Shown here: one piece after another, positions 1-52,205 of the stretch
Numbering within the stretch: position 1 is the first letter of the stretch
Layout: every line of letters starts with the position of its first letter
Source of the DNA: Fibrobacteria bacterium
GTDB lineage: Bacteria > Fibrobacterota > Fibrobacteria > UBA11236
NCBI GenBank assembly: GCA_017881725.1
Contig: JADGQO010000113.1
Span: 1 to 52,205, forward strand
DNA: 52,205 bases
Reading direction: 5' to 3'
Notes under the pieces: generated by a model
Database searches by the model: none
Seen by the model: only the letters and a program-made list of their open reading frames with translations
What the model was told of the DNA's origin: nothing
Program-made: the position numbers and the translations under genes

Positions 1-2
1 GA

Positions 3-593
3 TTCAAACTGTATCGTTTCCTGGGCATGGAATTCCGCGTGGTCTACACCGTCGAGGACGCCATTCCCATCAGCGAGGCGCGGTTGGCGTATTTGCTCGC
101 CGATCTGCCTTTGGCCGCCAAGCTGGTCAGCCACTTCCAAAAAGAGCCGTACGAAGCTCAATACTTGGATGCGGAACGCACGCATTTTCAAGGGACCAAA
201 GGCAAACACTTGAAGGGCGACGCTGCCCTGATTTCCGGTTCCTCCCAGGAAAAGCATTTGTTTTATTTCGGGTATGGGATCGCGACCGTGGCCTGGTGGA
301 CCTTGCGCGGCCCGGCCTATATGGATTTTTCCTACTCTACCGATCCGGCCAAGGATAAGTTGCTGCGCTATCGAATGAAAATCCTGGTTTTTCCCGGCAA
401 CGGTTTCATCAACGGAATCATGAACCTCGGCTTGTTCAAAAAGGTGGTGCTGGGAAAAATCCGCGAAGTCCTGGATGATATCACCCAGTCGGCGCAAAAG
501 CTGGCCGCCACCGGACAGGACAAGATTTTGGAAAGCAAGGATTGGACCGCGGATGAGAAAAAGAAAATTTCCGAGTTCCTGAAACTACCCTGA
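3..593 (+). CDS. Hypothetical protein, probably 5'-truncated by the window edge
   Basis: I do not recognise this family. The reading frame is open from the first complete codon at position 3, and the first ATG at 27 has no purine-rich ribosome site before it, so the gene probably starts outside the window. The visible protein (about 196 residues) has no signal peptide or obvious membrane helix. It has a central aromatic-rich stretch with WW and Y/F clusters at about residues 85-115 and a lysine-rich helical C-terminus. The stop codon overlaps the trmH start (TGATG), so the two genes are probably co-transcribed and translationally coupled. That coupling alone does not assign it to RNA modification. 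Coding status is well supported by the overlap and length; the function is unknown. Confidence 0.7.
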   Translation, partial: FKLYRFLGMEFRVVYTVEDAIPISEARLAYLLADLPLAAKLVSHFQKEPYEAQYLDAERTHFQGTKGKHLKGDAALISGSSQEKHLFYFGYGIATVAWWTLRGPAYMDFSYSTDPAKDKLLRYRMKILVFPGNGFINGIMNLGLFKKVVLGKIREVLDDITQSAQKLAATGQDKILESKDWTADEKKKISEFLKLP

Positions 594-1258
594 TGAGCAT
601 GGAAGATACCGAAGCGTTAATCGAAAAGTACGGCTATAAATTGACCGAACATCGGCGCGAATTGTTGCGGCAGGTGGTGGATCAACGCGTGCGTCATTTC
701 ACGTTGGTGCTGGAAGACCTCAAGGATCCGCATAATATCAGCGCCGTCATCCGGACATGCGAGGTATTCGGTTTCCAGGACGTCCATGTGATTTCGGAAG
801 TGAACCCCTACCGCGTGGGCCGATCGGTGCTGAAGGGCAGCTATAAATGGCTGGATATCCACTGCTATTCGAAGCGTAAGCGCTGCCTGGAAGGCCTGAA
901 AGCCCGGGGATATCAAATCGCGGTGGCGTCGACGTCTTCGGAGTCAACGACCTTGGACGCCATCGATTTCTCGCGGCCGACCGCCTTTTACATGGGGTCG
1001 GAAACCATGGGTAACCATCCGGATACCTTGGCCGCAGCCGATATCCGGTTTCGTATTCCGCAATACGGCCTGACCGAAAGCATGAACGTGTCGGTGTGCG
1101 CCGGAGTTCTCGTAGCGAATCTCGATCGCTGGCTGAAGGATCATGGCCGGGAAAACTTCCGTTTGCCAGACGCCGAGCGGAACGCCTTGCTGGCTACCTT
1201 CTTCGAGCGCAGCGCCGTGGGTGTGGACCGGAACTCCCCGATCCATTACATCGATTAA
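593..1258 (+). CDS. trmH: tRNA (guanosine(18)-2'-O)-methyltransferase, TrmH/SpoU family
   Basis: This is a SPOUT-class methyltransferase that uses S-adenosylmethionine to 2'-O-methylate a tRNA guanosine, Gm18 in TrmH proper. All three SpoU motifs are visible. Motif 1 is at about residues 38-60 (LEDLKDPHNISAVIRTCEVFG) with the conserved Asn48 and catalytic-type Arg54. Motif 2 is at about 132-141 (FYMGSETMG). Motif 3 is at about 154-175 (IPQYGLTESMNVSVCAGV), which forms the trefoil knot and cofactor site. The length of 221 aa is normal for TrmH and there is no extra N-terminal RNA-binding domain of the RlmB type. The ATG at 593 overlaps the upstream stop by one base; a second in-frame ATG at 599 is an alternative start. 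The family is certain. The exact target nucleotide is inferred from the short architecture. Confidence 0.9.
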   Translation: MSMEDTEALIEKYGYKLTEHRRELLRQVVDQRVRHFTLVLEDLKDPHNISAVIRTCEVFGFQDVHVISEVNPYRVGRSVLKGSYKWLDIHCYSKRKRCLEGLKARGYQIAVASTSSESTTLDAIDFSRPTAFYMGSETMGNHPDTLAAADIRFRIPQYGLTESMNVSVCAGVLVANLDRWLKDHGRENFRLPDAERNALLATFFERSAVGVDRNSPIHYID

Positions 1259-1277
1259 AGGTCTCCTACAAATAGCC

Positions 1278-1295
1278 GGTATCCTGATAGCTACC
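1278..1295. repeat. Degenerate copy of the GTAAC-N6-GTTAC dyad in a convergent intergenic gap
   Basis: GGTATC-CTGATA-GCTACC is an 18-bp imperfect inverted repeat in the 43-bp gap between trmH and the convergent aldo/keto reductase gene. It differs from the five exact copies of the dyad at one base in each arm. It has no T tract on either side, so it does not look like an intrinsic terminator. Its membership in the repeat family is tentative. Confidence 0.35.
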
Positions 1296-1301
1296 GATGA
1301 G

Positions 1302-2276
1302 CTACCAGTTCCCCGCGTGCCAGTTGCCGCGGTGCCAGTAGTGCTCGCGTAGCTTCGCCCACAGGGCTTGCGGCAATGCCGGCAAATCGGATACGGCCAA
1401 ATTGGCGTCGGCTTGGGATACGTTGCGGATGCCCGCGATGACGGTGCCCACCGCATCCGGTTGCAAGGCGAATTTCAAAGCGGCTTGCGGGAGGGTATAG
1501 CCCGAGCCATCCAACTCGCGGCGGATTTTTTCCACGCGCGCGACGGTGCGTGGCAGGCGATCGCCCCGGAAATATTCGCGCCGGAAATCGGACTCTTCGA
1601 ATTTCGTATCGTTCGTGAAGCGTCCGGTTAACGCGCCTTCGTCCAAGGCGACGCGGACTATCACTCCCACATCGTGTTCTTTCGCCGCGGGAAAAATTTC
1701 CGCGACGGCTTCCTGTTCGAAAATATTATAGATGACTTGCACCGTGTCCACGAATCCGTTGCGGATCAGATCCACCACGCAGTTTTGATCGTGTTCGGGC
1801 GTGGAAATGCCGATATGCTTAATCTTGCCTTCGTCCTTGAGTTTGCGCAGGGTCAGGAAAGGCTGCGGATCCCGGTTCCAGGCGCGCGTCCAGGTATGCA
1901 ATTGCAGGAGATCGAGACATTCGACATTGAGGTTGCGCAAGCGCTCTTCAACGTTGCGGCGCAGGTATTCGGCCGAGTAGCAAGTTTCAACGGAGTCATA
2001 TGGGGAAGGCGGCCAATGGCCTCCGCCGGGCGGCGTCTTGGTTACGACAATCATCGGATCCTTGCGCTCCTTGCGGAATCGGGCGATGACCTGTTCGCTT
2101 TGGCCGTATCCCGCAGCGGTATCGATGAAGTTAACGCCGCTGTCCACGGCCCTGTGCAAGGCTTTTAGCGAATCCGTTTCGCTTTGTTTTCCCCAGTGGG
2201 CATTGCCCAACGCCCATGCGCCGAAGCCGATTTCCGAAACGCGGTATCCTGTTTTTCCCAACCGACGAAACTTCAT
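1302..2276 (-). CDS. Aldo/keto reductase
   Basis: This is a predicted NADPH-dependent oxidoreductase of the aldo/keto reductase superfamily (TIM barrel, cytoplasmic), 324 aa. The N-terminus MKFRRLGKTGYRVSEIGFG is typical of the bacterial YdhF/YajO-like groups. The catalytic tetrad can be located as Asp and Tyr in FIDTAAGYG, Lys in VVTK and His in LQLH. HIGIST and the C-terminal GTVIAGIRNVSQADAN segment match the substrate/NADPH phosphate-binding region. The frame is open for another 75 codons upstream, but the start at 2276 is preferred because it begins the conserved beta-strand and follows GAGGT at a good distance. The gene is convergent with trmH and divergent from the phosphodiesterase fusion. 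The substrate cannot be deduced. Confidence 0.9.
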   Translation of the reverse strand: MKFRRLGKTGYRVSEIGFGAWALGNAHWGKQSETDSLKALHRAVDSGVNFIDTAAGYGQSEQVIARFRKERKDPMIVVTKTPPGGGHWPPSPYDSVETCYSAEYLRRNVEERLRNLNVECLDLLQLHTWTRAWNRDPQPFLTLRKLKDEGKIKHIGISTPEHDQNCVVDLIRNGFVDTVQVIYNIFEQEAVAEIFPAAKEHDVGVIVRVALDEGALTGRFTNDTKFEESDFRREYFRGDRLPRTVARVEKIRRELDGSGYTLPQAALKFALQPDAVGTVIAGIRNVSQADANLAVSDLPALPQALWAKLREHYWHRGNWHAGNW

Positions 2277-2399
2277 GCTGACCTCGTTAGATTGTTGGAG
2301 CCCGGGTGCAGAAATTAGCAATCCGGCAGTTGCTGCTGCCGGCAGTCGCTGCCGCCGCCTGCCTCCGCTTCCGACCGCATCGCCATCGGCTAGTTTTGA

Positions 2400-2428
2400 A
2401 TATTTCCAGAAATAGGATGAATGGTCAA
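2400..2428 (-). promoter_or_regulatory. Possible sigma-70-like promoter for the aldo/keto reductase gene
   Basis: On the minus strand TTGACC (2428-2423) is followed after 17 bases by AAATAT (2405-2400), about 124 bases before the ATG. The -35 match is good (5/6) but the -10 match is poor (3/6). It lies in the 276-base divergent gap with the fusion gene. This is a weak call. Confidence 0.22.
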
Positions 2429-2552
2429 GTTCCACAAATTCCCGCGTTGATTCGCGCCCCCATTGGACCGCTTCACAAATCACCGATTCCGCATTAGGCA
2501 TTTGCCTGCGAAGAAATGGAGTTTGTAATTGCCAGAAAGACTGAGGTGGCGG

Positions 2553-4976
2553 ATGTCAGGTCGGTTTTTCAGCCGTAGCGAGTGGATGTCCCGGCTTTTG
2601 GGGCTATCCAAGCATAGCGACGGCGCGCCGGGTTTGGTGCTGATCCAGATCGACGGCCTCTCCCATGAGGAAATCCAACGCGCCCTGGAAAAAGGGGAGA
2701 TGCCTTTCGCATCCCGGTTGATGAGGCGCGAAGGTTATACGCTTCGGCCCATGTACTCGGGATTGCCGTCCAACACTGCGGCGATGCAGGGCGAATTGAT
2801 GTACGGAGTGCCGGGAGTGGTGCCGGCATTCAGCTTCCTGGATCGGACCCATCAATGCGTTAGCCGCATGATCGAGCCGGAGGCTGCTTTGCGTGTGGAA
2901 AAGGAACTTGCCGGCAAAGGGGTGCCGTTGCTGTGCGGAGGCAGCTCGTATGGAAACGTCTATACCGGTGGAGCGGAGGAACCACGATGGTGCGCCGCGT
3001 CCATGGGCTGGGGCACCGCGACGAAAGCCCCTGGGCTCTTGACCTTGATGGCGCTGGTTTTGTTGAACCTGTGGGGCTTCGTGCGTACCCTGGCTTTCGC
3101 GGCGTTGGAATTCATGCTCGCGTTCTGGGACGCCTTTCGTGGCGCGTTCAGCGGAGAGCACGTCGCGGCGGAATTCAAATTCATTCCGGCGCGCGTCGGG
3201 GTATGCATCTTGATGCGGGAATGGATTACCGAAGGCGCGAAAATGGATATCGCGCGCGGATTGCCCGTGGTACATCTTAACTTCATCGGCTACGATGAAC
3301 AGTCCCATCGCCGCGGACCGGATGCCGCCTTCGCCCATTGGGTGTTGAAGGGCATCGACGACTCCATCAAACGCATTCACACGGCCACGCGAAAATCAAA
3401 GCGCCGGAAATACACGGTGTGGATTTACTCCGATCACGGCCAGGTGAAATCGCAACCTTACGTGAATATCATGGGCATGACCTTGCCGGAAAAAGTCCGC
3501 GAACTTTATGCGAAAACACCTTTAGTGGCGGTACCGCGGAAATGGCGTTTGGCCCAACCCCGGCGGGCGGGCGAGGAGAGCCAGCGCATCCGCATGCTCG
3601 GAGGCCGCAGGCTGCAGAAATTCATTCCCGTGCCGTCGCATACCAACGCCGCAACCCATCCCCAGCAGGCTCCGGTGGTGACCGATTTGGGTCCCGTGGG
3701 ACTGGTGTATTTGGATTCCCTCGATGGCGCGGACAAAAGACATGCCTTGGGTGAACAACTGGCGCGCGCAGGCGGCGTTCCCATCGTCATCGATAAGCAT
3801 TCCCATCACGGCCTGCGTGGATGGACGGCGGATGGGGAATTCCATCTGCCTCGCGATGCTGAAAAAATATTGGGTGATCATCCCTATCGCGCCCTGCTGC
3901 TGCCCGATTTGGAAAGGCTTTGCCGCCATCGGCTCAGCGGCGACCTCATCCTCCTGGGATGGAAATCGGGAATCACGACTCCCGTCACTTTCGCCCAGGA
4001 AAACGGTTCCCATGGGGGCATCAGTCCGCAAGAGTGCACCGCTTTTTTTCTCGGTCCTCCCGTCAGCCAAGCTTTGCTGATCACCGGTACCATCCGTCCC
4101 GTGGACCTCCATGAAGCCGTGCTGGCCTATCGGAAAGGAACGAGAATGCGCCCTTCCAAAACCGCGGGGCCATCCGCCGCGCCGGGCCGACTGCGCGTGA
4201 TGACCTACAATGTCCATGCCTGCGTGGGCATGGATGGACGCCATGACATCGACCGGGTGGCGCAAGTCATCGCCGCCGCGAATCCCGACGTCGTCTGCCT
4301 GCAGGAATTGGATCATGGGAATACGCGCTCGGAAAAACTGCATCAGGCCAGGGAAATCGCCGAACGCTTGAAATTTGATTATCACTATCATGCCGCCCGC
4401 GAAGTGGAGGATGAACGATTCGGAAACGCTATACTTACCCGGCACCCCGTGCGTTTGATTCGGGCTGCGGCTCTGCCCGCCATGCCGTCGCGTCGCACGC
4501 GCGAGCCGCGCGGGGCCTTGTGGGTGGAAGTCGATTGGGACGGGTCGCCCATACATATCGTCAATACCCACTTGGGATTGCGAAGCGAGGAGCGCCGCTT
4601 ACAGGTCGAGGCTTTGTTGGGAAGCCGATGGTTGGGGTCCCGCGATCAAAACATCCCTCTGGTTCTTTGCGGCGATTTGAACTGCGGACCCAATTCGCGC
4701 GAAGTCCGCGAACTGCGAACCCAATTCAACGACGTCCAAACCCAGTTGCCCAACCACCGACCCCGTAACACCTGGGCTACGGTGGCTCCGATTCGGCGCA
4801 TCGACCATATTCTTGTGAGTCAGGAATTGGGCGTTTTGCGCGTGGAAGTGCCGCAATCTTCCGAGGCCCGCCGGGCGTCGGATCATCTGCCTTTAATTGC
4901 CGAGTTGTCCTTGCGAAAGGCGGCGCCAGGCCGCGTGGTTGCCTCCCTACTACCCGGAGGCAGGCATGTGGCTTAA
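2553..4976 (+). CDS. Fusion: alkaline-phosphatase-superfamily phosphodiesterase + endonuclease/exonuclease/phosphatase (EEP) domain
   Basis: This 807-aa protein joins two unrelated metal-dependent phosphoesterases. Residues about 25-520 are a type I phosphodiesterase/nucleotide pyrophosphatase-like domain: LIQIDGLS (Asp34), a nucleophile-type Thr74 in PSNTAAM, FIGYDEQSHRRGPD, the YSDHGQ metal pair and a late SHGG histidine. A hydrophobic stretch of one or two helices (about 158-198) interrupts it and suggests a membrane anchor. Residues about 545-795 form an EEP domain with MTYNVHACVG, CLQELD, NTHLGL, CGDLNCG and the terminal SDHLPL, so all catalytic signatures are present. ATG 2553 is chosen over TTG 2529 because GAGGTGG lies just upstream. 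The stop overlaps the next gene by 11 bases. A phospholipid, sphingolipid or nucleotide phosphodiester substrate is possible; none can be named. Confidence 0.85.
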   Translation: MSGRFFSRSEWMSRLLGLSKHSDGAPGLVLIQIDGLSHEEIQRALEKGEMPFASRLMRREGYTLRPMYSGLPSNTAAMQGELMYGVPGVVPAFSFLDRTHQCVSRMIEPEAALRVEKELAGKGVPLLCGGSSYGNVYTGGAEEPRWCAASMGWGTATKAPGLLTLMALVLLNLWGFVRTLAFAALEFMLAFWDAFRGAFSGEHVAAEFKFIPARVGVCILMREWITEGAKMDIARGLPVVHLNFIGYDEQSHRRGPDAAFAHWVLKGIDDSIKRIHTATRKSKRRKYTVWIYSDHGQVKSQPYVNIMGMTLPEKVRELYAKTPLVAVPRKWRLAQPRRAGEESQRIRMLGGRRLQKFIPVPSHTNAATHPQQAPVVTDLGPVGLVYLDSLDGADKRHALGEQLARAGGVPIVIDKHSHHGLRGWTADGEFHLPRDAEKILGDHPYRALLLPDLERLCRHRLSGDLILLGWKSGITTPVTFAQENGSHGGISPQECTAFFLGPPVSQALLITGTIRPVDLHEAVLAYRKGTRMRPSKTAGPSAAPGRLRVMTYNVHACVGMDGRHDIDRVAQVIAAANPDVVCLQELDHGNTRSEKLHQAREIAERLKFDYHYHAAREVEDERFGNAILTRHPVRLIRAAALPAMPSRRTREPRGALWVEVDWDGSPIHIVNTHLGLRSEERRLQVEALLGSRWLGSRDQNIPLVLCGDLNCGPNSREVRELRTQFNDVQTQLPNHRPRNTWATVAPIRRIDHILVSQELGVLRVEVPQSSEARRASDHLPLIAELSLRKAAPGRVVASLLPGGRHVA

Positions 4977-7245
4977 GTGGCTGCCCTGGCGGTACTTGAT
5001 CCGATCCTTCGCGCAGAAACGCGGTTTTATCGACCCCTTGGCCGTTTTGGCGAGGCTGGAGGCGGTATCCCAACCCGCCGAAGTCGTGGCCCCCCTGGAA
5101 CTGCTGCGCGCCGGTTTGGTGCTGCATGCGCGCGGTTTCATCAACAACCAAATCATCGAACACAATCTCGACTGGGTCTGGCCTCTTTGGGTGGAGCGGC
5201 AATTCGATCCGGCCCATGGAGCCTTCCTGCCCCGTGGTTTTTCCATGACCCATTTGAACCTGACCCAGCGGAATTGGACCGCTGTGGGCTGCCCCGGCTG
5301 CGCCGAAACTCCCATCCTCGACGGGCGCGGCCTGCTCATGCCGTTCTTCGATTCCTGGTCCCTGGACGCCTGGTTCATTGCCGACGACGGCGACGCCTTG
5401 ATTCCTTCGCGGATGGAATCGGTATCCCAGCGGCTGGAAACCCAAGGTAACTTGCGTGTGATCACGGAGTCCGAATTTCTCGGCATGCGGCTCTCTACAA
5501 CGGCCATGGTCGGTTTCACATCGGATGCGCCCGTATGTTCCTATGCGCTGCGGGCGTCCTCGCCGAAATCCGGATGGCTGGTCGCATCCCTGCGCCCTTA
5601 CAATCCGGAAGGCATCAGTTTCGTCAATGACCTTTCCCTGCTGCCCCGTGGGGAAGGCTGGAAAATCAACCGTGAACATGAAGTCCGGTTTTCCCGTTCC
5701 CCGAATCATGCTTTGCTTTCCCGCTACCACGACGGCGATGTGTATTTAGCCTTGGTGAAAGGCGAAACCCATGACCAGGAACATGTGGTTTGCGACGTCG
5801 GCATGGCTACGGGAGCGGTTCTCTACCGGGTCGAGGCGGGAGGTAACTCTGAAGTTACCCTAACCGTTCCCTTGGGACCGGCTCCGAAAAAACGCCTCCA
5901 AGCTCCCCTGTCGGCGGAGGTGATGTGGTCCGACGCCCTGCAAGGCGGGACGGTATTTTCGGGCGGTCCGGGCCGTTTCGCATCCCTGTACGAAACGGCG
6001 CGACGCACGGTCCTGCTTTTGTCTCCGGGGGAAATCTACGCCGGTCCCTACACGTATAAACGCTTCTGGTTCCGGGACGCGGCCATCATCCTGCACGCCT
6101 TGATTTGCGCCGGATATCGGGACGTCGCGGAAAGGGCCATCGAAGTCTTTATCGCCAAGCAATCCGCGAGCGGGTATTTCGTCTCCCAAAGCGGGGAGTG
6201 GGATTCCAATGGACAGGTGTTATGGGCCATGGGCAGGTTTTGCAGGGTGTTCAATGCGGCTCCGAAGGCCGACTGGCTTCCCGCCTTACGTAAGGCCGTG
6301 CGTTGGATCCGGAAGAAGCGCGCGGATGGTTCGGCCGATAAAATTTATTCCGGTCTGATGCCCGCGGGTTTCAGCGCGGAACATTTGGGACCCAACGATT
6401 ATTACTACTGGGATGATTTTTGGACCGTAGCGGGATTACGGCTTGCGGCTGAAATGCTGGGCAAACTCGGGGATGGTGAGGGTGCCCACAACGCCGTCGT
6501 CGAAGCCGAAGCCTTGTCTCAGGCCGTGGACGATAGTTTGGCCCGGGTGGCCGCGCGTATCGGGACGATCGGCATGCCGGCCTCGCCGCATCGGCGCATG
6601 GACAGTGGATCCATCGGATCGGTAGCCGTCGGATTTCCCTTGCAATTGTGGCCGGCTCGGGATGAACGCCTGGCCGCGACTTTGGATTACCTCTGCCGCC
6701 ATTGCCTCCTGCGCGGAGCGCTGTACCACGATATCACCCATTCCGGCATCAATCCCTACCTCAGCCTGCACTTGGCGCAGTGCCTGCTTCGGGCGGGCGA
6801 CCCGCGTTTCCAGGGCATCATGCAGTCCGTGGCGGATTTGGCCAGCGACACAGGCCAATGGCCGGAAGCGATGCACCCGTCACTGGGCACCGGCTGCATG
6901 GGAGACGGCCAGCATGCCTGGGCGGCCGCGGAATGGATGATGATGGTCCGTAACTGTTTTTTATATGAGGAGGAATATTCGGATAAGTTAGTCCTGGGAG
7001 CCGGTCTCACCGAGGCCTGGTGCGATCCCGCGACCGGACGCGCAACTTTCGGCCCGGCACCCACCCGCTTTGGTAACGTATCGGTTACCCTAGAGACAAA
7101 GGGCGATGACGCCGCGCTGACGTGGTCGGCCGAGTGGTTCGGAAAAGAACCGGAAGTCGAAATCCGTTTCGATCCTGCAGAATGGAAAGTCGTTTCCAAC
7201 TGGGGCGGGCATTGCGCTCTCGCGCGGAACAAGCGGGCTGTATGA
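4966..7245 (+). CDS. Six-hairpin glycosidase-like protein (glycogen-debranching/GH15-like fold)
   Basis: This 759-aa protein is predicted to be cytoplasmic, with no signal peptide. The N-terminal half (to about residue 330) is beta-rich. The second half reads as an (alpha/alpha)6 barrel, with YKRFWFRDAAIILHAL at about 364-379, SGEWDSNGQVLWAMGRF at about 408-424, and a YYYWDDFW motif near 480. These Trp/Asp-rich helices resemble amylo-1,6-glucosidase and glucoamylase-type six-hairpin glycosidases, but I cannot assign a GH number or confirm the acid/base pair. ATG 4966 is preferred because CGGAGG precedes it; the frame is open upstream inside the previous gene. It overlaps the fusion gene by 11 bases and shares ATGA with the next gene, so the three are probably one translationally coupled unit. 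Two exact copies of the GTAAC-N6-GTTAC dyad fall inside it. Confidence 0.75.
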   Translation: MWLKWLPWRYLIRSFAQKRGFIDPLAVLARLEAVSQPAEVVAPLELLRAGLVLHARGFINNQIIEHNLDWVWPLWVERQFDPAHGAFLPRGFSMTHLNLTQRNWTAVGCPGCAETPILDGRGLLMPFFDSWSLDAWFIADDGDALIPSRMESVSQRLETQGNLRVITESEFLGMRLSTTAMVGFTSDAPVCSYALRASSPKSGWLVASLRPYNPEGISFVNDLSLLPRGEGWKINREHEVRFSRSPNHALLSRYHDGDVYLALVKGETHDQEHVVCDVGMATGAVLYRVEAGGNSEVTLTVPLGPAPKKRLQAPLSAEVMWSDALQGGTVFSGGPGRFASLYETARRTVLLLSPGEIYAGPYTYKRFWFRDAAIILHALICAGYRDVAERAIEVFIAKQSASGYFVSQSGEWDSNGQVLWAMGRFCRVFNAAPKADWLPALRKAVRWIRKKRADGSADKIYSGLMPAGFSAEHLGPNDYYYWDDFWTVAGLRLAAEMLGKLGDGEGAHNAVVEAEALSQAVDDSLARVAARIGTIGMPASPHRRMDSGSIGSVAVGFPLQLWPARDERLAATLDYLCRHCLLRGALYHDITHSGINPYLSLHLAQCLLRAGDPRFQGIMQSVADLASDTGQWPEAMHPSLGTGCMGDGQHAWAAAEWMMMVRNCFLYEEEYSDKLVLGAGLTEAWCDPATGRATFGPAPTRFGNVSVTLETKGDDAALTWSAEWFGKEPEVEIRFDPAEWKVVSNWGGHCALARNKRAV
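5842..5859. repeat. GTAAC-N6-GTTAC dyad, exact copy 1
   Basis: GGTAAC-TCTGAA-GTTACC lies inside the glycosidase-like gene. The arms extend to 7 bp (GGTAACT/AGTTACC). In frame it encodes G-N-x-x-V-T, the same codon phase as the other four exact copies. Confidence 0.55.
7072..7089. repeat. GTAAC-N6-GTTAC dyad, exact copy 2
   Basis: GGTAAC-GTATCG-GTTACC lies near the 3' end of the glycosidase-like gene, 1,230 bases after copy 1. The arms are 6 bp and the codon phase is the same (G-N-V-S-V-T). Confidence 0.55.
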
Positions 7246-8546
7246 GAATCCTGATGCTGACCAACACGTATTTGCCCTTCGCGGGCGGTGTACCGAGATC
7301 GATTTCAACCTTCGCCGGGCAGTACAAAAAACTTGGCCACCAAGTCAAGATCGTCGCTCCCGACTATCCGGGTCAGGTTCCCGATCCCGATGTGATCCGC
7401 GTCCCGGCCATGCAGGAATTCCAGGGAACGGCTTTCAGCGTGCATTGGCCCATACCGTTTTACTTGTCCGATTTCGTGGAAAGTTTCCGGCCCGAGTTGA
7501 TCCACTCCCACCATCCTTTTCTGCTGGGGAATACCGCGCTGCGCATGGCGGTCCATTCGGATGCGCCTTTGGTCTTCACCTTCCATACCTTCTACGAGCA
7601 TTATGTCCATTACTTTCCGGTGGCCGAACCGGCGGCCTTGAAGCGCTTCGTCACCGTGTTGGCTTCCCGGTACGCCAATCTCTGCGACCATATCATCGCT
7701 CCGAGCCGCGCCGTGGAAAAGGCATTGTTGTCGCACGGGGTCACCAAACCCATCGACGTCATTCCCACCGGGGTGGACGTGGATTTTTTTTCCTCCGGTT
7801 CCCGAGAGCGTTTTCGGAAAAACCAAGGAATTCCGGCGGAGGCTTTCGTGGTTGGCTTCGTGAGCCGGTTGGCCGAGGAAAAAAATTTGACTTTCCTCTG
7901 CGACGCCGTTCTACGCTTTCTATCCATGGATCCGAATGCATGGTTCGTTATTGCCGGAATCGGTCCGATGGAAGATGAATTGCGTTTGCGATTTTCACAT
8001 TCGTCCTGTGGCTCCCGCATCCGCATGACGGGTAACTTGGAAGGCAATAACCTGGCGGATGCCTATCAGGCCTTCGATGTTTTTCCTTTCGCGTCCCTGT
8101 CCGAAACCCAGGGCCTGGTCGTCTTGGAAGCGATGGCCGCCAGTCTGCCTGTAGTTGCCTTGCGCGGTCCCGGGGTAGAAGACATATTGCGCGACGGTGT
8201 CAACGGGCGCTTACTGGAAACCGCCGATACCCGGGAGTTCGCCGAGGCCTTGCGATGGGTTGCTGATGTCCCGCAAGCGCTCCGGCAGGCATTGCGGGTC
8301 GGGGCTCAATCGACGGCTGTGGAGTTTTCCGATGTCGCCTGCGCGCGGAAAGCCATGCGCCTTTATGGTGCAGCGCGACGTGAGGTCAAAGCTCTCCATG
8401 AACACAAATCCGCCTGGGAGGAGTTCGCCACCACCCTGACGACGGAATGGAATCTCTTGGCCAATTTGGGTCTGGCCGCCGGGGAGGCAATTTTCGAAAC
8501 CGCGAATGATAGAGCCAAAAACTTAGAGAAAGGCGATTCTGGATAA
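7242..8546 (+). CDS. Glycosyltransferase, GT4 family (GT-B fold)
   Basis: This 434-aa cytoplasmic or membrane-associated retaining glycosyltransferase would move a sugar from an NDP-sugar to an acceptor. The N-terminus MRILMLTNTYLPFAGGV is the glycine-rich acceptor loop of GT4 enzymes, followed by HSHHPFLLG and TFHTFYEHYVHYFP. The C-terminal Rossmann half starts near residue 180 (IDVIPTGVDVDFF) and carries GFVSRLAEEKN and the nucleotide-sugar motif SETQGLVVLEAMA, with the E-x7-E arrangement near residues 290-298. It resembles alpha-mannosyl or alpha-glucosyl transferases acting on diacylglycerol or phosphatidylinositol, but the donor is unproven. ATG 7242 overlaps the upstream TGA (ATGA); the open frame further upstream lies inside the glycosidase-like gene and is ignored. 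About 50 C-terminal residues after the GT fold are helical. Confidence 0.9.
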   Translation: MRILMLTNTYLPFAGGVPRSISTFAGQYKKLGHQVKIVAPDYPGQVPDPDVIRVPAMQEFQGTAFSVHWPIPFYLSDFVESFRPELIHSHHPFLLGNTALRMAVHSDAPLVFTFHTFYEHYVHYFPVAEPAALKRFVTVLASRYANLCDHIIAPSRAVEKALLSHGVTKPIDVIPTGVDVDFFSSGSRERFRKNQGIPAEAFVVGFVSRLAEEKNLTFLCDAVLRFLSMDPNAWFVIAGIGPMEDELRLRFSHSSCGSRIRMTGNLEGNNLADAYQAFDVFPFASLSETQGLVVLEAMAASLPVVALRGPGVEDILRDGVNGRLLETADTREFAEALRWVADVPQALRQALRVGAQSTAVEFSDVACARKAMRLYGAARREVKALHEHKSAWEEFATTLTTEWNLLANLGLAAGEAIFETANDRAKNLEKGDSG

Positions 8547-8620
8547 AACGGATCGTTGTAACAGGCCGCGTTCCTCCTCGCTCCTAAAGCGTAGGCTGCT
8601 TCGAACTCCACCGGCTGCAT

Positions 8621-9298
8621 TCATTGCGGTTCCGCAGGTTGATCGTGTTTCGGGTGCAGTCGCTCCCATGCCGCCATTTTCCGGCGATATACCCGGGAAG
8701 CATGCTTCGACATCAGTAGCATGCCGGTTACTGCGGCGGCTCCAATCCCAATCAGGGCGAAGCGGCCGGTGGGATTTTCCAGCGGAACATGGCCGTGCAG
8801 GGATTCCGGGTCGGGAAGCAAAGAGCCGAGATAGACCATGGTGAACGTGATAGGCAAGGTGCCGAATACGGTCCCCCAAAAAAAATCCCGGAATCGATAC
8901 CCGGAGGCCCCGAAAAAATAGTTGGACAGCTTGAAGGGAAAGAACGGCGTCATGCGGGTCAAGGCCACGAATTTCCAACCCGATTCAGAGACGCTGGAAT
9001 TCAAGATTCCCAGTTTCGGATGCTGCCGGCAATAATCCATGACACGGCCCCGCAAGACTTGGCCGGCCAACCAAAAGGCCAGTGACGCTCCCAAGGATTC
9101 ACCCGACAGAAAAACCAAGGTTCCCGGGAACGCGCCGAAAAGAAATCCCGCCGCCAGGGTCAAGACCGCTCCGGGCAATAGGAAAACCACCGACACGGCG
9201 ACGGCTAGGATATAAAGCCCCAGTCCCCATGCGCCGCTTTGATGCACCGCAAGAATCAATAAGTGCACGCCATGGGCCCATGCTGAGGGCTCCGTCAT
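8621..9298 (-). CDS. VTT-domain (TVP38/TMEM64, DedA-like) membrane protein
   Basis: This is a 225-aa inner-membrane protein with about five hydrophobic segments. The diagnostic VTT/SNARE-associated Golgi region is present: FLLPGAVLTLAAGFLFG at about 38-54, an E/S-rich helix with GESLGASLAFWLAG, then ALTRMTPFFPFKLSNYFFGAS, with its conserved Arg and Pro-Phe, and FFWGTVFGTLPITF. Members of this superfamily are implicated in lipid scrambling. ATG 9298 follows CTGGAG at a good spacing and begins directly before the first helix. The frame is open a long way upstream, but beyond about 9450 that is antisense to leuS. It is convergent with the GT4 gene (74-base gap with no obvious terminator) and divergent from leuS. 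A basic C-terminal tail follows the last helix. Confidence 0.88.
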   Translation of the reverse strand: MTEPSAWAHGVHLLILAVHQSGAWGLGLYILAVAVSVVFLLPGAVLTLAAGFLFGAFPGTLVFLSGESLGASLAFWLAGQVLRGRVMDYCRQHPKLGILNSSVSESGWKFVALTRMTPFFPFKLSNYFFGASGYRFRDFFWGTVFGTLPITFTMVYLGSLLPDPESLHGHVPLENPTGRFALIGIGAAAVTGMLLMSKHASRVYRRKMAAWERLHPKHDQPAEPQ

Positions 9299-9466
9299 TT
9301 TCGGCTCCAGGTTAATTAGTGATAAGATATGTTTCGGGTCCAACCGATACCAAACCCGCGCCAACCTGGCGGAAACACCTTTACGGCTTTTCTTGAGGAG
9401 CGCCCTTAGCGATGGATTAATCGTCACCTTGCTATCTTTCCGGAAAACCCCATCGCAAGGTGCAGA

Positions 9467-12076
9467 GTGCCCAGGTACAATCCGAAAATCGTCGAGCCCA
9501 AGTGGCAAGAATTCTGGCTGAAAAACAAGACCTTCAAGGCTGTGAAGCCGTCGTCCTCCGGGGCCGGTTCCTCCGCCGCTCCGTCGGCCACCAAGCCAAA
9601 ATATTATGCCCTGGACATGTTTCCCTATCCCTCCGCCAACGGATTGCATGTAGGCCATCCTGAGGGTATGACGGCCACGGATATCGTCTGCCGTTACAAG
9701 CGCATGCGCGGTTTCAATGTCTTGCATCCCATGGGTTGGGACGCCTTTGGTTTGCCTGCGGAACAACACGCAATCAAAACGGGCACGCATCCTGCCATCA
9801 CCACGCAAAGCAATATCGATAATTTCCGCCGCCAGATCCGTTCCTTGGGCTTCTCGTACGATTGGGATCGGGAAATCAGCACCGCCGATCCGAAATACTT
9901 CAAGTGGACGCAATGGATTTTCAAGCAACTGTTCGAAAGCTTTTATGACTTCGCCGCCGACAAGGCGCGCCCCATCTCCGAACTGCCTATTCCCGCGCAT
10001 GTTCAGGCGCAGGGTGAATCCGCCGTTCGCAAATACCGGGACTCCCATCGATTGGCCTATGTGTCCGAGGTGCCCGTATGGTGGTGTCAGGAATTGGGTA
10101 CGGTGCTGGCCAATGAGGAAGTCAGCGACGGAAAATCCGAGCGCGGAAGTTTCCCATGCGAGCGCAAGCCGCTCAAGCAATGGGTATTGCGTATCACGGC
10201 CTACGCCGAGCGCCTCATCCGTGATTTGGACGGACTGGAGTGGCCGGAATCGATCAAGATCATGCAGCGCAATTGGATCGGAAAATCCACCGGCGCTGAA
10301 GTGAAATTCCAGATTCAGGGCGGGGGAGAGTTGTCGATTTTCACCACCCGTCCCGACACCTTGTTCGGAGCGACTTACATGGTCGTGGCGCCGGAACATT
10401 CTCAACTGGATGGCTTCGCCTCTGCGGATTGCAAGGCTGCGGTTCTCGAATACCGGCGGCAAGCCAGCGCCAAGTCCGACTTGGAGCGCGGTTTGGATAA
10501 GGACAAGTCCGGCGTCTTCACCGGAGCCTATGCCATCAATCCCGTGAACGGCAAGGCCATTCCGATTTGGACTTCCGATTACGTCATGATGGGTTACGGC
10601 ACGGGAGCTATCATGGCGGTGCCGGCCCATGACACGCGCGATCATGCTTTCGCGAAGACTTTCGGACTGCCCATCATCGAGGTGATCCATGGGGTCAACG
10701 CCGATGGATCCGGTACTTCCGTTTCCGACGCAGCTTATACCGGCGACGGAAAACTGGTGAACTCCAATTTCCTGGATGGATTGAACGTTGACGCTGCCGA
10801 GGCGAGAATCATCGCTTGGCTGGAGGAAAAAAACCTGGGCCGAGCGCGCGTACAATTCAAGTTGCGCGATTGGTTGTTCTCACGCCAGCGCTATTGGGGC
10901 GAACCCTTCCCGTTGGTGCACACTCCGGAAGGCGTCGTTTCCGTGCCGGACCGTGACCTGCCCGTTACCCTGCCGGACATGCAGGATTACAAGCCCACCG
11001 GCACCTTCGAGCCGCCGCTGGCCAAGGCTAAGGCTTGGTCGGACTATCAAGGACCCGGACCGGCCGGTCGGCGTGAATTGAATACTATGCCGCAATGGGC
11101 CGGCTCCTCCTGGTATTTCCTGCGCTACCTCGATCCGGACAACGATCAGGCGCCGTTCTCCAAGGACGCGGAAAATTATTGGATGCCCGTCGATCTCTAT
11201 ATCGGCGGCGCGGAACACGCCGTGTTGCATTTGTTGTACGCGCGCTTCTGGCATAAATTCCTGTTCGACATGGGATACGTTTCGCAAACCGAACCATTCG
11301 CCAAACTCGTGAACCAGGGTCTCATCCTGGGCGAAGACGGTGAAAAAATGTCCAAGTCGCGCGGTAACGTGGTCAATCCCGACGATGTGATCGAGCGATA
11401 CGGGGCCGATTCCATGCGTCTGTACGAAATGTTCATGGGCCCGCTGGAGCGGCAAAAACCCTGGCAAACCGCCGGCATCGAAGGCCTGTGGCGATTCTTG
11501 AACAAGGTGTGGCGGCTCACGGTGGGCGACGATCGCATGGACGTGAAAATCGTCGCTGCGGAGCCGTCCGCGCAAATGATCAAACGCGGCCATCAAACCA
11601 TCAAGAAGGTGACCGAGGACATCGACTCGCTGCGGTTCAACACGGCCATTTCTCAGCTCATGATCTACACAGGCGAACTCGCCGAGGAGGCGGAGAAGGC
11701 CGGGTCGGATGGGGCAGGAGGGACCGTTGGATTACCGCGCTGGTCGGCCGAAACCTTGGTGAAATTGGTGGCTCCGTTCGCGCCGCATCTGGCAGAGGAA
11801 ATCTGGGAGATACTGGGGCATTTGGAAAGCCTGACCTACGTTCCTTGGCCGGAGTGGCGCGAAGAGTTGACCGTGGAAAACACCGTGAACGTGGTGTTCC
11901 AGACCAACGGCAAGGTGCGTGTGGAGCAAGCCGTTGCCAAAGGGACCTCGCGCGAAGCGCTGGAAAACTTGGCTCGGGCCAATGCGAAATTCCAACCCTA
12001 TCTGGAAAACGCGGAAGTAGTGAAAGTCATCGTGGTGCCTGACAAGTTGGTCAACTTCGTGGTAAAGCCTCGTTAA
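9467..12076 (+). CDS. leuS: Leucine--tRNA ligase
   Basis: This class I aminoacyl-tRNA synthetase charges tRNA-Leu. It is 869 aa, the normal bacterial size. The HIGH-type motif is HVGH at residues 61-64 inside [16 protein letters not shown], and the KMSKS loop is at about 626-630 ([15 protein letters not shown]). The CP1 editing domain is present, with [13 protein letters not shown] and [15 protein letters not shown], the latter carrying the conserved editing Asp. The anticodon-binding and C-terminal domains end in [12 protein letters not shown]. The start is GTG 9467, preceded by AAGG. A Ser/Ala/Pro-rich insert of about 16 residues lies between the N-terminal helix and the HIGH region (about residues 27-43), which is unusual but far from the active site. 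rdgB follows 14 bases later. Confidence 0.98.
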
Positions 12077-12090
12077 TCGGAATGGAATGA

Positions 12091-12711
12091 ATGGCTATCC
12101 CCGGTAACACCTTGGTCCTGGCTACGGGAAATAACGGAAAAGTGTTGGAGTTCAAATCCCTTCTCGCTCCGTACTCGATAACCTTACTGACGCCCAAGGA
12201 TATTGGGTTCACCGAGGAGGTCGCGGAAACCGGCCTGACCTTCAAGGACAATGCCTTGCTAAAAGCGCAAGCGTTGGCGTCACACACTTCCTTTCCCGTG
12301 CTTGCCGATGATAGCGGCTTGATTGTCGATGCCCTGAATGGGGCCCCAGGCGTATTCTCCGCGAGATATTCCGAGACTCGCTGCGGGAAAGATGGCCAGC
12401 CGATTCCCCAGGCGGCCGCGAACCGCGCAAAACTTCTGGAGGCGATGTCAGGTTATTCCAATCGAAGGGCGAGATTCCATTGTGTGCTTTGCTATCTGTC
12501 GCCGGGTTCCGAGCCGGAGTTTTATGCCGGGACCTGCGAAGGACGCATTGCTGAAATGGAGTCCGGTGAAGGTGGTTTCGGGTATGATCCCCTTTTCATT
12601 CCGGAAGGCCATGACAAAAGTTTCGGCATTTTATCGTCGGAAGTGAAGGACGCCATCAGTCATCGCGCCTTGGCCGCAGAGAAATTCCTGGCTGCGCGAA
12701 TCAAAGACTAG
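12091..12711 (+). CDS. rdgB: Non-canonical purine NTP pyrophosphatase (RdgB/HAM1 family)
   Basis: This 206-aa cytoplasmic house-cleaning enzyme hydrolyses dITP, ITP and XTP to monophosphates, keeping deaminated purines out of DNA and RNA. The family signatures are clear: LATGNNGKVLEF at the N-terminus (substrate phosphate loop), ETGLTFKDNALLKA, VLADDSGLIVDAL with the Mg-binding acidic pair, GGFGYDPLFIPEG, and the terminal ISHRALA (Ser-His-Arg). GGAAT precedes ATG 12091. It lies 14 bases after leuS and is probably co-transcribed. It converges with the first fibro-slime gene, with a terminator hairpin in between. Confidence 0.97.
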   Translation: MAIPGNTLVLATGNNGKVLEFKSLLAPYSITLLTPKDIGFTEEVAETGLTFKDNALLKAQALASHTSFPVLADDSGLIVDALNGAPGVFSARYSETRCGKDGQPIPQAAANRAKLLEAMSGYSNRRARFHCVLCYLSPGSEPEFYAGTCEGRIAEMESGEGGFGYDPLFIPEGHDKSFGILSSEVKDAISHRALAAEKFLAARIKD

Positions 12712-12758
12712 TTTTGGTATACCTCGGAATTTAAACATCGGATTTCGTGCCTGCCCAC

Positions 12759-12787
12759 AAATAAAAAGGCTCCCGTTCGGGAGCCTT
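12759..12787 (-). terminator. Intrinsic terminator of the fibro-slime gene at 12838
   Basis: There is a perfect 10-bp stem, AAGGCTCCCG/CGGGAGCCTT, with a 2-base loop. On the minus strand it runs into TTTTTATTT, giving a classical intrinsic terminator 51 bases after the stop of the minus-strand gene. On the plus strand no T tract follows, so it may only partly stop transcription from rdgB. Confidence 0.85.
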
Positions 12788-12837
12788 GATTCATGCTTTT
12801 GTTAGAAGTTCAAAATTCGCAGGCAGCCGGCCTAGAC

Positions 12838-15800
12838 CTACTTCTTCCGCAATAAACCCGTGCGGGTATATTGGACTTCCTGCTTTCCGTCGGCGAATTC
12901 AAAACGCACTTTCCAAACGTAAACTCCCTGACCCGCCAATTGCCCGTGGGAGTCCTTGGTGTTCCATACCAAATAGCCAAGGACGCCCTTTTTCACTCGC
13001 CGATTCATATTCGCGAATTCGCCCATGGCGCCGAACACTTGATCCGACGAATTCACGAAATTTCCTGTAATGTCGAAGATGGATATGTGCGCGATGTACG
13101 GGGAGGTTGTGACCACCTGGAGCGCGCTGATATTGGTGGGCACTGCTACCGGTGATGCTCCATCCGAATTACCCTTAGGCAAATTTTTCAATCCATCAGT
13201 AATGGTATAAGGAGTAAAGGGTGCGCCATCCACGAAATTTACCGGTGGGAGCCACAGTACCTTGAAGCCCTTATTGTCATCGTTGGTCGCGAACCCGGTC
13301 ACTGGATCATGGCTGTCGTTGACGGCCGTGAGGTAACTCTGGCCATTCGTGGCGGGATCCAAGCCGACAACCGGCGGATACCCCCTGAAGACCTGAATGG
13401 CATTTTGACGATTATTTCCCGTTAACTTTACGCCGAAAATCGGCACGGGGTTGCCGGGCATATCGGAATATTTACCGGGATCGGCATTTAAGAAAATGCA
13501 GTCAGTGACACTCGGTGATGTTGCCGTCGCATTATCCACGATGACCTTGTAACTCGTGGAGTCCGCGTTGGTCGGCGTGGGTTCAACAAAGGGGGTAATC
13601 GTGGTGGAGTGGGCGTAATCGCTGCAGCTCGTCGCGAACTTCAAAATTTCATTGAAATCCTTGCCGGCCTTGATGGGTTCCGACAATGTAATGAACAGCG
13701 TATCCCGAGTCAGATTGGGGTCTTTAGTCACCAGCGGATTGACCACGCCGGGATGCTTGACCGCTGAAATCAAAATCGGACCGATGGAATCCACAATGGC
13801 CGGTTTTTGTCCTTGGAAGAAGGCGTCATTCGGCAATACCGCATTGGGTATTTGCCCCTTTGCCACGCCCGTCAAACCTATCGCATACGGCTTACTCAGG
13901 GTTAAGACTACGGTCGTAGAATCGCCGTTTAAAAAGGAAATCGTACCATCAGCAGGACCGATTTTGGGGGTGGAAACGGTGTCATTCCATTGCACCTGCA
14001 AAGTGGTCGGCAACCGGCTCAGTTTGTTCTGGAAAACGACGTAGACCTTATCGCCGGACCCGTCCCCGTTGCTGTCCTTGATATAGGCTTTCACGATAGG
14101 ATCGAGAGCAGCTTGTAAATCCACATTGGTTTTTACGGTTCCGCCACCGACCGTGACCTGCCCCGTTGCCGTCACGAAATTGACTTGCTGGTTGGGAAGG
14201 ATTTTTCCTTCCAGGATTCCGTTGACGGTCGGGTTGGTGTTTTGCACGAACTTAAACGGTACTTGTGCTACGAATTTCTGCGAGTATATACCCGTCTCAA
14301 TCGCCTTGAAGGTTTCCGTTTCGCCTTGGGGTGTGGTAAAGGTCACCAAAATGGTATCGACCTGGGTCAAGGAAGGGCTCTGCGCGTTAACCACGGCGTA
14401 GAAGACCGATCCTTTGCCTTCCTGCACGGACGAGACAGGAGTGGCTCCGTCAGGGGAAAGGGAATAAGTCAAAGTAGTGGTCACCGGATTGTCGATAACG
14501 ACACGGATTTCCTTAGTGTCGTTATAAGGCGGAACCTTTACGCTGCCGATGATGACGTCGGAAGGTTTACATTGCAACACGCCGTCGGCGAAAACCGCTC
14601 CTTCGGTTTTCGAAATGATTTTCGATTCATAAGTGCCGGAAGCGACGTCCTTTTCAATCAACATGACATTGACGACTTGATCCTTGCTTTCCGAGCAGCT
14701 CAAGGTCGCGTAAAGCGTGTCTTTGGCTGACGAAAGGCTTTGCATTTGGGCGATGACTTGGATGAGTGTGTCCGCCCGATCAACTCCGGTGGTTGTCTTT
14801 CCGGGCACCACGATTTTGAGGTTTCCGTCGAGGTTAGGGTAGGCGACCAGCAAGTCGTCAAAGGCCAATGGGCCGACGGGGCTTCCCGATTTCGTATGTG
14901 ACTGCACGGTAGCATGAACGTTGCCGAGAATGTAGGTTTCAGCGACGCCGTTACCCCTGGTGATCGTGGGCCCGGAGGCGAGTTTGATGGAACCGTCCCA
15001 TACCCCGGTGTTTCCGGAATGTTTGGCAAGGTTCAGGGTCACCTTAAAAACCTCCGAATCCGGAGCCGCGTTGCCGAAATTGTTAACGATGGTCAGGGTG
15101 ACCGGTATGCTATCCATGGTGCCCCCCACCCAATCGTCTTTGTAGGTCAGGTAAAGAAATCCTGCCGCCGGGCTGTAGTAAACATTGGAGGGAAGGACGA
15201 CTCCATCTTTATCCGTAAACTCTAGTGAAGCTTCCAATTCCGGAGCGGATCCGAAGCCCGCTACCGCGATGGCAGGGCTTTCCGCGTCATACGGATCGGA
15301 ATAGGTCCCTTTGATCTGGTCGTCGATAATCATCTGGATGATTTTGTCGCCGGTGGCGGGCGTCGGGATTAGGCTAACGGGGATGGCAACGCCATAGACT
15401 CCAGGCGACGGATTCAGGTTGAGGTCCAAGACTGCTGCATCTTCGGGCGTCACCACCGTCCCCACCCTTCGGGTGGTTTGCAGGGTCACCTGCGGTTTGG
15501 ATCCGGCGGGCAGCACTTCGTCTTTCACGAAATAATAAATGGTGGTTTCCGTGCCCGCGTACTGCGTCGTCGCGTCCGAGCCGTTGGCGTTGGTTGAAAA
15601 ATAAGCGGTGGCTTGCACGGGTGCGGGGCGGACCAATACGTGCTTTTCCGCGACGTCGGTCGGGTCCAAGGGATTGATCCATTTAACGATGAGGCTGTCA
15701 TATCCGCTCACGCTCGCTTCCGTTTTTCCATTGTTGGCCACCGCCGTTGCGATGACAAATGGAGTGGCGCCTGAGAAAATGAAGTTATCGCCCTGGCTTT

Positions 15801-17127
15801 GCGGGTTGGAAAGCGTGATGACTTCGGCGTCACCGGCCGTCTTGGTCGATCCGGCAGGCGACAAGGTGGTTAATCCCGCTTGGGTCGTGGTGATTTTGAT
15901 GGTGTAGGCAGTATTCAATTGGGTCAGGTAACCGCCCGTTAAAGGATTGCCGTTTTGATCCAGGATTACCAAAGTGGAAGGCACGGACTTTTTCGTATAG
16001 ACCTGCGTCAAGACATCGCTTTTGATCCAACCGGATTTATAAGCGATGGCTTTGATGGTGGTCGTTTTCGTCACGTTGATTGGCGTTCCGGTAGTCGTGG
16101 GCGTCGAGTACACGGCGCTGTTGCTGTCAGGCGCGGTACCGTTGGTCGTATAATAAATGGTTGTTCCGGGCGTCGCGTCTGTAAGGGAAATGGATAATTG
16201 GGAGTTGAAGGCAGTGGCTCCCGGCGTGGCAACGGGAGTCGCAACTTTCGGGGGGTTGGATTCTAATTGCAAACTGGTGCTGATTTTGCAATGGGATTCC
16301 GTGGTATGCCGTTCGGCGAAGAAAAAGTCCAAGATATAGCTCTCGCCGTCGGTGAGGCCCAGATCGTCGAGATTAACCGATGCGTTTTCGGCCACATGAA
16401 TTCCACCGAGGTCAATGACGAGTTTTCCGTTGATATAGGCCCACACGTCGTCGTCGCCGGTGAAATTGAAGGTTTGAGGTTGAATCCCCGCTGCAGCATT
16501 ACCTTTCTTATAAGTGAAGTTGGCATGAAACTCCATTGTGAATCCGAAGTTATGGTTGGTATTGCCGCCACCCGTGGAATGCCCGAAAGTGTTTAATGTT
16601 TGCCCCGGCAGGTCGGTGTACGCTCCGCCCGAAGTCGCTGCGTTATTGGCGTCCAGAGGAAAATAAGCATCGTTGAGATATTCATAAACCGGGTTTGCCG
16701 TGGTTGTACCCGGTTTAAGGTTGAATTGCAAAGTCGTTAGAAACGGACGATTTATCGAAGCGTCCTTGTCATTAAACCATTGATCGAATCGAGTGGTCGT
16801 CGGGGGGTCGTCGGTAAAGCACCGTTTCCCACTTCCATCGAACTGCTTGACCAGAGTTGGATTGCGGTTGTCATACGGAAAGATTATTGAATCGGCCGGA
16901 GCAATGGGATCGACCCGAATAGTGTTGGAAACGTAGCCGGTTCCGGAGCAGGACGCATAGGCGTCGTTGTTAAAGTCTGGGTGACGATCCCCGGGGTAAG
17001 GGGGGCCGTTTCCGTCCGGGAGCTCATGGAAATCCCGGAGCTTGGCTTTTAGGCTTAAGGTTGTTGGCGCCTGGCCATGGCTTAACGCGAAAAAGGTTAA
17101 CAAGGCTATGGATAGAAGTCGTGACAT
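12838..17127 (-). CDS. Secreted fibro-slime domain protein, 1,429 aa
   Basis: This is a large exported surface protein. It has a signal peptide (MSRLLSIALLTFFALSHGQA), then a fibro-slime domain at about 23-287 with HPDFNNDAYASC, FDQWFND, FTGDDDVWAYINGKLVIDLGG and ILDFFFAERHTTES. This PA14-like module is characteristic of Fibrobacter and is also known from myxobacteria and Dictyostelium. A chitobiase/beta-hexosaminidase C-terminal type domain follows at about 292-372 (TIYYTTNGTAPDSN, KAIAYKSG). Long beta-sandwich repeats follow, and the last ~90 residues resemble a FlgD-Ig/type IX sorting domain (ISIFDITGNFV, GVYVWKVRF) ending YTRTGLLRKK. Start 17127 is chosen at the signal peptide; the ribosome site there is weak. 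It is a paralogue of the next gene. An adhesin or matrix role is inferred. Confidence 0.9.
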   Translation of the reverse strand: MSRLLSIALLTFFALSHGQAPTTLSLKAKLRDFHELPDGNGPPYPGDRHPDFNNDAYASCSGTGYVSNTIRVDPIAPADSIIFPYDNRNPTLVKQFDGSGKRCFTDDPPTTTRFDQWFNDKDASINRPFLTTLQFNLKPGTTTANPVYEYLNDAYFPLDANNAATSGGAYTDLPGQTLNTFGHSTGGGNTNHNFGFTMEFHANFTYKKGNAAAGIQPQTFNFTGDDDVWAYINGKLVIDLGGIHVAENASVNLDDLGLTDGESYILDFFFAERHTTESHCKISTSLQLESNPPKVATPVATPGATAFNSQLSISLTDATPGTTIYYTTNGTAPDSNSAVYSTPTTTGTPINVTKTTTIKAIAYKSGWIKSDVLTQVYTKKSVPSTLVILDQNGNPLTGGYLTQLNTAYTIKITTTQAGLTTLSPAGSTKTAGDAEVITLSNPQSQGDNFIFSGATPFVIATAVANNGKTEASVSGYDSLIVKWINPLDPTDVAEKHVLVRPAPVQATAYFSTNANGSDATTQYAGTETTIYYFVKDEVLPAGSKPQVTLQTTRRVGTVVTPEDAAVLDLNLNPSPGVYGVAIPVSLIPTPATGDKIIQMIIDDQIKGTYSDPYDAESPAIAVAGFGSAPELEASLEFTDKDGVVLPSNVYYSPAAGFLYLTYKDDWVGGTMDSIPVTLTIVNNFGNAAPDSEVFKVTLNLAKHSGNTGVWDGSIKLASGPTITRGNGVAETYILGNVHATVQSHTKSGSPVGPLAFDDLLVAYPNLDGNLKIVVPGKTTTGVDRADTLIQVIAQMQSLSSAKDTLYATLSCSESKDQVVNVMLIEKDVASGTYESKIISKTEGAVFADGVLQCKPSDVIIGSVKVPPYNDTKEIRVVIDNPVTTTLTYSLSPDGATPVSSVQEGKGSVFYAVVNAQSPSLTQVDTILVTFTTPQGETETFKAIETGIYSQKFVAQVPFKFVQNTNPTVNGILEGKILPNQQVNFVTATGQVTVGGGTVKTNVDLQAALDPIVKAYIKDSNGDGSGDKVYVVFQNKLSRLPTTLQVQWNDTVSTPKIGPADGTISFLNGDSTTVVLTLSKPYAIGLTGVAKGQIPNAVLPNDAFFQGQKPAIVDSIGPILISAVKHPGVVNPLVTKDPNLTRDTLFITLSEPIKAGKDFNEILKFATSCSDYAHSTTITPFVEPTPTNADSTSYKVIVDNATATSPSVTDCIFLNADPGKYSDMPGNPVPIFGVKLTGNNRQNAIQVFRGYPPVVGLDPATNGQSYLTAVNDSHDPVTGFATNDDNKGFKVLWLPPVNFVDGAPFTPYTITDGLKNLPKGNSDGASPVAVPTNISALQVVTTSPYIAHISIFDITGNFVNSSDQVFGAMGEFANMNRRVKKGVLGYLVWNTKDSHGQLAGQGVYVWKVRFEFADGKQEVQYTRTGLLRKK

Positions 17128-17542
17128 GGATCTCACTGTGAATCCCTTTTCGATTTGGTTAACGGGCCAAAGCTTTGGTCTACTAAAACATTTCATTTGG
17201 CTAGGTCACCGGGAAAACGCCCACCCCTGAACGTACTTTCAACCGCAAGCGGTCTCATCCCCAGATATCCTGAAGCCAAGTTTGAATAATATAAGTAAGG
17301 TCGAAGGTATTGGGGCTTTGAAAAAGGTCTAAATAACTCAAAAATTGGGCATTCCGTATTTTTTACGGTTCTGCCGGATAGGTTTCCCCTTATTTAGTGC
17401 TCCGTGTGGCCCATTCAATCAGTGAAGGTTATCCGCAAATGTTTCTTCATTTATAAAATCCCATCTAAAAAAAAGAAGCGCCCGGGTTGGACGCTTCAAA
17501 CGGATTCTTGAAAATCAGGGGCTCGGGTCGATCCCCGTATGA
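17128..17542. other. Intergenic region between the two fibro-slime genes
   Basis: This gap of about 415 bases is AT-richer than its surroundings. It holds the terminator of the upstream minus-strand gene (17467-17497), then about 340 bases that must include the promoter and leader of the 12838-17127 gene. I see A/T-rich -10-like strings near 17285-17295 on the minus strand but no convincing -35/-10 pair, and no small gene. Confidence 0.6.
17467..17497 (-). terminator. Intrinsic terminator of the fibro-slime gene at 17543
   Basis: On the minus strand the hairpin GAAGCGTCC-AACCC-GGGCGCTTC (9 bp with one G-T wobble, 5-base loop) is followed by eight T residues. It lies 46 bases after the stop of the 1,996-aa gene, so the two fibro-slime genes appear to be separately terminated. 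Confidence 0.88.
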
Positions 17543-20500
17543 TTAATTTCCTCGGCGCATCACACCGGTTCGCGTGTACATGATTTCGGATTTTTTATTC
17601 TTCTCCAAGAAGGTAAAGGCCACTTTCCAGACGTAAACTCCTTGCCCGGCCATTTGACCCCGCTCGTCCAACATATCCCAGACCAGGAAGCTCAACTGGC
17701 CTTTATCCGTCGCGCGCCAGGGGTTTTTATCTTCGCCATTGAATCCGTAAGCCTGCTCCATATACCGGACTGGAGTGCCAAGATTGTCGAAGATATGGAT
17801 TTGGGCTCTGTAAGCGCCGGAAGAAATGACTTCCACCGTGCTAAGGCTAGGCGGCATGGGGCGCGGAGTGGAAACTTCCGGTCGGCGAACCCCGCTTTGC
17901 GGATCGTTGAAATGTGCGGCGATATCGGTTAACGAACCAACGGGGTTGTTCTCCTCGAACCCATAGGGCGGAATCCAAGTGACCTGCCATTCGCCATTGC
18001 CGCCTTGGTTGCTCCATGTTCCCGTCTTATCTACCCGATTGTCATTGGTCACGACCACGAACCCAGGCGAATTGGGGTCCATGCCCGCCACAGGCGGATA
18101 CCCACGGAATTCTCGAATGGTGAGCTTGGGATTATCACCGGTCAGTTTCACTCCCAGCCGGCCCGGCGCATTGCCCGGTAAATCCAAATAGCCGCCACCC
18201 GCTTCCAGGAATATACAGTCGTCCACCAGCGGCACTTGCGTATCCGGCGTATTGTCCACGATGACCGTATACTCAATGCCGTCTGACGTCGTCGGTTCGC
18301 TATAGGTCTTCACGGGAGCGGATCCGGTGTAATCCAGGCATCCCTTCGAGAACCGCAGCATGCTTCCGAAATTTGCAATCGTCGTTTTGATTTTTTCGGA
18401 AAGCGTAACCACCAAGGTGTCGGGATTGAATCTTTTCTCCGTCAGCGAAACGTTATAGCTCTGCAAGTTGGACGGGTGCTTTACCGCCGTGACCGGTACC
18501 GGCCCGACTGAATCGGCCAGCGGGGCATGCTGACCTCCGAAAAGCGCGTTCGCGGGAAGGACCGCGTACGGAGCCTGTCCCGAAGGGATGCCGGTGAGAT
18601 GATCCCCGAATTGGGATTTGGAAAAATCGACGACGACGATTGAGGAATCGGTACCCTGGAAGGACAGCATTCCGGCATCGGCTTTCCGGTTGAAATCCTT
18701 GCCGACTTGGTTCCAAAAAACGGAGTCCAAAGCAGCCGGAAGGACAGGCAATTTATGATCGAACACCAAGTAAACATGATCGGCCATTCCATCCTGGTCT
18801 TTATCCATGATATAGGCCTTGGTGACCAAATCGTAATTGGAGGACATGCTGAGATCATTTTTCGCCGTTTGGCCCGCGACCACCGTCGTTCCCGTAAGGG
18901 TAACCTGGTTGGTACGGCTGGTCAGCGAGATTTGCGCTTCCACCTTTTTGTCGCCGGTTTGGGGCGTTGCGACGGTGAAGTTGAATTCGGCGGTGACGAC
19001 ATATTTCCCGGTCATGACACCCGTTTCAACGGCTAAGACGGTGTCTTTGTCGCCTTGGTTCGTGGTCAGTACTACTTGAATGGTGTCGATTTTATCCCGG
19101 GTCAGGCTTTTGCCTTCCACGATGATTTGGAAGTTTTTATCCGTCGCATCCGTCACGGAGGAAATGATGGAACCATCCTTGGTGGAAACGAAGTAAATCT
19201 TGGTGGGTGGATCATCGGACCAACGCACGGTGGCGCTCCGCGAATCGCCGTAAACGGGATCGGTATAGGTCACCGTAAGCACGTCGGATTCCAGGCATTG
19301 CAAAATCGCATCCGAAGAATTCGGAATACCCGCCGAAATTTCGCCTTTGTTCACGGGAGGCTGGGCCACGTAGGCCGTTCCGTTCCATACCAGAATCACG
19401 TTGGAAATTTTATCTCCGGATTGCACGCACGTGACGATGGCGCTGATGGTCGCTGGCCCGCTTTTGGTCACCAGTTGATCGTGGATGATGATGTTCACGG
19501 CGGTCGTTTTGCGATCCACCGCTTTGCCGGAAGTGTCGGTGATGATGATGTCGGCCGGTTGATTGGGGTAGGCGATGGAAAGTTTGGCCGAAAGGTCCGG
19601 GCCGACGAAGTCCCCGGCATTGGTGTGCGGGGTCACTACGGCTGTGAGCGCTCCCAAGTAATAGGACTCGAGCGTATCGTTATGGAGCTTGGCGGCCGCT
19701 TTGTCCGCCAGGGCTAAGGATCCTTCCCAAGTGCCGCGCGTGCCCGTGGGCGTGGCCGTGAGAGTCAGAGTTACGGTTTCCGTATCGGTCCCCACCAAAA
19801 CTCCGGACTTGGAGTTGGCAAGATACAGGCGAACCGGGATTTTATTAACCAAGGAATCGATGCCCACGTTCCAATCGTCGGAATAACGCAGGTTAATTTT
19901 GCCGTTGGTCGGGCTCCAAATATCGGTGGGCGCCAGGGCCGCGCCTTTAGAGTCGATGAAGGTGAGCGCCGGGCTTTCCTGCACAGCCTGGGCGAAGCCC
20001 GCGTCCCCGCGATAATTGTTGTCCTTGTAAACCGGGTCGGTAAACACAGCCGTCAATTGATCCCCGGCAATCGCAACCTGAATCGTGCCGTCACCGGGTT
20101 TTTTCGCGTTGGTACCAACGGGAGCTTTTGCGGAAAAAATGCCTGGGGTGATTTCAGTCAGGGTGAGGATTTCCTGATCGGCTCCCGACGCGCTTGAAGA
20201 CAAAGTTACAGTATAAGTCAGCCCGGGATCCTTGGGGCGCGTTTTGACGACGATGTACACTTCAGTGGTGGTGTCGGGATATTGCGTGATGCGAGCCCCG
20301 CCCTCGCTGCTCGAAAAGTAAACATCCGCGGCTACGAAGGCCGGCTTGATAATCAGGGTGTCCAGCGCCGAGTCGGCGGCGTTGAAGGGGTTGACCCACC
20401 GGGCGATCAAGGTGTCGGTTCCGATGGCTTCGATGGTGTCGTTACCCGGCGCTTTCGGCGTGCCGTGTTTGAGGTTGACCAGGCTGGAATACTGGAAATT

Positions 20501-23500
20501 CGTTCCCGTGGAAACGAAGCCTCCCAGCGGAAAGGATTCCGAATCCTTATCGACGGAAGTTCGGGCCCCGACCGTGGCGTTAGGCAACAGGTCTTGGGTG
20601 GTGACCAGCTTAAGGGTTAGTTTTTTCGCCGTGCCGGTGATGACTCCGCCGGATATCGCGTTCCCGTTTTCATCCAGGATTTCCAAGTGGGATGCGGTGA
20701 ATTGCTTGGTATAAACCTCGGTCATGACCTTGCTGTTCTTCCATCCGGGCCGTACCGCGATGGCCTTGATTGTGGTCGTCAAACTGACTCGGATGGGATC
20801 CAGATATACCGGACTGCTACCTGGAATCGGCATGGATCCGTCCAAGGTGTAATAAATGGTCGCCCCGTCGGTGGCCGTGGTCAGGGTCACGAATACATTG
20901 GTGGAAAACGACTGGCTGGGCGGCGTAGCTTGGGGAACGGCGACTTCATTGATGATTAATTGCGAAGTCGTGCCGTATACCGGATCGACATAGGTCACCT
21001 TGATTTGATCCGTTGTCAGGCAGGATAGGATGCGATCGGACGGATTGGGTGCGGAGCCATCCTTTACGACGGGATTCGTCACATAGACGCCTGAGCCGGT
21101 CTCATAGGCCGCGACATTGGACACGCTGTCGCCGGACTTTGTGCAGGAAACCGTGACCGCGACGGAATCGTTCGCGCCGGAAGTGAAATTCTGGTCCTTA
21201 ACCGTGATGACCAGGCCTTCCGAACCTTTCGGAACCTTGCTGGTATCGGCCAAGCCCCAGGATAGTATCGCAGTGGAATCGGGATAGGCAATCGTCAATT
21301 TTGCGGACTTGTAGGCAGGTAAGGCCGCGCCGACATTATCGTGGCCCTGCACCGTTATCGTCGCCTCACCGCGATAACGCACCTCCGCGATGGCATTTGA
21401 GTCCGTAACCGGAAAGGCGTCGGCCAAATTAATGAACCCTTGCCAAATGCCGGTGACGGAATCGCTTTTGGAGGAAAGCGCCAGGGAAATACGCTCATGG
21501 TCCGTCGCGAGGACCGTGCCGTATCGCTTATCGACCAGCGCGAGTTGGAGGTCCTTGGTGGTAAGTTTTCCGTAGGCATAATCGTCCGTATAGGTGAAAT
21601 AAAGTTTCCCGTTCGTCGGAGACCAAAGCGCGGCGGAATCCAAGGTGTTTCCGAGAGCATCGGTAAAGACCAAATGCCCGTCCATTTGGACGTTCTCATC
21701 GAAACCGGCGGTGGCCGTCGCGGTTTCTCCGTAAACCGGGTCTTTGTAAACCACCTGTAATTGATCGCCCCCGTCGGACACTTCCAGTAACGCGTTGCCT
21801 ATGCTTTTCGAGGCGTGGGATACCGGAATACTGCCGGTATAGGTCCCCGGGCTGGTCTCGGTCAAGATGACGGTTTCCGAATCGATCCCCAAAACCTGGG
21901 AGGAAACCACGGCTTTGTAGGTCAGGGCGGGGTTACGGACTTGGTCCTTTACGACGATGTACACCGTGGTTTGGTTGCGGGGGTATTTCGAGATGGGCGA
22001 TCCGCCGGGGGTATCCGAGAAATATACGGTCGCGATTTTATTCGCAGCCACCACCGGAATTTTTTTGACGACCGAGTCCGCCGCATGGGAGGGATTAATC
22101 CATTTGACGATCAACGTGTCGAATCCGGCCGATTGTGTCTTGCCATCCCCGGCCGCCGCGGTGGCGATGGAAAACGGTATGACTCCGGAGAAAATGAATT
22201 GATCGGGGGCGGTCGCAATCGTGGACAAGGTTAACGTTTCGTTGTCACCGGCGATTTTCGTTACCGCCGTGGTTTTGATATTGACAAGCCCGCCTTGCGG
22301 TGTTGTGACGCGTATCATGTAACCGGAATTCGTATCCGTCAAAACGCCGCCCGGGAGCGCGCCGCCTGTCGCCGTTAGCACTTCCAGGGAGGATGCACCG
22401 TACGATTTCGTATACGTTTCCGTCATCACATCGCTATGCGTGAACCCGCTTTTATAGGCTATGGCTTTCAGAACCTTGGTATCGAAAAAGGTCAAGGAAT
22501 CGACGTAAGGCGTACTGTTGCTGTCGGGAGTGGAGCCATCCGTGGTGTAATAGATTTGGGTTCCGGCCGTCGCGTCGCTTAGCGCGACCTTGACTTGGGA
22601 CGGGAAGGTTAGTGATTTCGGCGAGGCGATCGGGGCGGGAAGCTTTTGCTGTCCGAGCAAAAGGCTGGTGGTAATCACACAATTGGATTGGGTGGTGTGC
22701 CTTTCCGCGAAAAAGAAGTCCAGGATGTAATTGCCGCCGTTGAGCAAGCCGAAGCTTGCCGCAATCGCGTCCAGGTTCACCGAGGCCGCCTCCGCGCCAT
22801 GGACGCCGCCGAGGTCGATGGCCAGCTTCCCGTTGATGAACACCCAAACGTCGTCGTCGCCGGTGAAGTCGAATACCTGGTTCTTGTTGGCGAGATAGGT
22901 GAAATAGGAGTGGAACTCCATGGTGAACCCGAAATCATGCGGGTCATTGACATGAAGGAATCCGAAAGGTCCGGGATCCGCGGGATGGATTTTCCGGAAG
23001 GCAGGCATGGCGACGTTGGTATCCAGGGGGAAAAAAGCGGTGTTGGAGTATTTGTACAGGCCTCCACCGATACTGTCGAATTTCAAATCCATCAGAAAGG
23101 GTCGGTTGGTGTCCCCGCCGGTCTTGTCGTTGTACCACTGATCGAAGCGCGAGGGGTTGGTAAAGCAAGGCTTGCCGCCCGATGAGGTGAATTTTCCCGA
23201 GAATACCGGGTTACGATTGTCGAACTTGAATATGGAGGTGTCCACGGCCCCCATGGTGTCGATGGTGGGCTTGACATAACCGAGGTCCGCGCATCCCATA
23301 AAAGCATCGTTATTGAAATCCGGGTGCGTCGGGGTGCGCCCCACATCGTTGATTTCTAAAAAGTCGCGGAGTTTGGCCGTCAAGGTTAATGAAGAAGGAG
23401 ATGTTTGGGCGTGAGTTCCCCAACTACACAACATCACCATGGACGTCACCGCCATAAATCGATGGCCCCACTTCGCGGCGTGAAGCGTCCGTGCGATGGA

Positions 23501-23533
23501 GCGGGTATTACGGACTAGGGTTTGGAACGGCAT
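17543..23533 (-). CDS. Giant secreted fibro-slime domain protein, 1,996 aa, with duplicated module
   Basis: This is a paralogue of the preceding fibro-slime gene, with a basic n-region and a hydrophobic signal core (MAVTSMVMLCSWGTHA) at residues 27-42. The fibro-slime domain is at about 48-293 (HPDFNNDAFMGC, FTGDDDVWVFINGKLAIDLGG, ILDFFFAERHTTQS). Chitobiase-type domains lie at about 298-373 and again at about 865-945 (QIYYTTDGSTPDSN and TIYYTLDGSMPIPG). Each is followed by the same order of beta-modules (DTLIVKWINP/DTLIARWVNP, VYFS, DPVYG/DPVYK, LWSPTNGK/IWSPTNGK), so about 560 residues are duplicated. The C-terminus is FlgD-Ig/type IX-like (GVYVWKVAF) and ends YTRTGVMRRGN. Start 23533 has GGGAG upstream. 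It is probably a cell-surface or matrix protein; no enzymatic motif is seen. Confidence 0.9.
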   Translation of the reverse strand: MPFQTLVRNTRSIARTLHAAKWGHRFMAVTSMVMLCSWGTHAQTSPSSLTLTAKLRDFLEINDVGRTPTHPDFNNDAFMGCADLGYVKPTIDTMGAVDTSIFKFDNRNPVFSGKFTSSGGKPCFTNPSRFDQWYNDKTGGDTNRPFLMDLKFDSIGGGLYKYSNTAFFPLDTNVAMPAFRKIHPADPGPFGFLHVNDPHDFGFTMEFHSYFTYLANKNQVFDFTGDDDVWVFINGKLAIDLGGVHGAEAASVNLDAIAASFGLLNGGNYILDFFFAERHTTQSNCVITTSLLLGQQKLPAPIASPKSLTFPSQVKVALSDATAGTQIYYTTDGSTPDSNSTPYVDSLTFFDTKVLKAIAYKSGFTHSDVMTETYTKSYGASSLEVLTATGGALPGGVLTDTNSGYMIRVTTPQGGLVNIKTTAVTKIAGDNETLTLSTIATAPDQFIFSGVIPFSIATAAAGDGKTQSAGFDTLIVKWINPSHAADSVVKKIPVVAANKIATVYFSDTPGGSPISKYPRNQTTVYIVVKDQVRNPALTYKAVVSSQVLGIDSETVILTETSPGTYTGSIPVSHASKSIGNALLEVSDGGDQLQVVYKDPVYGETATATAGFDENVQMDGHLVFTDALGNTLDSAALWSPTNGKLYFTYTDDYAYGKLTTKDLQLALVDKRYGTVLATDHERISLALSSKSDSVTGIWQGFINLADAFPVTDSNAIAEVRYRGEATITVQGHDNVGAALPAYKSAKLTIAYPDSTAILSWGLADTSKVPKGSEGLVITVKDQNFTSGANDSVAVTVSCTKSGDSVSNVAAYETGSGVYVTNPVVKDGSAPNPSDRILSCLTTDQIKVTYVDPVYGTTSQLIINEVAVPQATPPSQSFSTNVFVTLTTATDGATIYYTLDGSMPIPGSSPVYLDPIRVSLTTTIKAIAVRPGWKNSKVMTEVYTKQFTASHLEILDENGNAISGGVITGTAKKLTLKLVTTQDLLPNATVGARTSVDKDSESFPLGGFVSTGTNFQYSSLVNLKHGTPKAPGNDTIEAIGTDTLIARWVNPFNAADSALDTLIIKPAFVAADVYFSSSEGGARITQYPDTTTEVYIVVKTRPKDPGLTYTVTLSSSASGADQEILTLTEITPGIFSAKAPVGTNAKKPGDGTIQVAIAGDQLTAVFTDPVYKDNNYRGDAGFAQAVQESPALTFIDSKGAALAPTDIWSPTNGKINLRYSDDWNVGIDSLVNKIPVRLYLANSKSGVLVGTDTETVTLTLTATPTGTRGTWEGSLALADKAAAKLHNDTLESYYLGALTAVVTPHTNAGDFVGPDLSAKLSIAYPNQPADIIITDTSGKAVDRKTTAVNIIIHDQLVTKSGPATISAIVTCVQSGDKISNVILVWNGTAYVAQPPVNKGEISAGIPNSSDAILQCLESDVLTVTYTDPVYGDSRSATVRWSDDPPTKIYFVSTKDGSIISSVTDATDKNFQIIVEGKSLTRDKIDTIQVVLTTNQGDKDTVLAVETGVMTGKYVVTAEFNFTVATPQTGDKKVEAQISLTSRTNQVTLTGTTVVAGQTAKNDLSMSSNYDLVTKAYIMDKDQDGMADHVYLVFDHKLPVLPAALDSVFWNQVGKDFNRKADAGMLSFQGTDSSIVVVDFSKSQFGDHLTGIPSGQAPYAVLPANALFGGQHAPLADSVGPVPVTAVKHPSNLQSYNVSLTEKRFNPDTLVVTLSEKIKTTIANFGSMLRFSKGCLDYTGSAPVKTYSEPTTSDGIEYTVIVDNTPDTQVPLVDDCIFLEAGGGYLDLPGNAPGRLGVKLTGDNPKLTIREFRGYPPVAGMDPNSPGFVVVTNDNRVDKTGTWSNQGGNGEWQVTWIPPYGFEENNPVGSLTDIAAHFNDPQSGVRRPEVSTPRPMPPSLSTVEVISSGAYRAQIHIFDNLGTPVRYMEQAYGFNGEDKNPWRATDKGQLSFLVWDMLDERGQMAGQGVYVWKVAFTFLEKNKKSEIMYTRTGVMRRGN

Positions 23534-24313
23534 TTCGACTCCCGTTTTGGGTCCGGTGCTTTATGGTGGAGGATGAATTCATCCTGAAGAGATGGCCGGA
23601 CGCCCTCGTCAAAATTATATCATTTCTCAGCCTGCAAATTGCTGCCGGAGCTTCCCATTTCAATTATGGGCGGACCAATTCCTGCAAGTAAAGGAAAATC
23701 AAGGCACTAACTGTTATGAGTTGGCGGTAATTTGCGATATCTGCCAAAACGGAAGCGCTATTTTTCGGTTAACATTGGCTAATATCGGTTAAAAAATCTC
23801 CCGATTCATGGGGTAATCAACCCATGGCGGCGGTTTTAAATCCCATTCGTGGGGGAAACCGGCGCTTCGCGAATTTCGGTTTCCAAAGGATAGGAACAAG
23901 GCCTTTTGCTCTCAGAAGTCTTAGAGCAGCCATGAGATTAAATGACCAATTAATTTGGTGTATTGGTTGAGGTGGGATGCCGATCTCATGCGAACCCATG
24001 CGCGATGAATACAGTCTCGATTGAAATGCTTCGCGAACGAATCGGGTGATTTTTCGAAATCAAGCGAACGTTTTTCCGCCAACCGCAAAAAGGTGCCAGT
24101 TTGACATGGTGAAGATCGGGCTCATATCCCTCGATTGAGCGGGTTATTGTAAATCTGTCATAAAATTGGAGGGAGAAAATCTGTATCTGCTTTCCGCTCG
24201 AATGTATCTTTTTTATGGAACGGAATAATTTTCGTACGGGCTATGCCCAGGGATGGATTCCTTGAACCACCTTGCAGTAAAAAGGACGGGCCGAAAGATG
24301 GAAAGACGCGGGG
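23534..24313. other. Long divergent intergenic region upstream of nuoA
   Basis: These 780 bases separate the divergent giant fibro-slime gene and the nuo operon. The sequence is AT-richer than the coding DNA and I see no convincing gene; the short open frames lack ribosome sites and family resemblance. It contains short hairpins (CATGGG/CCCATG near 23806-23826 and TGCTCT/AGAGCA near 23907-23928) and a TTGACA box at 24101. It must carry both divergent promoters. A small RNA or long leader cannot be excluded. Confidence 0.55.
24101..24128 (+). promoter_or_regulatory. Candidate promoter of the nuo operon
   Basis: A perfect -35 hexamer TTGACA (24101-24106) is followed after 16 bases by CATATC, a poor -10 (3/6). 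A better -10-like TAAAAT occurs at 24161 but lacks a properly spaced -35. The leader to nuoA would be about 180 bases. Confidence 0.25.
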
Positions 24314-24730
24314 ATGACTGAATACATCATTCTCGGAGTCTTCGCCGTAGTCGGCGTGCTATTCGCGGGCGGCGCCATGATCGTTTCCCGCCTCCTCGCT
24401 CCTCGCTTTCCAGACACGGGACAAAAACTGGAGCCTTACGAATCCGGCGAGTCCGCCATCGGTTCGGCCCGCATTCAGTTCAAAATCGGTTATTACTTGT
24501 TCGCTTTGATATTCCTGGTGTTCGATGTGGAAGCCGTTTTCCTATTTCCGGTGCTTGGCGTCATGCGTAGCGCGCAAGGGACGGGAGCAGCGGGAGCCTC
24601 TTCGGCAGCCGCGCTGGGGGGTGTGCACCTTTCTCCTTTCTTTATATGGGGAGAATTGATGGTGTTCGTCGCCATTCTGGGATTCGCATTGGTCTATGCT
24701 TGGCGTAAGAAGGTATTGGAATGGGACTGA
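24314..24730 (+). CDS. nuoA: NADH-quinone oxidoreductase subunit A
   Basis: This small membrane subunit of complex I sits at the junction of the quinone-reducing arm and the membrane arm. It is 138 aa with three predicted transmembrane helices (about 4-28, 58-82 and 103-127). The family hallmark [24 protein letters not shown] precedes [13 protein letters not shown], whose acidic residues lie near the quinone channel. A Ala/Gly-rich insert (about residues 83-98) between helices 2 and 3 is slightly longer than usual. GGAAAG lies 8-13 bases before the ATG. The gene overlaps nuoBC by 10 bases and opens the nuo operon. Confidence 0.96.
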
Positions 24731-25950
24731 CTCAGGACAACTCGTTGCCGATCCCGCCGGCCGGTTCCTTGAACCCGGCCGGTTCTTTGAACGCGGTCGA
24801 TTGGGTGGTGGGCTGGGCGCGCGCAAACTCGCTGTGGCCGTTGGTTTTCGGAACTTCCTGCTGCGCCATCGAAATGATGGCGACGGGAGCGTCGCATCAT
24901 GACTGGGCCCGCTTCGGCTTGGAAGTGGCCCGGGCCTCGCCCCGACAGGCTGATCTGATCATCCTGGCCGGCACCATCGTGGAGAAAATGGGATCACGTC
25001 TCGTCACGCTCTACGAGCAAATGCCCGGTCCTAAATACGTCATCGCCATGGGCGCCTGCACCATTTCCGGCGGACCGTTTTATTACGACAGCTACTCCGT
25101 CATCAAAGGCGCCGATCGCATCGTGCCCATTGACGTGTACATACCCGGCTGCCCGCCGCGCCCCGAAGCCTTGCTCTACGGAATCATGCAATTGCAAGCT
25201 TTGATCCGGAAAGGCGCTTGGCGCAAGTCCCTTACGCATCAGCCCCTGAATACCTCACCCATTCGCGATGTCTATTCGGATTGTTCCAAGGCTTGGGAAA
25301 TAAAGGAAAAGGCCAAGCAAGAATCGATGAAAGAGGCGCAAGAGCGCTTCAAGGCGGAAAATCCCGACTTCAAGGGCGTAGTCATCAAGCGCGTGGCCGC
25401 TCCCAAGTTCGACGAAGTGGCGCGCGTGCCCAAGCCGGCGCGCGGTATGCCGCCCGCCGAAATCTTTTCCGCCCTGCAAGCAAGGTTCCCGGCGGTCGCC
25501 GTTCATGGTAACGCGGATGTTACCCAAGAAAAATGGGCGGCCTTGGGACCGGAATATGTGCTCGACCTGGCCGTGTCCCGCGAGGACTACCATGGCGTTG
25601 TGGAATTCCTGCGGAACGAGCCCGCGTTGAAACTGGACTTCCTGATTGAAATTACCGCCGTGGATTGGAAGGATCATTTCGACGTAATCGTGCATCTGCA
25701 ATCCTTGGACCATGGCCACAAGGTTTTCTTGCGTTGCAACTTGCCCCATGAGACCCATCCGGAAATTCCGACGTTGATGGATCTATTCGCTTCGGCCAAT
25801 TGGCACGAGCGCGAGACTTATGACTTTTTCGGAATCATATTCGTTGGCCATCCCGATTTGCGCCGGCTCTTCCTGGACGACGATTTCCCCGGGCACCCTT
25901 TGCGGAAGGATTTCGAAGATCCTACCCGCGTGGTGAAGAGGCCTTATTGA
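24721..25950 (+). CDS. nuoBC: Fused NADH-quinone oxidoreductase subunits B and C (NuoB-NuoC)
   Basis: One 409-aa chain carries two complex I subunits. Residues about 1-175 are NuoB, which holds the N2 [4Fe-4S] cluster next to the quinone site. Its ligands are visible as Cys47-Cys48 ([10 protein letters not shown]), Cys113 (GACTISGG) and Cys144 (IPGCPPRPE). A charged, Lys/Glu-rich linker of about 65 residues follows. Residues about 243-409 are NuoC (30 kDa subunit), with LIEITAVDW and the signature [37 protein letters not shown]. No stop or frameshift separates the halves, and nuoD follows one base after the stop. NuoCD and NuoBCD fusions are known; a BC fusion with a free NuoD is less usual. 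An exact GTAAC-N6-GTTAC dyad lies in the NuoC part. Confidence 0.95.
25507..25524. repeat. GTAAC-N6-GTTAC dyad, exact copy 3
   Basis: GGTAAC-GCGGAT-GTTACC lies in the NuoC-encoding half of nuoBC. It encodes G-N-A-D-V-T, in the same codon phase as the other exact copies. Confidence 0.55.
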
Positions 25951-25951
25951 C

Positions 25952-27187
25952 ATGAGCGAGAGTATGCCGCAAGGCCCCATCCAACCCGCGCCAATTTCCG
26001 CCGCCCCTGCCGTATCTCGAACGGGCGCTCCCGATGCCGTAAAAAAATCCGGTTCATTACCGCCGGGGTTTACCTTGCGCGATGTCCGTCCGGATGGGTC
26101 GCATGAGTATTTCCTCAACATGGGTCCGCAGCATCCGAGCACTCACGGCGTCCTTAAGCTGGTGGTTCGGCTGGACGGTGAAACCGTGCTGGAAACGGTG
26201 CCGCACCTGGGCTTTATTCATCGCGCCATCGAGAAGATGGGCGAGAACGAGACCTTCATCCAATACATGCATCTCACCGATCGCATGGATTACCTCAGCA
26301 GCCATATCAACAATCTTTGCGTGTGCCTGGCGATAGAAAAAGCCATGAATATCGGCGTCCCGGAGCGCGGCGAATATATTCGCGTCATCGTTTGTGAATT
26401 GCAACGCATTCAATCCCACCTTTTGTGGTGGGGCGCTTTCGGAATGGACATGGGCGCCGTCAGCGCGTTCCTGTACGGATTCATAGAACGCGAAAAAATC
26501 ACCCAGTTGTTCGAGGAGCTGTGCGGCGCGCGGCTGACCATGAATTATTTCCGGCCGGGCGGTTCGAACGCGGATCTGCCCGAGGGATTTATCGGCAAGG
26601 TCAAGACCCTTTGCGAGGAGATGAAATTCTCCTTGGACGAATTCGACGTGCTCGTCAGTCAAAACCCCATCATCCGGGAACGCACCGTAGGCGTGGGGCT
26701 GCTTTCGAAAGAGCGCGCCATCAGTAATGGCTGCACCGGCCCCGTGGCGCGGGCTTCGGGCGTCAACTACGATGTCCGCCGTAACGACGGCTACTCGATT
26801 TACGACCGCTTTCAATTCGACGTTCCGCTCGGGGCCAACGGCGACAGTTTTGATCGCTATCGGGTCCGCATGGACGAAATGCGCCAATCCGTGCGCATCC
26901 TGGAACAAGCCGCAGCGGGCATCCCGGAGGGACAATACCGGTCCAAGGAAAAACCCAATTACAAGGTTCCCGCCGGAAGCTATTTCGCAGCCGTGGAGAC
27001 TGCCCGGGGATTGTATGGCACCTATTTGGTCTCGGACAATAGTTTCAAGCCTTACCGCGTAAAAAGCCGCTCGCCGGGATTTTCGAATTTGTCGGCCATC
27101 GATGAGATCACGCGGGGCGGTAAAATCGCCGACCTGGTCACGGTACTGTCCACCTTGGACTTGATCATCCCGGATATCGATCGATGA
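25952..27187 (+). CDS. nuoD: NADH-quinone oxidoreductase subunit D
   Basis: This 411-aa subunit (49 kDa homologue) forms the quinone pocket with NuoB and derives from the large subunit of [NiFe] hydrogenases. MGPQHPSTHGVLKL near residue 58 carries the quinone-contacting His. HLGFIHRAIEK, MDYLSSHINN, MNYFRPGG and the late RSPGFSNLSAIDEI segment are also conserved. An N-terminal extension of about 45 Pro/Ala-rich residues before the conserved core is unusual, but the ATG at 25952 has AAGAGG upstream and follows the nuoBC stop by one base. It is complete, with no hydrogenase metal cysteines, as expected for NuoD. Confidence 0.97.
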   Translation: MSESMPQGPIQPAPISAAPAVSRTGAPDAVKKSGSLPPGFTLRDVRPDGSHEYFLNMGPQHPSTHGVLKLVVRLDGETVLETVPHLGFIHRAIEKMGENETFIQYMHLTDRMDYLSSHINNLCVCLAIEKAMNIGVPERGEYIRVIVCELQRIQSHLLWWGAFGMDMGAVSAFLYGFIEREKITQLFEELCGARLTMNYFRPGGSNADLPEGFIGKVKTLCEEMKFSLDEFDVLVSQNPIIRERTVGVGLLSKERAISNGCTGPVARASGVNYDVRRNDGYSIYDRFQFDVPLGANGDSFDRYRVRMDEMRQSVRILEQAAAGIPEGQYRSKEKPNYKVPAGSYFAAVETARGLYGTYLVSDNSFKPYRVKSRSPGFSNLSAIDEITRGGKIADLVTVLSTLDLIIPDIDR

Positions 27188-27236
27188 TGTCGATATCTAC
27201 ACGTCATTCGCAAGTAGTCCGCAGGGGAGCGAACTC

Positions 27237-28319
27237 ATGATCGCCTATTCCGCTAACCATCCCGTGGGCGATTTCATTCGCGCCAATTTGCCCGCGCCCT
27301 TAGCGGCTTTGGCCAACGGCGCCTTATCCGTCGTCGTGTTGATGGTTTTGGTCGTTGTCGTGGCGATATTACTGGTATGGCTGGAGCGTAAAGTGTGCGC
27401 CCGGTTCCAGGCCCGCCTCGGTCCCACGCGTGTCGGCCCCTTCGGCCTGTTGCAACCCATCGCCGATTCCCTGAAATTATTGTTGAAGGAAAACATCAAG
27501 CCGCGCGCGGTGGATACCCTGGCTTACTTCCTCGCCCCCTTGCTGCCGATTACCGGTTCTTTCCTGGTCCTGGCGGTAATGCCTTTCGACCATAATTTGC
27601 AAGTGGCGGATCCCCAGGCGGGCATGGTCTACATCGCGGCGGTTTCCGGCATGGGCATTCTCGGCATCCTCATCGGCGGCTGGGGGTCGAACAATAAATA
27701 TTCCCTGCTCGGTTCGATGCGCGCCGGCGCGCAACTTTTCTCCTACGAATTGTCCATGGTCTTATGCATGTTGCTCGTGGTTATGGCGAGCGGGACCGGG
27801 TCCTTGCGCGAAATCGTTCTGTCTCAGCAGGGCACGGTCCGGGACTGGTGGATTTTCAAATTGCCCGGCGCCGGAGCTTTGGCGTTCGTGTTGTATTTGA
27901 TTTCCTCCACCGCTGAATTGAACCGCGGGCCTTTGGATTTGTCGGAAGCGGAGTCGGAGCTGGCGGGCGGGTTTCACACCGAATATTCCGGGATGGGCTT
28001 TTCCATGTTCTTTCTGGCGGAGTTCGTGAACATGTTCGCCTCGGCGGGCTTGGGCGCGACGTTTTTCCTGGGAGGTTTCCTGGCGCCGCAATTTGGTATT
28101 GGTCCCCTGGATCATATCCTGGCCTTCATCCCCGGCTTCATCTGGTTTTTCGCCAAGACCGGAGCCCTCATTTTCATGTATATGTGGTTCCGATGGACTT
28201 TTCCCCGGCTGCGCATCGATCATCTGCTTTCGCTGGAATGGAAATTCCTGCTGCCGGTTTCCATGGCCAATTTGCTTTTGGCCGCCACGCTCGTAACGCT
28301 CGGATGGATACTCCCATGA
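27237..28319 (+). CDS. nuoH: NADH-quinone oxidoreductase subunit H
   Basis: This 360-aa integral membrane subunit joins the peripheral and membrane arms and forms the roof of the quinone tunnel. About eight transmembrane helices are predicted. The most diagnostic stretch is WLERKVCARFQARLGPTRVG followed by PFGLLQPIADSLKLLLKE. STAELNRGPLDLSEAESEL and the GFHTEYSGMGFSMFFLAE loop carry the conserved glutamates. CAGGGGAGC lies just before ATG 27237. A 49-base gap separates it from nuoD, the longest inside the operon upstream of nuoN. Confidence 0.97.
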   Translation: MIAYSANHPVGDFIRANLPAPLAALANGALSVVVLMVLVVVVAILLVWLERKVCARFQARLGPTRVGPFGLLQPIADSLKLLLKENIKPRAVDTLAYFLAPLLPITGSFLVLAVMPFDHNLQVADPQAGMVYIAAVSGMGILGILIGGWGSNNKYSLLGSMRAGAQLFSYELSMVLCMLLVVMASGTGSLREIVLSQQGTVRDWWIFKLPGAGALAFVLYLISSTAELNRGPLDLSEAESELAGGFHTEYSGMGFSMFFLAEFVNMFASAGLGATFFLGGFLAPQFGIGPLDHILAFIPGFIWFFAKTGALIFMYMWFRWTFPRLRIDHLLSLEWKFLLPVSMANLLLAATLVTLGWILP

Positions 28320-28332
28320 GGACTGTTTCCAT

Positions 28333-28767
28333 ATGACACTGTCGCGCCTATTTCACGATACCCTGTCCATGCTTAAGGGCATGAAGGTCACGATTCTCTA
28401 TTTGACCAGGCCCAGCCGCGTGGTGACGCAGCAATATCCCGAGAACCGCGAGACCCTGAAGTTTCCGGAACGATTCCGAGGCCAAGTGGTGATGCCGCAT
28501 GACGAAAAAGGCGAGCACACTTGTACGGCCTGCACCTTATGCGAGAAAGCCTGCCCGAACGGGACCATTTCCATTCTCACCACCAAGAATATCGCCTCGA
28601 AGCGCGTTCTGGGCGAATTCATCTACCGTTTTTCGACTTGTACGCTGTGCAACTTGTGCATCGAGGCGTGCCCGTTCGACGCCATCCGGATGGGTCATGG
28701 ATTTGAAATGGCGGCTTATAAACGCGACGAATTGGACTATGTCCTGAACAAGAAAGAAGGTCGTTGA
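28333..28767 (+). CDS. nuoI: NADH-quinone oxidoreductase subunit I (2x[4Fe-4S] ferredoxin-type)
   Basis: This 144-aa peripheral subunit carries clusters N6a and N6b, which pass electrons from the input module to N2 in NuoB. Two ferredoxin motifs are complete: Cys64-67-70-74 (CTACTLCEKACPNG) and Cys103-106-109-113 (CTLCNLCIEACPFD). The N-terminal amphipathic helix that attaches to the membrane arm is present. Because no NuoEFG is encoded here, this subunit is the likely entry point for the unknown electron donor. The stop overlaps the next start. Confidence 0.96.
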   Translation: MTLSRLFHDTLSMLKGMKVTILYLTRPSRVVTQQYPENRETLKFPERFRGQVVMPHDEKGEHTCTACTLCEKACPNGTISILTTKNIASKRVLGEFIYRFSTCTLCNLCIEACPFDAIRMGHGFEMAAYKRDELDYVLNKKEGR

Positions 28768-29363
28768 GCGTGCGTGACCTTTTTTTCTATGGATTATCTG
28801 CGGCCTTGTTGGGCATGGCTGTCATTACCGTCCTGGCCCGCAATCTCTTTCGCGCCGCTTTGGGGCTGCTCGGCGTATTGGTCGGAACGGCGGCGCTCTT
28901 TCTGCTTTTGCAAGCGGAAATGGTGGCGCTCGTTCAAGTGATGGTTTACATCGGCGGCATCATGATTTTCGTTCTCTACGCGGTGTTGCTCACCTCGGAA
29001 CTGGGCGGAAAAATGCCGGGTCCTTCGCCATTGAAATGGGTATTCGGATTGGCTGTGGCGGGAACGGCTTTGGCATTCCTGGTTGACTTGGTGCATAAGG
29101 CGCATTGCACCCTCGCGGCTTCTTTGATGCCCGCTGCTGACGGCGCAAACGATGCCGCGACCGGCGCCGTCAACGCTGCCGCGTCCTCAGGGGCAACCGC
29201 GGTGTCGGGAGGCGTAGCATCCATGCATTCCTTGGGCCTGCGTCTGTTGGACGCGGGGCCGAATGGATTTTTAGTCCCCTTCGAATTGATATCGGTGCTG
29301 CTCTTGGCCGCCATGGTCGGCGCCATCGCCCTGGCGCGGCATGATACCCGGGAGGGTGCGTGA
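28764..29363 (+). CDS. nuoJ: NADH-quinone oxidoreductase subunit J
   Basis: This 199-aa membrane subunit is homologous to mitochondrial ND6. It has five predicted helices, with the conserved QVMVYIGGIMIFVLYAVLL helix containing the pi-bulge glycine region important for coupling. A long Ala/Gly/Ser-rich extramembrane insert (about residues 115-152) is not typical. The start is either TTG 28764, overlapping the nuoI stop, or GTG 28770, which is better spaced from AGAAGG; the difference is two residues. The stop overlaps the nuoK GTG. Confidence 0.93.
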   Translation: MSVRDLFFYGLSAALLGMAVITVLARNLFRAALGLLGVLVGTAALFLLLQAEMVALVQVMVYIGGIMIFVLYAVLLTSELGGKMPGPSPLKWVFGLAVAGTALAFLVDLVHKAHCTLAASLMPAADGANDAATGAVNAAASSGATAVSGGVASMHSLGLRLLDAGPNGFLVPFELISVLLLAAMVGAIALARHDTREGA

Positions 29364-29698
29364 ATTTAACCGCTTGCCTTTTGTTGTCCGCTTGCCTGTT
29401 CGCCATCGGCGCCTATGGCTTGATGACGCGACGCAATTTTATCGCGGCGCTGATGTCCTTGGAATTGATGGTCAATGCGGCATTGATCAATTTCGTGGCC
29501 TTCGCGCGATTCGGAGGCGGGGGAGCCGGGGCTGCGGGCTTGAATTCCGCGCATGACGCCGAAGCGGGGAGCTTGTTCGCGCTGTTCGCCGTCGCGGTTA
29601 CGGCTGCGGAAATGGCCTTGGCGCTCGCCATCGTCATCGCCGTGAACCGGCAACGCGGAAATTTGGACATACGGGAATTGGACGGAATGCATGGGTAA
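29360..29698 (+). CDS. nuoK: NADH-quinone oxidoreductase subunit K
   Basis: This 112-aa membrane subunit is homologous to ND4L, with three helices. The middle helix contains MSLELMVNAALINFVAF, with the conserved intramembrane Glu. The third helix contains TAAEMALALAIVIAV, with the second functional Glu. The start is GTG 29360, overlapping the nuoJ stop; its own stop overlaps nuoL by 8 bases. A Gly/Ala-rich loop (GGGGAGAAG) between helices 2 and 3 is a little longer than usual. Confidence 0.96.
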   Translation: MNLTACLLLSACLFAIGAYGLMTRRNFIAALMSLELMVNAALINFVAFARFGGGGAGAAGLNSAHDAEAGSLFALFAVAVTAAEMALALAIVIAVNRQRGNLDIRELDGMHG

Positions 29699-31766
29699 CT
29701 TGCAAGTTTCCCTGGCCGGGGGGGCGACCGGACACCTGGCCTGCGGGATTTTGGCGCTGCCTTTTCTGTCCTTCCTGATTAACGGCCTGTGGTTGGGACG
29801 CAAGAGCCGGACCGCGTCGGGCTTGGCGGCGACGTTTTTGATGGGTGCAACTTTGGTATTGGCGGTCCTGCTGGCCTGGCAATATTGGACTTTGGTGCTG
29901 GGCAACCCGGCGTCTTTTCCGGGACGCACTGCCTTGGCGTGGGAACACACCTGGATGACTTTCCCGCTGGAATCCGGTGGCGCTTTTTCGGCGAGCTTCG
30001 GGTTTCTGCTCGATCCGATTTCCGTGATGATGGTATTGGTCATCACCTTCATTTCCTTCCTCGTGAACGTCTATTCCATCGGCTATATGCATGACGACAA
30101 ATCGGCCGGACGTTTCTTTCCCACCCTTTCCCTGTTCAGCTTCAGCATGTTGGGTTTGGTCGTGGCCGCGAACCTGGCGCAAACCTTCTTCTTCTGGGAG
30201 CTGGTGGGCGTGTCTTCCTATTTGCTCATCGGCTTCTGGTACCATAAACCCAGCGCCGTGGCCGCGAGCAAGAAAGCGTTTATCGTCACGCGCTTCGCCG
30301 ACGCTTTTTTCCTGGTCGGCGTCATTCTCGTCGCCGTGCAGGTCGGCAGCTTGGATTTTTCGGCCCTGAACGCACCGGCTGCGGCCGAATCTTTGCGGAA
30401 CTCGCCCTGGGCGGCTTGGTTCGGCGTCAATATCCTGACGCTCGGGACGCTCCTGATTTACATGGGAGCTTGGGGCAAGTCCGCGATGTTTCCGTTTCAC
30501 GTTTGGCTTCCCGACGCCATGGAAGGGCCTACCCCGGTTTCGTCGCTCATCCATTCCGCCACCATGGTCGTGGCCGGCATCTATTTGACCGCGCGCTTGT
30601 TCCCCTTGTTCGCAGCCGCCGAGTATACCCTCCGTATCGTGGAGGTTACGGGCGTGTTCACGGCGTTGTTCGCGGCCATCATCGCTTGCAGGCAAACGGA
30701 TCTGAAGCGAATTCTGGCCTACTCGACCTTGTCGCAATTGGGATATATGATGTTTTCCTTGGGCGCGGGCCTGCCCGCTGCGGGTGGTGCGCCGGATTCC
30801 GCCGCCTTCACCGCCTCCATGTTCCATATTTTCACTCACGCCTTTTTCAAGTGCATGCTGTTTTTATCTGCCGGCGTCATCATCCATGCCGTTCACAGCA
30901 ATGATATCCGGGATACGGGCGGCTTGCGCCGGATCCTGCCGCGGACCTATTGGGCCACCTTGGTGGGTTGCCTGGCTCTGGCCGGCGTCTTTCCTTTCGC
31001 GGGATTTTTCTCCAAAGAGGAAATCCTGCATGCCGCTTGGGAAAACGGACATTACATCGCCTTCTTCGCGGCCTTGGCCACCGGCGCGCTGACCGCGTTT
31101 TATATGTCCCGGTATTTTTTCCTGGTCTTCCATGGTCCGCGATTTTCCGCTGGGAGATCGCATCAGGACTCGCATGCGCCCGCCTCCGCTTCCGCGCATT
31201 CGGACGGACATGCGGCGGATGGCGCAGCGGGCCAAAGCGCTAAGGAAATGCCTTCCATGGTTTGGCCCATTCTGATTTTGGCCGTGCCCAGCGTAATCGC
31301 CGGATTCGCGAAAAACTTTTTCATCGCGCATGTTTTGCCCATGTACGCGGTCATCGCGGAAAACGGTTCCGAAGCGGGCTCCGGTTTACCCTGGCTCAGT
31401 CCGCTGGCTACGGTCCTGGCCGTATCGTCCATTGCCTTGGGTTGGGCTTGGTACGGGCGGAAGGGCCGGAAGTCCATTCTGGGGGCCGAGCAGGAAACCG
31501 GCCTGGCGAAAATCGTGGCGAACAAGTTTTATATCGACGAAGGATATCGTTTCCTGGTTCGCAATGTCGGGAACCGGTTAGTTGCGGCGCCGATTACCTG
31601 GTTTGAGCGCACGGTCGTGAACGGCGCGTTTGACGCCGTAACCGCCGTGATACGGGGTGCGGCCTGGGTGCAAAGCATGGTGCAAAGCGGACAAGTGCAG
31701 GCGTATATCGGAATCGCATTGGTCGGGTTGCTGATCCTGGCTCGCTGGGGAGGGTTGGGCCTGTGA
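29691..31766 (+). CDS. nuoL: NADH-quinone oxidoreductase subunit L
   Basis: This 691-aa antiporter-like proton-pumping subunit lies at the distal end of the membrane arm. The proton_antipo core is clear, with FFFWELVGVSSYLLIGFWY (key Glu), WGKSAMFPFHVWLPDAMEGPTPVSSLIHSATMV (key Lys and the broken helix) and LKRILAYSTLSQLGYM. A C-terminal region with FYIDEGYRFLVRN and a last helix would form the lateral helix. A His/Ala/Ser-rich loop (about residues 488-515, several Asp-His and Gly-His pairs) is inserted before the C-terminal part. ATG 29691 overlaps nuoK; the stop overlaps the nuoM GTG. Confidence 0.97.
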   Translation: MGNLQVSLAGGATGHLACGILALPFLSFLINGLWLGRKSRTASGLAATFLMGATLVLAVLLAWQYWTLVLGNPASFPGRTALAWEHTWMTFPLESGGAFSASFGFLLDPISVMMVLVITFISFLVNVYSIGYMHDDKSAGRFFPTLSLFSFSMLGLVVAANLAQTFFFWELVGVSSYLLIGFWYHKPSAVAASKKAFIVTRFADAFFLVGVILVAVQVGSLDFSALNAPAAAESLRNSPWAAWFGVNILTLGTLLIYMGAWGKSAMFPFHVWLPDAMEGPTPVSSLIHSATMVVAGIYLTARLFPLFAAAEYTLRIVEVTGVFTALFAAIIACRQTDLKRILAYSTLSQLGYMMFSLGAGLPAAGGAPDSAAFTASMFHIFTHAFFKCMLFLSAGVIIHAVHSNDIRDTGGLRRILPRTYWATLVGCLALAGVFPFAGFFSKEEILHAAWENGHYIAFFAALATGALTAFYMSRYFFLVFHGPRFSAGRSHQDSHAPASASAHSDGHAADGAAGQSAKEMPSMVWPILILAVPSVIAGFAKNFFIAHVLPMYAVIAENGSEAGSGLPWLSPLATVLAVSSIALGWAWYGRKGRKSILGAEQETGLAKIVANKFYIDEGYRFLVRNVGNRLVAAPITWFERTVVNGAFDAVTAVIRGAAWVQSMVQSGQVQAYIGIALVGLLILARWGGLGL

Positions 31767-33373
31767 TTGAAAACGGCGTAGGCGCTTGTCTTTTGTCTTG
31801 GACCTGGTTCCTGCCCTTGCTCGCGGCCGGAGTCATGATGTTGTTTCCGGCCGGCAACTCGCGAGGCGTCAAAAGGTTCAGCCTAGGCGCCAGCGTGGCC
31901 AATTTGGTTTTGGTGCTGGTGCTGGCGACGTCTTTTTTCATGCATCCCCCCGTTCCCGAGCCCGGTTCAGGCGTGTCCGCCCTGGCCTTCGCGGCCGACT
32001 TCGCTTGGTTCCCGGCCCTGAATATCCATTACCATATCGGCGTGGACGCCATTTCCATGTCCATGATGGTTCTCGCCGCCGTCATTGTGCTCTGCGGTAC
32101 CATGGCCAGCTGGGGCGTGGAAAACCGGGTCAAGGAATTTTTCATCCTTCTGCAAATCCTGGCGGCCGGCGTGTTCGGCAGTTTCATCGCCTTCGACCTG
32201 TTCGCCTTTTTCGTGTTCAATGAGTTGACCCTCATCCCCACTTATTTGCTCATCGGCATGTTCGGCAGCGGGCGCAAGGAGTTCGCCGCCATGAAATTGA
32301 ACCTCATGTTGATGGGCGGCTCGGCGCTGATTTTGTTGGGCATTCTGGGCCTGTATTTTGAATCGGGCATCCGCAGTTTCGATATCACCGAACTGGCGCG
32401 CATCCATTTCGACAAGGGATTCCAAATGTGGGCCTTCCCGGCTTTGTTCCTGGGATTTGGAATTCTCGGCAACATGTTTCCGTTCCATATCTGGTCGCCG
32501 GACGGACATGCTTCCGCGCCGACCGCCATTTCCATGTTCCTGGCCGGCGTGCACATGAAACTGGGGAGTTACGGTTGCCTGCGCATCGCCATGTACTTGC
32601 TTCCCGAAGGTTGCCGTCCGTGGATGGACGTGTTCCTCATATTGGCCGTAGGCGGAGTCGTATGGGGCGCTTTCGTGGCCTTGAAGCAAAAGGATTTGAA
32701 ATACATGAACGCCTACTCATCGGTGTCGCATTGCGGCCTGGTATTCCTGGGGCTTGCGGCCTTGAACGTCACCGGCTTGCGCGGGGCGGTCATGCAAATG
32801 CTGGCGCACGGATTCATTACAGCGGCGGTTTTCTGTCTCATCGGGATGATTTATTCGCGGACCCATACCCGGCGCATACCGGAAATGTCGGGACTAATGG
32901 CTTCCATCCCATTCCTCTCCGTTTGCTTCGTGATGGCGGGATTCGCGGGCCTGGGCCTTCCGGGCATGGCGGGATTCGCGGCCGAGCTGAATGTCTTTGT
33001 CGGCGGCTTTGCAACCGGTCGGCCCTTGGTGGTATTCGCCTCCGGGATTGCGGTGTTGTCCATCATTCTGACGGCCATCTACATATTACGCGCCGCTAAC
33101 GGAATCTTACATGGGCCGTCCCGGTCTTCCGGCGGCGGTATTGCCCTTGACGCCCATGCTGCAATCGGCTCAGCGGCCGGCCAAGACGGTCACGCCGGTC
33201 ATGGCGAAAGTTCAGCCTTCGACAGCGCAACTCTTGTGGACGCGAACTGGATGGAGCGGTTGCCTGTTTTGCTTCTCTTGGGTTGCATAATCGGCCTGGG
33301 ACTGTTTCCCGGGCGTATCGCCGGACTTTTGGATCAAGCGTTGCAGCCCATTTTAGAAAACCTGAATCGATGA
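31763..33373 (+). CDS. nuoM: NADH-quinone oxidoreductase subunit M
   Basis: This is a 536-aa antiporter-like proton-pumping subunit. Conserved elements include GVDAISMSMMVL, FDLFAFFVFNELTLIPTYLL (functional Glu), FHIWSPDGHASAPTAISMFLAGVHMKLG (Lys-containing broken helix) and DLKYMNAYSSVSHCGLV. GTG 31763 overlaps the nuoL stop. Like nuoL, it carries a His/Asp/Gly-rich insert near the C-terminal end (about residues 458-485, QDGHAGHGES). The final part is the last transmembrane helix and a short tail. Its stop is 40 bases before nuoN. Confidence 0.97.
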   Translation: MIENGVGACLLSWTWFLPLLAAGVMMLFPAGNSRGVKRFSLGASVANLVLVLVLATSFFMHPPVPEPGSGVSALAFAADFAWFPALNIHYHIGVDAISMSMMVLAAVIVLCGTMASWGVENRVKEFFILLQILAAGVFGSFIAFDLFAFFVFNELTLIPTYLLIGMFGSGRKEFAAMKLNLMLMGGSALILLGILGLYFESGIRSFDITELARIHFDKGFQMWAFPALFLGFGILGNMFPFHIWSPDGHASAPTAISMFLAGVHMKLGSYGCLRIAMYLLPEGCRPWMDVFLILAVGGVVWGAFVALKQKDLKYMNAYSSVSHCGLVFLGLAALNVTGLRGAVMQMLAHGFITAAVFCLIGMIYSRTHTRRIPEMSGLMASIPFLSVCFVMAGFAGLGLPGMAGFAAELNVFVGGFATGRPLVVFASGIAVLSIILTAIYILRAANGILHGPSRSSGGGIALDAHAAIGSAAGQDGHAGHGESSAFDSATLVDANWMERLPVLLLLGCIIGLGLFPGRIAGLLDQALQPILENLNR

Positions 33374-33413
33374 GACCGATTAAGATGCAGCCGATGCGAA
33401 AGCGGAAAGTTTC

Positions 33414-34907
33414 ATGAACAGCTTCACTTTATTCCTTCCCGATTTGGCGCTGTTGGGCCTGGGAATCTTAGTCTTGATTGCGGATATGGCTTCCGACGTC
33501 ATCTTATCCGGAGCGGCCTTGGCCCAAGCGGATGCCGCTGCCTTGGCCGGTCGACGCGCCAAAACCTCTTCGCTGCCCTTCCATCTCGCCTGGATTGGAC
33601 TGTGCGTCATCGCCTTCGGCTTGGTCCTCATTCCGTCTCCGTCTGGGGAAACGGGTTTCGGCACGTATGCCGTGACGCGCGGTAGTTTATTGTGGAAATT
33701 GTTGTTTACGTTTGCCGCCATCGGAACGGTTTGCTTGTCGCGCACCTATTTTACTCCGGGGGGTAGCGCGCGGGGTACCTTGACGCGTCCCGGAGCCTTC
33801 TTCAGCCTCATTCTTTTTTGCCTGTCGGGCATGTACGCGGTGGTGTCCGCGCGGGATTTGCTCACTTTTTATTTGGGCCTGGAATTGGCCACCTTACCGC
33901 TGTATGCTTTGACGGCTTTCCTTCCCAAGGATCGTGATTCGGTGGAAGCAGGTTCGAAATACGTCCTCATGGGCGGATTTTCCTCCGCCTTATCCCTGTT
34001 TGGAATGTCGTTTATCTACGGGGCATGCGGTGGAATCACCTTCGATACCGTGGCTGCGGCCGCGACGTCGTCTCCGACGGATCCCTTGCTGTGGGGCGGC
34101 ATTTTGTTTTTGCTGGGTGGCTTGGGCTTCAAATTATCCATGGCACCTTTGCATATGTGGACACCCGATATTTACCAAGGGGCGCCGACACCGGTCATGG
34201 CCTTTTTATCGGTGGGCTCCAAAGCCACGGCGGTGGCGGCTCTGGTGGTTTTGTTTTTAGGCCCATTCGAGGGATTGCGGCCCTTCATGGTGGGATTCAT
34301 TTCGATAGCGGCCATCTTGTCCATGGTGGTCGGAAACCTTGGGGCGATGCGCCAGAAAAATCTTCGGCGCTTCGTGGCCTACTCCTCCATCGCCCAAGCG
34401 GGATACATGCTCCTCGCGTTTACGGGTGAATCGGAAAGCGTGCGTGCGGCCTTGCAATACAATTTATTGGCCTACGGCGTGACAAGCTTCAGTTTATACC
34501 TCGTCATGAGCATAGTGGGTCGAACCGGCCAGGAAGACTTTACGGCATTACGCGGACTCAGTAAACGGAGCCCCGGAACCGCGGCGTTGCTTCTGCTGGC
34601 CATGTTCAGCTTGGCAGGGATTCCGCCCTTGGCGGGGTTTCTAGGGAAGTTCCTGCTTTTCTCGGCGGTGGCGGCGCAGGGCCATTACGTCCTGGTTGCA
34701 ATCGCCGTCGCGAACGCAGTAGTGTCGTTTTATTATTACATGCTGGTCGTCAAAGAAGCCTATATCACCGAGCCGGATGGCACGGAGCAAAGAGTGATAC
34801 TTTCCCGAGGACAGAAAATTTCCGCCATCGGGCTGGCCCTGGGGTTGATTGTACTGGGAGTTTGCCCGGCCATGGGCAATTGGCTGACATCGCGCGGCGG
34901 ACCTTAG
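33414..34907 (+). CDS. nuoN: NADH-quinone oxidoreductase subunit N
   Basis: This 497-aa antiporter-like subunit closes the operon. Core motifs are LTFYLGLELATLPLYALTAF (functional Glu), GFKLSMAPLHMWTPDIYQGAPTPVMAFLSVGSK (functional Lys) and LRRFVAYSSIAQAGYML. The region after helix 1 has an Ala-rich insert (about residues 28-48). The final codons GGC GGA CCT TAG coincide with an insertion-sequence boundary. The stop TAG is part of the 7-bp target duplication, so the protein end is unchanged by the insertion. The original downstream sequence is preserved beyond the element at 36799. Confidence 0.97.
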   Translation: MNSFTLFLPDLALLGLGILVLIADMASDVILSGAALAQADAAALAGRRAKTSSLPFHLAWIGLCVIAFGLVLIPSPSGETGFGTYAVTRGSLLWKLLFTFAAIGTVCLSRTYFTPGGSARGTLTRPGAFFSLILFCLSGMYAVVSARDLLTFYLGLELATLPLYALTAFLPKDRDSVEAGSKYVLMGGFSSALSLFGMSFIYGACGGITFDTVAAAATSSPTDPLLWGGILFLLGGLGFKLSMAPLHMWTPDIYQGAPTPVMAFLSVGSKATAVAALVVLFLGPFEGLRPFMVGFISIAAILSMVVGNLGAMRQKNLRRFVAYSSIAQAGYMLLAFTGESESVRAALQYNLLAYGVTSFSLYLVMSIVGRTGQEDFTALRGLSKRSPGTAALLLLAMFSLAGIPPLAGFLGKFLLFSAVAAQGHYVLVAIAVANAVVSFYYYMLVVKEAYITEPDGTEQRVILSRGQKISAIGLALGLIVLGVCPAMGNWLTSRGGP

Positions 34908-34910
34908 TAA
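34904..34910. repeat. Target site duplication, left copy (TTAGTAA)
   Basis: TTAGTAA stands directly before the left inverted repeat and is repeated directly after the right inverted repeat at 36799-36805. It includes the TAG stop of nuoN. Confidence 0.85.
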
Positions 34911-34929
34911 CTTGAGAGTGGTGAGTTCT
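34911..34929 (+). repeat. Left terminal inverted repeat of the insertion sequence
   Basis: CTTGAGAGTGGTGAGTTCT matches the reverse complement of 36780-36798 at 18 of 19 positions, the only difference being T versus G at position 12. Confidence 0.9.
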
Positions 34930-34942
34930 TGATGGCATTTTG

Positions 34943-36400
34943 TTAAGCCACCATTCTCAAACCCTCGGCCCTACCTAGGTCGATTCTATCGGCCATGAAT
35001 TCCGCAAGGATTGTGCTTCCCGATGAATCCGCTAGAAATTCCGGTACGGTATTGCGCATGGCGATGGCTACGACCATTTCGGAAGGCAGGACGCCCTCTC
35101 GTATCGTGCGGATCCAGGACCCAAAAGAGCGCCAGACTTGAGTATGACATTTCATGGACAGGTACTGGAGTAGGCCATGCGCAATCATTCCAGCCTGCAT
35201 ATGGCAGTGGTACGCATGGAGTTTCCGCCGCACCGCATTACGATACGCCTCGTTTTTCCTATGGAGGTACTGATTCCCGGAGACACGGCGCAAGGGGGTC
35301 ATGGATGCCATCCAGAAATGGTAAGCATAAGTTCCGACGGTGTGAAGGGTTTGCTTGAAGGTGACTTCGATTTTGAAGCGTATGCCGTAGAGCTTGATGA
35401 TCTGTAGGCCCGTGAGTGAAAGGTCCGTGGACATGAGGATTATTTTCCCCCGCTGGGGATGAAGGACGGCGACGAAGCGAACGAGGATTCCCACCGGCTT
35501 CCAAATGAGATCGATCACCCGATAGTGGAGCTGCACATTCTTTTCACCATAGACCGGGCTTGGCGCCGCTTCCATGGCGTCCTTGTCCGCCAAAAGCATT
35601 TTGAGTCTCCACTTCCCTCCATACTTCCGAGGCGCACCCCTTTGTTTGCGCTTTGGTTCGGGTTCGGGTGCGGGCAGATAGGCTACGGCATTGCTTTTGA
35701 CCCGGGAGATCAAATGGTCCTTTCCTGATTTGAGCAATCCCCGTATCGTGGTTTTGCAAGCATAGTAGGCGTCGGCGACGAAATAGCACGGCTCCTTTAT
35801 GCACAGGCCCTCCAAAAGAACGGTCATTTTTTTGGGAAGGGTGCGCTTGTCCCGGTTGGAAAAGACCACGCCTTCGTGGATGCGACTCACGAGCGGAATG
35901 GCGAAGAAGCTTTCCAGGCACCCGGCAACAATGGCGATGGCCTGACAGGAGTGCCCGAAAATATATTCGGGCTTGGTGTTGGATTCCGATGCCTGGAACA
36001 TCCTCTTGGAAGCCGGCATTTTCTTCCCTGCTTTGGCGACCTTGATGCCGTCCCCGAGAACGATAAGCCTTCCGTTTTCCCGAAGTAAAAAGGGCTCGCA
36101 AAAGGAGACGACCAGCCTGGCCCATAACGCAGAAAGCGTATCCAGCTTGATGGCAGGGCTGTGGAAGCAAGCCAGAAGACGGTCATAGCAGTCCTCTTTC
36201 AATCCCAGCGCCCGGACAATACTGGTAACGCCCAGGCGATCCACTCTCACGGTGAAACCGGCGACGCAGAGCGCGAACCAGAGGAAAGTGCGCTGGCGCG
36301 CGAATGCGGGCCTGATTTGCGCGAGCATTTGCCACCACAAAATCCATAGCTGCACAGGGCCTCCATCCGGAAAATATTTCATTATAATGAAGCATTTCAA
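34943..36400 (-). CDS. DDE transposase (IS4-like)
   Basis: This 485-aa transposase would excise and insert the surrounding element. The catalytic triad can be placed as Asp117 (LIVLGDGIKVAK), Asp210 (YFVADAYYACK) and Glu345 in LYGIRFKIEVTFK, which fits the Y-x2-R-x3-E part of the IS4 signature. An Arg/Lys/Pro-rich segment around 247-262 lies in the beta-strand insertion region between the second Asp and the Glu. The frame is uninterrupted and ends 32 bases inside the left inverted repeat. The first Met (36400) or the Met six residues later (36382) could be the start; neither has a strong ribosome site, which is common for IS genes. Confidence 0.9.
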   Translation of the reverse strand: MKCFIIMKYFPDGGPVQLWILWWQMLAQIRPAFARQRTFLWFALCVAGFTVRVDRLGVTSIVRALGLKEDCYDRLLACFHSPAIKLDTLSALWARLVVSFCEPFLLRENGRLIVLGDGIKVAKAGKKMPASKRMFQASESNTKPEYIFGHSCQAIAIVAGCLESFFAIPLVSRIHEGVVFSNRDKRTLPKKMTVLLEGLCIKEPCYFVADAYYACKTTIRGLLKSGKDHLISRVKSNAVAYLPAPEPEPKRKQRGAPRKYGGKWRLKMLLADKDAMEAAPSPVYGEKNVQLHYRVIDLIWKPVGILVRFVAVLHPQRGKIILMSTDLSLTGLQIIKLYGIRFKIEVTFKQTLHTVGTYAYHFWMASMTPLRRVSGNQYLHRKNEAYRNAVRRKLHAYHCHMQAGMIAHGLLQYLSMKCHTQVWRSFGSWIRTIREGVLPSEMVVAIAMRNTVPEFLADSSGSTILAEFMADRIDLGRAEGLRMVA

Positions 36401-36446
36401 TGCTACATATTGTAGATTCTATACTTCATAGCCAGAAGGAGGGGTT

Positions 36447-36773
36447 ATGGCGAAGAGTCTGGCTCAGATCGAAGAGAAAGTCGCTGGCATCAAACAGAAG
36501 CTGCTGGAGCTTGGGGAAATGAGGCCCGGGTCACTGACGCATCAGTACCACAAGCCGAAGGAGAAGAAAGGCGGGTTCTACCAGATCAGTTACACACACA
36601 AAATGCGGAGCAAAACGGAATACGTACGACCGGAATTCGTAAAGGACCTACGCGATCAAATCGCCTCCTTCAAGAACTTCAAACGGCTCGTTCAACAATG
36701 GACTGATCTCGCCATCGAGCACTCCCGCCTAAAAATCGCAGCGGCAAAAAAGGCGGGAAAGGGGTCAACTTGA
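36447..36773 (+). CDS. Small IS-associated protein, DUF6788-like
   Basis: This 108-aa basic protein is encoded inside the insertion sequence and read divergently from the transposase. It begins with a helical segment (AQIEEKVAGIKQKLLELG), then GSLTHQYHKP, and a core with GGFYQISYTHKMRSKTEYV and KDLRDQIASFKNFKRLVQQW, which resembles the DUF6788 family found beside transposases. Many Lys/Arg residues suggest nucleic-acid binding, but its role is unknown. AGAAGGAGGGG precedes ATG 36447, much stronger than the transposase start. The TGA stop lies within the inner arm of a hairpin at the right end of the element. Confidence 0.85.
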   Translation: MAKSLAQIEEKVAGIKQKLLELGEMRPGSLTHQYHKPKEKKGGFYQISYTHKMRSKTEYVRPEFVKDLRDQIASFKNFKRLVQQWTDLAIEHSRLKIAAAKKAGKGST

Positions 36774-36800
36774 GCGGGGAGAACTCCCCACTCTCAAGTT
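36767..36800. repeat. Hairpin at the right end of the insertion sequence
   Basis: AACTTGAG pairs with CTCAAGTT (8 bp), and GGGGAG with CTCCCC (6 bp), around a 2-base loop and a small internal loop. The outer 3' arm is the right terminal repeat, so the element ends in a nearly head-to-head second copy of its own tip. No T tract follows, so intrinsic termination is doubtful. Confidence 0.7.
36780..36798 (-). repeat. Right terminal inverted repeat of the insertion sequence
   Basis: Read on the minus strand, CTTGAGAGTGGGGAGTTCT matches the left end at 18 of 19 bases. It is followed by the second TTAGTAA. Confidence 0.9.
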
Positions 36801-36805
36801 AGTAA
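36799..36805. repeat. Target site duplication, right copy (TTAGTAA)
   Basis: Identical to 34904-34910. Removing the element and one copy restores a short gap of about 40 bases between the stops of nuoN and batE. Confidence 0.85.
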
Positions 36806-36847
36806 CAGTACCACGCTCTCGTAAGCGATTATCTCTCGAAGTGCGAG

Positions 36848-37633
36848 CTAGACTTTTCCGAGGTCGGAGAGGCGGACAAATCCGCCTTTTCCATTCAACA
36901 ACTTCACCGATACCCAGTCGCCCCGCGTCTCCACGATTTCAAATTTTGTGCCTTCATGCACCTGGATCAAAACCGGGAAATTCTCGCCTGGACCGCTGAA
37001 CATTTCCACGGCTTGCTTCAGCACGATTCCGTATTGTAACGATTCCTGTTGGTTAATCTTATAGGCCAATGACGGCGCGATGCCACAGAGGGCCAATCCC
37101 GCGAAAACCATCAGGGTATAGAGGGCCGCTCGCAGGCCTGCCCCGGCGTATAGGCAGAGTACCGCAGTCATGAAAATTCCCGTGAACAAGGCTAGACAAA
37201 TCCAGAGTCCTTGGTTGATGGAGAAAGTGTTGTGCATCGCCCAGATCAACTTGGTAAGGAAATTGTTTTCGGGCGCGGGATTTTTATCCACGATTTGCGC
37301 ATTGATGAAGCGCAGGTTCGCGTCGATGTCCTGATCATCCGGAGCAAGTTTCTTGGCCTTTTCGTAGTAGAGAATGGCCATGCCGAGTTGGTTTTCCCGG
37401 AACATGGCGTTGGCATAATTGAAATAAAGGCGCGAGTCCGCGACGCCTTCGTCAATCGCGGTCCGGTACAGGTCGGCCGCTTTCTTAAAATCGGTTTTCT
37501 CGTAGGCGGCATTTGCCTCTTGGAAGGATCGGTTGGCGCGCGCCAAGGCATCCGCAGAGGGCTTGGCAAAAACTTTCCCCAAGGTCAGGGTCACGAGGAA
37601 GATGGTAAGGGCGATGTTGCGCAGGGGTATCAT
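36848..37633 (-). CDS. batE: BatE-like TPR/SH3 protein
   Basis: This 261-aa exported, membrane-anchored protein is the last gene of the Bat operon. It has a signal peptide (IALTIFLVTLTLGKVFA), a TPR pair at about 35-110 (SRLYFNYANAMFRENQLGMAILYYEKAKKL), two transmembrane helices at about 133-155 and 162-182, and a C-terminal bacterial SH3 domain (GENFPVLIQVHEGTKFEIV, GDWVSVKLLNGKGGFVR). This order matches BatE of Bacteroides aerotolerance operons. The start at 37633 overlaps the batD stop (ATGA); the longer frame upstream lies inside batD. BatE is thought to act with the VWA proteins in the periplasm; the exact role is not established. Confidence 0.85.
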   Translation of the reverse strand: MIPLRNIALTIFLVTLTLGKVFAKPSADALARANRSFQEANAAYEKTDFKKAADLYRTAIDEGVADSRLYFNYANAMFRENQLGMAILYYEKAKKLAPDDQDIDANLRFINAQIVDKNPAPENNFLTKLIWAMHNTFSINQGLWICLALFTGIFMTAVLCLYAGAGLRAALYTLMVFAGLALCGIAPSLAYKINQQESLQYGIVLKQAVEMFSGPGENFPVLIQVHEGTKFEIVETRGDWVSVKLLNGKGGFVRLSDLGKV

Positions 37634-39453
37634 AGTTCCCGGTCCAGTTTTCGAAGAAGGGTTTCCGCCGTATCCAACGCTTCTTTCCATGTCTTGTCGT
37701 CGCGTTGCGACCCGCCGAACTGACCGAAGTCGCAGAGTTGCAGCAGCTTGCCGTATTCGACCGAAATCGCTTCCGGCAGGCCATGCACCACCAATTTTGC
37801 CTTCGCTTCCTCTTCGGTAAGCCCGCGGAATTCAATGTTCAATTTGTCGCTCACGAAACCGACTACGGCTTGGGACAGGGCTTTATAAAAATCACGCGAG
37901 TTTTTTTGCTTCAGCGCCTCGTTAGCCTCTTTCAAGCGAAGGCGAAGTTGGGCGCTCGCCTGGGTTTTACGTTTCAAAGTCGCGTCCGATTGCAGCCTAT
38001 GACTGCGGCGGCGAATCACGAGCAAGAGTCCGAAGACTATGGGGGAGGGGAGGAACAGCAACCAATACCACAGTTCCCGATACAGGAAATCATCCTCACT
38101 GTGCAGCGCGCCATTCCCAATCTTGATATGCCGGATGTCGGACCCGATGTCCGTGATCTCACGTTGGCTCATCACATGGGTCGGGGCGGCTTCGGACTCT
38201 TTGCCTTGAGTCACGGTCAACGTGATAGGCTGGGATTTCGCCTCGGTAAAAATCTTCCGGTTCGGATCGAAATACGGGAAGGCTACCGGGCCTAGGTTGT
38301 ACTCGCCCTTGCGGTGGGGAACAATCACGTATTTGAAGGTCTTGGTCGAGACGAGGGTCGTTCCCTGGATGGTGGAGGTAGAGGTAATTTCCGGATCGAA
38401 AACTTCGAATTGCGACAAATCGGGCAAACGGGGTTTGGTCAAGGTTTTCGGCTGTCCGTCCCCGCGAATGGTTATGGTCAAGGTCAACGCTTCGCCCGAT
38501 GCCAGCGTGGTTTTATCCGCCGTGGCCGTCAGGGAAAATTGACCGACCGCGCCGGTAAAATCGGCCGGAGCGCCTTCCGGCAGAGAGGCAATTTCCATGG
38601 AAATGGGATTGGCCACCGATGTCAACGTCACGACTTGTCCGCCACCGAAAAAGTCGTCGTCGAACATATCGAAGACGGAACCTTGCCGGCGCTGCCGCCC
38701 GCGCGTCACTTGCTGGTATTCCACCGGAATGCCGGACAGTTCCGCTTTTCCAACCAACAGCGGAAATAGTACGATGCGCACATCATAAACCCGGGTATCC
38801 TGACCGTTGATTTTCACGACCTTCGGTTCGATATTCTTATCCAGCCGCTGGAAGAAAAATTTCTCCCCGATCAATTTCTGTAATTCGTTCGGGTAGTTGA
38901 TTTGCTGCACCCCCTGGCCGGCAATGATGCGCAGGGTATACAAGACCTGTTCGCCCACGAAGGCGGATTTCTTGCTGAGGGTCGGAACCGTGTTCAGCGC
39001 CGCTTCCTGTTTGGTCACGGTAACGCTGGCGCTACCCATTTGACGATCATAATCCTTGTAGGTGTACCGGATGGGGCCGACTGGGAAGGTTCCGGGTTTC
39101 TGCGCTGTGAGCTTAAATACGAAGGTCGTGATATACAGATTGCGTTGCGATATCCGCCCATTGATGATCGACGTTTGCATGCTTCGGGACGTTCCGGTTG
39201 ATTTCGCGACGGTGAACTTGTCCAAACCTTCCACCGTCGGCCAGGGCAAATTGGCCGCGTTATCGTCGGCCGTGACCTGGACCGATAGTTGGAACGGCTC
39301 GCCCACGCCCACGTCCTTGGCGGAAATCGAGGCTTCCGCGGAAATTTCCGCGCGCGCGGAAGTGGCGAACAAGCAGACGATCGTGCATATCAAAGCGAAA
39401 AATGCTCCGAATGGCCTATGGGAGAAGTCGAATTTATTGCCTACGAACGGCAT
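37630..39453 (-). CDS. batD: BatD oxygen-tolerance protein
   Basis: This 607-aa protein has a signal peptide (FFALICTIVCLFATSARA) and a long periplasmic region of repeated beta-sandwich domains (residues about 35-440). It contains SAKDVGVGEPFQLSVQV, KSAFVGEQVLYTLRI, and KTTLASGEALTLTITIRGDG, the recurring VG-E/A-G-E strand pattern of BatD. One transmembrane helix follows at about 472-490 (WYWLLFLPSPIVFGLLLVI), then a cytoplasmic helical tail of about 110 residues (NEALKQKNSRDFYKAL, GLTEEEAKAKLV). ATG 39453 is chosen because it overlaps the preceding stop (TAATG). It probably works with BatA/BatB at the inner membrane. Confidence 0.93.
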   Translation of the reverse strand: MPFVGNKFDFSHRPFGAFFALICTIVCLFATSARAEISAEASISAKDVGVGEPFQLSVQVTADDNAANLPWPTVEGLDKFTVAKSTGTSRSMQTSIINGRISQRNLYITTFVFKLTAQKPGTFPVGPIRYTYKDYDRQMGSASVTVTKQEAALNTVPTLSKKSAFVGEQVLYTLRIIAGQGVQQINYPNELQKLIGEKFFFQRLDKNIEPKVVKINGQDTRVYDVRIVLFPLLVGKAELSGIPVEYQQVTRGRQRRQGSVFDMFDDDFFGGGQVVTLTSVANPISMEIASLPEGAPADFTGAVGQFSLTATADKTTLASGEALTLTITIRGDGQPKTLTKPRLPDLSQFEVFDPEITSTSTIQGTTLVSTKTFKYVIVPHRKGEYNLGPVAFPYFDPNRKIFTEAKSQPITLTVTQGKESEAAPTHVMSQREITDIGSDIRHIKIGNGALHSEDDFLYRELWYWLLFLPSPIVFGLLLVIRRRSHRLQSDATLKRKTQASAQLRLRLKEANEALKQKNSRDFYKALSQAVVGFVSDKLNIEFRGLTEEEAKAKLVVHGLPEAISVEYGKLLQLCDFGQFGGSQRDDKTWKEALDTAETLLRKLDREL

Positions 39454-40079
39454 TACCAATCCTTCTCCACGCTCACGGGCTTCCTCTGGCGATGCTGCAT
39501 GTTTTGATGTTCCCGCTTCTCGTCGTCCTGATAGGAATTTAACAATCGTTCGGCGTCTTCCTTGCTCATCTCGCCGGGCTTGGCGGGAGCGGCTTTTTGG
39601 CCTTCGTCCTTATCGGTATCCTTGGGTTCGGGCTGCTGGGGTTCCTGATTCCCATTTTTCTTTTGATCGTCCGGTTTCTTATCCTTATCCTTATTTTGCC
39701 CTTTGTCTTTGTCCTGATCCTTCTTCTGATTTTTTTGCTTTTGTTGGTCTTTCTTGTCCTGCGAATCTTTTTGGCTGCTGGAGTCCTTTTTATCCTCTTG
39801 GTTTTTATTTTTTTCGCCGCCTTGGGAGGATGATCCGCCCTGGTCTTTTTTCTGCTGATCCTTCATTTGCTTCAACTGGTTCGCCAAGGCCTTGAGTCTG
39901 GCATCGTTCGGATATTTCCGGATGGCTTCCTCGACATCGATGGAAGCCTCCTGCATCCGACCCTGGATGTATTTTGCTGCGGCACCGTGCAAATAATCAT
40001 CCACCGATTTTTCCGAAGCCCAAATATTTCCGACAAGAAGAAGGCACAAACCCAAAATAAGCTTTCCGGTGATTTTCAT
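39453..40079 (-). CDS. BatC-like protein with charged low-complexity tail
   Basis: This 208-aa exported protein has a signal peptide (KLILGLCLLLVGNIWAS) and one TPR-like helical pair (about 28-70, AAAKYIQGRMQEASIDVEEAIRKYP). From about 72 to 165 there is an extreme Lys/Asp/Gln/Ser run with many DKKDQ and KKDQDK repeats, then Pro/Glu/Lys-rich sequence and a conserved-looking end with EDAERLLNSYQDDEKR. The terminal helix plus TPR resembles BatC, where the EAERLL/D segment recurs. Its start overlaps the stop of the next upstream gene and its stop overlaps batD. A disordered periplasmic tether is plausible; the function is unknown. Confidence 0.75.
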   Translation of the reverse strand: MKITGKLILGLCLLLVGNIWASEKSVDDYLHGAAAKYIQGRMQEASIDVEEAIRKYPNDARLKALANQLKQMKDQQKKDQGGSSSQGGEKNKNQEDKKDSSSQKDSQDKKDQQKQKNQKKDQDKDKGQNKDKDKKPDDQKKNGNQEPQQPEPKDTDKDEGQKAAPAKPGEMSKEDAERLLNSYQDDEKREHQNMQHRQRKPVSVEKDW

Positions 40080-41185
40080 ATCACCCCCACGCCCGGCTGC
40101 TGGGCCCGTGGATCCTGGCCTTGAGGCGGAGTCGGAGTTTCCCCTCGCAGGATTTTCAGCACATCGTCGATTCGTTGAACGAAACTTTGATAGGTTACGG
40201 CAGTCTTATCAGATTGAATCACGGCTTCCAACATTGACTTCGCTTCGGCATATCGCCTTTGCTGCACCAATTGCATGGCGCGCGCCAGGATGTCCTTCGC
40301 TTTTTCGGAAGGTTCCGGCGGCGGCTGTTTTTGTCCGTTCTGCTGTTGCTTTTGATCCTGCTTCTGTCGATCCAGCAATTCCTTGATGCGGGCCTGCACG
40401 ACTTCGATGTTGCGTTTCGCATCTTTGTTATCGGGCGCGATTTCCAGGGACTTTTTATAAGACGCCATTGCTTCGCGGTAGTCCTCGATGCCTTCCTGAT
40501 GCCCACCCTGAATCGCGAACTCTCCCTTGCGGAATTGGGCGTTACCGAGGTTGTAATAGGCCTTGGCCGCTATCGAAGCATCGTCGCCATGGAGCGCCTT
40601 TTTGAATTCCTTAATGGCGTCATCATATTTTTTCTTCCGAAACTGGGCATCGCCCATGTTATAGGCCAACGCCTGCGATTCCGGTTGATCCAATTGCGCT
40701 TCAGCGTAATTTTGCAGCGCCTGGTCATAGTCGCCGGAGGCGTAAGCATTCGCGCCGCGTTTGCCGGGCGAACCGCCCGCGCCCAGGAGACGTTTCAATT
40801 TCGAAAACAGCGACGGTTTTTTTCCCGAGTTCCGGTCCAGTTGGGAAAGCAAATCCTCCCCGGAGCCGTTACTACCGATTCCGCCGCTGCCGCCATTTGC
40901 ACCCAGATTGGATCCGGAGCCGTTGGACCCTAGGCCGGGAGATGCCGTGCCTGGTGCGTTGTCCAATTGGACGCCGCGAGAGATTTGCGCGCCGGATGAA
41001 CCCGAGGTCTGGGCTGATCCGGAATCGGGTGCGACTTGGATTTGCGACCAGCACGGAGCGAGGTAGAGTACGCCCAGTGCCATCGCAAAAGGCGCGAATC
41101 TCCCGGTAAAGATCCCAAGGGCTTTCTCGGACGTAACCTTGAGGTTACGTCGACGCGTCCACCCGGAGAGGAAGCGGTTCATCAT
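40076..41185 (-). CDS. TPR-repeat periplasmic protein (BatC-like)
   Basis: This 369-aa protein has an export signal after a basic n-region (FAMALGVLYLAPCWS, about 32-46). It then has a Gly/Ser/Ala/Asn-rich linker (about 50-105) and three to four TPRs (about 128-245: ANAYASGDYDQALQNYAEA, AYNMGDAQFRKKKYDDAIKEFKKAL, AYYNLGNAQFRKGEF). A Gln/Lys-rich break follows, then a final TPR-like pair (LARAMQLVQQRRYAEAKSML). ATG 41185 follows GGGAGGTT and overlaps the batB stop. With the next gene it appears to split or duplicate the BatC role. An exact GTAAC-N6-GTTAC dyad lies in its N-terminal coding part. Confidence 0.82.
   Translation of the reverse strand: MMNRFLSGWTRRRNLKVTSEKALGIFTGRFAPFAMALGVLYLAPCWSQIQVAPDSGSAQTSGSSGAQISRGVQLDNAPGTASPGLGSNGSGSNLGANGGSGGIGSNGSGEDLLSQLDRNSGKKPSLFSKLKRLLGAGGSPGKRGANAYASGDYDQALQNYAEAQLDQPESQALAYNMGDAQFRKKKYDDAIKEFKKALHGDDASIAAKAYYNLGNAQFRKGEFAIQGGHQEGIEDYREAMASYKKSLEIAPDNKDAKRNIEVVQARIKELLDRQKQDQKQQQNGQKQPPPEPSEKAKDILARAMQLVQQRRYAEAKSMLEAVIQSDKTAVTYQSFVQRIDDVLKILRGETPTPPQGQDPRAQQPGVGVI
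41131..41150. repeat. GTAAC-N6-GTTAC dyad, exact copy 4
   Basis: Arms ACGTAACC and GGTTACGT (8 bp) flank TTGA, the most symmetrical copy. It lies near the 5' end of the TPR gene; on the minus strand it encodes N-L-K-V-T in the same codon phase as the other copies. Confidence 0.55.
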
Positions 41186-42207
41186 GTGAACCTCCCGGCC
41201 CACTCCTTGCGGCGGCTCTTGCGATCCGATATCAACATTTCGGCCACCAATAAGACCAAGGCGATGCCTAGCGGGATTTGAAACCGGTCTTCGAACTGGC
41301 TCATGCGTTCCGATTCAAGCTCCCGCTTCTCCATCTTATTGATTTCCTTGAGTATTTCATCCAACTCAAACCGACCCGGTTCGGCGTGATAATACTTTCC
41401 GTTAGTCGCCAGCGCGATTTTTTGCAAGAGTACTTCGTCCAGGCTGGACGTGACGATGTTGCCTTCCGAGTCTTTTTTATAGGACACGTTTCCCTGCTCG
41501 TCCTTCAGCGGAATCGGCACCCCGCTCGGCAAACCGATGCCCACCGTATACACGATGACTCCTTGGCGCGCGGCTTCTTCCGCCATCTTTTCGGCCCCTC
41601 CGCTATGATCCTCGCCGTCGGTGAGCAATACCACGACCCGGTATTTCCGATCACGGGGATCGAAGGCTTTGATACTGGCCTCCAAAGCGGCGCCTATGTC
41701 CGTGCCCGGTGTCTGGATTAAATCCGGATTGAGCACGTCGAGAAAAATTTTGAAGGCGCTATAATCCATGGTCAATGGGCATTGCAGGAAAGGCTCGCCC
41801 TCGAAAGCGACCAGGGCCACGCGATCCCCGCCCAGACGATCCACGAACTTGCTGATCTCCTGTTTGGATCGCGCGAGGCGATTGGGTTTGATATCCTCGG
41901 CGTACATGGAAAGCGACACGTCGACGGCGACCACCACGTCCAGGCCTTTGCGGCGCATCAATTCCATCTTGGTCCCGAATTGGGGTCGCGCCAGGGCCAA
42001 CACGGCGAAGAAGGCGACCATGAGGAGAAGGCAAGCTTTAAGCACCTGGCGGCCACGCGAGATTCCATCGGTCATGCGCTTGAGCATTTCGACCTGGGCG
42101 AAACGGCGTAAAGTCCGGCCTTTTTTGCGGAAGGCGTATAAAAAGAATCCCGCCAACACGGGCAAAACCAGCATGAGCCAGAACATATGGGGCGCGGCGA
42201 ATCTCAT
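41182..42207 (-). CDS. batB: BatB, membrane-anchored VWA-domain protein
   Basis: This 341-aa protein has two N-terminal transmembrane helices (about 8-27 and 57-73), a periplasmic or cytoplasmic von Willebrand factor A domain (about 88-290) and a C-terminal helix (about 313-331). The metal-ion-dependent adhesion site is complete: DVSLSM at 96-101, the Thr in QTPGTDIGAAL and LLTDGEDHSGG. The pre-VWA motif ALARPQFG is typical of BatA/BatB. It resembles its neighbour batA and arose by the usual tandem duplication. Both boundaries overlap neighbouring genes by 4 bases. A protein-interaction role with MoxR is inferred from the family. Confidence 0.93.
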   Translation of the reverse strand: MRFAAPHMFWLMLVLPVLAGFFLYAFRKKGRTLRRFAQVEMLKRMTDGISRGRQVLKACLLLMVAFFAVLALARPQFGTKMELMRRKGLDVVVAVDVSLSMYAEDIKPNRLARSKQEISKFVDRLGGDRVALVAFEGEPFLQCPLTMDYSAFKIFLDVLNPDLIQTPGTDIGAALEASIKAFDPRDRKYRVVVLLTDGEDHSGGAEKMAEEAARQGVIVYTVGIGLPSGVPIPLKDEQGNVSYKKDSEGNIVTSSLDEVLLQKIALATNGKYYHAEPGRFELDEILKEINKMEKRELESERMSQFEDRFQIPLGIALVLLVAEMLISDRKSRRKEWAGRFT

Positions 42208-43202
42208 GGGATTTTCATGAACCTCGTATTGGCCAGGGCCGTTTCCAATAGCAACACCAACAAAGCGATGATGAGGATGTTGCGGAACAGCTCATGGTAC
42301 CGATAATAGCTGGTGGTTTTGATTTCGCTTTTTTCGAGCTTGTCGATGTTCTGGTAAATTTCCTCCAGGGTTTTTGAATCCTGGGCGCGGTAGAAAACGC
42401 CTCCCGTCGCCGACGCGATGTTCCGCAAGGTCGGTACGTCCACGTCCGTCTTCACCGAGACGATGCGTTTGCCGAACATGGGATCGTCGATTTCCATGGG
42501 CTGTTCGCCGTCCTTGCCGACACCGATGGTATAGATCTTGATGCCCAGTGCCTTGGCTGCTTTCGCGGCAGTGATGGGATCCACCTCGCCGCTGTTATTG
42601 GCGCCGTCGGTCAGCAGCACGATGATTTTGCTCTTCGCCGAGGTTTGCCGCAGGCGGTTGGTCGCGTTCAGGATGGCCGTTCCGATGGCCGTGCCATCCT
42701 CGACCATGCCGAAGTCCACGCGGCGCAGGAACTGGATCAGGATTCCGTAGTCCAGCGTCAATGGGCATTGGGTAAAACTCGTGCCCGAAAATATCACCAG
42801 GCCCATGCGATCGTTCTTGCGGCCCAGGACGAAATCCTCCATCACCTTTTTCGCGACGAACAGACGGTTGTTCGGCTTGAAGTCCATGGTTTTCATGGAA
42901 CCGGAAATATCCAGGGCCAGCATGATGTCGATGCCGTTGGTTGTGACGTCCTCAATGGCTTCGCCGTATTGGGGGCGGGCCAGGGCGAGGCACATCAAGG
43001 CAATGGCGCATAGCCGCAAGAGGAGCAGGATATGGCGGGCGCGGTAGGCCATGCTGGCCGGCACGCGTTTGATGATGGCCAGGGAGGGAAACCGGATGCT
43101 CGCCTTGCGGCGCTGATTCTTGCGGAAATAATCCCAGGCCAACAGGGGGATGACAGCAAGTCCCGCCAGAAAATACGGATTCTGGAAATGGGGAAGGTTC
43201 AT
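42204..43202 (-). CDS. batA: BatA, membrane-anchored VWA-domain protein
   Basis: This 332-aa protein has two N-terminal transmembrane helices (about 10-25 and 57-75), LALARPQYG, a VWA domain (about 88-285) with an intact MIDAS (DISGSM at 98-103, DGTAIGTAI, LLTDGANNSG) and a C-terminal helix (about 311-325). The canonical DxSxS is perfect here, whereas BatB has DVSLS. Aromatic-rich GVFYRAQDSKTLEEIY near the end is typical of BatA. Start and stop each overlap the adjacent gene by 4 bases, so translation is coupled. Confidence 0.94.
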   Translation of the reverse strand: MNLPHFQNPYFLAGLAVIPLLAWDYFRKNQRRKASIRFPSLAIIKRVPASMAYRARHILLLLRLCAIALMCLALARPQYGEAIEDVTTNGIDIMLALDISGSMKTMDFKPNNRLFVAKKVMEDFVLGRKNDRMGLVIFSGTSFTQCPLTLDYGILIQFLRRVDFGMVEDGTAIGTAILNATNRLRQTSAKSKIIVLLTDGANNSGEVDPITAAKAAKALGIKIYTIGVGKDGEQPMEIDDPMFGKRIVSVKTDVDVPTLRNIASATGGVFYRAQDSKTLEEIYQNIDKLEKSEIKTTSYYRYHELFRNILIIALLVLLLETALANTRFMKIP

Positions 43203-44254
43203 GCTTTGCCCCCCGTAACTGTGGCGTTACCTGGGGCCGTGGTCCCATCCTCGCGCGGCCGGGTTTGTCTCAGGAAGTCTTCCGTTTGGGCCAGCCATTG
43301 CACGGCCTCGGCCTCGTTTAAAGCGGCATTCGCGAATTTGACCAAATCAGTGGCGTCGCAGAATTTCCCCAACCAATCCTTTTGAGCCATGGTAATCGGA
43401 TATTTTTTCACTCCGACTAAAAACTCCGAGGTGGTTTGTTCGAGAGCTTCGACGCCATACCGTCGGCTGATATACCGGCGCAAGGATTCCGATAGTTGGA
43501 AACAAAATTCGCGGGCGCGATTTTGGCGAATCAGGATCATGGTTTTCAAGGCGATTAGCGCTTCCATCGCCTCTTCGAAAGGCGGCAACGGTGGCTTTTC
43601 CGGAGCCGGCGCGTTTTTCTTTCGCAGTCGACGCCAGAAGAAATATCCGGCGAGGGCCAAAACCGCGGCGCCTATTCCGTAAAGCAACCAGGGTCGTCCC
43701 GATTTGGGTTCGATCAAGCCCGCGATGTCGGCGATGTCCTTCACCGTTTCCGGCGAAGTCCGAACCACATTGATTTCGATGGGCTGAGTGTAAAAACCGG
43801 CGACGACGGCAGTATCGTTGCCCTTGCGGTAAAGGACCACTTGAGGCGGAAGCGTGTATTTCCCGACGGTAAAAGTCGAAAGATTGAAATGCCACGTTTG
43901 GATTTTCAGCGCACCGGCCGGTTTGGGATCTTCAGCCTGGTAATCCTTGACTTCGAAGGCGCCCAGGTTCCCGAGCACGGAAGGCAGCTCGACATTTCCT
44001 TCCTTGGGATAAACCACCTTGATTTCGTATTGGATGCGATCGCCGATGGTGATTTCCGATCGGTCCACCTGGGAGGAAATGTCCAGCCCGTTTTTCCCCA
44101 GTGTCGTTGAGGTGGCGGACGTGGGGCTTCCCGATGCTTGGGTTGCCGGAGCCAGGGTCGTGGCCGCAGGGCTGGCCGAATGACCCGGCATGGATCCCAC
44201 TATATATGCCGTAGCGAAGGCAAATAGATATGACGCTGGTCGGAGGCAACTCAT
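43199..44254 (-). CDS. Short BatD-like / DUF4381-type membrane protein
   Basis: This 351-aa protein has a signal peptide (YLFAFATAYIVGSMPGHSA), a Ser/Thr/Ala/Pro-rich spacer, a single beta-sandwich domain (about 56-170: DISSQVDRSEITIGDRIQYEIKVVYP, a BatD-like strand) and one transmembrane helix (about 195-212, LLYGIGAAVLALAGYFFW). A cytoplasmic helical tail follows (about 225-320: EEAMEALIALK, RAREFCFQLSESLRRYISRRYGVEALEQTTSEFL). It occupies the position of the DUF4381-type gene before batA in many Bat operons. Start 44254 overlaps the preceding stop (ATGA). An exact GTAAC-N6-GTTAC dyad lies at its 3' end. The name is by architecture and position. Confidence 0.8.
   Translation of the reverse strand: MSCLRPASYLFAFATAYIVGSMPGHSASPAATTLAPATQASGSPTSATSTTLGKNGLDISSQVDRSEITIGDRIQYEIKVVYPKEGNVELPSVLGNLGAFEVKDYQAEDPKPAGALKIQTWHFNLSTFTVGKYTLPPQVVLYRKGNDTAVVAGFYTQPIEINVVRTSPETVKDIADIAGLIEPKSGRPWLLYGIGAAVLALAGYFFWRRLRKKNAPAPEKPPLPPFEEAMEALIALKTMILIRQNRAREFCFQLSESLRRYISRRYGVEALEQTTSEFLVGVKKYPITMAQKDWLGKFCDATDLVKFANAALNEAEAVQWLAQTEDFLRQTRPREDGTTAPGNATVTGGKA
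43215..43230. repeat. GTAAC-N6-GTTAC dyad, exact copy 5
   Basis: GTAAC-TGTGGC-GTTAC lies just before the 3' end of the short BatD-like gene, about 12 bases from the batA start. On the minus strand it encodes G-N-A-T-V-T in the same codon phase as the other copies. Confidence 0.55.
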
Positions 44255-45249
44255 GGATGCGAAGCGGATCCGGTTGATTGGCTGTAAAAATTGATTTTTG
44301 CAGTTTGCAAAAGGCGCTCTACATACTTTTGGTATTCCGCGCCTTGCTTTTCGCGCGCCCAATCCGATTGCACGCGCGGCGCCATTTTTTCAAAGGTCGC
44401 GTTCGAATCCGCTCCTTGCAGGTATCGCTGCTTGTTGGCCTCGAAAAAATATTTGAGATCGTTTCCGGTAGGCGGAGTGATTTTGATTTCGTCCATCAAT
44501 CCCGCTTGCGCCAGGATTTGATTTTCCATTTGCCCAATCCGGATTTTCACGTCCGGCCGATCGGCCACGCCCTTTCGGCGCGCTGCTTCGGCGATGAGAA
44601 TTTGCGCCACGTACTCCCGCACGAGTTGGTTGCGCTCCAAAGGCGCGTCCGGCAATTTGCCCACCATGGACGCAATTTCTCCCAGGGTGATTTTGCGGCC
44701 ATCCAAATCCGCCACCACGGTTTCGTTGCCCGGAGTCTGGGAGCTATCGCCGGTTAGTTTGGTCATGCGGGAAAGCGCCTGGGAAGCATCGACGCTGCGC
44801 CCCAGGTTTTCCAGGCAAGCCACCATGTGCTTGCCCAATTGGTTATTGAATGTTTCGTCCGGATAGAGGGATTTCAACACCGAGTACTTGGCCAGCGCGG
44901 CTTTGGGATCCATCAGGTTGTCTTGATAGATATTTCCCATTTGATACAGCACCTTGGGGACATCCTCGCTGGGAATCACCGTGGATTTGAGATAGTCCGC
45001 GTACATGTTTACGGCGTCGGAATACAATTGCTGTTGATATAAGGCGGTCGCTGCGGCGCGGTATTGCTCGCGTGTGAAGGCCGAATGGCCCGCCGAGTCG
45101 CAGCCCAGAAGGCAAAGGCCCAGGGCCATGAACAATTCAATGGGGGAAACCATCGATTTCCAAATAGGTTTTCCAACCTGCGGCTTCGTCCGATTTCCAC
45201 GAGGGCATATCCGGGAACTCTTCATTGTCATTTTCTTTGCACTAGTCAT
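44251..45249 (-). CDS. TPR lipoprotein with SurA-N-like domain and no prolyl isomerase domain
   Basis: This is an exported protein of about 332 aa. A lipobox-like segment (FMALGLCLLGCDSAG) predicts a lipidated Cys. An N-terminal TPR-like helical region follows (AAATALYQQQLYSDAVNMYADYL, LYQMGNIYQDNLMDPKAALAKY). Then comes a segment resembling the N-terminal chaperone part of SurA/PpiC foldases (VVADLDGRKITLGEIASMVG, LVREYVAQILIAEAARRKGV, YFFEANKQRYLQG), but no parvulin catalytic domain. The start is uncertain: ATG 45249 is given, TTG 45261 overlaps the DUF58 stop, and ATG 45153 would begin right before the lipobox. Its place in the Bat operon suggests an envelope chaperone partner. Confidence 0.75.
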   Translation of the reverse strand: MTSAKKMTMKSSRICPRGNRTKPQVGKPIWKSMVSPIELFMALGLCLLGCDSAGHSAFTREQYRAAATALYQQQLYSDAVNMYADYLKSTVIPSEDVPKVLYQMGNIYQDNLMDPKAALAKYSVLKSLYPDETFNNQLGKHMVACLENLGRSVDASQALSRMTKLTGDSSQTPGNETVVADLDGRKITLGEIASMVGKLPDAPLERNQLVREYVAQILIAEAARRKGVADRPDVKIRIGQMENQILAQAGLMDEIKITPPTGNDLKYFFEANKQRYLQGADSNATFEKMAPRVQSDWAREKQGAEYQKYVERLLQTAKINFYSQSTGSASHP

Positions 45250-45257
45250 GTCGATGT

Positions 45258-46145
45258 TCAATTCAACTTCGCCGCCCGCCGGCGGAAGTATTCCAACAAC
45301 GGATGGATGGTGTCATCGTATTTGGGCTGGATCACGATTTCAATGAAGTCCATGTGGAGTTTGCGAAACAACCGCTTCAACAGCGAGCTTTCCTTTTGCG
45401 CTTCCTTCTTGAAGGTTTTCCGGAAGTCTTCGTCGCTGGTATCGACGAGAATGATCTCGCCCGTTTCCGCGTCTTCCAATTCGATGAAGCCGACATCGGG
45501 AATCTCCCTTTCGCGCGGATCCCAAACGGTGATGGCCACGCTGTCATGGCGGCGTTTCAAAAGTTTTATCGGCTTTTCGAAATCCCCGGTGGCGAAATCG
45601 GAAACCACAAAGACCACGGCTTTGCGCCGCAGGATGCGGTTGAGGTAGTCCAAGGCCAAAGCCAAGTCTGTGCCTTTTTCCTTGGGTTTGAAATACAACA
45701 ACTCGCGGATGACGCGCAACACGTGCTTGCGGCCCTTTTGCGGCGGAATGAATTTTTCCACCTGCGAGGTGAAGATGAGCAGGCCGACCCGATCGTTGTT
45801 CTTGATGGCGGAAAATGCCAGCAAGGCGCTGATGGTGGCCATCACTTCGCCTTTCATCTCGCCCTGGCTGCCGAAATCGCCCGAAGACGACGCATCGACG
45901 ACGAGGATGACCGTAAGCTCCCGCTCCTCGACGAATTTTTTGATGAAGGGCGTTCCGGTGCGGGCCGTGACGTTCCAGTCGATGGATCTGATTTCGTCCC
46001 CGGGGACGTACTCGCGCACTTCGGAAAATTCCATGCCGCGGCCCTTGAAGGAAGACGAATACGCTCCCGACAGCACCGAGTTCACGATGCTGCTGGTGCG
46101 GATCTCGATTTGATGCACCTTCTTAAGGATTTCTTTGGAAATCAT
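45258..46145 (-). CDS. DUF58 domain protein
   Basis: This 295-aa cytoplasmic protein of the DUF58 family normally accompanies MoxR ATPases and VWA proteins. The signature is complete: GAYSSSFKGRGMEFSEVREYVPGDEIRSIDWNVTARTGTPFIKKF (shown here as the region at about 28-70), then a VWA-like core with LVVDASSSGDFG and LLIFTSQVEKFIPP, and VFVVSDFATGDFEKP. It lies 21 bases after moxR. It is thought to link MoxR action to target proteins; the molecular role is not established. Confidence 0.93.
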   Translation of the reverse strand: MISKEILKKVHQIEIRTSSIVNSVLSGAYSSSFKGRGMEFSEVREYVPGDEIRSIDWNVTARTGTPFIKKFVEERELTVILVVDASSSGDFGSQGEMKGEVMATISALLAFSAIKNNDRVGLLIFTSQVEKFIPPQKGRKHVLRVIRELLYFKPKEKGTDLALALDYLNRILRRKAVVFVVSDFATGDFEKPIKLLKRRHDSVAITVWDPREREIPDVGFIELEDAETGEIILVDTSDEDFRKTFKKEAQKESSLLKRLFRKLHMDFIEIVIQPKYDDTIHPLLEYFRRRAAKLN

Positions 46146-46166
46146 CGCTGCGCCTGCAATTTTCGC

Positions 46167-47168
46167 CTAGGGCACTTCCACGCTGTCGAATATCCGCTGG
46201 ACCACGTTTTCCGCCTTCACGTCTTCGGCCTCGGCCTCATAGCTCAAGACCAAGCGGTGTTTCATCACGTCCATGCCGATGGACTTCACGTCCTCGGGCG
46301 TCACGTATCCGCGCCCCCGTATCAACGCATGCGCCTTCGATGCCTTCGCCAGGCTGATGCTCGTGCGCGGCGAGGCGCCGTACTCGATCAGGTTGGCCAA
46401 ATCCTTGATGCCGTGCCCGGCCGGATCGCGCGTCGCGGCCACCAGGTTGATGATGTAATCCATGATTTTCTCGTCCATGAACACCTCGTTCACGGTATGC
46501 CGGGCGCGGAGGATATCCTCTTCGGTCGCGATTTTCTGGGCCTCGTGCAGGCCCTTACCGGACACCAGGTTCACGATGGCTTTTTCCTCCGCCTTGGTCG
46601 GGTAGGTCAAGTTCACCTTGAGCATGAAACGATCGACCTGGGCTTCCGGCAGGGGATAGGTACCTTCCTGTTCCACCGGATTCTGCGTGGCCAGCACCAG
46701 GAACAATTGCGGCAGGGGATAGGTGGTGTCGCCGATGGTGACATGCTTTTCCTGCATGGCTTCCAACAAGGCGGATTGCACCTTGGACGGTGCGCGGTTG
46801 ATTTCGTCGGCGAGCACGATGTTGGAAAAAATCGGCCCGCGCTTCACGTTGAAGTCGCCGGATTTGGGATTGAACACCAAGGTGCCGATCAAATCCGCGG
46901 GCAACAAATCGGGCGTGAATTGAATGCGGTTGAAATGGCAGGAAATCGCATTGGCCAGGGACTTGACGGCCGTGGTCTTGGCCAAGCCGGGCACGCCTTC
47001 CAAGAGGACGTGGCCGTCCGCGATGAGCCCGATCATCAATTTCTCGAGCATATTGCGCTGTCCGATCACGGTATGTCCGATTTCATCCAGGGTCTTCTGG
47101 ATCAACTGGCCTTCCCGCTTGACTTTTTCCGTTATGGCTTGGATATCCACCTTGGTCGCGCTACTCAT
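46167..47168 (-). CDS. MoxR-family AAA+ ATPase
   Basis: This 333-aa cytoplasmic AAA+ ATPase is thought to act as a chaperone or metal-insertion motor on VWA-containing clients. Walker A is EGVPGLAKTTAV (57-68) and Walker B is VLADEINRAP (about 116-125). Sensor 1 is in LATQNPVEQEGTYPLPEAQ and the lid region contains RGRGYVTPEDVKS. It heads the conserved moxR-DUF58-bat block. It overlaps the upstream BatD-like gene by 8 bases and is followed by the DUF58 gene after a short gap. Confidence 0.96.
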   Translation of the reverse strand: MSSATKVDIQAITEKVKREGQLIQKTLDEIGHTVIGQRNMLEKLMIGLIADGHVLLEGVPGLAKTTAVKSLANAISCHFNRIQFTPDLLPADLIGTLVFNPKSGDFNVKRGPIFSNIVLADEINRAPSKVQSALLEAMQEKHVTIGDTTYPLPQLFLVLATQNPVEQEGTYPLPEAQVDRFMLKVNLTYPTKAEEKAIVNLVSGKGLHEAQKIATEEDILRARHTVNEVFMDEKIMDYIINLVAATRDPAGHGIKDLANLIEYGASPRTSISLAKASKAHALIRGRGYVTPEDVKSIGMDVMKHRLVLSYEAEAEDVKAENVVQRIFDSVEVP

Positions 47169-48417
47169 TTTCGTCCACTCCCGTCATTTTGATGCATCGC
47201 TTGAAAATCTTGAAGGCATCCTGCAATTCATGCGGTTCCTTATAACCGCCCGCGAACCGGGCGTGCCGGAAAAGCTCCCGAAGCCGGTTCCAATCCTGCG
47301 CCTCGACCGAAATCCCCTGGGTGCCCTCCAGGTTACCGTAACTTACCAGGTACTGATCCAGCGCCTCGTCGAAGCGAAGGACTTTGGCAACGTCGGCCGG
47401 GGCTTTTCCGGTTTTAGCCGTTTGCTTGGCGCCGCCGGATTCCAATTCCTGTAGCAGGTATTTGAGGCCCAGCCGTTCCATCTCCAAAAGGATTTCCTTG
47501 GATGCGTCGGGATTGTTGGCCGCCATCCGCAACCGGCCGCCAAGGGCGGAAACTTCCGGCCGCAAATCCAGCTTGACCGGCGCTCGGCTCAAGCGCCGGC
47601 GCACGGACCATTTGAAGGCCACAGTGGCGAGGGCTGCGGCTCCGCCCATCAAAAGCAGGCCAGCCAATAACTTGAACCAAAGTTGTTCCAGGATATTTAC
47701 AGGCGCCGCGGCGATGTCCACGAGCGCCGGCTGCACGAAAACCGCTTCCTCTTGTTTGGATAGCCCGGTCAAATAGCGAAGCTTCAACAACGAGGCGCGT
47801 CCCGATCCTTGGGTTTGCGCGCGCAATCGGTATATAAAGTCGGTATGGTTGCGCACCCCCTGGTCGGAGGCCAATTTTTTATGCTGCGCCGCTTGCCCCA
47901 AAATTTTAAAGCCGGAAAAATTCACGCTATCCGGCGCCAAAACGAAAACCGGCACCTCGGTTTCCTGCCATTCAACCTGCAGGATATAATCCAAAGAATC
48001 GTTGACCCGTGGAGACACATTGGTGAACGAGGCCTGTACGGAGAGCTTGACGGCTTCTACTTGCGGAGAACCGGAATTTCCGTTTACAGGTGAATTGGGT
48101 CTGGCGAACGGGTCCCGGGCGGAAAAGGAGTCCCCGGCAGTCCCGGTTGGAGGAACTGTGGGCCCGGGAGAAGCCGTGGATCCGGCAGCAGACGTGAGCA
48201 CGTGAGAAGCCCCCGGGATCCCAGACGGTGAATTCAACGGCGCGATGATCGGCGTGGAGGCACCCGGGGAACCATTGGGCTGGGCCGTGGCCACGGAGGT
48301 CAGCCCCTGGGCGGCAATCAAGATTACGAAAGCTGCGCATCGACAACAAAACGAAGCCAAAACGCGACGGTCGGTTAAAATAGGCATGAATTCAACGGCG
48401 TCTGATTTCCTTGGCAT
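47161..48417 (-). CDS. BatD-like membrane protein at the head of the Bat operon
   Basis: This 418-aa protein has a signal segment (FVILIAAQGLTSVATAQ), a Pro/Gly/Ser-rich spacer (about 47-118), a beta-sandwich domain (about 120-230: VQASFTNVSPRVNDSLDYILQVEW, a BatD-like strand), one transmembrane helix (about 247-268) and a cytoplasmic helical tail. The tail (KEILLEMERLGLKYLLQELESG, LRFDEALDQYLVSYGNL) parallels those of the 43199 and BatD proteins. The first Met (48417) has AGGG upstream; Met11 (48387) is possible. It is divergent from recR across 121 bases and probably carries the operon promoter in that gap. I do not know a named family for it. Confidence 0.75.
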   Translation of the reverse strand: MPRKSDAVEFMPILTDRRVLASFCCRCAAFVILIAAQGLTSVATAQPNGSPGASTPIIAPLNSPSGIPGASHVLTSAAGSTASPGPTVPPTGTAGDSFSARDPFARPNSPVNGNSGSPQVEAVKLSVQASFTNVSPRVNDSLDYILQVEWQETEVPVFVLAPDSVNFSGFKILGQAAQHKKLASDQGVRNHTDFIYRLRAQTQGSGRASLLKLRYLTGLSKQEEAVFVQPALVDIAAAPVNILEQLWFKLLAGLLLMGGAAALATVAFKWSVRRRLSRAPVKLDLRPEVSALGGRLRMAANNPDASKEILLEMERLGLKYLLQELESGGAKQTAKTGKAPADVAKVLRFDEALDQYLVSYGNLEGTQGISVEAQDWNRLRELFRHARFAGGYKEPHELQDAFKIFKRCIKMTGVDENE

Positions 48418-48538
48418 GGGACCCTATTCGAATGCGGGGTGTAAATTAACAAATTCAATGTTGCGAACAAACACCCGGTTGCCTTTGGTCGAGCCTTCCC
48501 AAGAAGGGAGGCCCCGGACTTTTAAGTACTTTCTGGGC

Positions 48539-49192
48539 ATGTTGGATTCCTCCGGTCAGGAAAGCGTAATCGAAAACCTGATTGTGAAATTGGCGGGCCT
48601 GCCTTCCATCGGCCGAAAAACCGCGCAACGCCTGGCTTACCACCTTCTATCCCAGGAATCCAGGTCGGTACTGGAGTTGGCGCAAGCCTTGACCGAGGCC
48701 AAGGCCCGCGTGCATGGCTGCCCTTGTTGCGGAAACTTCACCGAGTTGGATTTATGTCGGATCTGCGCCAGCGATAGGCGGCAGAAGCATTTGATATGCG
48801 TGGTGGAAAAGCCGGCGGATATCCTGGCGTTCGAACGATCGGGAACCTTCACCGGCGTCTACCATGTTTTGGGCGGCAGCATCTCCCCGTTGGATGGAAT
48901 CGGACCCGATCAATTGAACTTTTCCGGGTTGTGGGCGCGAACCCTGGGCGATCGATCCGGGCAGGCCCGCATGGGCGACGAACAGGCTTTGGACAACCGC
49001 GTGGAATTGATTCTGGCTTTAAATACCAACGCCGAGGGGGAGGCTACGGCAACGTATATCGCCCAGAAGCTACGCGGTACGCCGGTCAAGATTTCCAGGA
49101 TTGCGCGTGGAATTCCCATGGGTTCGGAGTTGGAGTACATCGACGAATTGACCGTCCAGAGGGCTTTGGAAGGCCGCGTCCAAATCATTTGA
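48539..49192 (+). CDS. recR: Recombination mediator RecR
   Basis: This 217-aa cytoplasmic DNA-repair protein helps load RecA at gaps with RecO/RecF. It begins with a helix-hairpin-helix (VKLAGLPSIGRKTAQRLAYHLL), then a four-Cys zinc finger at 61, 64, 73 and 76 (CPCCGNFTELDLCRIC), a Toprim domain (ICVVEKPADILAFE, YHVLGGSISPLDGIGPDQL) and the C-terminal IPMGSELEYIDELTVQRAL. ATG 48539 is chosen at the family N-terminus although its ribosome site is poor; the longer frame runs antisense into the divergent gene. It is not next to dnaX or ybaB as in many genomes; engB follows 13 bases later. Confidence 0.95.
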   Translation: MLDSSGQESVIENLIVKLAGLPSIGRKTAQRLAYHLLSQESRSVLELAQALTEAKARVHGCPCCGNFTELDLCRICASDRRQKHLICVVEKPADILAFERSGTFTGVYHVLGGSISPLDGIGPDQLNFSGLWARTLGDRSGQARMGDEQALDNRVELILALNTNAEGEATATYIAQKLRGTPVKISRIARGIPMGSELEYIDELTVQRALEGRVQII

Positions 49193-49205
49193 CCAAAAGG
49201 ATTCC

Positions 49206-49829
49206 ATGAAAATTCTCTCCGCCGAATTCGTGATATCCGCGCAAGCGCCCAAGGATTTTCCCGTCGACGGGCTTCCGCAAATCGCCGTCGCGGGGCGATC
49301 GAACGTCGGCAAATCATCGCTGCTGAATTTTTTGGTGCAACGCAAAAGCCTGGTGAAGACCAGCCAAATGCCGGGCAAAACCCGGTTGATCAATTTCTTC
49401 CTGGTTAAATACGGGCCCCCGGCGCAGAGCTTCTATTTCGTCGACATACCCGGTTTCGGTTACGCCAAGGCCGGGCGGGACGATAAACGCAAAATGGAAT
49501 CCGCCATCGAGGATTTTTTCAATCGGAGTAAATCGCTGGCCGGGTTGATGTATCTCGTCGATTCCCGTCTCACCGACAGTCCGGTGGATCTAGAAGCTAT
49601 CGCATGGTTATCCGAATTTAATTTCCCGCTGCTGGTAGTCGTCACCAAAGGCGACAAACTGAATCGTGAACTGGCCCGCAAGGCCGTGATCGAAATCCAA
49701 AAGGCGCATGATTTGCCGCAGCCTCCGCTGCTCACCAGCGTCGATAAAAAAATCGGCCGGGACGAGGTGCTTGAACAAATCACCCTGTTATTGAATCCGA
49801 CTCAAGCCGCAGAGACCCCAAGTACCTAA
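49206..49829 (+). CDS. engB: Ribosome biogenesis GTP-binding protein EngB (YsxC/YihA)
   Basis: This 207-aa GTPase is needed for late assembly of the large ribosomal subunit. The G-motifs are clear: G1 AGRSNVGKSS (29-38), G2 region KTSQMPGKTRLINFF, G3 DIPGFGYAKA, G4 VVTKGDKL and G5 near LTSVDKKIG. G4 reads TKGDK rather than the more common TKADK, a tolerable change. AAAAGGATTCC precedes ATG 49206. It lies 13 bases after recR and is probably in the same transcript. Confidence 0.96.
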   Translation: MKILSAEFVISAQAPKDFPVDGLPQIAVAGRSNVGKSSLLNFLVQRKSLVKTSQMPGKTRLINFFLVKYGPPAQSFYFVDIPGFGYAKAGRDDKRKMESAIEDFFNRSKSLAGLMYLVDSRLTDSPVDLEAIAWLSEFNFPLLVVVTKGDKLNRELARKAVIEIQKAHDLPQPPLLTSVDKKIGRDEVLEQITLLLNPTQAAETPST

Positions 49830-49870
49830 CAAATCCCCAAGAATACCCGCAAACCTCAAACTCCCCGAGG

Positions 49871-49900
49871 TTCCCACGGATCCCATGCCTAGTGTACAAT
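49871..49900 (+). promoter_or_regulatory. Possible promoter of the mla genes
   Basis: TACAAT (49895-49900, 5/6 to TATAAT) is preceded after an 18-base spacer by TTCCCA. It ends only 7 bases before the ATG of mlaE, so the transcript would have a very short leader. The call is weak but the 78-base gap after engB shows no other candidate. Confidence 0.25.
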
Positions 49901-49907
49901 AGGCGGG

Positions 49908-50729
49908 ATGACCCGCATACTCAACTGGATAGGGCTGCATTACCGCAGATCCTATGTCGGACAATTGATGGAATTAGGGTTTCAGGCCTCCTTGTGCGCC
50001 GTGCACAAGGAAGGAAACCGGAAGCAAAGCCTGGATCATCTGATTAGCCAGATCTATTTCACCGGCGTTGAGGCTATTCCGTTGGTGGCTTTCCTGGCGC
50101 TCGTGATCGGTACGGCCACCATCATGCAGGCCGCCACCGTGATGCCGAAAATCGGCGCGAGCGATTATTTCGGTAACGTCATGGTGCTCGTCGTCATCCG
50201 GGAAGTAGGGCCTTTGTTCACGGCTTTTCTCGTGGCGGGCCGCACCGGTTCGGCGTTGTCCACCTACCTGGGAAACATGAAGGTGCAACAGGAAATCGAC
50301 GCCTTGCGCACCATGGGCATCGATCCGGTTCGCTACTTGGTCTACCCGTCCTTCGCGGCCATGATCATCGCCATGTTTTGCCTCACCATCATCTTCAATC
50401 TCGTCGCCATTTTCGGCGGCTACCTGGTCGTCAAATTGCTGACCCTGATGCTTTCCGATTTTGCGGACGTACAACTTTCCCTGTCCCTTTTCCTGGAGCG
50501 CATCCTGGCGTCCATGGGCGTCATGGACGGTGTATTCGGGATCATCAAGCCGGTTTTTTTCGGAATCTTGGTTTCCATCATCGCCTGTTACCACGGCATT
50601 AATGTTTCCAACGACATCCGCGAGGTGCCGAAAGCCACGACCAACGGAGTCGTCAATTCTTTCGTGTGCATCACGCTTTTCGACACCTTGTTCGCCTTGC
50701 CTTTCCTGGTGAAGATCGGCTGGCTATGA
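49908..50729 (+). CDS. mlaE: MlaE/YrbE-type ABC transporter permease
   Basis: This 273-aa inner-membrane permease belongs to an MCE phospholipid transport system. The MlaE signature is present: YFTGVEAIPLVAFLALVIGTA, FGNVMVLVVIREVGPLFTAFLVAGRTGSALST (coupling region with conserved Glu) and MKVQQEIDALRTMGIDPVRYLVYP. Five to six hydrophobic segments follow. The first 40 residues are an amphipathic N-terminal extension. The ATG overlaps AGGCGGG with almost no spacer, so initiation may be unusual. Its stop overlaps mlaF (ATGA). Confidence 0.94.
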   Translation: MTRILNWIGLHYRRSYVGQLMELGFQASLCAVHKEGNRKQSLDHLISQIYFTGVEAIPLVAFLALVIGTATIMQAATVMPKIGASDYFGNVMVLVVIREVGPLFTAFLVAGRTGSALSTYLGNMKVQQEIDALRTMGIDPVRYLVYPSFAAMIIAMFCLTIIFNLVAIFGGYLVVKLLTLMLSDFADVQLSLSLFLERILASMGVMDGVFGIIKPVFFGILVSIIACYHGINVSNDIREVPKATTNGVVNSFVCITLFDTLFALPFLVKIGWL

Positions 50730-51496
50730 GCGTCATCACTTCGGTGCATAACCTCCGTTTCGCGTATCCGGGTCATGAACCCGTGCTCCGCCGGGTGAAC
50801 TTCAACGTTCTGCCGGGCCAGATCCTGGTCATATGCGGCCTGTCCGGTCAGGGGAAAAGCACCATCCTCCGGCTCCTGATCGGGTTGGAAAAACCCGACG
50901 CCGGCGTGGTGCGTTTGATGGGCCGCGATATCAGCTTTTTGACTGCGCAGGAATTTAATGAACTGAAAAAATCCGTGGGATTCGTCTTTCAGAATCCGGC
51001 GCTCATTTCCACGAAAACAATTTTCGAAAACGTGGCGCTGCCGCTTATCTATCACAATATCGGCGACGAGGAGGAGGTTCGCTACCGCGTCGACAATGCC
51101 TTGGAGATGCTGCTCATCAAGGAATTCCAGCATCAGTATCCTTCCTCGGTCAGCCTGGGAATCCTCAAGCGCGCCGCCGTGGCGCGGGCCATGATTATGC
51201 GTCCCAAGCTTATTCTGATGGACGAGCCCACGGCCGGATTGGATCGTATCAGCCGCTCGGTGTTGTTGGCCTTGATCGGAAACATCCGCCGCATCAACCA
51301 CGTGACCATGGTCATCGTCACCCATGATTTATTGGCCGCGCGCGAACTGGGCGGCGAAATCGGCGTGCTCAAGGAAGGGGAATTGCTGGAGCCGATGGCG
51401 TTCGAGCAGTTGAAGAATTGCCAGGATTCCTTCGTTGAATTCCTCTTCCGCCAATTGGAAGAAGAGGCCTCCATGCTCGGGGAGCGCGCCGCGTGA
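50726..51496 (+). CDS. mlaF: MlaF-type ABC transporter ATPase with degenerate signature motif
   Basis: This 256-aa cytoplasmic ATPase pairs with MlaE. Walker A is GLSGQGKST (38-46), the Q-loop is FVFQNPAL (Gln89), Walker B is LILMDEPTAGLD (about 162-173) and the switch His is in VIVTHDLL. The ABC signature is degenerate: where related MlaF proteins read LSGGM, this one has VSLGI (about 142-146), followed by a normal RAAVARA. The C-terminal tail, 25-30 residues past the last strand, contains FVEFLFRQLEEE, similar to the MlaF tail that contacts its dimer partner. The start overlaps the mlaE stop; the longer frame upstream is inside mlaE. Confidence 0.94.
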   Translation: MSVITSVHNLRFAYPGHEPVLRRVNFNVLPGQILVICGLSGQGKSTILRLLIGLEKPDAGVVRLMGRDISFLTAQEFNELKKSVGFVFQNPALISTKTIFENVALPLIYHNIGDEEEVRYRVDNALEMLLIKEFQHQYPSSVSLGILKRAAVARAMIMRPKLILMDEPTAGLDRISRSVLLALIGNIRRINHVTMVIVTHDLLAARELGGEIGVLKEGELLEPMAFEQLKNCQDSFVEFLFRQLEEEASMLGERAA

Positions 51497-52205
51497 AAAT
51501 CCAATTCCAGCGCCACCGCAACCTGCTGACGGGGTTTTTCGTCGCCAGCGCGTTGGTGACTTTCGCCGTGAGCGTGATCGTGCTATTCCAGAAAAAAGGC
51601 GTGTTCGAGTTGCAGTATACCTTGAGCGCCGTCTTCGAGAACGGCATCGGTTTGCGGCAAGGCGCGGACGTGCTTTTCAACGGCGTGAAAATCGGCCGGG
51701 TGGAGTCGGTGAACCTGCTGGGCAAAGGCGGGAGCGAAGCGGCTTCGGGCAAGGTGGTTTTGAACATGACCATCGACCGGAAATTCCAGAACTTCATCAC
51801 GCGCCGTTCCGTGGCCTTCGCGTTGCGCGATAAGAATCTGGTGAGCGATCGGGTGGTGAATATCGAAACGCTGGGTCCGGGCGGCGACGTGCTGCAAGGC
51901 GGCGACACGGTATCCGTTTCCGATTCGCGTGACATCGAAACCGTCTTGAGCGGACTGACGAAGCTGATGGGGAAGATGGATTTGCTGATCAACAGCATCG
52001 ACGATATCGTGGCCATGAGCAAGGATCCCCACACCACCGTGGGGGCCATGCTGGGATCCCGGGAGTTATACGACCGCTTGCTCGCCGGGGTCAATCAGGT
52101 GGATACGGCCGTCGGCCAGGGCCGGCTGGTTCTCGGAAAGGTGCAACTGCTGGCGGACACTATCCACACTGCCATGGGCGGTTTCCTGCAACGCGCGGAT
52201 ACCAC
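51493..52205 (+). CDS. mlaD: MlaD-type MCE-domain protein, truncated at the window end
   Basis: The frame is open from GTG 51493 (overlapping the mlaF stop) to the last base, 237 codons. It has one N-terminal transmembrane helix (about 13-32, FFVASALVTFAVSVIVLF) and an MCE domain (about 38-148) with VFENGIGLRQGADVLFNGVKIGRVESV, where the conserved GL-x-GA-x-V-x-x-x-G-V-x-x-G-x-V pattern is clear, and LVSDRVVNIETLGPGGDVLQGGDTV. A helical region follows. It is predicted to sit in the periplasm anchored to the inner membrane and to form the lipid channel of the MlaEF complex. The C-terminus lies outside the window. Confidence 0.93.
   Translation, partial: MKIQFQRHRNLLTGFFVASALVTFAVSVIVLFQKKGVFELQYTLSAVFENGIGLRQGADVLFNGVKIGRVESVNLLGKGGSEAASGKVVLNMTIDRKFQNFITRRSVAFALRDKNLVSDRVVNIETLGPGGDVLQGGDTVSVSDSRDIETVLSGLTKLMGKMDLLINSIDDIVAMSKDPHTTVGAMLGSRELYDRLLAGVNQVDTAVGQGRLVLGKVQLLADTIHTAMGGFLQRADT

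Follow-up and report, generated by a model that had tools for sequence, protein, structure and literature searches.

The gapped palindrome and its sites in the window

The window, i.e. the whole stretch of 52,205 nucleotides analysed here, contains among others a fused gene with NuoB and NuoC parts, a gene for a nuo antiporter-type subunit, a glycosyltransferase ORF, and a bat region with a TPR gene and a VWA/BatA protein, and it is interspersed with sites of the inverted repeat GTAAC-N6-GTTAC. The original prediction placed five exact copies at 5843, 7073, 25508, 41133 and 43215; all five positions are correct, and no exact copy appears in 100 dinucleotide shuffles of the window. With at most one mismatch allowed there are 16 matches (5 exact and 11 with one mismatch), as compared to a mean of 0.48 and a maximum of 2 in the shuffles. 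Six further sites had been proposed, and those at 1011, 4765, 18900, 30634 and 47338 are indeed within this list, but the one at 1279 carries two mismatches and is also outside the 20 window sites that score at least 12 according to a 26-bp weight matrix. These 20 sites are given below with their matrix scores; the dot in the strand field means that none is assigned.

1011..1026, strand., variant site GTAACCATCCGGATAC, one mismatch, score 16.7
4765..4780, strand., variant site GTAACACCTGGGCTAC, one mismatch, score 16.9
5447..5462, strand., weak variant site GTAACTTGCGTGTGAT, score 12.9
5843..5858, strand., exact site within ORF 4897-7245, score 21.1
7073..7088, strand., exact site in the 3' part of ORF 4897-7245, closely upstream of the listed glycosyltransferase ORF 7122-8546, score 20.8
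8716..8731, strand., variant site GTAGCATGCCGGTTAC, one mismatch, score 16.7
10953..10968, strand., variant site GTGACCTGCCCGTTAC, one mismatch, score 17.3
14909..14924, strand., weak variant site GTAGCATGAACGTTGC, score 12.0
18900..18915, strand., variant site GTAACCTGGTTGGTAC, one mismatch, score 16.3
25508..25523, strand., exact site in the fused gene, between the NuoB and NuoC parts, score 21.7
29695..29710, strand., variant site GTAACTTGCAAGTTTC at the start of the nuo antiporter-type subunit gene, one mismatch, score 22.2
30634..30649, strand., variant site GTATCGTGGAGGTTAC, one mismatch, score 20.1
31638..31653, strand., variant site GTAACCGCCGTGATAC, one mismatch, score 16.4
32557..32572, strand., variant site GAAACTGGGGAGTTAC, one mismatch, score 13.6
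33763..33778, strand., variant site GTAGCGCGCGGGGTAC, score 16.1, also found in G002 and G005
39020..39035, strand., variant site GTAACGCTGGCGCTAC, one mismatch, score 15.9, also found in G002
41133..41148, strand., exact site near the start of the bat-region TPR gene, score 21.2
43215..43230, strand., exact site at the 3' end of ORF 43199-44362, closely upstream of the next gene (VWA/BatA protein), score 20.3
47321..47336, strand., left half of a double site with 17-bp spacing, score 15.9
47338..47353, strand., right half of the same double site (17-bp spacing, partner of 47321), one mismatch, score 15.2

Genome-wide excess and restriction to a single genus

The recurrent dyad is confirmed, on a scale larger than first noted. 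The analysis covered six genomes of the genus (G000, to which the window belongs, to G005), four of the sister genus (including G006-G009) and others of the order, class and phylum. The whole 5.22-Mb genome G000 contains 513 copies of the exact word, as opposed to 4 copies of a control with the letters reversed. Over 426,108 bases of G000, 45 copies have a spacer of 6, and any other spacer between 0 and 30 is seen 0-2 times. Sampled genes contain 31 exact copies, against a mean of 0.41 and a maximum of 3 in 100 synonymous-codon shuffles, and the matrix sites within genes behave alike (135 vs 14.4 in G000, 25-78 vs 3.1-10.4 in the other five genomes). Both the counts over the whole genome and the codon-shuffled null, which the original prediction had itself named as ways to refute it, strongly support the claim that selection acts at the level of DNA. 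The weight matrix, trained on the same DNA in which the sites were counted, puts the total at about 800-2,000 sites per genome, with about 2,000 in G000.

All six genomes of the genus are positive, with 60-513 exact copies each (e.g. 252 in G002, 210 in G003 and 60 in G004), while the four genomes of the sister genus have 1, 0, 2 and 23, and the remaining 51 genomes of the order and class 0-6. Among 150 genomes of the phylum, the excess of a three-half-site word is confined to the genus, and on viral contigs the 33-bp double site was matched on two contigs only. An alternative palindrome considered for G009, AGTAC-N3-GTACT, was rejected: seven of its nine copies form one tandem heptamer array, another lies about 110 bp ahead of that array, and one elsewhere. 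Chance, or a bias of codons or proteins, could be invoked on the grounds that the TAA stop constrains the use of phases and that about one-tenth of the in-gene matrix sites are expected from codon-shuffled genes. However, as an explanation of the overall excess it is refuted by the codon-shuffled nulls, the spacer specificity and the genus restriction, and we consider its probability practically nil.

Location relative to genes and turnover between species

In samples of the six genomes, with genes called by a simple custom script rather than a standard gene finder, 74 of the 96 exact copies are located within genes, 13 are intergenic and 9 lie across a gene edge. The window's five copies had all been assigned to genes and to a single codon phase. 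The first assignment holds for 41133 only if ORF 40076-41203 starts at a distant GTG, and the custom caller places this site between genes; the second is true of the window's copies, but the 74 in-gene copies of the six samples are split between phase 0 (29, with GTA and TTA codons used) and phase 1 (45), the TAA-reading phase being unused. The argument from codon phase was thus an accident of five copies.

The sites are also biased with respect to gene ends: 17 of the 96 exact copies are found 1-50 bp past a stop codon (3.4 expected), and intergenic sites are in excess between convergent genes (15 vs 4.2 expected) and at expectation between divergent ones (12 vs 12.4). This location bias is what one would predict for a boundary or 3'-end element acting between genes to limit transcription or supercoiling. 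On the other hand, the majority of sites are intragenic and the excess after stops and between convergent genes may merely reflect unconstrained DNA, and we regard such an element as improbable. Since the 45 aligned copies inspected by eye are not followed by a T-run and the stem has 5 bp, the motif is not an intrinsic terminator. The neighbours of six intergenic double or clustered sites, checked by eye with autoregulation of the binder in mind, include a sigma-70-type factor (C1 of G000) and a csrA-like gene (C11 of G000), the remaining ones being enzymes, transporters, and envelope or flagellar genes.

Positions turn over between species, at least in the one region that was compared: a site is kept at 6 of 31 aligned positions, so that conservation in orthologous genes holds for a minority and most sites are not common to orthologs. 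In particular, four relatives have no site where they align with the exact copy at 25508, and five have none where they align with the variant at 30634. The aligned position of the variant at 32557 scores at least 10 in three of five relatives, where the site was possibly kept through protein conservation. Nonetheless, sharing exceeds chance (6 of 31 aligned pairs vs 8 of 15,337 random positions), and some of the sites may therefore act locally.

Along the DNA, the overall spacing of sites is about random. No heterogeneity in density is seen among the sampled contigs of G000 (p=0.32), G003 (p=0.14) and G001 (p=0.17); of the 13 contigs from G000, 12 were selected because they contained a listed copy, while selection was blind for the seven from G001. 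Two contigs of G004 do differ in density (p=0.03). In 5-kb windows, site density is correlated with GC content in all six genomes (Spearman 0.32-0.46, p from 0.00008 to 0.08), sites being sparse where the GC content is low and the DNA may be foreign.

These features call to mind the DUS/USS uptake words, which have a high copy number and turn over while their density is maintained. The motif has a density of similar order to theirs, its positions change while the number is maintained, and it is depleted in the possibly foreign DNA, as would be expected of a signal of self-recognition or DNA uptake that causes site-bearing DNA to be preferentially taken up or spared. However, no known uptake word is a gapped dimer-type palindrome like this one, the pairing at 17 bp (see below) has no obvious place in uptake, and the spacing is about random; we find this explanation rather unlikely.

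Graded half-sites and pairing at 17 bp

The half-sites are degenerate in a graded manner that is alike across species and reaches into the flanks. Variants GTAGC, GTATC, GTACC and GAAAC recur in the partner lists of all six genomes, TTAAC and GTCAC in some of them. Enrichment is 126-fold for GTAGC and 21-fold for GTCAC; the third base is A in 91% of sites and the fourth in 73%, the fourth position being the most tolerant (GTANC). Neighbouring sites are paired at exactly 17 bp in 13 cases, as opposed to 0.14 expected. Both the graded variants and the pile-up at 17 bp fit a dimeric protein able to stack, although stacking is a minority feature, as few strict double sites of 33 bp exist (7, 0, 2, 1, 0 and 1 copies in G000 to G005, respectively).

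The same observations bear on the suggestion that the motif is a modification site. Two half-sites around N6 resemble the sites of type I systems, and mass accumulation has a precedent in HIP1 (GCGATCGC) of cyanobacteria, described as a lineage-restricted palindrome in large genome-wide excess whose function is unsettled, and for which accumulation via methylation-directed repair has been proposed (PMC4390886). Like HIP1, our motif is a palindrome in great genome-wide excess within genes and confined to a lineage; unlike it, the motif is gapped, graded and paired at 17 bp, whereas HIP1 has no gap and is linked with orphan methyltransferases. Strict type I recognition does not agree with graded half-site variants that spread into the flanks. 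Moreover, the type I specificity subunit (PF01420, a model with hits in 9 of 14 control genomes) is present in G000, G001 and G005 and was not detected in G002, G003 and G004, despite their 252, 210 and 60 exact copies. Type I methylation of the motif is unlikely because three of the six motif genomes lack a detected specificity subunit, and a methyltransferase site accumulating in the manner of HIP1 appears highly improbable.

Known regulators, nucleoid proteins and the search for a putative binder

RhpR of Pseudomonas syringae binds GTATC-N6-GATAC, and its ChIP-seq table, from a study with 167 ChIP sites, lists sites with GTAAC or GTTAC arms, some of them within a gene or overlapping a gene end (PMC4191427). 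The Fibrobacterota motif has the same 5-N6-5 inverted repeat, with an arm identical at four of five bases in the GTANC form, and transcription factors typically show such dimer geometry and side-by-side pairing. It could be an operator of a global regulator of the RhpR, TyrR or CRP kind, many intragenic copies being dispensable. In contrast to RhpR, the motif is in large genome-wide excess, with its 800-2,000 sites mainly intragenic, divergent intergenic regions are not enriched, and no OmpR group among those examined is distributed like it. A classical operator is disfavoured because most of the compared sites are unshared between orthologs and not promoter-centred, and we judge it unlikely.

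No cognate binder was identified among the CRP, OmpR, TetR and stand-alone Fis-type candidates. RhpR itself is an OmpR-family response regulator; in the 42 of 43 listed OmpR matches taken (all 42 placed; G000, G002, G003 and G005 of the genus covered), no group comprises all four of these genomes and is devoid of close relatives from the sister genus. Among the best 30 of 44 listed CRP matches, 28 of which were placed, two groups occur in all six genomes of the genus, and both have relatives in the sister genus and in motif-free genomes. Among the CRP and OmpR loci taken, none of the groups is common to the motif genomes tested yet missing in the sister genus. One TetR group (47 of 48 listed matches taken, all 47 placed by profile, in eight genomes) does have the motif's distribution: it is found in the five genomes of the genus searched (G000, G002-G005) and in G009, and is absent from G006 and G008. 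However, its six promoters have in common a different dyad of the TGAACRTTCA type (TGAACATTCA or TGAACGTTCA, in a variant form in G009), presumably its own operator, and contain no matrix site scoring at least 12, although the G003 locus has one such site 416 bp upstream; this TetR was therefore rejected. A stand-alone Fis-like protein was rejected as well: the six genomes have just two HTH_8 frames shorter than 150 aa, of which the first is close to a contig edge and the second occurs in G000 alone. As a separate observation, one site is located within an OmpR gene of G000 (C43).

The nucleoid-associated protein EbfC/YbaB binds GTnAC words across the Borrelia genome (PMC9610160). Both GTAAC and GTTAC are of the form GTnAC, but in our motif the fourth base tolerates most change (GTANC) and the third is not free. 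The sites of MatP (matS), SlmA and Noc are short chromosome-organising palindromes present in tens per genome and confined to, or excluded from, macrodomains; our motif differs in its number (about 2,000 in G000) and apparently in the lack of heterogeneity across the sampled G000 contigs. Of the three roles originally considered, chromosome organisation fits best, though apparently without the macrodomain restriction of MatP or SlmA, judging by the contigs sampled, while those of modification site and global operator are both disfavoured. Among the open-licence papers listed for the motif, none treats it according to title or abstract, and none presents it in full length.

A putative sequence-addressed nucleoid protein

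We infer a dimeric protein on these sites and an architectural role for it. On the best reading, whose chances we put at about even, the sites would be targets of a sequence-specific nucleoid or chromosome-organising protein acting by density. In this scenario, a homodimeric protein of the genus would contact one GTANC half-site per subunit, with the half-sites 11 bp apart, i.e. about one helical turn, and GTAAC-N6-GTTAC-S-GTAAC-N6-GTTAC could accommodate two neighbouring dimers at a distance of 17 bp. The sites strewn over the chromosome would be maintained in density but not in exact places, and tolerated within genes and at gene 3' ends, with no accumulation in promoter regions; the protein would probably have a global job, the shaping or marking of the chromosome. 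It is tempting, if more tentative, to consider a previously undescribed nucleoid system in which a single dimeric protein has imprinted about 800 to 2,000 graded, partly paired sites, selected over synonymous codons.

To our knowledge, few such genome-wide intragenic words have been found in bacteria, and HIP1, the precedent, is still without an agreed function. The motif offers a clean natural case of genome-wide selection on DNA sequence within genes and, because it resembles a protein dimer site of defined geometry, the putative binder should be directly accessible to pull-down. Its recovery would test whether bacteria write nucleoid architecture into coding sequence. If our proposal is true, the genome carries a genus-specific protein address that is largely independent of the gene in which each site resides.

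Abundance of the palindrome

The window is Fibrobacterota DNA, because its NuoD shows 76-81% identity to six loci in Fibrobacteres / Fibrobacteria MAGs and because it encodes a fibro-slime protein. The five exact copies of GTAAC-N6-GTTAC announced by the original prediction (5843, 7073, 25508, 41133 and 43215) are indeed present, together with 11 copies with one mismatch, and shuffled sequence yields no exact copy. In the whole genome (G000; 5,223,238 bases in 235 contigs) the exact palindrome occurs 513 times, compared to four occurrences of a control with reversed letters, and in the G000 sample the six-base spacer gives 45 copies, as opposed to 0-2 for each other spacer from 0 to 30. The motif recurs in five further genomes of the genus (G001-G005). 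Elsewhere, exact copies number 1, 0, 2 and 23 in the sister genus (G006-G009), two in the single other genome of the order, and 0-6 in 50 other genomes of the class. Sites, defined by a score of at least 12 with a 26-bp weight matrix, were absent from 101 kb scanned in each of G006 and G008; G009 has seven (two in random sequence; 185 kb) and G010 has one (two in random sequence; 50 kb).

Palindrome and sites in the six genomes. Columns: genome; bases in detailed sample; exact copies, whole genome; exact copies per Mb, sample vs whole genome; exact in-gene copies, observed vs after within-gene synonymous codon shuffle; estimated sites per genome; three-half-site word on each strand; strict 33-bp double sites
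G000; 426,108 (window and 20 stretches); 513; 105.6 vs 98; 31 vs 0.41 (mean); ~2,000; 36/36; 7
G001; 142,964; 83; 7 vs 14; 1 vs 0.03; ~1,600 (by density); 4/7; 0
G002; 200,000; 252; 60 vs 50; 10 vs 0.25; ~1,100; 21/27; 2
G003; 400,000; 210; 60 vs 39; 18 vs 0.13; ~860; 10/13; 1
G004; 260,000; 60; 11.5 vs 10; 3 vs 0.04; ~1,000 (rough, from three exact copies); 8/6; 0
G005; 100,000; 311; 110 vs 46; 11 vs 0.10; ~1,100; 31/33; 1

The sampled stretches lie on contigs chosen from hit lists, except in G001, where contigs were chosen blind; since the sample densities of G003 and G005 exceed the whole-genome values, they are overestimates. On average, a site is met every 2.4 kb in the G000 sample and every 2.6 to 5.2 kb in those of the other five genomes. 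The totals were obtained by multiplying the whole-genome exact count by the sample ratio of matrix sites to exact copies (by density for G001), and still include the null, about a tenth. Two runs of Markov random sequence for G000 gave 0 and 11 sites. Within genes, 135 sites in G000 compare with 14.4 after codon shuffling (25-78 with 3.1-10.4 in the remaining genomes), thus nearly nine in ten are excess. The sites even force rare codons upon genes: in the G000 sample they contain 46 of all 771 in-gene TTA codons. The proposal of a single codon phase can be fitted to the five window copies but not to the 74 in-gene exact copies of the six samples: 29 are in one and 45 in the other of the two phases without an in-frame TAA.

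Anatomy of the site and its pairs

Alignment of the 45 exact copies on both strands reveals a preference for G or C at -1, where T is seldom found, as it is at -2, while A is seldom the second spacer base. Across the six-base spacer from a perfect GTAAC, the enriched half-sites include GTAGC (126-fold), GTACC (42-fold), TTAAC (41-fold), GTATC (36-fold), GAAAC (24-fold) and GTCAC (21-fold). Each of the six genomes has GTAGC, GTATC, GTACC and GAAAC among its partners, if only with a count of two in some small samples; TTAAC and GTCAC are found in some genomes only. Judged from sequence, such graded half-site variants are the profile that a protein dimer would leave, and not that of a strict enzyme word.

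Among 21 neighbouring pairs at most 40 bp apart, 13 are spaced by exactly 17 bp (0.14 expected), and in 2,000 random placements no gap length exceeded three pairs. The paired sequence is GTAAC-N6-GTTAC-S-GTAAC-N6-GTTAC, variants included. Its strict 33-bp form is rare. The three-half-site word GTANC-N6-GNTAC-S-GTANC is in excess in the genus (reversed-letter controls 0-2); outside it, G009 has 1/3 and the remaining 143 of 150 phylum genomes have at most one per strand.

Placement and turnover

Per-contig counts are within chance in G000 (13 contigs, p 0.32), G001 (seven, p 0.17) and G003 (two, p 0.14); the two contigs of G004 differ weakly in density (p 0.03). Among the 96 exact copies of the six samples, 13 are intergenic, nine cross a gene edge, and 17 lie 1-50 bp past a stop codon (3.4 expected, from four genomes); two in G000 are spaced so that their own TAA serves as the stop. 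For 452 sites summed over six genomes, observed and expected numbers are 15 and 4.2 in convergent, 41 and 25.5 in tandem, and 12 and 12.4 in divergent intergenic regions, 15 and 4.5 over 3' gene edges, and 7 and 4.7 over 5' edges. Within genes (361 sites) the last fifth holds 83 and the first 57 (p 0.034). In each of the six genomes, 5-kb stretches of low GC are poorer in sites (Spearman 0.32-0.46; p 0.00008 to 0.08), the opposite of what the AT-rich arms predict.

Several window genes deserve mention:
2529-4976: 815-aa frame in which a phosphodiesterase-type match is joined to an endonuclease/phosphatase domain resembling exonuclease III
12838-17196 and 17543-23533: a lower-GC stretch that encodes two huge proteins (domains: PA14, Fn3-associated, chitobiase C-terminal) and has two of the 20 window sites
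24721-25950: a 409-aa NuoB-NuoC fusion whose linker is ~115 residues long, with an exact palindrome located between the NuoB and NuoC portions

The genus may have a second cluster of complex I genes, to judge from additional short nuo matches on other contigs:
G001 C103; G002 C17; G003 C39; G004 C81; G005 C62

Alignment of 20 kb of the nuo-bat region with five relatives gave 31 counterparts of G000 site positions, only six of which keep a site (score of at least 10), against eight of 15,337 random positions; two exact sites have no aligned counterpart. Therefore, in this region, the number of sites is maintained while their place is mostly lost, with a minority common to species above chance. 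Conservation of the site at 32557 may reflect that of the protein. Some coding sites near two TetR genes are likewise common to three or four species, and a near-identical site adjoins a CRP-like gene at a shared position in G000 (L193, 2139) and G003 (L192, 2138).

Candidate binders and known systems

No type I specificity subunits were found in G002, G003 or G004, and an HTH_8 search of six genomes revealed no conserved short Fis-like protein. CRP was rejected on the basis of 28 placed loci (44 matches listed), since those groups that every genus member shares also have relatives where the motif is lacking, with a recognition helix of the same type; so was OmpR on the basis of 42 placed loci (43 matches listed), as seven OmpR genes of G000 belong to groups with sister-genus relatives or missing from some motif-bearing genome. 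TetR genes number 7-9 in the genus and 2-3 outside, and among the genomes searched one group tracks the motif exactly, being present in G000, G002-G005 and G009 and absent from G006 and G008:
L276, L275, L287, L270, L282 and L248: loci of the motif-tracking TetR genes

However, a conserved TGAACRTTCA-type dyad lies just upstream of their start and no palindrome site was found in their promoters, hence their operator is probably another sequence. We have therefore rejected this group too, and its match to the motif distribution is probably a coincidence. G009 also carries a tandem heptamer array (L139, 19007-19178; unit AGTACTG/AGTACCG).

The closest published operator found is that of RhpR, GTATC-N6-GATAC (PMC4191427). 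In the GTnAC of EbfC (PMC9610160) the free base is the wrong one relative to the Fibrobacterota motif. The closest phenomenon is HIP1 (PMC4390886), which, unlike the gapped palindrome, is ungapped and tied to methyltransferases. We consider it roughly an even bet that the palindrome represents a density-maintained, genus-specific putative binding-site system, most likely an architectural one.
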